Shown in pieces: positions 1 through 64,000 of a DNA stretch of 64,000 nt; the first letter of the stretch is position 1, and every line of letters starts with the position of its first letter. The stretch spans positions 87,462,626 to 87,526,625 of the forward strand of contig NC_092048.1 in assembly GCF_003086295.3 (NCBI RefSeq), given 5' to 3'. This DNA is from Arachis hypogaea (lineage: Eukaryota; Streptophyta; Magnoliopsida; Fabales; Fabaceae). Under the pieces are notes generated by a model. It made no database searches. It was not told the DNA's origin and saw only the letters and a program-made list of their open reading frames with translations. The translations under genes and the position numbers were made by a program.

Positions 1-20
1 TTTTTTTTTCTCCTCTCCTC

Positions 21-66
<46 letters not shown>

Positions 67-137
67 TTCTCTCCCTCTCTCTTTTTTTTTCTCTCTCTCT
101 CCCCCTTCCCTCTCCCTCTCTCTCCTCTCTCCTCTCT
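1..137. repeat. C/T homopolymer and CT-rich low-complexity tract
   Basis: A run of more than 40 C residues (about 23-66) lies among T-rich and CT-dinucleotide sequence, directly beside the assembly gap. It is probably a poorly resolved sequencing or assembly edge. No coding signal is seen. Confidence 0.9.
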
Positions 138-1137
138 NNNNNNNNNNNNNNNNNNNNNNNNNNNNNNNNNNNNNNNNNNNNNNNNNNNNNNNNNNNNNNN
201 NNNNNNNNNNNNNNNNNNNNNNNNNNNNNNNNNNNNNNNNNNNNNNNNNNNNNNNNNNNNNNNNNNNNNNNNNNNNNNNNNNNNNNNNNNNNNNNNNNNN
301 NNNNNNNNNNNNNNNNNNNNNNNNNNNNNNNNNNNNNNNNNNNNNNNNNNNNNNNNNNNNNNNNNNNNNNNNNNNNNNNNNNNNNNNNNNNNNNNNNNNN
401 NNNNNNNNNNNNNNNNNNNNNNNNNNNNNNNNNNNNNNNNNNNNNNNNNNNNNNNNNNNNNNNNNNNNNNNNNNNNNNNNNNNNNNNNNNNNNNNNNNNN
501 NNNNNNNNNNNNNNNNNNNNNNNNNNNNNNNNNNNNNNNNNNNNNNNNNNNNNNNNNNNNNNNNNNNNNNNNNNNNNNNNNNNNNNNNNNNNNNNNNNNN
601 NNNNNNNNNNNNNNNNNNNNNNNNNNNNNNNNNNNNNNNNNNNNNNNNNNNNNNNNNNNNNNNNNNNNNNNNNNNNNNNNNNNNNNNNNNNNNNNNNNNN
701 NNNNNNNNNNNNNNNNNNNNNNNNNNNNNNNNNNNNNNNNNNNNNNNNNNNNNNNNNNNNNNNNNNNNNNNNNNNNNNNNNNNNNNNNNNNNNNNNNNNN
801 NNNNNNNNNNNNNNNNNNNNNNNNNNNNNNNNNNNNNNNNNNNNNNNNNNNNNNNNNNNNNNNNNNNNNNNNNNNNNNNNNNNNNNNNNNNNNNNNNNNN
901 NNNNNNNNNNNNNNNNNNNNNNNNNNNNNNNNNNNNNNNNNNNNNNNNNNNNNNNNNNNNNNNNNNNNNNNNNNNNNNNNNNNNNNNNNNNNNNNNNNNN
1001 NNNNNNNNNNNNNNNNNNNNNNNNNNNNNNNNNNNNNNNNNNNNNNNNNNNNNNNNNNNNNNNNNNNNNNNNNNNNNNNNNNNNNNNNNNNNNNNNNNNN
1101 NNNNNNNNNNNNNNNNNNNNNNNNNNNNNNNNNNNNN
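138..1137. other. Assembly gap of 1000 Ns
   Basis: Exactly 1000 N characters, so the size is a placeholder. Whatever joins the LINE 3' end to the sequence on the left is missing here. Confidence 0.99.
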
Positions 1138-1630
1138 GACTTGAAGATAAAGAAAGCAGTAAAGTGCTGGAATGTAAAGAGCATAAGGATAAATTGCTGA
1201 AATGTAAATGACAGTAATGTAAATGGTTGAATTGTAAAGGGGAATGGGTTGATGAACAGAAATTAAACAAGCTATAAAGAATAGGAAGATAAGAATGGGA
1301 AAAGATTCATTGGGGTTAGGAGATGTTGCATCCTCTGGATTAATTTCAGATCATCTGTTCTTCAATTATACAACTCATTGACCTCTTGACAATCATGATT
1401 GATTGAATCCTAATTCCTTGGTAATTCAATCTCTCAAATCTTGATCAACAACGAATTCCTTGTTTAATTGCTCGTGAAGAGAGATAAACTTGGTCCTAAT
1501 TATACCACACATCCTCATAGATCCAAGTAGATCCAAATTACTGAAGATTATCAAGAAATTACAATAAGAAAAGAAGATTACATTTAAAACCAAGAAAAAT
1601 AATATCTCATGTGTGAGAAAAAGCATGTGG
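1138..1630. other. Unassigned AT-rich sequence, probably retroelement UTR or LTR
   Basis: Non-coding sequence between the gap and the palindromic-word array. Its left end is cut by the gap, so no element boundary can be set. Its style (short AT-rich text passing into GC palindromic words) matches the UTRs and LTRs of the A and B elements elsewhere in the window, but I see no primer site or LTR terminus. Confidence 0.5.
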
Positions 1631-2690
1631 AGTGGCGTGGCACGTGAGAGTGCACGCACATGTATTGGCCTGGCGTGCCACGCCCAAGGTACCAAGTGGC
1701 ATGCCCTGCTGAGATATTGACTTGGCATGCCACGCCCAGGCAGCTCCTGGACACGCCCATGATGAAGGTTAGGCTGGCGTGCCAATCCCAGGATTGGTGT
1801 GCCACGCCCTCAATGATATCTTCTATCCCTTTCTCTGAGAAAATGAACTGGTGTGCCACGCCCAAGTCTGGTGTGCCACGCCCTTGTAAAATTCTTCATC
1901 TTCTTCTCTGGAAAGTTGGCCTGGCATGCCACACCCAGGTCTGGCATGCCACGCCCTTGTTGGTTCAACAAACCTTCCTTTTTGGTCAAGTGAACTGGCA
2001 TGACACGCCTTCGATGATGTGACAAAGCTTCTTCTCTGGCCAATTGAACTGGCGTGCCACGCCCATGGTGTGAATCAGAGTTGGCGTGCCACGCCCTTCC
2101 TGGAAGATAGAACTGGCGTGCCACGCCTAAAACCTGGTTGCCACGCCCATTGTGAGGAAGCCTGCGTCCATGCTTCAAGCACACCCATGAAGTTGCACCA
2201 TCCTTCTTCTCTGGAGTGAGGCTTGGCGTGCCACGCCCTTATGGTGAGCTGAATATTCCTTTTGAAGTTGATACTAGCGTGCCACGCCAACAGTGGCGTG
2301 CCACGCCCTGGTGGGCTTTGATCATCCTTCTCTGGAACTAGACTTGGCGTGCCATGCCCAGCCTTAGCGGCCACGCCCATTGCAATCTTCAAGAAATCCT
2401 TCTGGATAATATGCCTGGCGTGCCATGCTTAGCAATGGCGTGCCATCCCCATTATAAAGCTCCAAGAACTCTTCTCTGGATCAGATAACTTGTGCCACGC
2501 CTGGCCTTGCGTGCCACGCCCATAGTAAACTTCAAGGACTCTCCTCTGGAAAACATAGTTGGCGTGCCACCCCATAGTGGAGCTTCAAAACTCTCTTCTG
2601 AAGACATAGTTGCGTTCCCGCCCAGTAGTGCCGTGCCACGCCCACTTTAAGACCCTGGCGCTTGCTTGAAATGGCACGCCCATACAAGCA
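1631..2690. repeat. Interspersed array of the near-palindromic word GGCGTGCCACGCC
   Basis: About 28 exact or degenerate copies of a 13-15 bp word (arms GGCGT/ACGCC around GCC) are spaced by 15-60 bp of AT-richer text, often containing 'cttctctgga'. Because each word is nearly its own reverse complement, several frames stay open on both strands. I regard these open frames as non-coding. The array sits between the gap and the broken LINE, so it belongs to an element inserted into the LINE whose other end is outside the window or in the gap. Confidence 0.8.
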
Positions 2691-2735
2691 CCCAGTCACC
2701 TTTGCTTGTTTTCTACCTCTTTTTTGCTCTTTTTT

Positions 2736-3465
2736 TATTTTTAGAGAAATTTTTAATTAAGGTTGGCATTTTAACTTCCAAATTGAATTCCAGATTTCTC
2801 TCCTTCTGCATTGTTCTGGCAAGAACTTAACTGGTGCATGGTAGAACTGAAAGGCTAACGTATATCCACAGGCAACCGAGTAGCATTTACTCTTCTCCGT
2901 ATTCCAGGTAACCATATCTTCTACTGTTCTAATGATTGTGTTAATGATTTCCTGCGCTACTCTGTGTGTGAATATTGAGGTGATTAGCTCTTGATTCCAA
3001 TTTTGATATGGTAGGAGTAGTTTAGAAACCCAAATCGGTGATTGTGTGAATGGTTGAGAATTTGAATTTTATTTGGTTGAATTTACTTTATCAGCTATCC
3101 TCTAAGATTTTAACTGAATGTCTCCTTCCAATCTTCCAAAAAATGCATTTCTTTAAAAATTTTCTACCCTTCAGAATACTTTTCCAACCCCAAGATGGAT
3201 TATTACCTATTTCTGCACGTAGGAAGGTTGAAAATTTAAAATATTTGCTTTGATAGACCTTGTAAATTAAAGAGTGAGGCCGAGAGATCAACCTCTATCC
3301 ATGTTTTGCTACCAAAGCCAAGTTAAAAGTCCTGAGATCCTTAAAATTAGACCACCTTAGTTCTTTGGTTTACAAGTAATCTACCAATTGATCCACTGCA
3401 TCTTTCTTCCTACGTTCCTTTGGCCCCAGAAAAATTGTATTATTGACTTTTGGATGTCCTCTGAT
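2736..3465 (-). pseudogene. LINE (L1-type) C-terminal region of ORF2, broken
   Basis: This is the 3'-most piece of the window-wide minus-strand LINE. Read on the minus strand it has the hallmarks of the region after the LINE reverse transcriptase: IIQFFWG, then a segment with NLALVAK, SLIYKVY and NPSWGWKSIL, then WKIG...VKILED, and finally a stretch with IWNSIWKLKCQP. Several stops and frame changes are present. The frame is continuous with the piece at 17421-18040 once S1 is ignored, since the reading ...SEDIQKSI crosses that junction. The 3' end, poly(A) and LINE target duplication are not visible because another repeat begins near 2735. Confidence 0.85.
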
Positions 3466-4395
3466 TGTAACACCCTAACTATCAAAATGTCACGCTTCTA
3501 CCTGCGCCACTTTGATAGCTCGGGTATTACGACAACTTCATATATTTAATAATAGAATAGGAGCCTTTGACTCAAAAATCGTATCACTATTCTTTTTGAA
3601 AACTGGAAAAAGAATACTTTTTAAATACTTTAAAACAAAACAAGCATATACATGTACAAAACTTCCTACTCAAGTAACTTATACATATTACATACATACA
3701 AATCATACAACTCCTATCCCTCTACACAATATAATATTGATGTGAGGGTAAATAAATAAAAAACTAAACACGTTATCGACTATATGAAACGCAATACACC
3801 CTTTGTGAGCTTTTTCATCCTCTCCTGAAAGATAAACCTGTAGGGGTGAGAACCTAACCACACGGTCTCACCACAGAGTTTCAGAATGTCATAATAAGAT
3901 ATTAAAGAGAAATCTATTTTTTTAAGCTCAGTGATTATCTTCGTCCTTTGAATCTTTTAAAAACCAACAACTAGTCATCCAAAACCCTTTCGAAATCAAT
4001 ATTAAATATCCAGAAATCCAAAACCTTTTTTTCTTATAAGAAAATCTTAATCAAAAACCAATCATGCAATCAATCAACACAATCATCAATTTAGCACCAA
4101 AGCTCATTCTCAAAAGTAGCACACCAAGACAAACACAGGCAAAACAAACAAGGAAAGCACAGGTTTAGGTAGCAGTTACAGGAAATAGTTCAGGTAGCAG
4201 GTAATAACAGTTTAACAATTAGGCAAACCAAAACAAATTCAAACCCAAGCAAAGCATACAAATGCATATGATGCACGCCTGTCCTGTAGCTGATGAGCTC
4301 ATCTGTCAGTTATACAGCCAACGCGACAAGTCTGGTTTGCTAAACCCTTGGACTGTCCCCCGACGTGCATCCCCATGAGTCTATGCATAGCTTTT

Positions 4396-4398
<3 letters not shown>

Positions 4399-4442
<44 letters not shown>
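4399..4442. repeat. (TA)n microsatellite
   Basis: About 21 TA dinucleotide units within S1. It is a simple repeat and likely polymorphic. Confidence 0.95.
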
Positions 4443-4445
<3 letters not shown>

Positions 4446-5700
4446 AATCGCTCAATGGGGGTACCATTCCCGAGAATTTATAAGTGTCCGGTCACCCTTA
4501 CGTCGTAGGGTCAACAGAGTATCAAGTCTCAACCTGGAGCAAATGGTGGCAAGCCACTGTGTCTACCCAGGAAAACTCGTGTCTCAGATAATTCAAATAA
4601 ATAAGCCATATGAATATTTCAATCATAATTCATCAATATCATCATTATTCATCAATTTATATCTCATTTCTAAATTCATTCAGCAATCATAGTTTAACCA
4701 ATCCTCATCATCCTTCATTCAAATTCAATCATCGTCATCCATCCTCCCATTCTGTTCATCAACAATCTCAGTTCAAAACATAATTCATTCTTTCCTAAAT
4801 AATCAAACTTAAAACATATAATTTTTAAAACCAAATCTTTTTAAATAATTACCTCAAACGAACCGTCCAGTTTTTATAAAATTTCGGCAGCATCTCCTTT
4901 AAAACTTGGACTCTGCCACCCTTTTCGGTCCCATCCAACATTCCTCAACCCTTTTCAACCATTCCAAACCTCAATCATTTTCCAAAATCAACTAGTTCCA
5001 ATATCAAATTATTTCAAATTGAACAATTCCAATAATAAATCTTTTTTTAAATCAAACCAGCTCAAATATTAAATCATTTATATAATCAGACTAACTCAAA
5101 ATCAAATCGCTTCCAGAATCAATTTATTTTCATATCACAAATCATTTCCAAATTCAATTCATTTACATTACCAAAATTAACTCCAAAACCAAGAAAATCA
5201 CTTTCATAATAATCAAGTAAATAGCTTTCCAAACTAATTTCTTATCAACAACCGTACACCATTCAAGCAATCAACCAACCAATAATTCAGTCTAGCAAAC
5301 ATCCACATCCACAAGACAAACATAATCACAGAAACATATTTTTTGCATCAATATCTATTTATAACAACTCTATAATATGAAATAAATTTTAAGAAAAACT
5401 CCTACCTCGATGTGACAATCGCATAATTTAACACAACAGTCCCGCTTAGTCTAAACTCACAGCAACAGTGGCGATTCCAACACAACCAGGACGATGGCAG
5501 CATCACCAACTCTGATTACGCTCGCAGCAACAACAATAGTTTCGAATTTGATGGAATAAAATGCAGAAATAACTCTAAAAATTCAAGGCGACACCGAAAC
5601 TAAAATGGAATTAAAACCATAACAAACAGATAAACGAGACCAAGGCAGTTTAGAGTATAAAAGTGAAACATAGTCAGGAGAAAGGCTAGACCTAGGTAGC

Positions 5701-7239
5701 TGATGAGCGAATAATTTATAAGATTTTTGGCATTGTTTTTAGGTAGTTTTAATATGTTTTATCATTTTTTATTATATTTTTATTAGTTTTAAATAAAAAT
5801 TACATTTCTGGACTTTACTATGAGTTTGTGTATTTTTCTGTGATTTCAGGTAATTTCTGACTGAAATTGAGGGACCTGAGCAAAAATCTGATTCAGAGGC
5901 TGAAAAAGGACTGCAGATGCTGTTGGATTCTGACCTCCCTGCACTCAAAGTGGATTTTCTGGAGCTAAAGGAGTCCAAATGGCACGCTCTCAATTGCATT
6001 AGAATGTAGACATCTAAGGCTTTCCAGAAATATATAATAGTCTATACTTTGCCCGAGTTTAGATGACGCAAACTGGCATTCAACGCCAGTTCTTTGCCCT
6101 ATTCTGGCGTTAAACGCCAGAAACAGGTTACAAGTTGGAGTTAAACGCCCAAAACAGGTTACAACCTGGCGTTTAACTCCAGAAACAGCCTAGACATGTG
6201 TAAAGCTCAAGTCTCAGCCCCAGCACACACCAAGTGGGCCCCTGAAGTGGATTTCTGCACTATCTATCATAGTTTACCATTTTCTGTAAACCTAGGTTAC
6301 TAGTTTAGTATTTAAACAACTTTTAGTGATTTATTTTGGATTTCATGACATTTTTACACTTCACATTGTATTTCTGACGGCATGAGTCTCTAAACCCCAT
6401 GGTTGGGGTAAGGAGCTCTGCTATGTTTCGATGAATTAATGCAATTACTATTGTTTTTCATTCAATCATGCTTGTTTCTATTCTAAGATACTCGCTTGTA
6501 CTTAATCGTGATGAATGTGATGATCCGTGACACTCATCATCATTCTCAACCTATGAACATGTGCCTGACAACCACTTCCGTTCTACCTTAGATTGAGTGT
6601 GTATCTCTTAGCCTCTTGGTTCAGGATCAAAGTCTTCGTGGAATAGGCTAGGATTATTGGCGGCCATTCCTGAGATCCGGAAAGTCTAAACCTTGTCTGT
6701 GGTATTCCGAGTAGGATCTGGGAAGGGATGGTTGTGACGAGCTTCAAACACGCGAGTGCTGGGCGTAGTGACAGACGCAAAAGGATTACTGAATCCTATT
6801 CCAGTATGATCGAGAATCGACAGATGATTAGCCGTGCGGTGACAGCGCATTTGGACCATTTCACTGAGAGGACGGGATGTAGCCATTGACAACGGTGATG
6901 CCCAACATATAGCTTGCCATAGAAGGAGACCTGCGTGCGTGAAGAAGAAGACAGTAGAAAAGCAGAGATTCGGAAGACAGAGCATCTCCAAATCCTCAAT
7001 CTGTTCTCCATTACTGCATAACAAGTACTATTTAATTTATGCTTTTTACTCTTCATAAATATAATCACTCTTATTATTGATTTTCTGACTAAGAATTACA
7101 AAATAACCATAGCTTGCTTCAAGCCGACAATCTCCGTGGGATCGACCCTTACTCACGTATGGTATTACTTGGACGACCCAGTGCACTTGCTGGTTAGTGG
7201 TACGAGTTGTGAAAAGTGTGATTTACAATTCGTGCACCA
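5701..7239 (+). repeat. A1 5' LTR
   Basis: It begins TGATGAGCGAATAATTTATA and ends CGTGCACCA, six bases before the primer site. It holds CTGGCGTT/AACGCCAG palindromic words at about 6072-6185 and a conserved block around GTGACAGACGCAAAAGGAT (6767-6785). A weak TATA-like tATTTAAAc lies near 6309. Confidence 0.95.
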
Positions 7240-7245
7240 AGTTTT

Positions 7246-7264
7246 TGGCGCCGTTGCCGGGGAT
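7246..7264 (+). other. A1 primer-binding site, tRNA-Asp
   Basis: TGGCGCCGTTGCCGGGGAT is the complement of the 3' end of plant tRNA-Asp(GUC) including CCA. Athila-group elements are known to use this primer. It lies 6 nt after the LTR end. Confidence 0.93.
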
Positions 7265-8706
7265 TGTTCGAGTTTGGACAACTGACGGTTATTTGTTGCT
7301 TAGATTAGGAAAAATTTATCTTTTTAGTTTAGAGTCACAAAAATTGCGTCTTCTATTATTGTTTTTGGTTGAAATTTTTTTAAATCCCTATTTTCTCTTT
7401 AAATTTTTCGAAAATTTTTATAAACTAATAATTGAGTTTTTCTGTTTGAGTTAGTTTCATATTTAAGTTTGGTGTCAATTGCATGTTTTTATTTTCTTTT
7501 AAATTTTAGAATTTGTGTTCATTGTTCTTTCTTAATCTTCAAGTTGTTCTTGCTATTTTTCTTCTTTGATCTTTAGTTTTCCTGTTCTGTGTATTTTCTT
7601 GTTTTTCTTTTGCATTTTCAAATCATCAGCAAAAAAAAATATATTTATATACATTAAATACCTTTTTTTAAAACACTTTAAATTTATAGCTCAATTGGCT
7701 AGAGCATTGTGCTTATGTTCTTGGTAATTGGGCATCTTCTTTTTAAAAATTTTTCAAAAATAATTTTTCTTGATTAAATCTTGTGTCAAACTTTTAAGTT
7801 TGGTGTTTTCTTGTTATTTTTCTTTAATTTTCGAAAATTTATTTTTGGTTTTCTAAAAATTTTAAGTTTGGTGTTCTTTGTGTTTTTATTTTCTTAAAAA
7901 TTTCCAAAAATTGTTCTTGGTGTTCATCTTGATCTTCAAAGTGTTCTTGGTGTTCATCTTGACATTCAAAGTTTTCTTACTCGTTTTCTTTATTTTGATC
8001 TAAAAATTCTAAGTTTGGTCTCAGTTTGTTGTTTTTCTCTTTCCTCATTGAATTCAAAAATATCTTTTTCCTTTATTTTAATTGATTTTTGAATTTTCCT
8101 TTTAAAAATTCAGATTTTATTTTAAAATTTTTATTTTATCTTAGCTTAAGTTTTAAAATTCAAAATTCAAATCTTTTTCAAAAAATCATATCTTTTTCAA
8201 AAACTTATCTTATCTTATTTCAAATTTCAAATTTCAACTTCCGAAATTCAAAATTCAAAATTTCAAATTTCAAATTTCAAATTTCAAAATTTAATTTTCA
8301 AATTTAAAATTTAATTTTCAAAACTTTTTAATTTAAATTCCTTATCTTCTCTTACCTAGCTTATCTTATCTTTTCTAATCTCAAAACTTAAAATCAAATC
8401 TTTTTCATATCTTTTCTTTCTTTTTTTTATTTTATTTTCTTACAAGTATCTTTAATTTAAGACATATCTTTTCAAAACTTCCTAACCAATTTCTCTCTCT
8501 TCATTTTTTCGAAAATCCTCACCCACATTTTTTTTCAAATCTTTTTAATTAATTAATTTAGTTTTCAATTTTCTTTTATTTCTTTTTCTTTTAATTTTCG
8601 AAATTATAGTCAATTTTTCATTATTTTATTTTATTTTATTTTAATTTCGGTTTCAAAAAAAATAATATATTTTATTTACAATCCGCATCATCTCCCTTTC
8701 TCCATC
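7265..8706 (+). other. A1 leader (AT-rich, untranslated)
   Basis: A long leader with no gene. It contains three copies of AAGTTTGGTGT (7465, 7796, 7864) and a stretch at about 8150-8330 built from iterated AAATTTCAAATTTC-type words. Short open frames here are compositional. Confidence 0.85.
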
Positions 8707-9603
8707 ATGGACCTAAGTGGAAATGAACAGTCCAGAAAGACTCTGGGGTCATATGCTAACCCCACTACTGTTGCATATGGGAGTAGTATTTGTATACCTA
8801 CCATCAAAGCAAGCAGTTTTGAGCTAAATCCTCAGCTCATTGTCATGGTGCAGCAAAATTGCCAGTATTCCGATCTTCCACAGGAAGAACCTACTGAGTT
8901 TCTAGCGCAGTTCTTGCAAATTGCTGACACAGTGCGTGACAAGGAGGTAGATCAGGACGTATACAGGCTGTTACTGTTTCCGTTTGCTATAAAAGATCAA
9001 GTTAAGAGGTGGTTAAATAACCAACCCACAGCAAGCATAAGAACATGGAAACAGTTATCAGACAAATTTCTGAATCAATACTTTCCTCCAAAAAGGATGA
9101 CACAGCTAAGGCTGGACATCCAAGGCTTTAAACAAGAGGATGATGAATCCCTTTATAACGCCTGGGAGAGGTACAGAAGGATGCTAAGAAAATGCCCCTC
9201 TGAAATGTTTTCAGAGTGGGTGCAATTGGACATCTTCTACTATGGGCTTACAGAAAAAGCTCAGATATCTCTAGACCACTCAGCTGGTGGATCTATACAC
9301 ATGAGAAAGACTATTGAAGAGGCTCAAGAGCTTATTGATATAGTTGCTAGAAATCAGCATCTGTACATAAGTAATGAATCCTCCATGAAAGAAGAAGCTA
9401 AGGCAGTATCAACTGACTTTAGTCCTCAGGAACAAGTTGCTGAACTTAATCAGCAACTATCTTCTATAACAAGGCAGTTAGCAAAAGTTAAAGAGATGCT
9501 ACAAGAAACCAAAAATGTTAACAAGGATATGGAATCACAATTGAATCAGATAAATCAGCAGTTATCAAAACAGATAACAGAGGAGTGCCAAGCAGTTCAA
9601 TAA
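8707..9603 (+). CDS. gag: A1 gag (capsid) ORF
   Basis: A 298-residue ORF with the plant retrotransposon Gag signature. The region LLLFPFAIKDQVKRWL is followed by FLNQYFPPKRMTQLR, ESLYNAWERYRRML and FSEWVQLDIFYYGL (about residues 95-180), then AGGSIH and EEAQELID. The C-terminal 80 residues are predicted coiled coil (Q/L/E-rich with LNQQLSS and LNQINQQL repeats). The family role is to form the virus-like particle that packages element RNA. It starts at the first ATG after the leader. It ends in TAA and the downstream gag-protease linker is in another frame, so the Gag-Pro product is broken. No CX2CX4HX4C knuckle is visible. Confidence 0.9.
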   Translation: MDLSGNEQSRKTLGSYANPTTVAYGSSICIPTIKASSFELNPQLIVMVQQNCQYSDLPQEEPTEFLAQFLQIADTVRDKEVDQDVYRLLLFPFAIKDQVKRWLNNQPTASIRTWKQLSDKFLNQYFPPKRMTQLRLDIQGFKQEDDESLYNAWERYRRMLRKCPSEMFSEWVQLDIFYYGLTEKAQISLDHSAGGSIHMRKTIEEAQELIDIVARNQHLYISNESSMKEEAKAVSTDFSPQEQVAELNQQLSSITRQLAKVKEMLQETKNVNKDMESQLNQINQQLSKQITEECQAVQ

Positions 9604-10187
9604 GAAGTGGAAAAACATTAAATACCTCAACTCAAAGCAGCAGAAAGCCAAGAAAAGAACAGCTGACAGAGGATGAGCAACCTACTACACAAAATCCCTC
9701 TGAGGACAGTAAGAGCCCAGAGAGGAATAAGTCTGGCATTCAAACGCCAGAAAAGGGTGAAAAACTGGCGTTAAACGCCCAATCCATGTTCAGTTCTGGA
9801 GTTCAAATGCCAATGAGGGATCAGACACCTGCAAGTGCTGATAATAACTCCCTCAAGAAGGCTTCTCAACCTACCTCTGTAGGAAATAAACCTACAGCAA
9901 CTAAGGTTGAAGAATATAAAGCCAAAATGCCTTATCCTCAGAAACTCCGCCAAGCGGAACAGGATAAACAATTTGCCCGCTTTGCAGACTATCTCAGGAC
10001 TCTTGAAATAAAGATTCTGTTTGTAGAGGCACTTGAGCAAATACCCTCTTATGCCAAGTTCATGAAAGAGATCTTGAGTCATAAGAAGGATTGGAGAGAA
10101 ACTGAAAGAGTTCTCCTCACTGAAGAATGCAGTGCAGTCATTCTAAAAAGCTTCCAGAAAAGCTTAAAGATCCCAGGAGCTTTATGA
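9585..10187 (+). pseudogene. A1 Gag-protease linker fragment
   Basis: A frame-shifted continuation of the polyprotein. It contains the conserved Athila-type linker: YPQKLRQ, QFARFADYL, EALEQIPSYAKFMKEIL and LTEECSAVI. The part at about 9738-9775 translates palindromic words of the CTGGCGTT type, so UTR-like words lie in coding sequence here. The linker ends in a further frameshift into the protease at about 10130-10187. Confidence 0.8.
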
Positions 10188-10513
10188 TACCATGCATATT
10201 AGAGGGAAATTGCACCAAGACAGCTTTATGTGATCTTGGAGCAAGCATCAACCTAATACCTGCATCCACTATCAGAAAACTTGGTTTAACTGAAGAAGTC
10301 AAACCAACCCGGATATGTCTCCAACTTGCTAATGGCTCCGTTAAATACCCATCAGGCATAATTGAGGACATGATTGTCAAGGTTGGGCCATTTGCCTTCC
10401 CTACTGACTTTGTAGTGCTGGAAATGGAGGAGCACAAGAGTACAACTCTCATTCTAGGAAGACCATTCCTAGCAACTGGACGAACCCTCATTGACATCCA
10501 AAAAGGGAGATAA
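10127..10513 (+). pseudogene. A1 aspartic protease
   Basis: This contains the retropepsin-like core. ALCDLGASINLIP carries the active-site D-x-G (here DLG), followed by IVKVGPFAFPTDFVVLEM, with ILGRPFLATG as the flap and C-terminal landmark. In the family this enzyme cleaves Gag-Pol into particle and enzyme parts. The upstream linker and downstream pre-RT region are in different frames, so the gene is broken on both sides. The ATG is an artefact of the frameshift and not a real start. Confidence 0.85.
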
Positions 10514-10542
10514 CCCTGAGAGTCAATGAGGATGAGTTTAAG

Positions 10543-11256
10543 TTGAATGTTGTCAAAGCTATGCAACATCCAAACACATCAGAAGACTGCCTGAGCGTTG
10601 ATATTATTGACTCCCTGGTGGAAGAGGTCAATATGACTGAGAGTCTCGAATCAGAGCTAGAGGACATTTTTAAAGATGTTCAGCCTGATCTGGAGGAACC
10701 AGAGGAAATAAAAGAACCTCTGAAAACTCCTCAGGAAGAGGAGAAACCTCCTAAACCCGAGCTCAAATCACTACCACCATCCCTGAAATATGCATTTCTG
10801 GGAGATGGTGACACTTTTCCTGTAATCATAAGCTCTACTTTAGAGCCACAGGAAGAGAAAGCACTAATTCAGGTGCTAAGGACACACAAGACAGCTCTTG
10901 GGTGGTCCATAAGTGATCTTAAGGGCATTAGCTCAGTCAGATGCATGCACAAGATCCTATTGGAGGATGATGCTAAGCCAGTGGTTCAACCACAGAGGCG
11001 ACTAAATCCCGCCATGAAGGAGGTGGTGCAGAAAGAGGTCACTAAGTTACTAGAGGCTGGAATTATTTATCCTATTTCTGATAGCACCTGGGTGAGCCTT
11101 ATCCATGTTGTCCCTAAGAAGGGAGGTATGACAGTGGTTCATAATGAAAAAATGAACTGGTTCCTACAAGAACAGTTACAGGGTGGCGTATGTGTATTAA
11201 CTACAGAAGGCTCAATACAGCCACTAGGAAGGATCACTTCCCTTTACCATTCATAG
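10543..11256 (+). pseudogene. A1 pre-RT connection and RT N-terminus
   Basis: An acidic spacer (EELEDI..., many E/P residues) is followed by the conserved lead-in LKYAFLGDGDTFPVIIS and by GWSISDLKGI. The RT start follows: VQPQRRLNPAMKEVVQKEV, LLEAGIIYPISDSTWVS and HVVPKKGG. The frame is lost near 11160-11190. RT motifs continue in the next frame with INYRRLN. Confidence 0.85.
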
Positions 11257-12638
11257 ACCAAATACTAGAAAGACTAGCAGGTCATGAATACTACTACTTT
11301 TTGGATGGCTATTCAGGTTACAACCAGATTGTAGTAGATCCTCAGGACCAAGAGAAAATAGTATTCACATGTCCATCTGGAGTATTTGCATACAGAAGAA
11401 TGCCTTTTGGTCTGTGCAATACACCTGCAACCTTTCAGAGGTGCATGCTCTCTATCTTCTCTGTTATGGTAAAGAAATTTTTGGAAGTCTTCATGGATGA
11501 CTTCTCAGTATTTGGAGACTCATTTAGCTCCTGTCTTAACCATCTAGCACTTGTTCTGAAAAGATGCCAAGAGACTAACCTGGTTTTAAATTGGGAAAAA
11601 TGTCACTTTATGGTGACTGAAGGAATTGTCCTTGGGCATAAAATTTTGAACAAGGGAATAGAGGTGGATCAAGCTAAGGTAGAGGTAATTGAAAAATTAC
11701 CACCACCCACCAATGTTAAGGCAATCAGAAGCTTTCTGGGGCATGCAAGATTCTATAGGAGATTTATAAAGGATTTTTTAAAAATTGCAAAACCTTTGAG
11801 CAATCTGCTAGCTGCTGACACGCCATTTGTGTTTGACACAGAGTGTGTGCAGGCGTTTGAAACTCTGAAAGCTAAGCTGGTCATAGCACCAGTTATTTAT
11901 GCACCAGATTGGACATTACCTTTGGAACTAATGTGTGATGCCAGTGACCATGCCATTGGTGCAGTATTGGGACAGAGGCATAACAAGCTTCTACATGTCA
12001 TCTATTATGCTAGCCGTGTTTTAAATGATGCCCAGAAAAATTACACAACCACAGAAAAAGAGCTGCTTGCAGTGGTTTATGCCATTGACAAGTTTAGATC
12101 ATACTTAGTAGGATCAAAAGTGATTGTGTACACTGACCATGCTGCTCTTAAATATCTACTCACAAAGCAAGATTCAAAGCCTAGGCTCATAAGATGGGTG
12201 TTGCTTCTGCAAGAGTTCGATATAGAAATAAGAGACAGAAAAGGGACAGAGAATCAAGTAGCTGATCACCTATCCCGGATAGAACCAGTAGCAGGAGCAT
12301 CCCTCCCTCCCACTAAGATCTCTGAAACCTTTCCGGATGAGCAATTGTTTGCTATTCAGGAAGCTCTGTGGTTTGCAGACATTGCAAACTATAAGACTCA
12401 AGGTTCTCCTTCTGTAACCATGGAGAGGAAGCATGAAAGGCTTCTCTCAATACAGAGTCAAACAAAATCCCCAAATTCAAACTCTAAGTTTGGTGTTGGG
12501 AGGCCACAACTAAACTCTAAGTTTGGTGTTGAGAGGCCCCAACCCTGCTCTGATTATCTGTGGGGCTCCATGAGAGTTCACTGTCAAGCTATTGACATTA
12601 AAGAAGCGCTTGTTGGGAGGCAACCCAATGTTATTTAA
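11190..12638 (+). pseudogene. A1 reverse transcriptase-RNase H fused to C-terminal tail, integrase missing
   Basis: The RT core starts at INYRRLN and [10 protein letters not shown], then [25 protein letters not shown] and catalytic FMDDFSVFG (about residue 101), with thumb and connection to about 210. RNase H follows: [12 protein letters not shown] (about 249), [15 protein letters not shown] (about 287) and [10 protein letters not shown], ending DHLSRIE. After WFADIANY, where the integrase HHCC zinc finger and DDE core would be expected, the frame passes straight into TQGSPSVTM and a tail with two NSKFGV boxes. The same tail follows the protease in A2. The integrase has therefore been removed by an in-frame deletion near 12400. 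The remaining ORF is otherwise open. Confidence 0.9.
12613..12628 (+). other. A1 coding-end hairpin (loop AGGCAA)
   Basis: Arms TTGGG/CCCAA surround loop AGGCAA, preceded by AAGCGCTTG. Equivalent hairpins with the same position but different stems occur in A0, A2, B1 and B2. Confidence 0.65.
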
Positions 12639-12774
12639 TTAATCTATTTATTTTCCATTGCTATTTTATGTTTTATTTAGGTTGATGATCACGTGAAGTC
12701 ACAAAAACAACTGAAAAATAAAAAATAGAATGAAAAACAGCATTAAAAATAGCTCACCCTGGAGGAAGAGCTTA

Positions 12775-12965
12775 CTAGCGTTTAAACGCCAATAAGAAGC
12801 ATCAGACTGGCGTTTAACGCAAGAAAGAAGCATCAAGCTGGCGTTAAATGCCAGAAATAAGCACCAGATTGGCGTTTAACACCAAGAAAGGGAGAAAAGC
12901 TGGCGTTTAACGCTAGAAACAAGCAGCAGTCTGGCGTTAAACACCAGGATTGCACACTAAAGGCG
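12775..12965 (+). repeat. A1 internal array of CTGGCGTT-AACGCCAG palindromic words
   Basis: About seven spaced words of the type CTGGCGTTNAACGCCAG, with decayed versions. They lie in the UTR between the polyprotein end and the env-position ORF. The LTRs of the same element carry the same word. Confidence 0.85.
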
Positions 12966-13125
12966 TTTTGCATACCTCAATGGAGCAGGGATGCTAAGTC
13001 TTTGACCCCTCATGATTTGTAGATCCCACAGAATTCCCACCTACCTCACCATTCCAATTCAAACCATCCCCCTCCCAAACCCAACACATCTCCTCCACTT
13101 CTCCTTCTACTCCCTTCTATCTTCT

Positions 13126-13162
13126 TTTGCTCGAGGACGAGCAAACTTTTTAAGTTTGGTGT
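13126..13162 (+). other. A1 internal hairpin plus PPT-like module
   Basis: Arms TTTGCTCG/CGAGCAAA enclose loop AGGA (13134-13137), followed by TTTTTAAGTTTGGTGT. It stands about 40 nt before the env-position ATG. A second copy of the module lies at the 3' LTR (14531-14568). Confidence 0.75.
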
Positions 13163-13200
13163 GGAAAAAAGCATTGCTTTTTGTTTTTCTATAATCATTT

Positions 13201-13434
13201 ATGGCACCTAAGGCTAGAGAAACCTCTAGAAAGAGGAAAAGGAAGGCAGTTGCTTCCACCCCCGAGTCATGAGAGATGGAGAGGTTCATCTCAAGGGTCC
13301 ATAGTTTAGTGGTAGAGCATTTGACTGCAGATCAAAGAGCCATGAGGGAGGAGCAACAAAGGCAAGGAAGAGACATAGAGAAGCTCAAGAGCACCATTGG
13401 TTCTTCAATAGGAAGAAGACGCCACCCCTACTAA
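13201..13434 (+). pseudogene. A1 env-position ORF, internally deleted and patched
   Basis: The first residues (MAPKARETSRKRKRK) and the last (MREEQQRQGRDIEKL, then a histidine/arginine-rich end) match the ends of the 382-residue env-position ORF of A2. The roughly 300-residue middle is gone. A tRNA-Cys-like 5' half fills the gap (13295-13337) and the frame to the normal stop is kept. A TGA at 13270-13272 replaces the tryptophan of A2 (codon 24), so it cannot give the full product. Confidence 0.85.
13295..13337 (+). pseudogene. tRNA-Cys(GCA) 5' half captured in A1
   Basis: The sequence follows a tRNA-Cys from position 1 to 43. The acceptor 5' strand is GGGTCCA, the D arm contains AGTGGTAGAGC, and the anticodon arm TTTGA-CTGCAGA-TCAAA has anticodon GCA at 13327-13329. 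Only the D-stem start differs (GTTT for GCTC, two C-to-T changes). There is no T arm or acceptor 3' strand, so it is not a functional tRNA gene. Both edges share short homology with the env ORF (about GGGTCCAT on the left, AGATCAA on the right). Confidence 0.8.
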
Positions 13435-14530
13435 GGTGGACCCATTCCTTAATCTCCTTGTCTATTTGTTTTTCCGTTTTTCAATTTATATACTTTATGT
13501 TTTATCTATGTTTGTATCTTCATTACATGATCATTAGTGTCTAGTGTCCATGTCTTAAAGATATGAATGTCCTATGAATCCATCACTTTTCTTAAATGAA
13601 AAATGTTTTCTGAAAAAGAAAAAGAAGTACATGAATTTTGAATTTTAAAATAGTTTAATTATTTTTATGTGGTGGCAATACTTTTTGTTTTCTGAATGAA
13701 TGCTTGAACAGTGCATATTTTTTAATTTGTTGTTTATGAATGTTAAAATTGTTGGCTCTTGAAAGAATAATGGAAAAGGAAAAATGTTATTGATAATCTG
13801 AAAAATCATAAAAATGATTCTTGAAGCAAGAAAAAGCAGTGAATAGAAAGCTTGAAAAAAAAAGGAAAGCTCGAAAAAAAGAGAGAAATAGAAAAAGCAA
13901 GCAGAAAAGCCAATAGCTCTTTAAACCAAAAGGCAAGAGCAAAAATCCAATAACCCTTTAAACCAAAAGGCAAGGGTAAAAAGGATCCAAGGCTTTGAGA
14001 ATTAATGGATAGGAGGGCCCACAGGAATAAAATCCTGGCCAAAGCGGCTAAACTAAGCTGTCCCTAACCATGTGCTTGTGGCGTGAAGGTGTCAAGCAAG
14101 AAGCTTGAGACTGAGCGGTTAAAGTCGTGGTCCAAAGCAAAAAGAGTGTGCTTAAGAGCTCTGGACACCTCTAACTGGGGACTTTAGCAAAGTTGAGTCA
14201 CAATCTGAAAAGGTTCACCCAGTTATGTGTCTGTGGCATTTATGTATCCGGTGGTAATACTGGAAAACAAAATGCTTAGGGTAACGGCCAAGACTCATAA
14301 AGTAACTGTGTTCAAGAATCAACATACTGAACTAGGAGAATCAATAACACTATCTAAATTCTGAGTTCCTATAGATGCCAATCATTATGAACTTCAAAGG
14401 ATAAAGTGAGATGCCAAAACTGTTCAGAAGCAAAAAGCTAATAGCCCCGCTCATCTAATTAAGATTGATCTTCATAGATGTTTTTGGAATTCATTGTATA
14501 TTCTCTTCTTTTTATCCTACTTTGTTTTTA
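13435..14530 (+). other. A1 3' UTR
   Basis: Untranslated and AT-rich, with an A-rich stretch at about 13830-13930. It resembles the A2 region 32928-34022 and the reverse strand of A0. No gene is seen. Confidence 0.8.
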
Positions 14531-14568
14531 GTTGCTTGGGGACAAGCAACAATTTAAGTTTGGTGTTG
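14531..14568 (+). other. A1 LTR-adjacent hairpin and PPT-like motif
   Basis: Perfect 8-bp arms GTTGCTTG/CAAGCAAC with loop GGGA (14539-14542) are followed by AATTTAAGTTTGGTGTTG ending at the first base before the 3' LTR. This position should hold the polypurine tract that primes plus-strand DNA. Confidence 0.8.
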
Positions 14569-16113
14569 TGATGAGCGGATAATTTATACGCTTTTTGGCA
14601 TTGTTTTTAGGTAGTTTTTAATATGTTTTAGTTATTTTTTATTATATTTTTATTAGTTTTTAAATAAAAATCAAATTTCTGGACTTTACTATGAGTTTGT
14701 GTGTTTTTCTGTGATTTCAGGTAACTTCTGGCTGAAATTGAGGGACCTGAGCAAAAATCTGATTCAGAGGCTGAAAAAGGACTGCAGATGCTGTTGGATT
14801 CTGACCTCCCTGCACTCAAAGTGGATTTTCTAGAGCTACAGAAGTCCAAATGGCGCGCTCTCAATTGTGATGGAAATTAGACATCCAGGGCTTTCCAGTA
14901 ATATATAATAGTCCATACTTTGCCCAAGTTTAGACGACGCAAACTGGTGTTCAACGCCAGTTCTCTACCCTATTCTGGCGTTAAACGCCAGAAACAGGTT
15001 ACAAGTTGGAGTTAAACGCCCAAAACAGGTTACAACCTGGCGTTTAACTCCAGAAACAGTCTAGGCACGTGTAAAGCTCAAGTCTCAGCCCCAGCATACA
15101 CCAAGTGGGCCCCGAAAGTGGATTTCTGTACTATCTATCATAGTTTACTCATTTTCTGTAAACCTAGGTTACTAGTTTAGTATTTAAACAACTTATAGAG
15201 ATTTATTTTGGATCTCATGACATTTTTACACTTCACATTGTATTTCTGACGGCATGAGTCTCTAAACCCCATGGTTGGGAGTGAGGAGCTCTGCTGTGTT
15301 TCGATGAATTAATGCAATTACTACTGTTTTTCATTCAATCATGCTTGTTTCTGTTCTAAGATACTCGCTTGTACTTAATCGTGATGAATGTGATGATCCG
15401 TGACACTCATCATCATTCTCAACCTATGAATGTGTGCCTAACAACCACTTCCGTTCTACCTTAGATTGAGTGTGTATCTCTTAGCCTCTTGGTTCATGAT
15501 CAGAGTCTTCGTGGTATAGGCTAGGATTATTGGCGGCTATTCATGAGATCCGAAAAGTCTAAACCATGTCTGTGATATTTCGGGTAGGATCTGGGAAGGG
15601 GTGGCTATGACGAGCTTCAAACTCGCGAGTGCTGGGCGTAGTGACAGACGCAAAAGGATTACTGAATCCTATTCCAGTATGATCGAGAACCAACAGATGA
15701 TTAGCCGTGCGGTGACAGCGCATTTGGACCATTTTCACTGAGAGGACGGGATGTAGCCATTGACAACGGTGATGCCCAACATACAGCTTGCCATAGAAGG
15801 AGACCTGCGTGCGTGAAGAAGAAGACAGTAGGAAAGCAGAGATTTGGAAGACAGAGCATCTCCAAATCCTCAATCTGTTCTCCATTACTGCATAACAAGT
15901 ACTATTTAATTTATGCTTTTTACTCTTCATAAATGTAATCACTCTTATTATTGATTTCCTGACTAAGAATTACAAAATAACCATAGCTTGCTTCAAGCCG
16001 ACAATCTCCGTGGGATCGACCCTTACTCACGTAAGGTATTACTTGGACGACCCAGTGCACTTGCTGGTTAGTGGTACGAGTTGTGAAAAGTGTGATTTAC
16101 AATTCGTGCACCA
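14569..16113 (+). repeat. A1 3' LTR
   Basis: 1545 bp starting TGATGAGCGGATAATTTATA and ending GTGCACCA, followed by target duplication gtagc. It carries the same palindromic words (about 14945-15055) as the 5' copy. The two LTRs differ at many scattered positions. Confidence 0.95.
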
Positions 16114-17420
16114 GTAGCGACACTAAACTTGAATTGGGGAAAATCAACAGCAACGGTAGCAATACAAAATTGGACCAGATAGTGACGGTAATACCTCCGG
16201 CAGCAAAAGAACAACTGGGTTCATCTCTAATGGTGGTGGTGGCGACAAATTCCGGCGACAGTGACTATAACAAACATGAAACGACAATAAAGCTTCTAGA
16301 ATCTCAAGAGAAAACGAAACCCAAAACTTAAAACCTTACTGGCAGTGCTTTTTTCGGCGACGGCAGCGGGTTTCGGGCGGCAGAAGCTCGGCCAGAAGCT
16401 TCGGTGGTTCAGCAGCAGCGGCGGTGGCTCCCCATCTTCTCTTCCATTCACATCTCCTCTCTCTCAGATCAGATCAGTGGTAGACCTCCAACAGCGGCGA
16501 TGGATCATGAGACGGCGGCGGCTGGGCTCATCAACGACGGCGGCGACGGTGATGCGCTAGTTGCGCTGGCTTCCCTCGACAGTGACGGCATGCACAACAG
16601 CAGCAGAGCAAGTCCTTCTCCCTCTTCGTGTCTCTTTCTGTCCGATCTCTCTCCTCTTACGTGGGTGGTTGGCGCGACAGCAAGTTGGGCGGCGGTGAGG
16701 CATAGCTGATGGTGAGGGTTGGACGCGGTCTTGGCGGTGATGCGACGGGACACGCAGTGGGCTGAGCGCGGCGGCGAGGTCTCCTTCCCTCTCTTCCCGT
16801 TCAGCTCTCTCAGATCTCCCTCTTCCCCCCTTCCTTTCTTCTCTTCTGTTCCCCTCCCCCCCCCCCCAAGCTTCCCATTTCCTTTCTTGCCCTTTCTTCT
16901 GGTCTGTGTGCGTGCGTTTTTTTTTTCATTTGGTTAGGGTTAGGGATTTGTAAAATTAGGGTTTTATTTGGGAATTTAGAATTAGGGTAAAATTCATATG
17001 AGTAATATAACAATTTTATAAAATTAAAGGTAATTGAATAATTGAAAACCTATTTTAATCCAACACTAATATTATTAAAAATACTATTTAATTATCAATT
17101 TACAAATTATTCTCAAATAATTAATTCTAATTCGATAACTATAGATAATATAAATAATTTTCTTTATTCATAAAAATTAAAGTATTAATTTCTAAAATCA
17201 CAATTATTTAAATCAAATCATATAAATTCTTATTATTTTACAATTCCTAAATTTTATAATTTAAATATGAAAATTACCCAATAATTATAAAATTAGATAA
17301 AATTTCTAATTTAATTATCAAAACTTGATTTAGTTAGCTTTAATAAAATATTTTCGAAATTAAAATCTTTAATGAATAAATAAATTGAAATTAGCTCATA
17401 CTAAGATTTTTCCGAAAATT

Positions 17421-18040
17421 CTGAGTCTTATACTAATAGTATCTCGGAGAGCTTAAAGCAACTCAATGTGTAGAGAGGCACTGCAGTTGTCACTGCTTTT
17501 ATTAAAACTTCTCTACCACTAGCTGAAAGCAAAGCTCGCTTCCAATGCTGGAGTTTTTGGTAAAACCTTGTCTTTGACAAAATTAAATGTCTCCTCTTTT
17601 GATCTATTGACCACTACTGGAAGGCCTAAATACTTGTTCTGGCAGCCAACATATGGTACAAACAATAGGGCAGCCAGCTGATCACGGATTGATAGAGGAG
17701 TGTTCTTACTAAAGAAAACAGAAGACTTATCTAAATTAATCTCATGACTACTCACTTTTTCATAGTCTTTTAAAAAATTTAGTAAACTTTTGCAATCTTT
17801 TAGTGTTGCCTTGCTAAACAAAATAGAATCATCCACAAAGAAATGACTGACCTTAGGGCACCTGGGGTTCAGTCTTAAATCAAAAAATTCTGACCTCCGT
17901 TCTTCTCTGTGGAGCAGACGGGAAAAACCCTCTACATAGAACAAAAATAGATAGGGAGAGAGAAGATCACCCTGATGTAATCCTCTACATGGTTTAAAAA
18001 AATTATGAGGTTGAACTTCCACAGTAACAGAATAAGAAAT
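17421..18040 (-). pseudogene. LINE reverse transcriptase, C-terminal half
   Basis: On the minus strand this reads the LINE RT motifs SVTVEVQ, CRGLHQGDLLSPYLF and FVDDSILFSKA (the catalytic F/Y-x-DD), then HEINLDKSSVFFS, KYLGLP and, in a further frame after a stop, GREVLIKAVTTAVPLYTLSCFKL. It is contiguous in the LINE with the piece at 18771-19815 (S2 splits them) and with 2736-3465 (S1 splits them). It is disrupted by stops and so is inactive. Confidence 0.92.
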
Positions 18041-18770
18041 TGATAGTGAGGATTTATACCGGATCGGAATTTAACAAAATAGGAAAATAGGAAATAGGAA
18101 AATCAAGACAATAGAATAAGAAATTGAAAAGGAAACAAGATAAAAACAAGAAATTAAACCTAAATCTAAGAAGAATTAACCTAGTTCTAACCTAATTCTA
18201 GAGAGAAGAAGGAGCTTTTCTCTATAGAAAACTAACCTACATGATTCCTAACCTACTCTAATTGCTCCCCCTTGTCCCATCTTGAATTCTGCATGAAATA
18301 GTCTCGGAAATGAGTTAAATTTGGGCCTGGGCAGCTTAGAAATTGCCCCTAGCAAATTCACTTTAAGTGAGTCACGTGCCGCTCGTCACGCATGCGCGTG
18401 GACAACGCGTGCGCGTCGCTGGCAAATTCTCTCCTCACGCGTACGCGTGGGTGACGCGTGCGCGTGGCCTTCAATTCTCCAAATGCTCATTTCTTCATGA
18501 ATTATCCACTTTGCATACTTTTCTCTTCACTTCTTCCATCCTATACTTGCCTTATAAATCTGAAATCACTCAACAAACATATCAAGGCATCGAATGGAAT
18601 TAAGATGAATTAAATTTAGCTATTTTAAGGCCTAAAAAGCATGTTTTCACACTTAAACATAAATTTAAGGAGAATTATAAAATCATGCTATTTCATTAAA
18701 TAAATGTGAGATAAGTTGATAAAATCTCCTAAATTAAGCACAAGATAAACCACAAAATTGGAGTTTATCA
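18041..18770 (-). mobile_element. S2: short solo LTR related to the B family
   Basis: 730 bp with ends TGATA...TATCA, flanked by gaaat (18036-18040) and gaaac (18771-18775), a 5-bp target duplication with one change. The right-hand 200 bases closely match the B2 LTR end (GGAGTTTATCA on this strand). Compared with the 1.7 kb B2 LTR it lacks much of one side. It carries ACGCGTGCGCGT-type words at about 18370-18465. There are no internal genes, so I read it as a solo LTR. Confidence 0.8.
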
Positions 18771-19815
18771 GAAACCGTCATCACACACTCTTTGATCCAG
18801 TCCATCCACTTTTTGCGAAATCCCATCTTGTTCATAATCTCTTACACAAAATTCCACTCAACCCTGTCATAAGCCTTGCTCATAACAAGTTTCAGAGCCA
18901 ATTCATAGTCTCTATAACTCTTATTCTTCAGAAAATGCATAAACTCATGCGCAATTAAAATATTATCGCTAATCAATCTTCCTCTAATGAAAGCGCTCTG
19001 AGTATCACTTATCACCTGATTCATTACATGTTGTAGTCTTTACACCAAAATATTAGAAATAATTTTATAGAAAATACTACTAAAGCTGATTGGTCTAATG
19101 TGCTTCATAGTGTTAACATTTCTAATTTTTGGAATAAGGCAGATATTTGTATGATTGAAAGCTTTCAACAATTTACCTCCTGAAAAGAAACTCTTAACTG
19201 CACTAATTATATCCTTCTTAATTAGTTCCCAATAAAATTGAAAAAACATTCCTGTAAACCCATCATCTTCCGGAGCTAAAAACGGATTAATAGAAAACAC
19301 TACTGCTTTAATCTCACTGTTTGTTACTGTTCTAGTGAGCATTCGATTTGTGCGAGCATCCACCTTCATAGGAATTTCTTCTAGAACTTCCATACCCCCT
19401 TGGATTATCAGAAGTAAATAGATTAATAAAATATTCTTGAGCTACAGCCGCAATACCTTGTTGATCAGAGGCCATGTTACCACTTTCATCAACGAGTTCT
19501 TGGATTTTATTCCCTCGGCATCTTGACTGAAATTTAGAGTGAAAAAACTTTGTATTTTTTTCACCCCAATTTAGCCATTGCACCCGAGATTTTTCCTTCC
19601 AAAACCGTTCTTCTTTTTCCAAGTTCTCCTCTAACTCAGCCTCCAAAATCCTTATTTCGGTGCCATCTGCAGCTGCTCCGTTTCCTTTTTCTTCTTCCAA
19701 TTTGCCCTGCACACTTCGGATATGCTATTTTAAGTTTGAAGCTGCTGATTTTTGCCATTCAAATAATTTATGCCTGCAATGTTTTAGTTTGACAGACAAT
19801 TTGAACATAGGTGAG
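18771..19815 (-). pseudogene. LINE endonuclease-RT linker and RT N-terminal half
   Basis: In minus-strand order: a linker (EERFWKEKSRVQWLNWGEKN and TKFFHSKFQSR); then [59 protein letters not shown]; and AYDRVEWNF. This is the canonical order of plant L1 RT motifs. Frameshifts separate three open segments. The upstream neighbour in the LINE is the endonuclease piece at 59496-60331, now about 40 kb away because A0 inserted at 19816. Confidence 0.93.
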
Positions 19816-21350
19816 TGGTGCGCGAATTTGTGACACGCACAACTAAACCGGCAAGTGCACCGGGTCGTCCAAGTACTACCTCAAGTGAGTGAGGTTCGAA
19901 TCCCACGAGGATTGCCGGATTGATCAAGTTGTGGTTATCCTGTAGATCTTAGTCGGGCAAATAGAAAGTTAGTTGTTGTTTGTTATAGGCGCATAAATAA
20001 GCAATAATAATAAAACGTAGAAACAGTAGTGAGAGATCAGTTAAGGCTTTTGAGATGCTTATTATTCTCGATCAACACGTCATACTAACTACTCCAATGA
20101 TGAATGATTCCTTCAATGGAAAAGCTGTAAGTGATTAAGCCATTGGTCGTGGTCATTAATCTCCTCAGGTCCAAACCAAACACCTAAACAGGCTAGATCA
20201 ATCTGGGAGAGGGTCAAGCGCACGTAATTCAATCTCTTGGTGATCCTACTCAAAACGCCACAGACAAGGTCGGATCTTCCGAATCAGAGAATGACGCCCT
20301 ATGATTCTAGCCCTTAAAGCCACAGGAACCTCAATTACCCCTAACTAACGAGATTTCATTTAACATATCCCAATTAGCCCAATTAGCCCAATTAACTTGT
20401 TGGAACCCGTGATGCATTCTCAAGCTATCGCTCCATACTATCCAGGTTAGGACTCGTAAAGAACTCATGTAGAACAGGGGTCATACTTTTGTTCCACCCC
20501 AAGTTTATAAGGATGAAGAACGACAATGCATCATAGAATAGAATCAAACACAGATTGAAGTAGAAAAGTAATTGCATTAATCCATAGGAATCAGCAGAGC
20601 TCCTAACCTTAACCTAGGAGGTTTAGTTGCTCATACTGTACAAAAAGTAACGTGTGATATGTTCTGAGGGGCTGAAGATCTTAAACATGGGTGATCTTCG
20701 CCTATATATACTAACCTAATAAATAAAAATTACAAAAGTGAATAAACTAAACAGAAAGGTGCGAAAATCCACTTCTGGGCCAATTTGGTGAGTGTTTGGG
20801 CTGAGCTTGGCTTCTAACTTGAATGAGTGGGTGTTGGACGCCCACTAGGGAGTTTCCATGCTGCTGCCTTGCTCCCCTTGTGGCGTTGAACGCCAGGTTT
20901 GGGCGTTCAATGCTGGCTTTGGTCCTCTTGGGGTGTTGAACGCCCACTAGGGGATAGTTTGGGCGTTCAATGCCCATTTTGGGCTGTCCAATCCAAAGAA
21001 AAGTATAGATCATTATATATTACTAGAAAGCTCTGGAAGTTAGCTTTCTAACTCTATTGAGAACGCATTATTTGGACCTCTGTAGCTCCAGAAATGCTCG
21101 TTTGAATGCATGGAGGTCAGAATCTGACAACATCTGCTATGCTTTCCTTGCCTTTGAATCAGACTTTGCCAAAACTTGCCAGATTCACCCAAAATTCACC
21201 TAAAATCATAAGGAAAACACAAAATCTCAAAGTAGTATCCAAAAAATGAATTTTTCAATAAAACCTACTAAAACATAATAAAACTTAACAAAATATACTG
21301 AAAACACTAAGAAAATACCATAAAAAAGCGTAAAAAATATCTGCTCATCA
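19816..21350 (-). repeat. A0 3' LTR
   Basis: On the plus strand it runs TGGTGCGCGAATTTG...CTGCTCATCA, the reverse of the A1-type LTR. It carries GGCGTTNAACGCC words at about 20880-20985. It differs from the 5' copy by many substitutions and indels, more than for any other pair in the window. Confidence 0.92.
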
Positions 21351-21387
21351 GAACACCAAACTTAAACTATTTCTTGTCCTCAAGCAA
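21351..21387 (-). other. A0 LTR-adjacent hairpin and PPT-like motif
   Basis: In element sense the hairpin arms TTGCTTG/CAAGAAA (one mismatch) with loop AGGA are followed by TTTAAGTTTGGTGTTC, which touches the 3' LTR. It is a slightly decayed copy of the A1 and A2 module. Confidence 0.7.
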
Positions 21388-21767
21388 CCAAAACAAAGTA
21401 GGACTCAAAAGAAGAGGAAGATATAATAAGTCTTAGAGTTTTCAATGAAGCCCAGTTCCAAACAATTGAATGGGGCTCATAGCTCTTTATTTCTGAACAG
21501 TTTCGGCATCTCACTTTCCTTTAAAGCTCAAAAATATTGACATCTCTTGGAACTAGAATCCGGATTATATTATTGATTCTCTTAGTTTAGCTTTTCTTGA
21601 TCCTTGAACACAGCTTTTCCTTTTGGTGCGTTACACCTTTTTGAGTCTAGCTGTGACTCTAAGCGTTTTGTTTTCTCGTATTACTACCGAATACATAAAC
21701 GCCACAGGCACTTAACTGGGGGAACCCTTTGGATTCGAATTTAGCTTTGCTTAAATTCCCAGAGAGT
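21388..21767 (-). other. A0 3' UTR, left part
   Basis: Untranslated sequence matching the reverse of A1 14160-14530. It is interrupted by B1 and continues at 40398. Confidence 0.8.
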
Positions 21768-21772
21768 GGTAC

Positions 21773-23224
21773 TGATGAGAGAACTTTTGCGTGGTCTAGA
21801 AATTTGCGAATAAATCCTCGTTGCAAGTATAGTTTCTAAACCTTCAAAAGTCCTTTCACACAAACGTTTTGGTTGTCACAAGTAACAAACTCCTAAATAA
21901 ATTGATAACTGAAGTATTTAAACCTCGAGTCGTCTTCTCAAGGAATTGCAGGGAGGTATGTTCTTATTATTGGTTATGAGTTTGTAAATTGGGGGTTTTG
22001 AAAGTAAGGAAGCAGTATGTTGAACAAAAAGAATAAAATAAAATAGTAATAATAAAATAAACTCTTGGAAAGGTATTAGAAATTAGAGGTCCTATCCTAG
22101 CTATCCTTATCAATGATGATGAAAATTGAATCTTAATTCCACTTTGTTAACCTTTACTAAGGCAAAGGAAGGTCAAGGGATTAATTGGTTTGATCTTCGG
22201 ATCCTATTTATTTCCTAAGAAAAGATTGGGATTATTGAAGTTCAATTTAATTAACAAAGATAACAATTATCAATCATGTTTGAGTTTGATAAATCCTGAG
22301 TTACTGATTTCTTAACCAAGACCAAAAGGAGAAAAGTAAATCTACTGGAATAAAAATGTCTTCAGATGGGAATAACAATAATGTAAATAAAAGAAAGCAA
22401 TAATAAACTGAAATACATCAAATAACATTAATTCAAAGAGTAATTTGTAACATAGAAGAATTCATAAATAAAATTGGGAAAATAATAAAAAGAACATTGA
22501 ACCTGGGATTGAGAGTCACTCCTAAAACTAAGAGAAATCCTAAATCCTAATACTAAGAGAGAGGAGAGAACCTCTCTCTCTAAAAACTACATCTAAATCC
22601 TAAAATTGTGAATGTGAAAGCTTGTGTATGAATGGATGCAATCTCTCTACTTTATAGCCTCTAATATGTGTTTTCTGCGCCGAGAACTGGGTCAGAAACA
22701 GCCCAGAATTCGCTGGTTGCGAATTCAAACACGCTGATTTTTGTCACTGCGACGTGGCCGCATGGAGCACGCGTTTTCATCACCTAGCATCAGGGAAACT
22801 ATGGCATATTATATATCAAATCGAAGCTCCGGACGTTAGCTTTCTAACGCAACTAAAACCGCATCATTTGGACCTCTGTAGCTAAAGTTATAGCTGTTTG
22901 AGTGCAAAGAGGTCAGGCTGGACAGCTTAGCAGTTTCTCCAACTTCTTGTATTCCTTCCACTTTTGCATGCTTCCTTTCCATCCTCTAAGCCATTCCTGC
23001 CCTGTAATCTCTAAAATCACTTAACACACATATCAAGGCATCTAATGGTAATAAGAGAGGATTTAAACATATCAAAATTAAGACCAAAGAAGCATGTTTT
23101 CAATCAAAGCACATAATTAGGAAGGTAAATGTGAAACCATGCAAATAGTATAAATAAGTGGGTAAAGAGTTGATAAAAACCACTCAATTGAGCACAAGAT
23201 AAACCATGAAATAGTGGTTTATCA
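21773..23224 (-). repeat. B1 3' LTR
   Basis: 1452 bp, TGATGAGAGAACTTTTGCG...GTGGTTTATCA on the plus strand. It contains a GACGTGGCCGCATGG-type GC word at about 22741, a degenerate form of the words in the B1 UTR. Confidence 0.95.
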
Positions 23225-23262
23225 ACCTCCCCACACTTAAACAATAGCATGTCCTCATGCTA
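23225..23262 (-). other. B1 LTR-adjacent hairpin and polypurine tract
   Basis: In element sense the arms TAGCATG/CATGCTA with loop AGGA are followed by TTTAAGTGTGGGGAGGT, which touches the LTR. GTGGGGAGG is a convincing polypurine tract. It shows that the AAGTTTGGTGTTG of the A elements occupies the same place. Confidence 0.8.
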
Positions 23263-24877
23263 AGCTCAAGAGAAGCTATAAAGATGAAGAGAAATGTAAG
23301 AAAGTACGAAATGCAACCTATCTATATGAATGCAACTACATGCTAAGATGTTTCTATCTACTTGGTTAAAAGTAAATAAGCTCTTCAAGACAAACATAAA
23401 CCAGATTTCACTAATTCAAATCATACAATAAAAGACAAGTAAACTTGTAAGAAGATAGCTCATGAAAGCAGGGAACATAGAATCATGCATTGAACCCTTA
23501 CTGGTAGTGTATATCACTCTAGTCTCTCAAGTGTCTAGGGTCAATCACTCTACTCTTCTCTAATCATGCTTTCTAAACCTTGTTCTTCATCTAACCAATC
23601 AACAAATATTTAATGTACAAATGCAAACATCATGAGGTATTTTCAAGGTTGTAATGGGGCTGAGGTAAAGGTAAGGATATATGTATGGCCAAGTGAGCTA
23701 TAATATGAATCTTTAATTAACCTAAGCTCTCACCTAATATACATATACTCTATATACTTTTAAATTCATGCCTAGCTACCCATAATTCCCACTTTTGTAT
23801 ACTTCCCATACTCATGTACCAAATTTTCTTTAATTTTTATCACATGTGCATTGATCTTTTATTAAACTTAATATTGGGGTAATTTTGTCCCCTTATTTAT
23901 TTATGTTATATATATATTTTTTTCTTTTTTCTCTTTTTTTTTTTTTTGAATCATAAAAGCAAACATAACTTATCAATGCACATGGATTCTCCATTATTTT
24001 TCTATTTTGGTTTTTCATGAGTAGGTTCCCAAATTTCCAATATTCAAATAAATTAGAAACATGATACATTCCCTTATTAACCCATGTTCCCACAGTTTCC
24101 CCACACTTAATTGTTACACAATTCCTATCTTAAGCTAACCAAAGATTCAATTGGGATATTTAATTGTTTTTCTGCTTAAGGCTAGTGATGTGGTAAAATA
24201 CAGAATAAATGGGGATTAAAAGGCTCAAGGTGGCTGACAAGGGTGATTTAAAGGGTAGGCTTATTTGGGATAAGTGAGCTAAAATCAAATAATGGCCTCA
24301 ATTATATGCAAGCATGTAAATACACTAAATATTGGACATATAGAATGGAACAAAGCTAAGATTGCAATTATAGAGAAGAAAACACACAAGAATAAAAATA
24401 TTATGGTTAAATAGTGTAACCATATAAATAAGCTCAAAATCTCACAGGTTGTGTGTTCTTTAGCTCAAAAACCATGTTCCAAATACAACTTCAAACAAGT
24501 TTTAACACATAAAAATTAAATTTTTTTTTTCAATTTAAATTAGTGAAATTTTTCAAAAATGGAGTTACTTTAACCAAGTAGTAACTAAATGCAAACAATC
24601 AACTACACATGCAATCTATTATGCAATGCAACAATGAACTAATTAAGAAAATAAAACATTGGTGTTGAGATAGAAGATAACTAACCCCTGGAAGTCGGTA
24701 TCGACCTCCCCACACTTAAAGATTGCACCGTCCTCGGTACATGCTAAGATGTACAGGTGGACGGCTTGTTCCAACTGATGCTTTTCTCTAAAGATTGTAC
24801 AGATGGACTTGTCTGTCTCCCCATGTAAACATCTTCCGCTTCCCTTCCGGGTGGCTATCCTGAAAGAAAAAGGGAAG
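23263..24877 (-). other. B1 3' UTR, left part
   Basis: AT-rich and untranslated. It resembles B2 47854-49330. It holds an extra PPT-like word near 24096-24110 and a full hairpin-PPT module at 24704-24741. A T-rich run lies at 23920-23947. No gene is seen. Confidence 0.8.
24704..24741 (-). other. B1 internal hairpin plus PPT-like module
   Basis: In element sense the arms TGTACCG/CGGTGCA (one G-U pair) with loop AGGA are followed by TTTAAGTGTGGGGAGG. It is a second copy of the LTR-adjacent module with a wholly different stem. Confidence 0.75.
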
Positions 24878-25482
24878 AAAGGTGATGAGCGGATAATTTA
24901 TACGCTTTTTGACATTGTTTTTAGTATGTTTTTAGTAGGATCTAGTTACTTTTAGGGATGTTTTCATTAGTTTTTATGTTAAATTCACATTTCTGGACTT
25001 TACTATGAGTTTGTGTGTTTTTCTGTGATTTCAGGTATTTTCTGGCTGAAATTGAGGGACTTGAGCAGAAATCAGATTCAGAGGTTGAAAAAGGACTGCT
25101 GATGCTGTTGGATTCTGACCTCCCTGCACTCAAAGTGGATTTTCTGGAGCTACAGAACTCGAAATGGCGCGCTTCCAATTGCGTTGGAAAGTAGACATCC
25201 AGGGCTTTCCAGCAATATATAATAATCCATCCTTTGGCCAAGAATAGACGACGTAAACAGGCGTTCAACGCCAGCCTTCTGCCCAAATCTGGCGTCCAGC
25301 GCCAGAAAAGGATCCAAAACCAGAGTTGAATGCCCAAACTGGCACAGAAACTGGCGTTCAACTCCACAAATGGCCTCTGCACGTGCTACACTTAAGCTCA
25401 GCCCAAACACACACCAAGTGGGCCCCGGAAGTGGATTTATGCATCAATTACTTACTCATGTAAACCCTAGTGACTAGTTTAT

Positions 25483-25490
25483 TATAAATA
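25483..25490 (+). promoter_or_regulatory. A2 5' LTR TATA box
   Basis: TATAAATA lies in the centre of the LTR, after the GC words and before the GTGACAGACG block, a plausible U3/R position. The 3' LTR copy reads TATAAAAAG at 34661. Confidence 0.6.
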
Positions 25491-26576
25491 GGACCTTTTA
25501 CTATTGAATTAGGCATCTTTTGATCATCTTAGGATCTTAGGATCATCTTGGAATGCATTGTTCTTAGACCACAGGGGCTGGCCACACGGCCATGCCTGGA
25601 CCTTCACTTATGTATTTTCATACGGTAGAGTTTCTACACTCCATAGCTTAAGGTGTGGAGCTCTGCTGTTCCTCAAAGATTAATGCAAAGTACTACCGTT
25701 TTCTATTCAATTCTTCTTATTTCGCTTCTAAGATATCCATTCGCACCCAAGAACGTGATGAAGGTGATGATTATGTGTGACGCTCATCATCCTTCTCCCT
25801 TATGAACGCGTGCCTGACAAACACTTCTGTTCTACATGAAATAAGCTAGAATGAATATCTCTTAGATCTCCTAACCAGAATCTTCGTGGCGTAAGCTAGA
25901 ATGATGGCGGCATTCAAGAGAATCCGGAAAGTCTAAACCTTGTCTGTGGTATTCCGAGTAGGATTCAATGATTGAATGACTGTGACGAGCTCCTAACTCG
26001 CGATTGCAGGGCGTTAGTGACAGACGCAAAAGGATAGTAAATCCTATTCCAGCATGATCGAGAACCGACAGATGAATAGCCGTGCCGTGACAGGGTGCGT
26101 GAGCATATTATTCACTGAGAGGATAAGATGAAGCCATTGGCAAGGGTGATGCCTCCAAACGATTAGCCGTGCCGTGACAGGGCATTGGATCATTTTCCCG
26201 TGAGATGACCGAAAGTAGCCATTGACAGTGGTGATGTATCACATAAAGCCAGCCATGGAAAGGAGTAAGACTGACTGGATGAAGATGGCAGGAAAGCAGA
26301 GGTTCAGAGGAACAAAAGCATCTCCATTCGCTTATCTGAAATTCCTATCAATGAATTACATAAGTGTCTCTATCCCTATTTTATTAATTAATATTCGAAA
26401 ACACCATTATCACTTTATATCTGCCTGACTGAGATTTACAAGGTGACCATAGCTTGCTTCATACCAACAATCTCCGTGGAATTCGACCCTTACTCACGTA
26501 AGGTATTACTTGGACGACCCAGTGCACTTGCTGGTTAGTTGTATCGAAGTTGTGACGATTATGAATTAAGATCAGA

Positions 26577-26620
26577 GCACCAAGCTTTGAAGCCATTACC
26601 AGGATTTGTTTGAGCCTGGA
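26577..26620 (+). other. Decayed primer-site copy inside the A2 5' LTR
   Basis: GCACCAAG, then a G-to-A-rich version of the tRNA-Asp site, then TTGTTTGAG..TGGA, lined up with the functional site at 26640-26685. The same decayed copy is in the 3' LTR (about 35755-35798). Confidence 0.75.
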
Positions 26621-26646
26621 GATCACAATTTCGTGCACCAAGTTTT

Positions 26647-26665
26647 TGGCGCCGTTGCCGGGGAT
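26647..26665 (+). other. A2 primer-binding site, tRNA-Asp
   Basis: TGGCGCCGTTGCCGGGGAT, identical to that of A1, 6 nt after the LTR. Confidence 0.95.
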
Positions 26666-28561
26666 TGTTTGAGTTTGGACAACTGACGGCTCATCTTGTT
26701 GCTCAGATTAGGTAATTTTCTTTTCATTTTGTTTTCAAAAAAAAAAATTTCAAAAATATTTCTAAAATTTTCTCTTCTGTTTTCGAAAATAATAAAAATG
26801 TTTTCAAAAAAAAATTTTTTATTCAAAATTTTTAAGAATGAATTCTAGTGTTTCATGAAGCATGTTGAAGCCTGGTTGGCTGTAAAGCCATGTCTATTCC
26901 TTTGGGAATGAGTATGTCAGGCATGTCATATCTGAGTTACATGCTGAAGCTTGGCTGGCCATTGGCCATGTCTAGTGTTTTGGACTGGAGCTTTCTTTGA
27001 AAGCTTGGCTGGCTAGTGAGCCATGTCTAATTCCTGGACTGAAGCTTTAGACTAAGAATGCAAGATTCCTGGAATTCATATTAAAAATTTTGGAATCCTT
27101 ATTTTTCTTTTTCATATAATTTTCGAAAAATATAAAATAAAAATCCAAAAAAATTAGAAAATCATAAAAATCAAAAATATTTTCTGTTTCTTGTTTGAGT
27201 CTTGAGTCACATTATAAGTTTGGTGTCACTTGCATATGCATCTTGCATTTTTTCGAAAATATCATGCATTCATAGTGTTCTTCATGATCTTCAAGTTGTT
27301 CTTGGTAAGTCTTCTTGTTTGATCTTGATGAATTTTTGTTTTGTGTCTTTTCATGTTTATCATATGCATTCTTGAATTCTTAGTGCGTAAGCATTAAAGA
27401 ATTTTAAGTTTGGTGTCTTGCATGTTTTCTTTGCATTAAAAATTTTTCAAAAATATGTTCTTGATGTTCATCATGACATTCATAGTGTTCTTGGTGTTCA
27501 TCTTGACATTCATAGCATTCTTGCATGCATTCATTGTTTTGATCTAAAAATTTCATGCATTGCATATTTTTCTTGTTATTCTCTCTCATCATAAAAATTC
27601 AAAAAAATCAAAAAAATATCTTTCCCTTTTTTTTCTCTCATCAAATTCGAAAATTTGGATTGACTTTTTCAAAAATTTTTAAAAATCAAGTTGTTGCCAA
27701 TGAGTCAAATCAAATTTTCAATTTGAAAATCTTATCTTTTTCAAAATCTTTTTCAAAAATCAAATCTTTTTCAAATTTCTTAGTTATTTTCGAAAATTTC
27801 AAAAATATTTTTCAAAAATCTTTTTCTTATTTTTAATCAAATTTTCGAAAATAACATAAACAATTAATGTTTTGATTCAAAAAATTTGAAGTTTGTTACT
27901 TGCTTGTTAAGAAAGATTCAAAGTTTAAGTTCTAGAATCATATCTTGTGATTTCTTATGAATCAAGTCATTAATTGTGATTTTAAAAATCAAATCTTTTT
28001 TAAAACTAACTTCAATCATATCTTTTCAAAAATATCTTCTTATCTTATCTTTTTCAAAAATATCTTTTCAAAATATCTTCTCTAACCTCCTAACTTCTTA
28101 TCTTTTCAAAATTTGTTTCAACTAACTAACTAACTTTTTGTTTGTTTCTTAACTTTTTCAAAACCACCTAACTAACTCTCTCTCTCTAATTTTCGAAAAT
28201 ATCTTCCCCCTTTTTTCAAAATTTCTTTTTAATTAACTAATTATTTTTATTTTTATTTTTGATTTCAAAAATTTTCGAAAATTTCTAACATTTTTCAAAA
28301 AAAAACCATTTTTCAAAAATCACTAACTCTTTTTCAAAATAATTTTCGAAAATTATCTCTCCCCCATCCTATTCTATTTATTCATTCATATCCTAACATC
28401 TCATCTCACATCTCTTCCATTCGTACAGTTGTGTTTCTTCCTTTACATCACATTCTTTGTCTCCCCCTCTTTTCTTCCACTCACAAAGGGATCCCTATAC
28501 TGTGGTATAAAGGATCTCTATTATTATTATTTTTATTTTTCTGTGCCTTCTTCTTTGTCAT
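26666..28561 (+). other. A2 leader (AT-rich, untranslated)
   Basis: About 1.9 kb without a gene. It has AAGTTTGGTGT at 27216 and 27406, repeats built on GAAGC(T/C)TGGCTGGC..GCCATGTCTA (26870-27030), and a long stretch of iterated TTTTCGAAAA- and TTTTTCAAAAAT-type words (about 27580-28350). Confidence 0.85.
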
Positions 28562-28654
28562 ATGAGCAGGAGCAAGGATAAGAACATTATTGTGGAAGCA
28601 GATCTAGAACCTGAAAGGACTCTGAAGAGAAAATTAAGAGAAGCTAAAATATAA
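28562..28654 (+). pseudogene. A2 Gag N-terminal extension cut by a stop
   Basis: A 30-codon frame starting MSRSKDKN, with LEPERTLKRKLREA, corresponds to the Gag N-terminus of A0 (MNRSRDKEP, PEPERTLRRH). It ends at a TAA but is in the same frame as the main Gag ORF at 28700, so a single nonsense change has shortened A2 Gag. Translation may restart at 28700. Confidence 0.75.
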
Positions 28655-28699
28655 CAATCCAGAGATAACCTTTTAGAAATTTTCGAACAGGAAGAGGAG

Positions 28700-30856
28700 A
28701 TGGCAGCCGAAAATAATAATAATGTAAGGAAGATGCTTGGTGACTTTACTGCACCTAATTCCAATTTACATGGAAGAAGCATCTCCATTCCTGCCATTGG
28801 ATCAAACAACTTTGAGCTGAAACCTCAATTAGTTTCTCTGATGCAGCAGAACTCCAAGTTTCATGGACTTCCATCTGAAGATCCTTTTCAGTTCTTAACT
28901 GAATTCTTGCAGATATGTGATACTGTTAAGAATAATGGAGTAGATCCTGAAGTCTACAGGCTCATGCTTTTCCCTTTTGCTGTAAGAGACAGAGCTAGAT
29001 TATGGTTGGATTCTCAACCTAAAGACAGCCTGAACTCTTGGGATAAGCTGGTCACGGCTTTCTTAGCCAAGTACTTTCCTCCTCAAAAGCTGAGCAAGCT
29101 TAGAGCTGATGTTCAAACCTTCAGACAGAAAGAAGGTGAATCTCTCTATGAAGCTTGGGAAAGATACAAACAGTTGACCAAAAAGTGTCCTTCTGACATG
29201 CTTTCAGAATGGACCATCCTGGATATATTCTATGATGGTTTATCTGAGCTATCAAAGATGTCACTGGACACTTCTGCAGGTGGATCCATTCACCTAAAGA
29301 AAACGCCTGCAGAAGCTCAAGAACTCATTGACATGGTTGCTAATAACCAGTTCATGTACACTTCTGAAAGGAATCCTGTGAATAATGGGACGCCTATGAA
29401 GAAGGGAGTTCTTGAAGTTGATACTCTGAATGCCATATTGGCTCAGAACAAAATATTGACTCGGCAAGTCAATATGATCTCTCAGAGTCTGCATGGAATG
29501 CAAGCTGCATCCAACAGTACTCAAGAGGCATCTTCTGAAGAAGAAGCCTATGATCCTGAGAACCCTGCAATAGCAGAGGTAAATTACTTAGGTGAACCTT
29601 ATGGAAACACCTATAACTCAACATGGAGAAATCATCCAAATTTCTCATGGAAGGATCAAAAGCCTCAACAAGGCTTTAATAATGGTGGAAGAAACAGGTT
29701 TAGCAATAGCAAGCCTTTTCCATCATCAACTCAGCAACAGACAGAGAACTCTGAACAAAATGCTTCTAATTTAGCAAATCTAGTCTCTGATCTATCCAAG
29801 GCCACTGTAAGTTTCATGAATGAAACAAGGTCTTCCATTAGAAATTTGGAAGCACAAGTGGGCCAGCTGAGTAAAAGGATCACTGAAATCCCTCCTAGTA
29901 CTCTCCCAAGCAATACAGAAGAGAACCCAAAAGGAGAGTGCAAGGCCATTGACATAAGTGCCATGGCCGAACCTGTGAGGAAAGGAGAGGACGTGAATCC
30001 CAAGGAGGAAGACCTCCTGGGACGTCCAGTGATCAATAAGGAGCTTCCCTCTGGGGAATCAAAGGACTCTGAGGCTCATCTAGAGACTATAGAGATCCCA
30101 TTGAACCTCCTTATGCCCTTCATGAGCTCTGATGAGTATTCCTCTTCTGAAGAGAATGAGGATGTCACTGAAGAGCAAACTGCCAAGTTTCTTGGTGCAA
30201 TCATGAAGCTGAATGCCAAATTGTTTGGCATTGATGCTTGGGAAGTTGAACCTCCCTTGTTCATCAATGAACTAAGTGATCTGGATCAACTGACATTGCC
30301 TCAGAAGAGACAGGATCCTGGAAAGTTCATAATACCCTGTACCATAGGCACCATGATCTTTAAGGCTCTGTGTGACCTTGGTTCAGGAATAAACCTCATG
30401 CCCCTCTCTGTAATAGAGAAACTGGGAGTCTATGGGGTGCAAGCTGCTAAAATCTCACTAGAGATGGCAGACAGCTCAAGAAGACAGGCTTATGGACAAG
30501 TAGAAGATGTATTAGTAAAGGTTGAAGGCCTTTACATACCTACTGATTTCATAGTCCTGGATACTGGAAAGGAAGAGGATAAATCTATCATCCTAGGAAG
30601 ACCTTTCCTGGCCACAGCAAGAGCTGTGATTGATGTTGACAGAGGTGAAATATTCCTTCAATGGAATGAGAACTCCCTTGTAATCAAAACTCAAGGATCT
30701 CCCTCTGCAACCATGGGGAGGAAGCAGGAAAAGCTTCTCTCCAAGCAGAGTCAACCAGAGCCCCCACAGTCAAACTCTAAGTTTGGTGTTGAACTCCCAT
30801 ATCCAAACTCTAAGTTTGGTGTTGGAGAGTCTCAACAAAGCTCTGCACATCTGTGA
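28700..30856 (+). CDS. gag-pro: A2 Gag-protease polyprotein
   Basis: A 718-residue open frame. The capsid-like Gag region (about residues 30-230) contains LMLFPFAVRDRARLWLDSQ, FLAKYFPPQKLSKLR, ESLYEAWERYKQL, LDIFYDGLSELSKMSL and AEAQELIDMVANNQ. Residues about 300-350 are N/Q/S-rich with WRNHPNFSWKDQ. A coiled-coil-like segment follows (NLEAQVGQLSKRITEIP), then an acidic linker. The protease lies at about 545-650 (ALCDLGSGINLMP; IILGRPFLATARAVID). The last 60 residues (TQGSPSATM and two NSKFGV boxes) match the tail after A1 RNase H, which places the pol deletion at the end of the protease. Gag and protease could still form and process particles. No zinc knuckle is visible. Confidence 0.93.
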   Translation: MAAENNNNVRKMLGDFTAPNSNLHGRSISIPAIGSNNFELKPQLVSLMQQNSKFHGLPSEDPFQFLTEFLQICDTVKNNGVDPEVYRLMLFPFAVRDRARLWLDSQPKDSLNSWDKLVTAFLAKYFPPQKLSKLRADVQTFRQKEGESLYEAWERYKQLTKKCPSDMLSEWTILDIFYDGLSELSKMSLDTSAGGSIHLKKTPAEAQELIDMVANNQFMYTSERNPVNNGTPMKKGVLEVDTLNAILAQNKILTRQVNMISQSLHGMQAASNSTQEASSEEEAYDPENPAIAEVNYLGEPYGNTYNSTWRNHPNFSWKDQKPQQGFNNGGRNRFSNSKPFPSSTQQQTENSEQNASNLANLVSDLSKATVSFMNETRSSIRNLEAQVGQLSKRITEIPPSTLPSNTEENPKGECKAIDISAMAEPVRKGEDVNPKEEDLLGRPVINKELPSGESKDSEAHLETIEIPLNLLMPFMSSDEYSSSEENEDVTEEQTAKFLGAIMKLNAKLFGIDAWEVEPPLFINELSDLDQLTLPQKRQDPGKFIIPCTIGTMIFKALCDLGSGINLMPLSVIEKLGVYGVQAAKISLEMADSSRRQAYGQVEDVLVKVEGLYIPTDFIVLDTGKEEDKSIILGRPFLATARAVIDVDRGEIFLQWNENSLVIKTQGSPSATMGRKQEKLLSKQSQPEPPQSNSKFGVELPYPNSKFGVGESQQSSAHL

Positions 30857-30905
30857 GGCTCCATGAGAGCCCACTGTCAAGCTATTGACATTAAAGAAGC
30901 GCTTG

Positions 30906-30921
30906 TTGGGAGGCAACCCAA
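30906..30921 (+). other. A2 coding-end hairpin (loop AGGCAA)
   Basis: Arms TTGGG/CCCAA around AGGCAA, preceded by AAGCGCTTG. It is identical to the A1 hairpin and 50 nt after the Gag-protease stop. Confidence 0.65.
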
Positions 30922-31050
30922 TGTTTATCTAATTCTTATTTTTCATGTTTTCTTAGGTTCATGATCATGTGGAGTCACAAAATAAATAGAAAAATCGAAA
31001 ACGGAATCAAAAATAGCAGAAGAAAAATCACACCCTGGAGGAGCATCTGT

Positions 31051-31225
31051 CTGGCGTTCAACGCCTGAACAGAGCATGGTTCTGGCGCTGAACGCCCAAA
31101 ATGGGCAGCTTCTGGGCGCTGAACGCCAGAACAGGCATGGTTCTGGCGTTCAACGCCAGAAATGGCACACATATGGGCGTTGAACGCCCAAAATGGCCAC
31201 CAACCTGGCGCTGAACGCCCAGAGT
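31051..31225 (+). repeat. A2 internal array of GGCGTTNAACGCC palindromic words
   Basis: About seven words alternating CTGGCGTTCAACGCC and GGCGCTGAACGCC forms, spaced by about 25 bp. The same class of word is in the A2 LTRs. Confidence 0.88.
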
Positions 31226-31703
31226 TGGGTACAAAGGCATTTTTACATACCTAATGGGTGCAGGGATGTAAATCCTTGAACACCTCAGGATCTGTGGACC
31301 CCACAGGATCCACTCAGGATCTGTGGACCCCACAGGATCCCCACCTACCTCCACTCACTTCTTCTCACCACTCTCTTTCACACAACCCCATAAACACTCT
31401 TCCCTAAAAACCCCTCACCAATCACCTCAATCTCTCTTCCCTATTAAACCTTCACCACTCACATCCATCCACTCTTCCCCATAAACCTACCTCATAAACC
31501 CCACCTACCTTCAAAATTCAAAACCAATTTCCCACCCAAACCCACCCATATGGCCGACCCATAACCCCCCTCCCTTCCCTATATAAAGACCTCATTTCTT
31601 CATCAAATTCACACAACACAACCCCTCTATACCCTTCTTGGCCGAACCACAACACCCTCTCCCTCTCCTCCATTTCTTCTTCTTCTTCATCTATCCTTTT
31701 GTT

Positions 31704-31740
31704 TATTGCTCGAGGGCGAGCAATATTCTAAGTTTGGTGT
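31704..31740 (+). other. A2 internal hairpin plus PPT-like module
   Basis: Arms TATTGCTCG/CGAGCAATA (9 bp, perfect) with loop AGGG are followed by TTCTAAGTTTGGTGT, about 40 nt before the env-position ATG. The two outer pairs differ from those of A1 but remain paired. Confidence 0.78.
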
Positions 31741-31778
31741 GGTAAAAGCATAGCTTTTTTGTTTTTCCATTACCATTG

Positions 31779-32927
31779 ATGGCATCTAAGACCGGAGAAT
31801 CCTTTAGAAGAGGGAAAGGGAAGACAAAAGCTTCCACATCCGAGTCATGGGAGATGGAAAGATTCATCTCCAAAGCCCATCAAGACCACTTCTACGATGT
31901 TGTGGCCAAGAAGAAGGTGATCCCTGAGGTCCCTTTTAAACTCAAAAGAAATGAGTATCCGGAGATCCGACATGAAATTCAAAGAAGAGGTTGGGAAGTT
32001 CTAACAAACCCCATCCAACAAGTCGGCATCCTAATGGTTCAAGAGTTCTATGCCAATGCATGGATCACCAAGAACCATGATCAAAGTAAGAACCCGGATC
32101 CAAAGAACTATGTTACAATGGTTCGGGGGAAATACTTAGATTTTAGTCCGGAAAATGTGAGGTTGGCGTTCAACTTGCCATACATGGAAGAGAACGCACG
32201 CCCCTACACAAGGAGAGTCAACTTTGATCAAAGGTTGGACCAAGTCCTTATGGACATATGTGTAGAAGGAGCTCAATGGAAGATTGACTCCAAAGGCAAG
32301 CCGGTTCAACTAAGAAGATTGGACCTCAAGCCTATAGCTAGAGGATGGTTGGAGTTTATTCAATGCTCAATCATTCCCACTAGCAACCGGTCTGAAGTTA
32401 CTATAGACCGGGCCATCATGATCCATAGCATCATGATTGGAGAAGAGGTGGAAGTTCATGAGATTATACCTCAAGAACTCTACAAGGTGGCTGACAAGTC
32501 CTCCACCATGGCAAGGTTAGCCTTTCCTCACCTCATTTGCCACCTATGCAATTCAGCTGGAATTGACATAGAGGGAGATATCCTCATTAAAGAGGACAAG
32601 CCCATCACTAAGAAAAAGATGGAGCAAGCAAGAGAGCCCAGTCATGGAGCTCAAGAGGCGCAAGAAGCTCATCACCATGAGATTCCGGAAATGCCTCAAA
32701 TGCACTTTCCTCCACAAAACTATTGGGAGCACATCAACACCTCCCTAGAAGAATTGAGTTCCAATATGGGACAACTAAGGGTGGAACATCAAGAGCACTC
32801 CATCATGCTCCATGAAATAAGAGAAGATCAAAAAGCAATGAGGGAGGAGCAACAAAGACAAGGAAGAGACATAGAAGAGCTCAAGGACATCATTGGTTCC
32901 TCAAGAAGGAAACGCCACCATCACTAA
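31779..32927 (+). CDS. A2 env-position ORF (Athila ORF3 / 'putative plant transposon protein' type)
   Basis: A 382-residue open frame from ATG 31779. The N-terminus is basic (MASKTGESFRRGKGK). The central domain (about 35-270) has FYDVVAKKKVIPEVPF, WEVLTNPIQQVGILMVQEFYANAW, RGKYLDFSPENVRLAFNLP, LDLKPIARGWLEFIQ, IIPTSNRSEVTIDRA and ARLAFPHLICHLCNSAGI. A Q/H/E-rich C-terminal coiled coil (about 310-370) and a final RRKRHHH follow. I see no signal peptide or membrane span, so 'envelope' is only positional. The domain resembles the family labelled in plant genomes as putative plant transposon protein; its role is unknown. It is kept open in A2 although pol is gone. Homologues are in A0 (broken) and A1 (deleted). 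Confidence 0.85.
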   Translation: MASKTGESFRRGKGKTKASTSESWEMERFISKAHQDHFYDVVAKKKVIPEVPFKLKRNEYPEIRHEIQRRGWEVLTNPIQQVGILMVQEFYANAWITKNHDQSKNPDPKNYVTMVRGKYLDFSPENVRLAFNLPYMEENARPYTRRVNFDQRLDQVLMDICVEGAQWKIDSKGKPVQLRRLDLKPIARGWLEFIQCSIIPTSNRSEVTIDRAIMIHSIMIGEEVEVHEIIPQELYKVADKSSTMARLAFPHLICHLCNSAGIDIEGDILIKEDKPITKKKMEQAREPSHGAQEAQEAHHHEIPEMPQMHFPPQNYWEHINTSLEELSSNMGQLRVEHQEHSIMLHEIREDQKAMREEQQRQGRDIEELKDIIGSSRRKRHHH

Positions 32928-34022
32928 GGTGGATTCATTCCTTGTTCTTGCTTTCTCTGTTTTTCGTTTTCTATGTGCTTATCTATGTTTGTGTCTTCAT
33001 TACATGATCATTAGTAGTTAGTAACTTTGTCTTAAAGATATGAATGTCCTATGAATCCATCACCTCTCTTAAATGAAAAATGTTTTAATTCAAAAGAACA
33101 AGAAGTACATGAGTTTCGAATTTATCCTTGAACTTAGCTTAATTATATTGATGTGGTGACAATGCTTCTTGTTTTCCTGAATGAATGCTTGAACAGTGCA
33201 TATGTCTTTTGAAGTTGTTGTTTAAGAATGTTAAATATGTTGGCTCTTGAAAGAATGATGACTAGGAGACATGTTATTTGATAATCTGAAAAATCATAAA
33301 AATGATTCTTGAAGCAAGAAAAAGCAGCAAAGAATAAAGCTTGCAAAAAAAAAAAAAAAGAAAAAAAAGGGGGCGAAAAAAAAATAGAAAAAAAAATTAG
33401 AAAGAAAAAGAAAAAGCAAGCAGAAAAAGCCAATAACCCTTAAAACCAAAAGGCAAGGGCAAATAAAAAGGATCCCAAGGCTTTGAGCATCAGTGGATAG
33501 GAGGGCCTAAGGGAATAAAATCCTGGTCTAAGCGGCTAAACCAAGCTGTCCCTAACCATGTGCTTGTGGCGTGTAGGTGTCAAGTGAAAACTTGAGACTG
33601 AGCGGTTAAAGTCAAGGTCCAAAGCAAAAACAAAGAGTGTGCTTAAGAACCCTGGACACCTCTAATTGGGGACTTTAGCAAAGCTGAGTCACAATCTGAA
33701 AAGGTTCACCCAATTAAGTGTCTGTGGCATTTATGTATCCAGTGGTAATACTAGAAAACAAAGTGCTTAGGGCCACGGCCAAGACTCATAAAGAAGCTGT
33801 GTTCAAGAATCATCATACTGAACTAGGAGAGTCCATAACACTATTCGAAATCTGAAGTTCCTATAGATGCCAATCATTCTAAACTTCAATGGATGAAGTG
33901 AGATGCCAAAACTATTCAAGAGGCAAAAAGCTATAAGTCCCGCTCATTTGATTGAAACTATGTTTCATTGATAGTTTGGAATTTATAGTATATTCTCTTC
34001 TTTTTATCCTATTTGATTTTCA
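32928..34022 (+). other. A2 3' UTR
   Basis: AT-rich and untranslated, with an A-rich stretch at about 33345-33420. It is parallel to A1 13435-14530. No gene is seen. Confidence 0.8.
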
Positions 34023-34060
34023 GTTGCTTGGGGACAAGCAACAATTTAAGTTTGGTGTTG
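34023..34060 (+). other. A2 LTR-adjacent hairpin and PPT-like motif
   Basis: Arms GTTGCTTG/CAAGCAAC with loop GGGA are followed by AATTTAAGTTTGGTGTTG next to the 3' LTR. Identical to A1. Confidence 0.82.
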
Positions 34061-35818
34061 TGATGAGCGGATAATTTATACGCTTTTTGACATTGTTTTT
34101 AGTATGTTTTTAGTAGGATCTAGTTACTTTTAGGGATGTTTTCATTAGTTTTTATGTTAAATTCACATTTCTGGACTTTACTATGAGTTTGTGTGTTTTT
34201 CTATGATTTCAGGTATTTTCTGGCTGAAATTGAGGGACTTGAGCAGAAATCAGATTCAGAGGTTGAAAAAGGATTGCTGATGCTGTTGGATTCTGACCTC
34301 CCTGCACTCAAAGTGGATTTTCTGGAGCTACAGAACTCTAAATGGCGCGCTTCCAATTGCGTTGGAAAGTAGACATCCAGGGCTTTTCAGAAATATATAA
34401 TAGTCCATACTTTGGCCAAGAATAGATGACGTAAACTGACGTTCAACGCCAGCCTTCTGCCCAAATCTGGCGTCCAGCGCCAGAAAAGGATCCAAAACCA
34501 GAGTTGAACGCCCAAACTGGCACAGAAACTGGCGTTCAACTCCACAAATGGCCTCTGCACGTGCTACACTTAAGCTCAGCCCAAACACACACCAAGTGGG
34601 CCCCGGAAGTGGATTTATGCATCAATTACTTACTCATGTAAACCCTAGTGACTAGTTTATTATAAAAAGGACCTTTTACTATTGTATTAGGCATCTTTTG
34701 ATCATCTTAGGATCTTAGGATCATCTTGGAATGCATTGTTCTTAGACCATAGGGGCTGGCCACACGGCCATGCCTGGACCTTCACTTATGTATTTTCATA
34801 CGGTAGAGTTTCTACACTCCATAGCTTAAGGTGTGGAGCTCTGCTGTTCCTCAAAGATTAATGCAAAGTACTACCGTTTTCTATTCAATTCTTCTTATTT
34901 CGCTTCTAAGATATCCATTCGCACCCAAGAACGTGATGAAGGTGATGATTATGTGTGACGCTCATCATCCTTCTCCCTTATGAACGCGTGCCTGACAAAC
35001 ACTTCTGTTCTACATGAAATAAGCTAGAATGAATATCTCTTAGATCTCCTAACCAGAATCTTCATGGCGTAAGCTAGAATGATGGCGGCATTCAAGAGAA
35101 TCCGGAAAGTCTAAACCTTGTCTGTGGTATTCCGAGTAGGATTCAATGATTGAATGACTGTGACGAGCTCCTAACTCGCGATTGCAGGGCGTTAGTGACA
35201 GACGCAAAAGGATAGTAAATCCTATTCCAGCATGATCGAGAACCGACAGATGAATAGCCGTGCCGTGACAGGGTGCGTGAGCATATTATTCACTGAGAGG
35301 ATAAGATGAAGCCATTGGCAAGGGTGATGCCTCCAAACGATTAGCCGTGCCCTGACAGGGCATTGGATCATTTTCCCGTGAGATGACCGAAAGTAGCCAT
35401 TGACAGTGGTGATGTATCACATAAAGCCAGCCATGGAAAGGAGTAAGACTGACTGGATGAAGATAGCAGGAAAGCAGAGGTTCAGAGGAACGAAAGCATC
35501 TCCATTCGCTTATCTGAAATTCCTATCAATGAATTACATAAGTGTCTCTATCCCTATTTTATTAATTAATATTCGAAAACACCATTATCACTTTATATCT
35601 GCCTGACTGAGATTTACAAGGTGACCATAGCTTGCTTCATACCAACAATCTCCGTGGGATTCGACCCTTACTCACGTAAGGTATTACTTGGACGACCCAG
35701 TGCACTTGCTGGTTAGTTGTATCGAAGTTGTGACGATTATGAATTAAGATCAGAGCACCAAGCTTTGAAGCCATTACCAGGATTTGTTTGAGCCTGGAGA
35801 TCACAATTTCGTGCACCA
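34061..35818 (+). repeat. A2 3' LTR
   Basis: 1758 bp, the same length as the 5' copy with about 20 single-base differences by eye. It includes palindromic words (about 34438-34545), TATAAAAAG at 34661, the tandem duplication and the decayed primer-site copy. It ends CACCA and is followed by aaagg. Confidence 0.96.
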
Positions 35819-35823
35819 AAAGG

Positions 35824-37059
35824 TAACCCAATAATAGAGATAAGAAAATAAATGAAGTATAATTGAGTTAATGCCAAAGATAAGGGTCTCATTTACATGG
35901 AAGCTTCAACATCTACGTGAGAAAATAATAGAAGCCATGGCATACCAGTGGTGCAGAATTTGCAACAAAGGAGGGGAGAATGCGGGTAATGCAAGATAAG
36001 ATAAGTTCATATCAATGCAAGAGAAGTACAAGTATCTTAAAAGATTAGCATTGATTTAAATAATGTTACCCAATCAAAATAAAACAAGTCATAAGCACCA
36101 AGATAATACCAAAAAAAGATATAACAGTTGAATAAGAACATTTGAACACCAATAATTTTAGAAAAGAAAATAAAAATATGCACAAAATTAAAATGCAATG
36201 AATGAAAGTATGCAAATAAATTAAATAAAATAAAATAAAAGAGAAGAAGAATGAGAAGGGAAAGAAATAAAGTAAGAAAGAAAGAAGAAAGAATAAGAAA
36301 AGATAGAAAAATTAGGATTAAAGAAGAAAAGATAAGAAATTTGGCTGATCTGGATATTCTGTGCGTCGCTTGTGACGCGGTCGCGTGAGTGACGCGGTCG
36401 CGTGGTGCGCGATAAAGTCAGGTGACGCGAATGCGTGGGTCATGCGATCGCGTGGCCTGATTTGTGCGATTGGCGTGAGTGCAGCCTCGCACTCGCGCAA
36501 CTCTCTGTTTAAATGCATATTGCCAAAAATATGGGTGACGCGGTTGCGTGGGGCATGCGATCGCGTGAGTGGCCTTATTTCCAATATGACGCGGACGCGT
36601 GGGGCACGCGTTCGCGTGGGAGGGCTTGGGCATCCAGCACGAGTCCAGCCCAACTCCAGCTCAACTTTCTGCCATACACCCTTGTTACGTCGATTTACAT
36701 GGCACGCGGCCGCGTGGGTGACGCGGTCGCGTAGGAGGCCAAAGTTTCCACATGACGCGGTCGCCTGAGCGACGCGGTCGCGTGGGGTCAAATGATGCTA
36801 AAGGCGCGCCTCCAACCACGCTTTTGCGTGACTCTTTGTTCAATTCTTTTCTCCCCAATGCACTAGTGACGCGGACGCGTCAGTGACGCTGTCGCGTCGC
36901 GTGCGTGTTTTTTTTTTTATATGCAATATGCATATGCAAATGCAGTACTGATATGGATGTTATGAATAATTCCAGGTTCAATAAAAATAGAATAAAATAA
37001 AATAAAAAAACAAACAAAACGAAATAAAATTAAAATTAAGAAAGGAATGATTATACCAT
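35824..37059 (-). other. B1 UTR, right part
   Basis: A-rich non-coding sequence continuing the B1 3' UTR past A2. It includes the GC-word array at 36363-36905 and an A-rich stretch at 36980-37030. Open frames in the array are by-products of the palindromes. Confidence 0.8.
36363..36905 (-). repeat. B1 array of GACGCGGTCGCGTG palindromic words
   Basis: About twenty words of the type (T)GACGCGNNCGCGTGG, often in pairs about 15-20 bp apart, with spacer text carrying ordinary AT-richer sequence. Related words (GACGTGGCCGCATGG, CACGCGTTT) lie in the B1 LTRs. Confidence 0.85.
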
Positions 37060-37077
37060 GGTGGGTTGTCTCCCACC
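37060..37077 (-). other. B1 coding-end hairpin (loop AGACAA)
   Basis: In element sense the arms GGTGGG/CCCACC enclose AGACAA, preceded by AAAAGTGCTA. It is about 100 nt after the ORF-B stop and corresponds in position and loop to the A-element hairpin with another stem. Confidence 0.65.
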
Positions 37078-37174
37078 TAGCACTTTTAGTTAAAGTCCTT
37101 AAGTTGGGCATTTGGTGAGCTCCCTGTTATGGTGGCTTGTGTTTGAACTCATCCAGGAATCTCCACCAATGTTT

Positions 37175-38077
37175 TTATCTCCAGTAACCTCCGGGGTCCC
37201 AAACTAAGCATGTAAAGCCCTTAAGAAGCTTCAAACAGATTCTTAGGCTCCCGGGGTAACAAGTGTCAGAGCAGATTCCAGGGTCCCAAATCTTGCTTTT
37301 ACACCCATCTTTGTCGGGATGTGTATTTTTCCAACTGGGTGATAAGTAATTTGAATTCTCACTGCAGCTACCAAACAGCTTCCTAGACCCATTCATTTGA
37401 GCTTTACATAAACCTTTGTGTTTAAACTTAAAGCTTCCAACCATGATGAACCTTGCAGGACAATTCTTACCACCGGCCATCTTCCTCTTACTCTTAATGT
37501 TACAAAGAGTTCCAAGTTGACCATCCGTCTTCAGTAGCCCATATTCAAGTGGAATTAGAAAGCTAAGGGATATGAATTTTACCCACTTGAATGTTGTGAA
37601 GGATGATGGCAACTTAGGGGGAGGTATTTTTAATGAAATTGCAAGCTCCACTCCCTTGTGCTCTTCTCTGATAATTACCACCTCTTTGCACACTTCTTTA
37701 ATACCAACCTCTTCCTCTTGGTAGCTTTCTTCCGATTCAATCTCCTCTTCATTGCTTTCCAAGGGCATGGGAGGTTGTGCTTCTTCTTCTTGAATCTCCA
37801 TCTCTTGATCAACCTCTTCCAAGTCTTTAACTGTGATATGCCTTGGAGGTTGTACACCCTCCTCAGCATCAATTTCAAACGTCTTGGAAGGGGGTTCTAT
37901 GACTGGACTTTCCCATGGAGGTTCTGCATCTCCTAAGTCTTCAACCACTTCTTCTTCTTCAATAATTCCGGCTTCCTCCACTTGTTCCAGTACAAAGTCA
38001 TGCTCTGTACTGTTCACTGGAGTTTCTAGTATCTCCTTCATGCTACGTTCTTCATTAGATTGTCCACATGAAGCCAT
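37175..38077 (-). CDS. B1 ORF-B, orphan acidic protein with conserved FKWVKF domain
   Basis: 300 residues that I do not recognise as gag, protease, pol or env. The first 130 residues are strongly acidic with EEE runs (for example DAEPPWESP and SNEEEIESEESYQEEEV). The domain from about 145 is shared with B2: EEHKGVELA, TTFKWVKFISLSF, LEYGLLKTDGQLGTLC, FIMVGSFK, GLCK, GSRKLFG, ENS and DGCKSKIWDPG. Three cysteines (LC, G-x-CK, DGC) are conserved between copies. It starts at an ATG 9 nt downstream of the ORF-A stop, so the two are probably made from one RNA. The C-terminus after WDPG diverges from B2. Function unknown. Confidence 0.75.
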   Translation of the reverse strand: MASCGQSNEERSMKEILETPVNSTEHDFVLEQVEEAGIIEEEEVVEDLGDAEPPWESPVIEPPSKTFEIDAEEGVQPPRHITVKDLEEVDQEMEIQEEEAQPPMPLESNEEEIESEESYQEEEVGIKEVCKEVVIIREEHKGVELAISLKIPPPKLPSSFTTFKWVKFISLSFLIPLEYGLLKTDGQLGTLCNIKSKRKMAGGKNCPARFIMVGSFKFKHKGLCKAQMNGSRKLFGSCSENSNYLSPSWKNTHPDKDGCKSKIWDPGICSDTCYPGSLRICLKLLKGFTCLVWDPGGYWR

Positions 38078-38086
38078 GGGGGTTCC

Positions 38087-38676
38087 TTAAGTGTCCGAAC
38101 ATCGGGAAGCTAATTGATTTATCGCTTGCTCCAATTGACGAATGATTGCCTGAAATCGATCCACTGTTTCCTTGAAACGATCCTTTGTCTCTTGATGCAC
38201 TCGGCTTTCATAAATAGGATCATAGTGCTCTTGGATTGATGGATATGGAGATGGTGAATATTGAAGTGGTGGTTCTTGTGAGTAATTGGGTTGGAATTGG
38301 GGTGGTTCTATATATGGTTCATATGGCTCATAAGGTGGTGGTATGGTGGTTGAGGGTTAGGGTCATATGGAGGTGAATGGCGGAAAGGGGCTTGTGAGTT
38401 TGGTGGTCCAAAGTTATGTTGAGGAGAGGGTTCATAGGCATATGGTGGTGGTTGTTGATAATCAAAAGAGCGCTCACCATAGCCATTGCCTTGATATGCA
38501 TCACAGAATGGTTGTTGACAGTCCATTGGAGGTGGTTGTTGCCATGAGGGTTGATCAAATCCTTGTGGCTCCTCCCATCTTTGATTGTTCCAACCTTGAT
38601 GCCTGTTCTCATTGTAATTTCTTCTTCCTGCAACATAATTGTAACCAGACTCATAGCCAAAGGGGTGAGAGTTCAT
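38087..38676 (-). pseudogene. B1 ORF-A, orphan Q/P/Y-rich protein, one frameshift
   Basis: It starts MNSHPFGYESGYNYV and matches B2 ORF-A: HQGWNNQRWEE, QPSWQQ, QQPPPYAYEPSPQHNF, then PPYDPNPQPPY. Near 38330 the frame shifts. In the next frame the matching text continues (YEPYEPYIEPPQF, NYSQEPPLQY) and ends in a coiled-coil-like RFQAIIRQLEQAINQLASR before TAA at 38087. Low-complexity Pro/Gln/Tyr sequence with a terminal helix recalls the C-terminal part of a Gag, but no capsid motif is present. Function unknown. Confidence 0.7.
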
Positions 38677-38920
38677 AGTAGTTAATAAAAATTTAAAAAC
38701 AAAAATAAAAGCAAATTTGAAATTCAAATTTTTGAATTTGAAAATTAAAATTTGAATTTTGAATTTTTAAAATTGAAATTTGAAGATTAAAATTTGAAAT
38801 TTTTTTTTAAATTTGAATTTTAAATTTTGAAAATTGAATTTTTTTTAAAATTGAAAATTGAAAATTGATTTTTTTTTTTTATATTTACAATAACCAATAA
38901 TAAGGCACACGTTTGCAATT
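38677..38920 (-). other. B1 leader, AAATTT/TTTGAAA low-complexity
   Basis: A short leader between primer site and ORF-A, built of iterated AATTTGAAATT words plus T runs. It is similar in style to the A1 leader but far shorter. Confidence 0.8.
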
Positions 38921-38937
38921 CCCCGGCAACGGCGCCA
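38921..38937 (-). other. B1 primer-binding site, tRNA-Asp
   Basis: In element sense TGGCGCCGTTGCCGGGG, 3 nt after the 5' LTR. It is the same primer as the A elements although the coding content is unrelated. Confidence 0.93.
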
Positions 38938-38940
38938 TTT

Positions 38941-40392
38941 TGATGAGAGAACTCTTGCGTGGTCTAGAAATTTGCGGATAAATCCTCGTTGCAAGTATAG
39001 TTTCTAAACCTTCAAAAGTCCTTTCACACAAACGTTTTGGTTGTCACAAGTAACAAACCCCTAAATAAATTGATAACTGAAGTATTTAAACCTCGGGTCG
39101 TCTTCTCAAGAAATTGCAGGGAGGTATGTTCTTATTATTGGTTATGAGTTTGTAAATTGGGGGTTTTGAAAGTAAGGAAGCAGTGTGTTGAACAAAAAGA
39201 ATAAAATAAAATAGTAATAATAAAATAAACTCTTGGCAAGGTATTAGAAATTAGAGGTCCTATCCTAGCTATCCTTATCAATGATGATGAAAATTGAATC
39301 TTAATTCCACTTTGTTAACCTTTACTAAGGCAAAGGAAGGTCAAGGGATTAATTGATTTGATCTTCGGATCCTATTTATTTCCTAAGAAAAGATTGGGAT
39401 TATTAAAGTTCAATTTAATTAACAAAGATAACAATTATCAATCATGTTTGAGTTTGATAACTCCTGAGTTACTGATTTCTTAACCAAGACCAAAATGAGA
39501 AAAGTAAATCTACTGGAATAAAAATGTCTTCAGATGGGAATAACAATAATGTAAATAAAAGAAAGCAATAATAAACTGAAATACCTCAAATAACATTAAT
39601 TCAAAGAGTAATCTGTAACATAGAAGAATTCATAAATAAAATTGGGAAAATAATAAAAAGAACATTGAACCTGGGATTAAGAGTCACTCCTAAAACTAAG
39701 AGAAATCCTAAATCCTAATCCTAAGAGAGAAGAGAGAACCTCTCTCTCTAAAAACTACATCTAAATCCTAAAATTGTGAATGTGAAAACTTGTGTATGAA
39801 TGGATGCAATCTCTCTACTTTATAGCCTCTAATCTGTATTTTCTGGGCCGAGAACTAGGTCAGAAACAGCTCAGAATTCGCTGGTTGCGAATTCAAACAG
39901 GCTGATTTTCGTCACTGCGACGTGGCCGCATGGAGCACGCGTTTGCATCACCTAGCGTCAGAGAAACTATGGTATATTATATATCAAATCGAAGCTCCAG
40001 ACGTTAGCTTTCCAACGCAACTAAAACTGCATCATTTGGACCTCTGTAGCTAAAGTTATAGCCGTTTGAGTGCGAAGAGGTCAGGCTGGACAGCTTAGCA
40101 GTTTCTCCAACTTCTTGTATTCCTTCCACTTTTGCATGCTTCCTTTACATCCTCTAAGCCATTCCTGCCCTGTAATCTCTGAAATTACTTAACACACATA
40201 TCAAGGCATCTAATGGTAATAAGAGAGGATTTAAACATATCAATATTAAGACCAAAGAAGCATGTTTTCAATCAAAGCACATAATTAGGAAGATAAATGT
40301 GAAACCATGCAAATAGTATGAATAAGTGGGTAAAGAGTTGATAAAAACCACTCAATTGAGCACAAGATAAACCATGAAATAGTGGTTTATCA
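38941..40392 (-). repeat. B1 5' LTR
   Basis: 1452 bp, equal in length to the other copy, TGATGAGAGAACTCTTGCG...GTGGTTTATCA on the plus strand, followed by ggtac. Confidence 0.95.
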
Positions 40393-40397
40393 GGTAC

Positions 40398-41051
40398 CCA
40401 GAGTTTTTAAGCATATTTTTTATTGCTTTGGATCACGACTTTAACTGCTCAGTCCCAAGCTCTTTTCTTGACACTTTCACACCACAAGCATTTAGTTAGG
40501 GATAGCAATTCATTTGAGTTTTTAAGGCCAAATTCTGACCCTCCTAACTATTGATGCTCAAATCCTTGGATCCTTGCTCTTTTGAATTTTCTTTTGAGCA
40601 CTCTTTTCTTTTCTTTTTTATTTTTTTTCTTTTTATTTTCTTCTTCTCTTTTTCTGTTGCTTTTTCTTACTTCAAGAATCAATATTTTTTATTTTTCAAA
40701 GAGTCAATGATACTTCTCTAAACTCACTATTCGTCAAGAGCTAAAATGCTCAACTTCAATATCAATCATGCACTGTCAATTCATACATTCAGAAGATAAA
40801 TGCAAGGCCACCACATCAGATTAATTGGAATGAACCATGATATACTTAAAACTTATGTATCTCACTATTTCTTTTTCAAATAATTTTTTTTAAGCATGGT
40901 GAGGATACAGAGGATATCTTATAACCAAAATAAAACTCGAAAACAAAATACTAAACGTGATCATAAACTTAGAAAAGAAAATAGACAGTAAATTAAAGTA
41001 TAGTGAAAACAGAAGTAAATCTGGGGTGAGATGTAATGGGACTCAACAACC
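40398..41051 (-). other. A0 3' UTR, right part
   Basis: Continues A0 after B1. It is the reverse of A1 13435-14110 in content. A T-rich stretch lies at 40600-40660. No gene is seen. Confidence 0.8.
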
Positions 41052-42201
41052 TCAGTGGCGGCAACTGCTGCTTCTCCTAGAGAATCCAATGGAGCGTTTG
41101 ATCTTCTCTATGTCATGCCCTTGCCTCAGCTGGTCCTCCATCAACCTTCTCTGATCTTCTCTTATCTCATGGAAGATGGTGGCGTGTTCAGTGTGCTCCA
41201 TCCTCAGCTGCTCCACGTTTGAGCTCAGCTCTCTTATTGAGGTAATTCCAATAGTCACGGGGAGGAAAATATATCCCTTAAGGCATCTCAGAGATTTCTG
41301 GTGGAGGCGGCTGCACAAGCTCTTGTTGGGGTCCTTGCGCCGGCTCTCTAACATTCTCCATCCTCATCTTCATGATGGGCTTATCCTTCTCAATGAGGGC
41401 GTCACCTGGAATATTAATCCCAGCCGAATTGCACATGCGATGGATGAGATGTGGGAAGGATAGCCTTGCCTTGGTGGAGGCTTTTGTGGCTACCTTGTAT
41501 ATTTCTTGAGGGATTACCTCGTGCACCTCCACTTCATTTTCGAGCATGATGCAATGCACCATTTTTACTCGGTCAAGAGTAACTTCAAACCGGTTACTAG
41601 TAGGGATGATGGAACGTTGCACAAGCTCCAACCATCCTCTAGCCACTGGCTTGAGGTCAAGCCTACTCAGTTGGTACGACTTGCAATGTGCATCTAGCCT
41701 CCATTGGGATCCCTCCACACAGATGTTCGTGAGCACTTGCTCCAACCTCTAATCAGAGTTTACCCTTTTTATGTAAGAGTGTGGGTCACCTTGCAATTGA
41801 GGCAATTGTAATGCCAAACTCACACTTTCTGGGCTGAAGTCCAAGAGTTGCTCTCGGACCATGGTGCGTTAGTTCTTGGGTTGTGGGTTCACACTAGTGT
41901 CATGCCCCTTCATGACCCAAGCATTGGCATAGAATTCTTGCACCACTAGTATACCAACAGCTGAGATAGGATCAGCTAGAATTTCCCAGTTCTTTCTCTA
42001 GATTTCTTCAAGGATTTCTGGATACTCATTCTCCTTGAGGCTAAAGGGGACCTCAGAAATCACCCTTTTGTGCCTCACCACAGCATAGAAGTGATCTTGG
42101 TGGTCCTTGGTAAGGAATCTCCATGATTCCCACGGTTCAGAAGTAGAGGCGGAAGCTTTTTCCTTTCTTTTTCTTGAAGATTTTCTGGCCTTTGGTGCCA
42201 T
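41052..42201 (-). pseudogene. A0 env-position ORF, broken
   Basis: It starts MAPKARKSSRKRKEK at 42201 and follows A2's env-position ORF: DHFYAVVRHKRVISEVPF, then LDLKPVARGWLELVQ, IIPTSNRFEVTLDRV, VIPQEIYKVA, ARLSFPHLIHRMCNSAGI and a C-terminal HEIREDQRRLMEDQLRQG. At least one stop (near 41998) and frameshifts (near 41300 and 41750) interrupt it. The length without interruptions equals that of A2, so no large deletion has occurred. Confidence 0.88.
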
Positions 42202-42236
42202 ACTTAGGAATGAAAAAGTCAAAAGCAAGCTTTTGC

Positions 42237-42274
42237 AACACCAAACTTAATAACTTTGCTCGTCCTCGAGCAAA
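42237..42274 (-). other. A0 internal hairpin plus PPT-like module
   Basis: In element sense the arms TTTGCTCG/CGAGCAAA with loop AGGA are followed by TATTAAGTTTGGTGTT, about 35 nt before the env-position ATG. Confidence 0.75.
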
Positions 42275-42511
42275 TATAAATAAGAAGAAGAGAATAGAAG
42301 GAAGAAGAAAATAAATAGGGGAAAGGGAAAGAAGCCTTTGGCCAAGCGAGGGGTGAGAGAAGAAAAAGAGTGTGTAACGTGTATAGGGTATGAGGGAGAG
42401 AGTGGTTAGGTGTGAGGAGAATGGGATGAATGAATGGGTATTTATAGGGGTGGGAGGGTTAGGGTTCGGCTATGAGAGGAGAGAATGGGTGGGAAGATTT
42501 TGAATTTAAAG

Positions 42512-44004
42512 GACTAAATTCCCAAAGTGGTCCCTGATATTGACGTTGTACACCAAAATCATCCCAGATTTCCATTGCACTAATTACATCTCTGAGATTG
42601 GAAAAATTGCAACATATTAGTCCCTGATCTGTTTTCCGTTAATGACGCACTGACGTGGCTTGATGACGTGGACCTTTGGTGACATGTGTTACCTCATGTT
42701 TTGACCACGTGTAACAGTATGATGACATGTCGGTCAACGACACGTGGCATGCTGACGTGGATGGTTATGCCACGTGTCACAATATTATTTGTCCACGTGT
42801 CATCTCCTATGTCATCGTTACATATGCACCAAATTGGTCCCTTACTTTGCATCAAATGACTCATTTTAGTCTCCGAAATTGAATGTCGTACACCAAATTA
42901 ATCACTTCATAAGTTTTTTTCTCATTTTTTTTGTAAATTTAAAATTCTCAATATTTTTCTATACACTAATTTTAATTATATTTTTTATTACACAAATTTT
43001 CATAATAAATTTTTTAATTAATAATTTTAACTTGTATCAATAGAGCACATGTTAGCTAAAACCAAAACTTTATCATTGCCTCTTGTATTTATTTATATCT
43101 GTTTTAATACTGTTCAAGTCATGGTTATAATAAGTACTTATATGGATTAACAGTGTAATATATGAAAAGGCCGCCTAGCTAAGTTATAGATAAAATAAAT
43201 TATTATAATCGACAGTATAAATCTATCTTATTAATTTAATGAGAAGTCAATTGTATGGGAATCGGACATTCTTAAAACCGATGGGAATAATGAATTTATA
43301 TTAGTTAACAAGTGTCTTATCAAGTATTCTTAAAATATTTATTAAGGTGTTAAATATTAAAAATTTTGTATTAAGAAATATTATTATACTCTAAACTTTC
43401 ACTCTTTACTAAATCAATATCAATATTTCATATAATTCTTTTAATAAAATATTGTGAAAAAAATTGTATAATTAAAACTAAAATTTTAAAAATATTTTAT
43501 AAAAATACTTGTATTTAAATAACTGGTGAAAAGATAAAATTAAAATTAGTGTATTCAAAGATATAATAAGAATTTTAAATTTACAAAAAAAAGGAGAAAA
43601 ATTGATGAAGGGACTAATTTGGTGCACGACATTCAACTTCAAAAACTAAAATGAGTCATTTGATGCAAAATAAGGGACCAATTTTGGTGCATATGTAACG
43701 ATGACATAGAGGATGACACGTGGACAAATAACATTATGACATGTGGCATAACCATCCACGTCAGCATGTCACGTGTCTTTGACCAACACGTCATCATACC
43801 ATTACACGTGACCAAACCATGATGTGACACATGTCACCAACGGTCCACGTCATCAAGCCACATCAGCGCGTCATTAACGAAAAATGGTAAGGGACTAATA
43901 TGGTGCAATTTTTCAATTTCAGGGACGTAATTGGTGCAATTAGAATCTCAAGGACAATTTTGGTGGACGACGTCAATCTTAGGGACCACTTTGGAGATTT
44001 AGTC
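42512..44004. mobile_element. M1: non-autonomous Mutator-like element with long terminal inverted repeats
   Basis: The ends GACTAAAT(T/C)(C/T)CCAAAGTGG are inverted copies. The inverted repeats reach about 440 bp (42512-42952 and 43564-44004) with high similarity by eye. Flanks gaatttaaag (42502-42511) and gaatttgaag (44005-44014) form a 10-bp target duplication with one change, in the 9-11 bp range of Mutator-like elements. The 610-bp centre is AT-rich and non-coding. The inverted repeats are rich in CACGTG and GACGTGG words. It is inserted in A0 between the env-position ORF and the palindromic words. Confidence 0.88.
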
Positions 44005-44209
44005 GAATTTGAAGTGGGTGGGGTTGGTGGGGAATTAAAGTGATGGGATTTATGATGGGTTTGGGGAAGAGTTTGTGTGTTGGAAGAGGAAAAGTAGGGT
44101 GTGGGTTTCAAGGTTTAGAAAAAGGAAAAGAGAGAAGAAAGGTACGTTAAGTGGAGATTTTGTGGGACCCACTGGCCTGAGAAGCTAGGAAATTCGAATT
44201 CCCTACCCC

Positions 44210-44455
44210 CTTTAGGGCGTTGAATGTCCAGCTTTTCTCGCTGGCTGGCGTTCAACGCCAATGCATGCTCCCTCTTAGGCGTTGAACGCCCAGCATTGCT
44301 CCCTGGCTGGTGTTCAACGCCAGCTTTCCTCTCCCTTTGGGGTGTTGAGCGCCCAAAATGGTCCCTCTCTAGTGTTCAACGCCAGTTCCTTACTCCCTAA
44401 GGGGCGTTGAACGCCCATCTTCCTCCTTGTCTTGCGTTCAACGCCAGCAAGGGGA
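44210..44455 (-). repeat. A0 internal array of GGCGTTNAACGCC palindromic words
   Basis: About nine words alternating CTGGCGTTCAACGCCAG and GGGCGTTGAACGCCC forms, spaced by about 25 bp, in the same place as in A1 and A2. Confidence 0.85.
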
Positions 44456-44594
44456 TCTCTCCAGGGTGTTCTGTTTCCACTTCTGAGTGTCTCTATCACT
44501 ATTCTAAGTGCTGCACATGATCACAAACGTCAAAAAGCAAAAGAGCAAAACTAAAATATCAAACTTAAAGAAAATGAAAACATTATGCTAATGG

Positions 44595-44610
44595 TTGGGT
44601 TGCCTCCCAA
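44595..44610 (-). other. A0 coding-end hairpin (loop AGGCAA)
   Basis: In element sense TTGGG/CCCAA around AGGCAA with GAAGCGCTTG upstream, as in A1 and A2. Confidence 0.65.
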
Positions 44611-44651
44611 CAAGCGCTTCTTTACCGTTATTATCTTGACAAACAGCTCCA

Positions 44652-45793
44652 TTACAGAGGTAGGTAGGGGCTCAGAACTTCACCCCTAACAGTGAACTTT
44701 CTTCCTGTGCTCTTATGGGTGAGCTCCACATGCTCTAAAAACAGGATCCTGGTCACTGTGTGTGAAACGACTGGATTCTTAGTGAAGACAACTCTCATGC
44801 CAGGTGAGAGGCCTTCGGTGGGATCTTCTTGTCCCTCCAGCCTTTAAGTACCTTCTTCTTAGTACCTTCCTTCTCAGTGCTTGATGATGGTTGCCCAACA
44901 GCAAACTTAGAGTTGGTGTCTGGGGGCTCTGTAAGGCTCTATACTGAAAGGGAAGGCTTAAACACAATGTGCTGCACAATGGTACTGCCTTTGTCAAAGG
45001 GAGACTAGGGGTTAGGGATTTTGAATAAGATACAATCCTCATGCAACCTCAGAACTAGCTCTCCTCTTTCCACATCAATTATAGCCTTAGCAGTGGCTAG
45101 GAAAGGCCTTCCAAGGATGATGGATTCATCTCTGTCCTCCCCATTGTCTAGGATTACAAAATCAGCAGGGATGTAAAGGTCTTCAACCTTCACTAGGACA
45201 TCTTCCGCCATGCCATATGCCCTTTTCAGGGACTTGTCTGCCATCTCCAATGAGATCTTGGCATGCTACATCTCTAGAATTCCTAGCTTCTTCATTACAG
45301 AGAGATGCATGAGGTTGATGCTTGAGCCAAGGTCACATAGTGCCTTCTCAAAGGTGATGGCCCCTATAGTGCAGGGAATAAGGAAGCTTTCGGGATCCGG
45401 TAGCTTGTGAGGGAGCTTCTTCTGGACTAAGGCACTGCACTCTTTGGCCAGTACCACAGGCTCATCTCCCTCCTTCAATGCCTCTGTATGAGAAGAGTTG
45501 GCCTTCAGCTTCCTGAGGATTGCTAGGTACCGAGCAATTCACTCTTCCTTGGACTCCTCGTCCTCGTCTGAAGAAGAGTATTCCTCAGGTTCCTCTATCA
45601 GAAAAAGGGCGTACAAGGTGACATTATCAGTTTTTTCATGAGCTCTGATTTTCTTGAGCTCCTCAATGGCAGGTTCCTCCTTAGGTTCGGTCACCACCTC
45701 CACCATGAGGGTCTTGTACTCTCCCTTTGGATTCACCTCGGTGTTGCTTGGAAGAGTGTTGGAAGGGATATCTGGGATCCTCTTGCTCAGCTG
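44652..45793 (-). pseudogene. A0 Gag end, protease and C-terminal tail, broken
   Basis: This continues the A0 Gag after S3: GQLSKRIPDIPSNTLPSNTE, an acidic linker, LAKECSALVQKKLPHKLPDP, protease ALCDLGSSINLM and IILGRPFLATAKAIID, then a stop. In another frame follow NSKFAVGQPSSS, LKGWRDKK and a tail to VLSPYLPL (stop at 44652). The tail is longer than in A1 and A2. No RT, RNase H or integrase motif lies between protease and tail, so pol is missing as in A2. Confidence 0.85.
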
Positions 45794-46109
45794 ACCAATG
45801 ATAAACCCCAATTTTGTGGTTTATATCGTGTAGAATTTGGGAGATTTTGTCAATATTTCTCACACTTATTCACAATATGCATGGTTTTGTGTTCAGTTCC
45901 TAATATTGCCCCATAATGAAAAACATGCTTATTTTGCCTTAAAATTGCCATATTTTAATCCTCTTCTATTGCCATTCGATGCCGTGATGTATTTGTTGAG
46001 TGATTTCGGGAATTATAGGATAGGAATGGCCTAGAAGAGAGAAAGAAAGCATGTACAAAAGGGAGGAACATGAAGACTTGAAATTTTGGAAAAAGCAGCA
46101 TTGGCGCGC

Positions 46110-47816
46110 TGATGATCGGACTTTTGTTGATATAGAATTTCACAAATGAAAGCTCGTTGTAAAGTATAGTTTCTAGACCAACAATAGTCCTTTCATACAA
46201 AAATATTGGTTGTCACAATTAACAATCCCCAATAAGAATTAACCGAAGTATTAAGACTCCAGGTCGTCTCACAAGGAATTGCAATGAAGTGCTTAATTAT
46301 TGGCTATGGGGATCAAGGGGGGTTTTTGATTGATATTGGGCAAGAAAATAAATGACAAGAGAAAGTAAATCAAACAAGAAATTAAAGAAGACAAGTAATG
46401 AAAAGAGACATTCATGGCAATGGATTGAGATCATAGGCTTTCTATCCTAGTCATGCATGATTAGTTCATCTTATTTAGTTAACTCCAACAAATAGGGAGA
46501 ATGTCAAACAAGATTAACTAATCATGTCACAATAATAAACAAGAATTTATCTCATTACGTCAACTCCAACAAAGAGGGAGAAAGTCTAACGAGACTAGCT
46601 AATCTCAATCTAAAAGTCCTAACCAACTTACTAATTAAACTAGCAAAAGATTAGCGTCAATGGAAATAATCTTCCATAAGTCCTAATCAACTTACTAATT
46701 AAATTAGCAAAAGATTAGCGTCAATGGAAACAATACTAGCTAACAACTCTAGATCACCAACATAAGTTGGGTTTTCATGACTCAAGATTGCCCAATCACT
46801 CTTTCCAAGCCAAGAATGCTCAAAATCTACTCTAACATCCTACCAATCATTTTATCAAACACTTGGTAGGCATAAAAGCAAAGCATAGTAAATTGATGAC
46901 AAGAGTAAAATCTAACAACAATTGAATGTAAGAAATCAACAACAACAATCAAAAGAAACAAGATCTAAATGAATTACTTCAAATTACACTAAAAGAAATT
47001 AGGATGAACAAAAGTAGATCTACAAACAAAGTAGAAGAAAGTAATAACAACAATGGAAGAATGATAAATGTAACAACAAGAAATTAAGAAGAAGGAGTAG
47101 AAGGAAACATGAATTAAAACTTAGATCTAAGAACTAAACTTAATCCTAATCCTAATTCTAGAGAGAAGTGAGAGCTTCTCTCTCTAGAAACTAAGCTAAG
47201 GCATAATGAAACTAGACTATGACTAAGTGTGTTGACTCCTCTTCAATCCTTGGCTTGAATAGCATCAGAAATGAGTTGGGTTGGGCCCAAAGTACTTCAG
47301 AAATCGCTGGGGGCGATTTCATCTTTAGTGGGCCAAGCAGCATCGGCGTGCGCGCGCAAAGTGCGCGTGCGCGCCCCTATACCCGAAGCAACATATGACA
47401 AATTTTATATCATTTCGAAGCCCCAGATGTTAGCTTTCCAACGCAACTGAAACTGCCTCATTTGGACCTTTGTAGCTCAAGTTATGGCCAATTGAGTGCG
47501 TGGAGGTCAGGCTTGACAGCTTTACGGTTCCTTCATTTCTTCATGAGTTCTCCCACTTTGCATGCTTTTCTCCTCACTTCTTCCATCCGATACTTGCCTT
47601 ATGGACCTGAAATCACTCATCAAACACATCAAGGCATCGAATGGAATTAAAGTGAATTAAAATCACCATTTTAGGCCCTAAAAAGCATGTTTTCACATTT
47701 AAGCACAAATCAAGGGAGAATTACAAAACCATGCTATTTCATTGAATAAATGTGAGAAAAGGTGATAAAATCCCCCAAAATAAGCACAAGATAAACCACA
47801 AAATCGGAGTTTATCA
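46110..47816 (-). repeat. B2 3' LTR
   Basis: TGATGATCGGACTTTTGTTG...GGAGTTTATCA on the plus strand. It has an internal tandem of about 60 bp (TAGCAAAAGATTAGCGTCAA occurs twice at 46643-46730) and GTGCGCGCGC words at about 47347-47382. Confidence 0.95.
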
Positions 47817-47853
47817 AATCTCCCCACACTTAAACTAAGCATGTCCTCATGCT
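47817..47853 (-). other. B2 LTR-adjacent hairpin and polypurine tract
   Basis: In element sense the arms AGCATG/CATGCT with loop AGGA are followed by GTTTAAGTGTGGGGAGATT next to the LTR. Confidence 0.78.
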
Positions 47854-49319
47854 AAAATCAAGAGAGAACAGAGGGTATCAACATTTATTCAATGTAAATA
47901 AACTATATGCAACCTAAATTATATGAATGCAACTAAATGCAAAATGATTCTACCTACTTGGTTAAAAATAAATCAATCCTCCAAGAGCACGTATAAACGG
48001 GTAGCGCTAAGGTCATATGACGATTCATGAATCCTACCAATTCAAGTATAAAAATGAAGTTCAAGTGGACTTGCAAGAAGAACGCTGATGAAAGCCGGGA
48101 ATCATGGAGTTGAGCATCGAACCCTCACCGGAAGTGTTTGCACTCTAGTCGCTCAAGTGTATAGGGTCGATTCTCTCAATGCTCTCCTAATCATGCTTTC
48201 CAAGATTCGTTTTTCATCTAACAATCAACATTTATTTCATGCATGCATACAACTATCATGAGGACTTTTCATAGGTTGTAATGGGGCTAGGGTTAAGGTA
48301 AGGATGTATATTTGGTCAAGTGGACTTGAAATTTGCATCTTTGATTAGCCTAAGCTCTCACCTAACACATATAACAACCTATACAATTCTAATACACGAC
48401 CTAGCTACCCATGATTCACTTTTTCACATACTCATGCATTTTCTTTTTTATTACAACTCATATGCATTGATCTTTATTAAACTTCACTTTACTTTGGGGC
48501 ATTTTGTCCCCTTTTTATTTCTTTTCTTTTCTTTTTATTTTTTTTTCTATTTTTTTTTTCAAACTATATAAGAACATCAATGCATAAGGTCTATACATTT
48601 TATCAATACATGAGTATATACCCAATTCCTAATATTTACAACAAAATACAAAATTACCCTTTTTCTCAACCAATGTCCCAAGTTTTCCCACACTTGAATG
48701 ATACACACACACTAGCCTAAGCTAATCAAAGATCCAAATAAAGGACATTTATTGTTTTTCGCTTTAAGGCTTGTAATATGCTAAAATTAAGAACAAAATG
48801 GGTTAATCGTAGGCTCAAATTGGCTAACAATGGATGATAAAAGGTAAGGCTATTTGGGTAAGTGAGCTAATGAAACAATGGCCTCAATCATATAAATGCA
48901 TGAATACACAAAATAATGGACATAGAGAATCAAACAAATCAAAGATTACAATCATAGAAAGAGAACAATGCACACAAGAATGAAAATAAGTGGTTATAAG
49001 ATGTAACCACACAATTAGGCTCAAAACTCACATGCTTGTGTTCTTAGCTCAAAAACCATGTTCCAAAATAAATTCTTCAAGCAAGTTTGTCACAAAAAAT
49101 TTTTTCAAATTGGTAGGGTGCCCTAAAAATAGTTTTCTTGGAAAAGAAATCATCACCCTAACCAAGTAGTCCTAACATAAAAAGAAGTGGTAAAATATGT
49201 ACAACTTCTAACTAACATGCAATCTATCATGCAATGCAACAACTAATCTAACAAGGACAAAAATTAAAAATTGGTGTTGAAAAATGAAGTTGTTACCCAT
49301 GGAGGTCGGTCGGACGACC

Positions 49320-49354
49320 TCTCACACTTAGAAATTTGCACCGTCCTCGGTGCA
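49320..49354 (-). other. B2 internal hairpin plus PPT-like module
   Basis: In element sense the perfect 7-bp arms TGCACCG/CGGTGCA with loop AGGA are followed by TTCTAAGTGTGAGAGG. Confidence 0.75.
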
Positions 49355-50231
49355 TGCAAAGAAGAGCAAGGTGGACGGGTTGCTACAATTGATGAGCTCC
49401 TTCAAAAGGTTGTGCGGGTGAACTTGTTTGTTGCCCCATTTTGAAGCTATCTTATTCTTTTCCTTCTTGGTGGCCAACCTAAAAGGAAAGAAAGAGAAAG
49501 AAGATTAATCCTACAACAAAGATAGCAAAGCAAGTAAAACATAGGCGGGGGCTAATGCCAAATAAGAGTAAGGTTCTCCCTACATGTTAGCTACGCATGT
49601 AAGTGAGAAAACAATATAGGCAAAGGGCATATCAATTAATACTTGATGCAAGGGAAAAGTCAAAGCATGGGTACATGTCATGAAGAGCATGTTGCATCAA
49701 GCTTAATCAATAATTGACACAAACAAGATTAGTGATAAGCATGAGAGCATTTGGTCCCATCCTAACTCAACGATAATAAGGTACAAAAACAAGGGATCAT
49801 GAGTTAGGAAGGACTAAAGCACTAATCTTGTGTGTAAAGCAAATATTACAATTAATATCAAACAAGTCACAAAGCACCAAGATTAACCAAGAAATTCTCA
49901 ACAATTGAATATAAGAATCCAACACCATTATTAAAATAAGAAACTTAGAAAAGAAAATGGAAAACAAGTTACAAAAAAAAAATAAAATTAAAATGCAATG
50001 CATGAAAACAAGGAAATGCAATAAAAAAAATGGAAGAAAAGAAAAAAAAATTTATTTTTTTTAATTTTTTTTTATTTTTTTTTAATAATAAATTTTTTTT
50101 TTAAATATTTTTAAAAGAAAGAAGAAAAAAAAATCTTTTTTCAAGAGAGGAAGAAGAAAGAAAAAAATAGAAAGAAAGAAGAAGGAAAGAAGAAAGAAGG
50201 AGAAAGGAGAAAGGAGAAAGGAGAAAACAGG

Positions 50232-50435
50232 GTGCAAATCCGTGCATATGCGCCATGCGTGCTTAAGCACGGATGCAGCAGGTACAATCCGCGCGCGCGC
50301 CATGCGTGCTTACGCGCGGATCGCCTGGCACAAAGTAGGCATAAAGTGGGCACAACTCTCTGGTTTTTGTACCAGGAGTGTGATATCCACCATCCGCACG
50401 CGCGCGCACTGCGCGCTTGGGCGCCGATTCCCGTT
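50232..50435 (-). repeat. B2 array of GCGCGCGC / CGCATG-type palindromic words
   Basis: Words such as CATGCGTGCTTAAGCACGG and ACGCGCGCGCACTGCGCGC are spaced through the UTR. The B2 LTR has GTGCGCGCGCAAAGTGCGCG-type words, a different vocabulary from B1. Confidence 0.75.
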
Positions 50436-50771
50436 GTTGTTTTTTTTTTTTTTTTAAAGAAGCACAAACACAGAATTTAATACTCTCCTAATCTATAAAC
50501 ATTCTAAAGCAAGCAAAATTCAAATTTAACAAAAAATCTTTTTGGTTTTTTTTTTTTTTTGAAAAATTTTCAAATACACTAAAAACAAAACTTATACTAC
50601 AAGCAAAATGCAATCTAACTACAACTATTCTAAGCAAAACATGAATGCAATAAACAACCTACCAACAAAAGCAAAATGCATAAGAGTATATAAAATAAGA
50701 AAAACTACCTACAATGGCAACTCCAATCACTTATTGACCAAATCTAAAAGAGAGTGGAAAGAGTTTACCAT

Positions 50772-50789
50772 GGTGGGGTGTCTCCCACC
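50772..50789 (-). other. B2 coding-end hairpin (loop AGACAC)
   Basis: In element sense the arms GGTGGG/CCCACC are preceded by AAAAGTGCTA, about 50 nt after the ORF-B stop. Confidence 0.62.
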
Positions 50790-50837
50790 TAGCACTTTTG
50801 TTTATTGTCCTTAAGTTGGACTTATGGGGAGCTCCTC

Positions 50838-51800
50838 TTAAGGTGGCTTATGCTTGTATTCATCCTTGAACCTCCAAGAATGCTTGCTCTTCAATTGGTT
50901 GTCAGAATTTCCAACCATCTTCACCAAGCTTGGGTGAGGTTCTTCCCAAGATATGAGCTCCAAAAATTGGTCTTTATGTTGTGATCCGGGATCCCATATT
51001 TTATTTTCACACCCATCTTTAAATTGATCATCATGATTCCAATTGGGTGGTTTAGCCTTGGAATTCTCAAAGAAGCACCCAAACATTCTCCTAGACCCAT
51101 GTAATTTGTTCTTACACCAACCATTGCCATTCAACTTTGAGCATGCAACCATCATGAACTTAGAGTGATGCTTCCAACCACTACACAACTCTCTCCTACT
51201 CTTAACTCCACAAAGAGCTCTAAGTTGACCATCATTTTCAATCAAACCATATTCAAGCGAGAAAGCAAAGCTTAGGGATAAGAATTTTACCCACTTGAAT
51301 GTTGTGTAGGATGGTGACTTAGGAAGGGGTGGTTCCAATGATCTTGCAAGCTCCACTCCCTTGTGCTCTTCCTTGACTATGTTTACCTCTTTACAACTTT
51401 CCTCAACTTCAACCTCTTCCTCTTGGTGGCTTGCTTCCACTTCAATTTCTTCTTCATTGCTCACCAAAGGCATGAGAAGTGAGGTATCTTCTTCTTCAAT
51501 CTCCATGTCAAGCCTAATTGGAGAAGATTCAATTGTACATAAGAATTCTTCAATGATTGAATCCATCTCTTGGTCAACCTCTTCAAAGGCTTCAACCATT
51601 TCTTCCGGCTCAATTATCTTAACTTCCTCCCCTTGTGACAATTCTTGCTTCAACTCTTCTTCTTCACCATGAAGCTCTAAACTCACTCCCTCACTATGCT
51701 CCTTGGTTTCTTCTCCACATTCGTCAATGGGAGTGCCTTGGTCGCTTAGGCTTAGTCGGGAGGAGGCCATGTTGCTAACGGCTTCCACTAGGATAGCCAT
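50838..51800 (-). CDS. B2 ORF-B, orphan acidic protein with conserved FKWVKF domain
   Basis: 320 codons from the first ATG. The ATG matching B1 is at 51770 (MASSRLSLSDQ), so the product may be 310 residues. The N-terminal half is very acidic. The shared domain begins at about 165: EEHKGVELARSL, TTFKWVKFLSLSF, LEYGLIENDGQLRALC, KFMMVACSK, GWCK, GSRRMFG, ENS and DGCENKIWDPG. The C-terminus is rich in K/H/W. There are no motifs of gag, protease, RT, integrase or env. The frame is intact in a copy that moved recently, which suggests it codes. It follows ORF-A by 42 nt. Function unknown. Confidence 0.78.
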   Translation of the reverse strand: MAILVEAVSNMASSRLSLSDQGTPIDECGEETKEHSEGVSLELHGEEEELKQELSQGEEVKIIEPEEMVEAFEEVDQEMDSIIEEFLCTIESSPIRLDMEIEEEDTSLLMPLVSNEEEIEVEASHQEEEVEVEESCKEVNIVKEEHKGVELARSLEPPLPKSPSYTTFKWVKFLSLSFAFSLEYGLIENDGQLRALCGVKSRRELCSGWKHHSKFMMVACSKLNGNGWCKNKLHGSRRMFGCFFENSKAKPPNWNHDDQFKDGCENKIWDPGSQHKDQFLELISWEEPHPSLVKMVGNSDNQLKSKHSWRFKDEYKHKPP

Positions 51801-51842
51801 CTTGGCTCCTAGCTCTTTAAACTTCTTTTCATCCTCCTCTTG

Positions 51843-52418
51843 TCACCTTAAGATATGAGATTCAAGATCTCTCAATTCATGCGTGGGGGCTTCATCGGGA
51901 GGTGATGGTGGAAGAGAAGGTTCATTGTTTGGGAGGAAGGTTTCATGATTGGAAGTTGGTTCACCTTGGTAAGGGTGTGGAGGTGGTGTATATTGAGGTA
52001 GTTCTTGAGAGTAATTGTGTTGGAATGGTGGTAGTTCTATGTATGGTTCATATGGTTCATATGGTTCATAAGGTGGTTGGTATGATGGATAAGGATTAGG
52101 GTCATATGGAGGTGTTTGGTGAAAAGGGGCTTGTGAGTAAGGTGGCTCAAAGTCATGTTGAGGGGGTGGTTCATAGGCATATGGTGGTGGTTGTTGACAA
52201 TTACAATAAGGGTCACCACATCCATTAGATTGATATGCATTAGGATGAGAGTTATACCCATAAGAATCCGGAGGTTGTTGTTGCCAAGAAGGTTGATCAA
52301 TCCCTTGAGACTCCTCCCACCTTTGATTGCTCCATCCTTGATGCACATCCTCATTGTAGCTCCCATTTCCTACAACATAGTTTGAACCAAACTCATGGCC
52401 AAAGTTATGAGAATTCAT
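51843..52418 (-). CDS. B2 ORF-A, orphan Q/P/Y-rich protein
   Basis: 191 residues from MNSHNFGHEFGSNYV, the ATG chosen because B1 begins at the same place. It contains HQGWSNQRWEE, QPSWQQQPP, QQPPPYAYEPPPQHDF, PPYDPNPYPSYQPP and three EPY repeats (YEPYEPYEPYIEL), and ends with an acidic PPSPPDEAPTHELRD. It lacks the terminal coiled coil seen in B1. It is intrinsically disordered in composition. It could be a degenerate relative of a Gag C-terminus or a new protein; I cannot tell. Confidence 0.72.
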   Translation of the reverse strand: MNSHNFGHEFGSNYVVGNGSYNEDVHQGWSNQRWEESQGIDQPSWQQQPPDSYGYNSHPNAYQSNGCGDPYCNCQQPPPYAYEPPPQHDFEPPYSQAPFHQTPPYDPNPYPSYQPPYEPYEPYEPYIELPPFQHNYSQELPQYTPPPHPYQGEPTSNHETFLPNNEPSLPPSPPDEAPTHELRDLESHILR

Positions 52419-52560
52419 GGTGATAAGAGAAAACAAAAACAATTTCTAATAAGAAACAAAGAAAATTAAATCCTAAAACTAATGAAGACTAACAAACAAA
52501 ACCAAAAATCAAGCTATTCACAATATATACAATAGCCAATAAAACAACACCATTGCAACT

Positions 52561-52577
52561 CCCCGGCAACGGCGCCA
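52561..52577 (-). other. B2 primer-binding site, tRNA-Asp
   Basis: In element sense TGGCGCCGTTGCCGGGG, 3 nt after the 5' LTR, identical to B1. Confidence 0.93.
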
Positions 52578-52580
52578 TTT

Positions 52581-54287
52581 TGATGATCGGACTTTTGTTG
52601 ATATAGAATTTCACAAATGAAAGCTCGTTGTAAAGTATAGTTTCTAGACCAACAATAGTCCTTTCATACAAAAATATTGGTTGTCACAATTAACAATCCC
52701 CAATAAGAATTAACCGAAGTATTAAGACTCCGGATCGTCTCACAAGGAATTGCAATGAAGTGCTTAATTATTGGCTATGGGGATCAAGGGGGGTTTTTGA
52801 TTGATATTGGGCAAGAAAATAAATGACAAGAGAAAGTAAATCAAACAAGAAATTAAAGAAGACAAGTAATGAAAAGAGACATTCATGGCAATGGATTGAG
52901 ATCATAGGCTTTCTATCCTAGTCATGCATGATTAGTTCATCTTATTTAGTTAACTCCAACAAATAGGGAGAATGTCAAACAAGATTAACTAATCATGTCA
53001 CAATAATAAACAAGAATTTATCTCATTACGTCAACTCCAACAAAGAGGGAGAAAGTCTAACGAGACTAGCTAATCTCAATCCAAAAGTCCTAACCAACTT
53101 ACTAATTAAACTAGAAAAAGATTAGCGTCAATGGAAATAATCTTCCATAAGTCCTAATCAACTTACTAATTAAATTAGCAAAAGATTAGCGTCAATGGAA
53201 ACAATACTAGCTAACAACTCTAGATCACCAACATAAGTTGGGTTTTCATGACTCAAGATTGCCCAATCACTCTTTCCAAGCCAAGAATGCTCAAAATCTA
53301 CTCTAACATCCTACCAAGCATTTTATCAAACACTTGGTAGGCATAAAAGCAAAGCATAGTAAATTGATGACAAGAGTAAAATCTAACAACAATTGAATGT
53401 AAGAAATCAACAACAACAATCAAAAGAAACAAGATCTAAATGAATTACTTCAAATTACACTAAAAGAAATTAGGATGAACAAAAGTAGATCTACAAATAA
53501 AATAGAAGAAAGTAATAACAACAATGGAAGAATGATAAATGTAACAACAAGAAATTAAGAAGAAGGAGTAGAAGGAAACATGAATTAAAACTTAGATCTA
53601 AGAACTAAACCTAATCCTAATCCTAATTCTAGAGAGAAGTGAGAGCTTCTCTCTCTAGAAACTAAGCTAAGGCATAATGAAACTAGACTATGACTAAGTG
53701 TGTTGACTCCTCTTCAATCCTTGGCTTGAATAGCATCAGAAATGAGTTGGGTTGGGCCCAAAGTGCTTCAGAAATCGCTGGGGGCGATTTCATCTTTAGT
53801 GGACCAAGCAGCATCGGTGCGCGCACGCAAAGTGCGCGTGCGCGCCCCTATACCCGAAGTAACATATAATAAATTTCATATCATTTCGAAGCCCTGGATG
53901 TTAGCTTTCCAACGCAACTGGAACTGCCTCATTTGGACCTTTGTAGCTCAAGTTATGGCCAATTGAGTGCGCGGAGGTCAGGCTTGACAGCTTTACGATT
54001 CCTTCATTTCTTCATGAGTTCTCCCACTTTGCATGCTTTTCTCCTCACTTCTTCCATCCGATACTTGCCTTATGGACCTGAAATCACTCATCAAATACAT
54101 CAAGGCATCGAATGGAATTAAAGTGAATTAAAATCACCATTTTAGGCCCTAAAAAGCATGTTTTCACATTTAAGCACAAATCAAGGGAGAATTACAAAAC
54201 CATGCTATTTCATTGAATAAATGTGAGAAAAGGTGATAAAATCCCCCAAAATAAGTACAAGATAAACCCCAAAATCGGAATTTATCA
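52581..54287 (-). repeat. B2 5' LTR
   Basis: 1707 bp, TGATGATCGGACTTTTGTTG...GGAATTTATCA on the plus strand, followed by cgcgc. Confidence 0.95.
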
Positions 54288-55691
54288 CGCGCCCGCGCAC
54301 TCCACGCGCACAAGTGGATGATGTTGGCTAGAAGCGGCGCGCAAGGATGGACGCATCCGCGCGGATCAGAAGATTCCTATCGATGCGCACGTGCACGCAC
54401 GCATGGCGCGCACGCGTGGGAAGCTGCACGTGACCTCATTAAAGGAAATCGTACCTGGCAATTTCTGAGGCTCATCAGGCCCAATTTCAAGCTGTTTCTG
54501 CATGGAAAAGACCCAAGGATGCTAGGGAAAAAGGGGGATCAACCGTTTTATACTAAGACATAATTTTTAGCTAGTTTTTGGTTTGTTTGTTCTTCTAGAG
54601 AGAAAAACCCTTGTTCCTCTCTAGATCTAGTTTTAATTTGATCTTCCCTTGTTGAATTGTGAATTGGATCTTGTTAATTACTTGTTTTAATTGTTCAATT
54701 TGAATTTCCTAGTATAGTTTTGCTTATATCTTGTGATAGTTTTATGAATTCTTGTCAATTATCATTTTATACCCATTCCATGAATGTTGTGAATCTTGTC
54801 TTGTTGATGTTATATTGATGATTTCTATGTTTAATTGTGTTGTTTGGATGATTATATGTTGACAATTGTTAGTGGGTACTTGTTAATTTCAATTTAATTG
54901 CTATTTTGAACATGTCTTTTGTTAATGCTTACCATGTATTTGACGAAATGTTTACTTTGATTATGGAGTAGTTCTCTTTACTCTTGGCCTAGGTCAAGGA
55001 AATTGGATAAACTTGAGTCATTGGGTCTAATGGATTTGATGATTTGGGAGCCCTTAGTGGTCAATTTGATAACCATTGACGCTAACTTTCTACTAAATCA
55101 ATTAGTGGTGAGGTTAGAACTTATGGATTGATGTTGACTAAACCATTTGACGTACTTCAAGTATAGAAGTAGACTTAATGAGTTTGGTTCCTCATAATTG
55201 TCATGATATGGTTATTAGACAAGGATGGTGACCCCAATTCCCATGCCTAGCCAAGAGTTACTTTTATTATTCATATTTAAAAACTACAATTCCCAATCAC
55301 TTGCCTTAGTCATAGTTACTTGTTTAGCTTAAAGTAGAATCATATTGAATGTTACTTTGTTAGTTTGGAATCACTCATATTTTGCTTAGTTGACTGAATT
55401 AGTTTCTTGCAATCTAAGATTACTTGCTTGTTAAGATTTCCATTTATTTTCATGCTCATAACTCACAACCCTGGATTTCTAACCAATGTTGAAGCACATG
55501 TTTGCCCATTCCTTGTGAGACGACCCGAGGTTTAAATACTTCGGTTATTTCTATTGGGGTTGAACTTGTGACAATCAAATTCCTCTTCTAAATTTGACGC
55601 CCGAAGATTGTTGTTGGTAGAGCTATACTTGCAACGCAGTTTCATTAAAGGAAAATCTTTACCAATACACCCTTGGGTGAACATCAACCAA

Positions 55692-57036
55692 CCTGTATCT
55701 CCAAGTTCTGAATGGAAGACCTACTTTCAGCCATTAAACTATGAGTGGTCTTGGAGAGGCTGGAGACTATAGCAGCCAAGTCAGAGAGACTCTGCCTGGG
55801 TGCCTCCAATTGTTGCTGAGAAGTTTCATCGGGTCTACTACTGAACCTATTCGGGCTCATTCCACCCTGATTATTATTGAAGCCTTGTTGGGGCTTCTGC
55901 TGATCTTTCCACCCAAAATTAGGGTGGTTCCTCCATCCCTGATTGAAAGTATTCGAATAGGGATTGCTGTTGGAGTTTCTTGAGGAGTTTCCCATGTAGT
56001 TCACCTCCTCCATGGTGGTCCAGGCGTTATCACCTACGTCTAACTCATAGGCTGTCTCTGGACAGTAAGTCTCAAAGCTCTGCGTCCCACTCAAGTACTG
56101 AGTGATCATGTTGATCTGCTGGGACATGAGCTTGTTTTGAGCCAAGATGGCATCTAAGGTGCCTACTTCTAAGACGCCTCTCTTCTGGGCAGTTTCATTG
56201 TTCATATGGTTCCTCTCAGAGGTGTACATGTATTGGTTGTTGGCAACCATGTCTATAAGCTCTTGTGCCTCTTCAAGCATCTTCTTGAAGTGGATGGATC
56301 CACCTGCAAAGTGGTATAATGACATCTTGGATGCCTCAGATAGGCCATCATAGAAGATATCTAGCATAGTCCAATCTGAGATCATGTCAGGAGGACATCT
56401 CCTAATCAGTTGCTTGTATCTTTCCCAGGATTCATAGAAGGATTCTCCCTCTTTCTGTCTAAAGTTTTGTACTTCCACCCTCAACTTACTTAGCTTCTGA
56501 GGTGGAAAGAACTTGGTCAAGAATCCATTGACCACTTTCTCCCAGATGTCTAGGCTTTCTTTAGGCTAAGAATCCAACCATAGCCTTGCTCTGTCTCTTA
56601 CTACAAAGGGGAAGAGCATGAGCTTGTAGACTTCTAGATTTACTTTATTAATCTTGACAGTGTCACATATCTGCAGAAAGTCATATAGGAACTTGTTTGG
56701 ATCTTCCTGTGGAAGTCCATAAAATTGGCAATTTTGTTGTACCAGAGTGACCAGCTGAGGCTTCAACTCAAATTTGTTTGCCCCAATGACAGGAATGGAG
56801 ATGCTGCACCCATAGAAATCAAAATTGAGTGTAGTGTAAGATCCTAGGACCTTTCTTACATCACCCCCATTGTCTGGATTAGCTGCCATTGTTGTTTCTT
56901 CTGCTTCTTGTTCTAGAGCTCCTGTGAGATTCCTTATGGCTCTGCTAGCTTGAGCTTGTTGCAGATGCCTTCTTAGAGTCCTTTCAGGTTCAGGATCTGA
57001 ATCAAAGAGAGGTTCTTTATCCCTACTCCTGTTCAT
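55692..57036 (-). pseudogene. A0 gag, broken
   Basis: It starts MNRSRDKEPLFDSD with PEPERTLRRH. The capsid-like region has LMLFPFVVRDRARLWLDS, then an in-frame TAG near 56565, and continues FLTKFFPPQKLSKLR, ESFYESWERYKQL and LDIFYDGLSEASKMSL. Further on are EEAQELIDMVANNQ, WRNHPNFGWKDQ and NLEIQVG, where S3 interrupts it. It is close to A2 Gag throughout and is the only copy here that retains the N-terminal extension. Confidence 0.9.
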
Positions 57037-57057
57037 AAACAAGAAGAGAGAAACCAA

Positions 57058-57986
57058 GAAGAGAAGAAGAAAGGATTCTCTATGTCAAAGTATAGAGGTC
57101 CTTGTTAGAGAATTAGAAGAAGAGAAAAGAAAGGAAAGATGCTTTTTAATTTAAAAAGAATTTTTGAAATTAAACAAGAAACTAACTAAGAAAGATTTGA
57201 AAGAGATTTGATTTTTGAAAATATTTGAAATTTTAAAAAGTAGAAAGTTGGAAAAGAATCTTTGAAATTTAAAAATTAAAAAGAGAAAGTTAAAAGAGAG
57301 AAATAAGATAAGATAATATTTTAAAATTCAAGATAAAAGATTTGATTTTAAAAAGTTTTGAAATTAAAGAGAGAAAGTAAAAGAAATATTTTAAATTTAA
57401 AAATTTTAAAAAGTCAAGAGGAAAGGGAGATAAGATAAGATAAGATTTTAAAAATTAAAAGATTTTAAACTTAAAATTAAAAAGAAAAGATAAGATAACA
57501 ACTTTTGAAAATTAAAGGGAAAGATAAGATAAAGATTTGAAATAGAAGATAAACAAGAAATTTAAACAAAAACAAAAAGACAACTAACAAGACACCAAAC
57601 TTAAAAATTTTGAAAGTAAATGACACAAGTTTCGAAAATTTAAAATGAAAAACACTAAAAGAAACCAAACTTAAAATTTTAGAAATCAAATAAGGAAAAA
57701 CATAAAGAAAATTTTGAATACCAAGAAAGAAAAACAAGAACAAGTTTCGAAAAATCAAGAAAAGAAATATCAACAAGAACCAGAAGGACACTAAACATAA
57801 AACTTGACACAAGACTCAAACAAAAGAAAAAGATAACTAAAGATAAAAATATAAAAAAAATTTCAAAAATTTTTAAAGAAGAAATTAAGAAACACAAAAA
57901 AAACTGTAAAAAGTACCTGATCTAAGCAGCAAGACAACCGTTAGTTTGTCAATCACAAACAATCTCCGGCAACAGAACTAAAAACT
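57058..57986 (-). other. A0 leader and decayed primer site
   Basis: AT-rich, with ACACCAAACTTAAA (PPT-like word in reverse) at 57591 and a shorter copy at 57663, and TTTCGAAA-type words. At 57961-57982 the tRNA-Asp site has decayed to CTCCGGCAACAGAACTA, so this copy could no longer be primed normally. Confidence 0.82.
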
Positions 57987-59490
57987 TGGTGTGCGAATTT
58001 GTGACTCGCACAACTAACCGGCAAGTGCACCGGGTCGTCCAAGTAATACCTCAAGTGAGTGAGGGTCGAATCCCACGAGGATTGTCGAATTGATCAAGCT
58101 GTGGTTATCCTGCAGATCTTAGTCAGGCGAATAAAAAGTTGGTTGTTGTTTGTTATAGGTGCATAAACAAGCAATAATAATCAAACGTAGAAACAGTAGT
58201 GAGAGATCAGTTAAGGCTTCGGAGATGCTGATTCTTCGGGATCAACACGTCATACTAACTACTCCAATGATGAATGATTCCTTCAATGGCAAGGCTGTAA
58301 GTGATTAAGCCATTGGTCGTGGTCATTAATCTCCTCAGGTCCAAACCAAACACCGGAACAGGCTAGATCAATCTGGGAGAGGGTGAAGCGCACGTAATTC
58401 AATCTCTTGGTGATCCTACTCAAAACGCCACAGACAAGGTCAGATCCTCCGAAACAGAGAATGACGCTCTATGATTCTAGTCCTTACCCCTGACTAACGA
58501 GATTTCATGTCACATATCCCAGTTAGCCCAAGTAACTTGTTGGAACCCGAGATGCATTCTTAAGCTATAGCTCCATACTATCTGGGTTAGGACTCGTAAA
58601 GAACTCATGTAGAACAGGGGGTCATACTTTCGTTCCACCCCAAGTTCATAAGGATGAAGAACGACAATGCATCATAGAATAGAATCAAACACAGATTGAA
58701 GTAGAAAAGTAATTGCATTAATCCATAGGAATCAGCAGAGCTCCTAACCTTAACCTAGGAAGTTTAGTTGCTCATACTGTACAGAAAGTAACGTGTGATA
58801 TGTTCCAAGGGGCTGAAGATCTTAAACATGGGTGATCTTCGCCTATATATACTAACCTAATAAAAAAAATTACAAAAGTGAATAAACTAAACAGAAAGGT
58901 GCAAAAATCCACTTCTGGGCCCACTTGGTGAGTGTTTGGGCTGAGCTTGGCTTCTAACTTGAATGAGTGGGCGTTGGACGCCCATTAGGGAGTGTCCATG
59001 CTGCTACCTTACTTCCCTTGTGGTGTTGAACGCCAGGTTTGGGCGTTCAGCGCTGGCCTTGGTCCTCTTGGGGCGTTGAACGCCCACTAGGGGGTAGTTT
59101 CGACGTTCAATGCCCGTTTTGGGCTATTCAGTCCAAAGAAAAGTATAGACCATTATATATTGCTAAAAAGCTCTGGAAGTTATCTTTCCAACGCTATTGA
59201 GAATGCATTATTTGGACCTCTGTAGCTCCAGAAATGCTCGTTTGAATGCACGGTGTTTAAAATCTAACAGCATCTACTATGCTTTCCTTGTCTCTGAATC
59301 AAACTTTGCCAAAACTTGATAGGTTCACCCAAAATTCACCTAAATTCGTAGGAAAAACACAAAATCTCAACATAGTATCCAAAAAATGAATTTTGCAATA
59401 AAACCTACTAAAAATTAATAAAACTTAACAAAATATACTGAAAACACTAAGAAAATACCATCAAAAAGCGTATAAAATATTTGCTCATCA
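57987..59490 (-). repeat. A0 5' LTR
   Basis: 1504 bp, TGGTGTGCGAATTTG...TTGCTCATCA on the plus strand, with GGCGTTGAACGCC words at about 58970-59125, followed by gtgag. Confidence 0.92.
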
Positions 59491-59495
59491 GTGAG

Positions 59496-60331
59496 CCTAC
59501 TACTTCCAAGTCCCAAGCATGTTTAACAATTCCCGATACCTCTTCTTTATGGCACCAATGCTCCTGAAATTTGAATCTTTTTCTTGACCTTCTTTCTTCC
59601 TTTTCTAAATTAAAGAGTAAGGGGCAGTGATCAGATCATGTACCATCCAAATGAGACACAAAATTGTTTGGATATTCTGCTCTCTATTCCGTCAAAACAA
59701 GTACTCTGTCTAGTCTTTCCTGAATAAAATTGCCTCCAAATTGCCTATTACTCCATGTGAAATTCTTGCCTTCAAATCCCAGATCCACCAATTTAGCTTC
59801 ATTAATAAAATCATTGAATTTCTGAATTGATGATGCTGACTTCATCCTCCCTCCCTCTTTCTCATGGTGGGCCTTTATAGCATTAAAGTCTCCTACCACC
59901 AATCGATGCTCTCCCGAATTATCCATGACTTGAAGTAACTGTCCGAACTGAGCTTCTCTAATAACTTCATCTATGTGGAAGTGCACAGCAAAAACTTCCC
60001 ATGTCTTTGCATTTTGACCATCTTCCCATGCAAAGTGCACTAGAAAAGACTCAAAAGCTCTGACTTGCACCTTCGTTTTCTCCTTCCAAGAAACCATTAA
60101 CCTTCCTTCCTATCCAATCGGGTCTACACAAAACAAATTTGAGAAACCAACATCCTTAATCACCCTCTCCACATGTGAGGTATTGTTTTTGGTTTTACAG
60201 AGAAACAATACCTCGGGGGAAAGAGATTTAACAATCCCTTTAATGTTGTGAACTGTAAGGGTTTTCCCAAACCCAGATAGTTCCACATTGTCATCTTCAT
60301 GGATTCTTTGGTGCCAATTGTTGGGCGACAC
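59496..60331 (-). pseudogene. LINE apurinic-type endonuclease domain, broken
   Basis: On the minus strand this reads LTVHNIKGIVKSLSPEVLFLCKTKN (the usual start of plant LINE endonucleases, with E of CETK now K). It continues with GEHRLVVGDFNAI (the GDFN catalytic motif), FNDFINEAKLVDLGFEG and FTWSNRQ...ERLDRVL. The domain nicks target DNA to prime LINE reverse transcription. Stops separate it into two open parts. The gtgag duplication of A0 marks its right-hand break with the RT piece at 18771-19815. Confidence 0.92.
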
Positions 60332-60359
60332 CTTCCCCCTTCTCAGTTTTTACTTGTTT

Positions 60360-61582
60360 CTATTGAACAATGCTTCTTACTTGCTGCCATATCCTCATTT
60401 TCCTCTGTTCTCCTTTTAACACTGTCATCTTATTGCCCATTTTACCTCTCCTTGCCATCTGCTTTAAATACAACTTGTGTTTTCCTTTAGTCTCAGGTGC
60501 ACTAGCCAAAACACTAAAAGAAAATATGCCGTCTAAGTTAAAATTCTGTTCTGAATTTTCTTCTTTATTCTCCATCTGTGCTACTATCTCAGTGTTATAT
60601 TGCTTTTTCTGAACTTGCTGATCAGCAAGAACCAAAATCCTCCTCTCCTCCTTTTGTGTTCCACTTTTCACCTTATTATCCTCAACTTCTTTTCGTGTGT
60701 TTACCTCATTAACCAAGAGACTTGCAAAGCTTTTAATCAGGCTTAACGGAGTTGGATTTCTATCTCTTTGGTATTTTTTCTCTGGCTGCTGGTTAGAATT
60801 TGGATTCTGGTTCTCTTTTTTAGGAGCTGACCCTCCCTCCAAATTGTTCATCTCTGACCTAAGTCCTCCATTTCTCTTCCTCAACCTTCTCTGCCACTGA
60901 ATCTTCAAGGAATTTGTTGCATCCGTGAGCCTCATGTCCCAAGAATCCACAATAATAACAAAAGTTTCCTATTCTTTCATATTTAACTTGCAGCTCGATC
61001 ACCTTTTTATCTTCCCTGCAATCTTCATCGATCTCTGCCATGGTTTTGAGACATCCAACCCAATCTGCACTTTAACAATTTGCTCCTTTTTTCCTCTTAA
61101 AATGAATAAGTCAACATCCATCACTTCCCCATCACTTCTTCAAGCTTCCTACCTAATTCTTTTGTTTTACAATGTTCCGGTAACCCCCAAAATCGAATTC
61201 ATATAGGCACTTGTAGGAATTCAGTTTCCACAATTGAGTCTTCTCCTTTCCATCTCTTTAGGTTGAGAATATACTTTTTAAATAGTCAAGGGGCACCATT
61301 CTCAATCCTAATCATCTCAATCTCCTTTTCAAAGAAAAATTAAAACACGTTGCCACCATGATCCAAAATTTTGAAGCCCTTCGACTGTCTTCAGATCGCG
61401 AGTAGAGCAGCCTCTAACGTGCCAATACTGAACTTACGATCAGCCATTAATCTCCCAACTAGACTTCTTGTACATTTCTCAAAACCTTCCTTTATATCCT
61501 CTTCACCAAATTCAATAATTTAGTCTTCCTCCAGAACTTTCAATGCTCTTCCTAACCCCTGAGATACAGTAGATGCTGCCAT
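60360..61582 (-). pseudogene. LINE ORF1: DUF4283-like domain, CCHC zinc knuckle and linker
   Basis: It starts at ATG 61582 with MAASTVSQGLGRALKVLEED then a stop. The frame recovers with SLVGRLMAD and later FLQVPIWIRFWGLPEH, the pattern of the DUF4283 domain found in plant LINE ORF1. At 60960-61000 a perfect CX2CX4HX4C knuckle is present (CYYCGFLGHEAHGC), preceded by YERIGNF. A K/E/N-rich linker follows. In the family this protein binds nucleic acid. Several stops are present, so it is inactive. Confidence 0.88.
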
Positions 61583-64000
61583 TATCAATTCGTATGAAAT
61601 TTACTCATAGAAAATTTAATAAGGATTAACCTCAAAATCCTAGCAGAGCACTTTTTGAAAAACCCTAACAGCAAAGCACTTTTAGCATGACTACTGTCAC
61701 ATGAAAATGTTGTTTCCAAAACAACGGACCAATGCCTAGAAGTAGTATTATAAATGCTATATTCAAGGAGGTCTTCAGTAATATTTTATGAGGTGATGTT
61801 TTATGATTTTATTTTTTCTCATGACATCGATACACTATGTAATCATTTATATGATGTGATGTAGATGATTACTTCGTTTAATGTTAGGTAATTCATATTT
61901 GGGTATGATCGTGTCATCAGGTTACTATAAGTGATTATTTGATCCATTTATGTACAGCGCATAGATCTTTTCACTAGTATATTATATGAGAAAATATCCT
62001 ATCTGAACTATGTTAATTATAGAGATTAGGAATATAGAGATTTTCTTTTTACAATAAAGGCAACACGCACTCAGAACTTTATATAGGATTTATATCTTCA
62101 GCAACCTCTATATTTATATTAAATTCATCGAGTAAGACATTTTACTCATCAAGACCTCATATAACTCGTCATTTATTTATTTCTTATATTATTTTCTTTT
62201 TTGTCTTTTGGATTTTTTTTTAGTTCCTTAATTTTTTCATAATTCTAGATACTTGAATAAACTATAAAAAATATACCTAATTTTTAAGAAGCTGATAAAA
62301 ATAACCCTTACTTTTGATAGTGACCAAATTGTTCTCAAAATATTATAAAATACGATAAAAATAATAAAAAATATTATTTTTTAAAAATGATAAAAGTCTT
62401 GTATTAGATATTATTTATCCATTTGATTCAAAATTTTATAAAAATATTTGGATAAATATTTCGAAAGTATATAAAAAAAATTGGATAAAAATTTGACTTT
62501 TAGAATTTTTTTATTTTTTTAAAATATTCTTGTTCATTGATTAAAAAATCATAAAGATATATACTTAGCATAGAATCATCAACTTTTAAGAATTAAATGA
62601 TCTTGTTTCTTTAATGATTCTTGCAAAAGAATGCATGAAATCCAACTTTTAAAATAATTTTTGAGAATATATAATTAACTTTGGATGTTTTTGTCGCGTT
62701 TAAAATATTTTGAGGATATTTATATTGTTATTATAAAATGAGTCATTTTTGTCAACGTTCTAATAAGCGCAAAATTAGTGGTTTCTATTTCTTTCTCTCT
62801 CTTATCCCGGGAAAAACTAGAAGGCTTGTAATGGCCCACTTACATGTATTAGTGAATCGGAAACAAGCCCATCCAAGATCACAGTACACTACTATTTAGT
62901 TTGGGCTTACATGGTTCTCAACATGCCCTAGTAGCGGGTCTCATATTTGCGCTTAGCCATAACCCTACAGCCTAAGCTTAAGGGTAACATGTCCCACGAT
63001 CTTTTCAACGATGTTGCTTTTCTTTGTTATTTTGTTTGTCTGTTAACTTCTCCGAGGTTTTGGATATGCGGATATGGGCAGGTGTAGATGATACTGAGAT
63101 AAATGGGAATGCTTCTCTGACAAAAAAAAAAGGGGGAATGCTTGAAGTCTTGAAATTTACCTGTTTGTTCAGTTGCTTAGGTAGATAAACAAACCCATTC
63201 TGTTATTAACTGAATTAAACCGGATGGTGCTTGTTGCATATTTCTGATGCCACATTCAAATAGTTGTTGCTTGTTCTACAAGTTCTCTTTGAAATATTCT
63301 TGCAGGGATGTTTCTTTACCTAAGAAAAGAGTCCTATGTTACTCTTTTGCTCTTTCAAGAATGTCACAAGTTTCACTTTTATGTTCTATTTAGTTAAGCT
63401 AGTGCCATTACTACCATGCAGTACTAGTCTCAGGAATTATGTTAGCTCTCCCCATTTTATCAATTTGGTGGAAGTATAGGCCATCATGTTGCAGACAATT
63501 GTGGATATGTTGTTGCTATTACAGTCATCGATAATTCTGTATCAGTTTGATTAGTCCAAATTGGAAGGTATTCAGCAAAGATAGAAAGAACCATGTGCTT
63601 GTGGAGCTATTTTCAAAAAGAAGCCTTAGTTCTCATTCTCCTTTTTCCAATTGCATATAGTCCAAAGTAAGTTAGCTATGAATGATGATCCCTTATTTGC
63701 TTATAGTTCCTTTCCTTTAACTCGCATGAGCAATAGCAGAGGAGCTAAACAACACCGGCTTTGTCCAATGGCAGAGGAGCAATGCATTTTCAACTTTCTT
63801 GAGACATAATAAGTTACAAATTGAGCATACAGGTGAGAAATTCATGCATATATTGAATGGTTCTGGAAGATTGTGTGAACTACAATACATGCTATTTTGA
63901 ATTAGGAGGATTATTTGACATTCACTTACAAGTTTATATGCTCCAAAACAATATAAAACATGCTTAATCCGAAAATGACCCAAATTTGTTTCATCAAGTG
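61583..64000. other. LINE 5' flank and unassigned AT-rich DNA
   Basis: The first 100-150 bases may be LINE 5' UTR; I cannot set its end. The rest is AT-rich with no LTR terminus, primer site, tRNA or convincing protein. The longest open frame (63717-63983, minus, 88 codons) has no recognisable motif. This may be the only non-repeat DNA in the window. Confidence 0.6.

Follow-up and report, generated by a model that had tools for sequence, protein, structure and literature searches.

A variable-stem hairpin at a fixed distance from the polypurine-tract position, present twice in each of five peanut retrotransposons: a candidate plus-strand primer unit

The window analysed here, a 64-kb stretch of Arachis hypogaea (peanut) DNA, holds five TSD-bounded LTR retrotransposons, some of them nested. 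Element A1 lies on the plus strand (5701-16113; LTRs 5701-7239 and 14569-16113; TSD GTAGC), as does A0 (24882-35819; LTRs 24882-26641 and 34060/34061-35819; TSD AAAGG), which is inserted in B1. On the minus strand, A2 (19816-59491; LTRs 59491-57987 and 21351/21350-19816; TSD GTGAG) contains both B1 (21773-40392; LTRs 40392-38941 and 23224-21773; TSD GGTAC) and B2 (46110-54287; LTRs 54287-52581 and 47816-46110; TSD CGCGC). The initial annotation had described A and B as two unrelated families, a view that does not hold since they share a PBS and a ∼110-bp LTR segment. In this segment A2 and B1 are identical at 88 of 111 positions (E 1e-16), the other listed pairs being weaker, and the PBS TGGCGCCGTTGCCGGGGA, which follows the 5' LTR, is identical in four of the five elements and mutated in A2. 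We take this PBS to be a match to tRNA-Asp. A tRNA-Asp PBS is reported for Diaspora and Calypso (PMC1142308).

A Retrotrans_gag domain was found in A1, A0 and A2, and RVT_1 and RT_RNaseH domains in A1. No Ty3-type gag or RT/RNase H was detected in the B ORFs scanned (two of the four of at least 150 aa), and no reverse transcriptase in the scanned ORFs of that length, which comprised both of those in A0 and two of the four in B1 and B2. Between pol and the 3' LTR, A0 carries in sense orientation an intact env-like or accessory ORF of 383 aa that matches PF20167 (31779-32927, plus strand, from TTG); A2 retains part of it. Annotated relatives of this ORF come from Arachis and Stylosanthes, a large share of them under the name putative plant transposon protein, and the Athila ORF-1 family was absent among its matches. 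Judged from these features, the elements would belong to the Athila lineage (Ty3/gypsy, OTA group), whose traits found here are the Ty3-type gag and RT/RNase H, the env-like ORF and a PPT-like site in the linker.

All five elements contain two copies of a short cassette in which a hairpin precedes a core motif. The terminal copy adjoins the 3' LTR, i.e. the PPT position, in each of them, and the internal copy, likewise present in all five, lies directly 5' of the env-like ORF in A. In A1 (plus strand), the internal cassette (13126-13162) consists of the hairpin TTTGCTCG-AGGA-CGAGCAAA at 13126-13145 and the core TAAGTTTGGTGT at 13151-13162, and the terminal cassette (14531-14568) of the hairpin GTTGCTTG-GGGA-CAAGCAAC at 14531-14550 and a core from 14555, followed by the 3' LTR from 14569. 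The A0 cassettes (plus strand) are found at 31704-31740 (internal; hairpin TATTGCTCG-AGGG-CGAGCAATA at 31704-31725, core from 31729) and 34023-34060 (terminal; hairpin 34023-34042, core from 34047, 3' LTR TG at 34061). The cassettes of A2, B1 and B2 are on the minus strand. Those of A2 occupy 42238-42274 (internal; hairpin 42274-42255, again TTTGCTCG-AGGA-CGAGCAAA, core from 42249) and 21351-21388 (terminal; hairpin 21388-21369, core from 21364, 3' LTR TG at 21350). B1 has its terminal cassette at 23225-23262 (hairpin TAGCATG-AGGA-CATGCTA at 23262-23245, core TAAGTGTGGGGA from 23239, 3' LTR from 23224) and its internal one at 24707-24741 (hairpin TGTACCG-AGGA-CGGTGCA at 24741-24724, core from 24718). 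In B2 the terminal cassette is at 47817-47853 (hairpin AGCATG-AGGA-CATGCT at 47853-47838, core from 47832, 3' LTR from 47816), and the internal cassette at 49319-49354 (hairpin TGCACCG-AGGA-CGGTGCA at 49354-49337) has a degenerate core, TAAGTGTGAGAG, from 49330.

The initial annotation had placed all ten sites correctly, together with their AGGA, GGGA or AGGG loops: the tetraloop is AGGA at seven sites, GGGA at two (A1 and A0 terminal) and AGGG at one (A0 internal), and thus RGGR throughout. Its description of the stems as paired is accurate for nine sites, which have 6-9 unbroken bp, with six pairs in the B2 terminal stem and one U.G in the B1 internal stem. The A2 terminal stem is broken, with four continuous pairs, and it is not the perfect GTTGCTTG/CAAGCAAC stem that had been assigned to it because its 8-pair register includes one mismatch and one G.U. 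The invariant of the cassette is distance. From the loop end to TAAGT there are 11-13 nt at all ten sites, which describes the fixed spacing better than the 2-12 nt originally given, and from the loop end to the TG of the 3' LTR there are 26 nt in A1, A0 and A2 and 27 nt in B1 and B2. As to purine content, the B-type GTGTGGGGAGG is G-rich with T, and the A-type AAGTTTGGTGTTG contains many T.

The window contains 13 RGGR-tetraloop hairpins of at least six pairs, counting both strands, and nine of these sit 11-13 nt before TAAGT. Given 141 TAAGT pentamers in the window, ∼0.04 coincidences with these hairpins are expected by arithmetic, a figure that is not a formal P value because the sites are kin by descent and the pattern was derived from them. 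In a control on a viral collection, two scans for GAGGAC followed by the motif yielded 45 and 34 stretches, with at most two loop-flanking pairs in the 45 and at most four in the 34.

The stems were then aligned, as 8 distinct sequences from the ten sites, and compared with a null of 500 shuffles. Consistent with the earlier claim that loop and spacing stay constant while the arms change together, 92.2% of the cells were paired and six of the eight pairs showed two-sided change; the percentage paired, the number of two-sided cells and the covariation score were each matched by 0/500 shuffles. Among weaker measures, the number of two-sided pairs was reached in 67/500 shuffles and further pair types in 22/500. 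Shifting the partner by 1-3 columns dropped pairing to at most 42%. Parsimony over the four site classes, in which the mismatch of the A2 terminal stem and the U.G state of B1 were excluded and pairs 1 and 8 left uncounted, required 7-8 two-sided changes in the six pairs, the number varying with the tree. Since the independent two-sided changes number only ∼7-8, selection on the stem fold is likely rather than proven. Conservation as high as that of the terminal cassette was seen in 46 of 1961 40-nt windows for A1/A0, 22 of 991 for A0/A2 and 8 of 1871 for B1/B2, which ranks it with the best-conserved windows of the region. The internal cassette windows were unexceptional (1914/1961, the result of a poor alignment, 854/1311 and 772/1871 windows as high). 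In eight of ten windows of 80 nt the hairpin was part of the minimum-energy fold, and the z-scores were modest (-2.23 to +1.21).

The internal cassette appears to be present in a second genus, Stylosanthes, as well, which is new here. Ten predicted proteins of Stylosanthes scabra translate across it in one frame and an eleventh in another. The spacing is 12 in 11/11, and pairing, taken as what the codons of the predicted proteins permit, extends to seven inner pairs in 10/11. P0119 has one forced mismatch, P0195 and P0196 fail at pair 8 only, and P0156 has TAAGG in place of TAAGT.

The sequences show the anatomy of the cassette, the constancy of its distances, the two-sided changes in its stems and its presence twice in each element. 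Our preferred reading, in which we place about even confidence, is that the cassette, a PPT preceded by a hairpin, is the plus-strand primer unit of Athila-type Ty3/gypsy elements and is carried a second time in their interior. The stem is variable in sequence but fixed in shape, loop and distance to the likely start of DNA synthesis, and therefore a role of the hairpin in element copying is suggested. In this unit, a hairpin of 6-9 bp that bears a G-rich tetraloop would stand upstream of the PPT-equivalent, TAAGTTTGGTGTTG in A or TAAGTGTGGGGAGG in B, at 11-13 nt as measured between loop end and TAAGT. During minus-strand synthesis, reverse transcriptase would copy the PPT and then encounter the hairpin, which might slow or orient the enzyme so that RNase H, trailing behind, would cut the RNA at the PPT/U3 boundary and spare the primer. 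Since the A-type primer deviates from a clean purine tract, assistance of this kind could be useful. The internal copy may start a second plus-strand segment, like the internal PPTs of Ty1 and lentiviruses, and the cores without a hairpin may be weaker or vestigial sites.

The PPT/U3 boundary lies 18 nt from the stem foot in A (8-pair register) and 20 nt in B (7-pair register). The distance between the two active sites of reverse transcriptase is ∼18 in the HIV-1 enzyme. For Ty3 RT, PMC5371799 gives ∼13 bp, which fails to match the 18-20 nt and counts against the primer reading. The pyrimidines of the A-type 'PPT', the existence of 14 cores without an RGGR hairpin, the unexceptional conservation of the internal cassettes, the modest fold z-scores, the kinship by descent of sites within a class and the deviating Stylosanthes copies also speak against it. 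On the supporting side are the terminal copies at the PPT position, the constant distances, the covarying stem pairs, the high conservation of the terminal window, the Stylosanthes cassettes and the published extra PPT and PPT-associated structure of other elements discussed below. In addition, the other core copies in each family follow that family's own primer type.

The 14 further cores mean that the following motif, although kept at the hairpin sites as first described, is not confined to them. A1 has four in its 5' leader (7464-8021, plus strand; at 7464, 7795, 7863 and, with one mismatch, 8010) and two, 33 nt apart, near the 3' end of its polyprotein ORF (12485-12529, plus). A0 has two in its 5' leader (27215-27416, plus; at 27215 and 27405) and two, 33 nt apart and translated SKFGV, at the end of its gag-protease ORF (30778-30822, plus). 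In A2 there are two in the 5' leader (57592-57673, minus; 57673 with one mismatch, and 57603) and another with one mismatch at 44898-44909 (minus). B1 has a third core TAAGTGTGGGGA between its two cassettes (24098-24109, minus), and a decayed counterpart occurs in B2 (48698-48686). Allowing at most one mismatch, A-type cores number 8 in A1, 6 in A0 and 5 in A2, and B-type cores 3 in B1 and 1 in B2; at this threshold no antisense core and no core of the other family's type was found within any of the five elements.

This distribution bears on the main rival to the primer reading, which is a Gag-binding (packaging) element. On genomic RNA, Gag (nucleocapsid) would bind the G-rich tetraloop presented by the variable stem, the repeated TAAGTTTGGTGT core, or both, with the proximity to the PPT being incidental or coupling packaging to reverse transcription. 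A core that is multi-copy, sense-only, family-specific and also located in the 5' leader, where retroviral packaging signals usually lie, would suit such a function, and the combination of an invariant G-rich loop with a changing stem is reminiscent of known nucleocapsid-binding stem-loops. B and A0 also retain the cassette even though no reverse transcriptase was found in the ORFs scanned (both of A0 and two of four of B1 and B2, at least 150 aa). Nevertheless, we consider this rival somewhat unlikely: loop and core are not always joined, because no RGGR hairpin accompanies the cores in the leader and at the polyprotein end, and the constant 26-27 nt between loop and LTR would be unnecessary for packaging.

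The constancy of geometry also weighs against a quite improbable alternative without any selected RNA structure, in which palindrome correction (template switching by RT that copies one arm to the other) matched the arms, and descent together with selection on the neighbouring PPT kept loop and spacing. This would accommodate the modest predicted stability and the ordinary conservation of the internal copies, and the comparison involves only four site classes in five kin elements, where clear within-class two-sided change is limited to pair 8 (A0 versus A1/A2 internal) plus C-G versus U.G at the B internal site. Unselected palindromes are, however, expected to drift in length and position, whereas the RGGR loop and the 11-13 nt from loop to TAAGT are kept at 10/10 sites despite differing arms, and the same geometry is inferred in Stylosanthes.

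It is highly improbable that the internal hairpin serves expression of the env-like ORF, as part of the 5' UTR of a subgenomic or spliced mRNA where it would control translation or splicing: the A0 ORF does start 53 nt after it, TATA-like boxes lie upstream (A0 31580; A2 ∼42447, minus strand) and a splice-acceptor-like polypyrimidine-AG precedes the internal cassette in B1 and B2, but the same cassette adjoins the 3' LTR with no ORF following, and in B no env-like ORF was found downstream of the internal copy (where the sense strand has no ORF of at least 100 aa).

How reverse transcriptase selects one short stretch of RNA as plus-strand primer is understood only in part, and no structural handle has so far been available for those plant env-class retrotransposons that have two primer sites. 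The constant hairpin-primer distance, found in autonomous-type and non-autonomous families, provides a short, testable RNA, and in searches of plant genomes the cassette could mark true 3' ends as well as internal primer sites. Should Gag be what binds the cassette, Athila elements would have a candidate packaging signal in it. An extension of the primer reading that we regard as speculative and unlikely is an Athila-wide structural 'ruler': every true primer, internal and terminal, would be preceded at constant distance by a covarying hairpin that sets the RT cut site and frees the primer from pure purines, and non-autonomous families would keep the geometry and the LTR segment to use another family's enzyme.

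As in lentiviruses with their central PPT and in Ty1 with its PPT2, a second PPT-like site lies inside the peanut elements. The lentiviral and Ty1 sites are not known to have an obligatory hairpin. The initial comparison of the internal copy with a central PPT was reasonable, but the idea is not new: PMC2829016 (section 17), with reference to Wright and Voytas 2002, describes one extra PPT in the Athila4 and Calypso linkers and likens it to the internal PPT of Ty1 and HIV-1. Athila4 of Arabidopsis and Calypso of soybean thus resemble the peanut elements: they are Ty3/gypsy elements of the Athila type, and the linker that separates pol from the 3' LTR holds a second PPT. No mention of a hairpin accompanying this extra PPT was found, whereas the peanut internal PPT-like site has one. 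No published description of the hairpin was found in a literature search that did not extend to Wright and Voytas 2002.

In Ty1/copia elements, a conserved PPT structure has been proposed as a guide for RNase H (PMC2829016 sections 8 and 18). Sireviruses, which belong to this group, are similar to the peanut elements in having several identical PPT copies per element (sections 6, 8 and 18) and a conserved inverted repeat associated with the terminal PPT, which diverged families keep and for which a role in guiding RNase H is proposed. A Sirevirus-type PPT/inverted-repeat junction was ruled out for the peanut cassette, in which both arms precede the PPT at 10/10 sites. The Sirevirus PPT is in the loop, with one arm before it and the other inside the LTR, and the upstream PPTs are without the repeat. 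In contrast, the peanut cassette is a compact tetraloop hairpin wholly before the PPT, at the internal PPT-like site too, and while the Sirevirus PPT copies are confined to the linker, peanut cores also occur in the 5' leader and at the polyprotein end.

Five Athila-type LTR elements of the Ty3/gypsy class, each with target-site duplications, were delimited in the window. Family A comprises A1 (5701-16113, +; LTR pair identity 95.2%), A0 (24882-35819, +; 98.9%) and A2 (19816-59491, -; 91.4%), and family B comprises B1 (21773-40392, -; 97.3%) and B2 (46110-54287, -; 98.5%); A0 is nested in B1, while B1 and B2 both lie within A2. Gag and reverse transcriptase/RNase H are encoded in A1; in A0, gag is accompanied by a weak protease match and a PF20167 ORF, and A2 has gag and part of PF20167. 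This accessory ORF of A0 has relatives in Arachis (e.g. A. hypogaea, 85% identity) and Stylosanthes. The internal regions of the B elements are ~4.8 kb, and no Pfam match was obtained for the B ORFs scanned (two of the four of at least 150 aa); one scanned ORF has Arachis relatives, mostly unnamed, of which one is labelled as a gag-domain protein. The B elements fit the Athila families without pol, mobilised in trans, that are described in PMC2410132.

The initial annotation regarded A and B as unrelated families. This view had to be abandoned, since the two have in common the PBS and a ~110-bp LTR segment (+232 to +340 in A2, +309 to +417 in B1; 88/111 identical, E 1e-16), seen for example at 21120-21000 and 22916-22796 (-). 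The families differ otherwise, and the common segment may reflect either old common descent or LTR exchange.

Each element carries two cassettes, consisting of a hairpin followed by a core that is the putative equivalent of a polypurine tract (PPT) and contains TAAGT: a terminal one adjoining the 3' LTR, and an internal one. All ten sites were recovered exactly where they had originally been placed. The paired stems were confirmed at nine of them, with 6-9 unbroken pairs, but not at the terminal site of A2, where 4 pairs are continuous, or 8 if one mismatch and one G.U are included. The LTR pair of A2 is the most diverged, so this breakage can be explained simply by decay of the inserted element. 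The tetraloop is RGGR with a G-C closing pair at all ten sites, and TAAGT invariably starts 11-13 nt past the loop end. From the loop end to the LTR there are 26 nt in A1, A0 and A2, and 27 nt in B1 and B2. The terminal copy occupies the position from which plus-strand synthesis has to begin, at a near-constant distance from the LTR. With about even confidence, we read the cassette as a plus-strand primer site with a structural guide, in which the hairpin would direct cleavage at the primer through steps that we infer throughout.

The core recurs as a motif specific to each family. Allowing up to one mismatch, TAAGTTTGGTGT is present 8 times in the internal region of A1, 6 times in that of A0 and 5 times in that of A2, always in sense and never in antisense orientation. 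It is absent from the B elements, where TAAGTGTGGGGA, their own primer type, is present three times in B1 and once in B2. Extra A cores are found in the 5' leader; A1 and A0 have another two, spaced by 33 nt, where the polyprotein ORF ends, and A2 has a single diverged copy there. These pairs fall within the ORF (12485-12529 in A1 and 30778-30822 in A0, both +) and encode an in-frame SKFGV in A0. An RGGR hairpin at the fixed distance is missing from all 14 extra copies, which makes primer sequence and hairpin separable; another hairpin (7-8 pairs) precedes 4 of the 14, comparable to the 15% found at random positions. Only two cores per element bear the hairpin, namely the terminal core and a single internal core. 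A role of the cassette in packaging, to which the core copies in the leader and the G-rich loop would point, appears rather unlikely to us.

That the hairpin is a selected RNA structure was addressed with 8 distinct sequences and 500 shuffles as the null. Paired cells amounted to 92.2% (65.0% in shuffles), two-sided changes affected 19 cells and 6 of the 8 pairs, and the covariation score was 0.772 versus 0.230. Pairing dropped to 20-42% in slid registers. Two of the five covariation measures were not extreme, with 67/500 and 22/500 shuffles equally high. The four site classes, whose homology is assumed, can be joined in three trees, on which 8, 7 and 8 two-sided changes were counted over six pairs, omitting one broken and one U.G state. 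The covariation evidence is real but small, and a mutational process of palindrome correction could by itself also hold the arms matched. The hairpin was part of the minimum-energy fold in eight of the ten 80-nt windows (z-scores from -2.23 to +1.21), and the other two did not fold into it. Terminal cassettes ranked, in three comparisons, among the best-conserved 40-nt windows of their region (46/1961, 22/991 and 8/1871 windows as high), whereas internal cassettes were not exceptionally conserved (1914/1961, 854/1311 and 772/1871). The latter result, the two windows lacking the hairpin fold and the two unremarkable covariation measures speak against the reading. The absence of any selected RNA structure, for which the small number of lineages speaks, is in our judgment distinctly improbable.

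Chance origin is rejected, since 9 of the 13 RGGR hairpins with at least 6 pairs on both strands of the window sit at cassette spacing before one of the 141 TAAGT copies, with ~0.04 such coincidences expected by plain arithmetic on sites that are related by descent and themselves yielded the pattern. A known RNA family was likewise rejected: the single Rfam match in the window at the gathering threshold, a plant snoRNA model (snoR71; 29096-29203, -; score 40.6, cut-off 40), lies off every cassette, antisense in the A0 gag ORF, and is probably spurious.

Stylosanthes scabra counts as one further lineage, since the proteins concerned are related copies, and its cassette is read indirectly, through protein sequences. 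Predicted proteins akin to the PF20167 ORF extend upstream across the inferred internal cassette. Among 233 fetched proteins, from which cases were picked by pattern or eye, ten have VLEDKH or VHEDKH with the core TAAG 12 nt past the loop, and P0221 has the same pattern in a different frame. The allowed codons are compatible with an AGGA loop and seven inner pairs in 10 of these 11, with one forced mismatch in P0119; P0195 and P0196 do not allow pair 8, and the core continues as TAAGG in P0156. P0027 and P0138, possible partials, were left uncounted.

Scans for the linear pattern of the cassette matched 45, 1 and 34 stretches in viral contigs and 0 and 2 in bacterial/archaeal genome contigs, and the cassette was absent from all of these matches. 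Stems never exceeded 4 pairs in the two large viral scans, the lone match of the third was acidic coding sequence when read, and both bacterial-record matches lacked TAAGTTTGG downstream of the hairpin-like stretch. A reverse-transcriptase search in viral contigs gave no match, and no paper matching the AAGTTTGGTGT motif was titled on retrotransposons.

Several features neighbor the cassettes. In the B elements, a second hairpin lies just past the cores (23228-23190, 24707-24680, 47821-47785 and 49320-49295, all -), such as GGAGGTCG[ATAC]CGACTTCC at the B1 internal site and GATAAACCA...TGGTTTATC at the B1 LTR start. Against simple shuffles its z-scores were -3.38 and -3.11 in B1 and -2.10 and -1.42 in B2, with -2.25 to -0.01 at the six A sites; the B primer may be flanked by two hairpins. 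Splice-acceptor-like polypyrimidine-AG sequences, kept between B1 (24860, -) and B2 (~49479, -), occur ~120 nt upstream of the internal hairpin. In A0 and A2, TATA-like boxes (TATATAAAG, TATAAATA; 31580, + and ~42447, -), followed by pyrimidine-rich sequence, precede both the internal cassette and the env-like ORF and are a possible internal promoter; none was seen at the homologous A1 position. A weak GGGA-loop hairpin, TTGTTGGGAGGCAA (5 pairs including G.U; 12615 and 30908, +; 44608, -), recurs near the polyprotein end in all three A elements and is probably a coding-sequence coincidence. Near-palindromic boxes of type CTGGCGTTNAACGCCAG are repeated downstream of the polyprotein end, ahead of the internal cassette (12809-12920 in A1, 31053-31225 in A0, both +), six in A0 at ~31 nt spacing and two in A1 by the same pattern, plus visible diverged ones.

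Between the stem foot and the LTR there are 18 or 20 nt, near the polymerase-to-RNase H distance of ~18 in HIV-1. This is unlike the corresponding ~13 bp given for Ty3 in PMC5371799, so that a role of the hairpin as a ruler is no more than possible. No description of a tetraloop hairpin joined to both Athila PPTs was found in the largely open-access literature searched. Already known are an internal or extra PPT and a PPT-linked repeat: according to PMC2829016, a single additional PPT is present in each of Athila4 and Calypso, and Sireviruses combine multiple PPTs with an inverted repeat that accompanies the terminal one, proposed as an RNase H guide, and with palindromic boxes upstream of env that the CTGGCGTTNAACGCCAG-type boxes recall.
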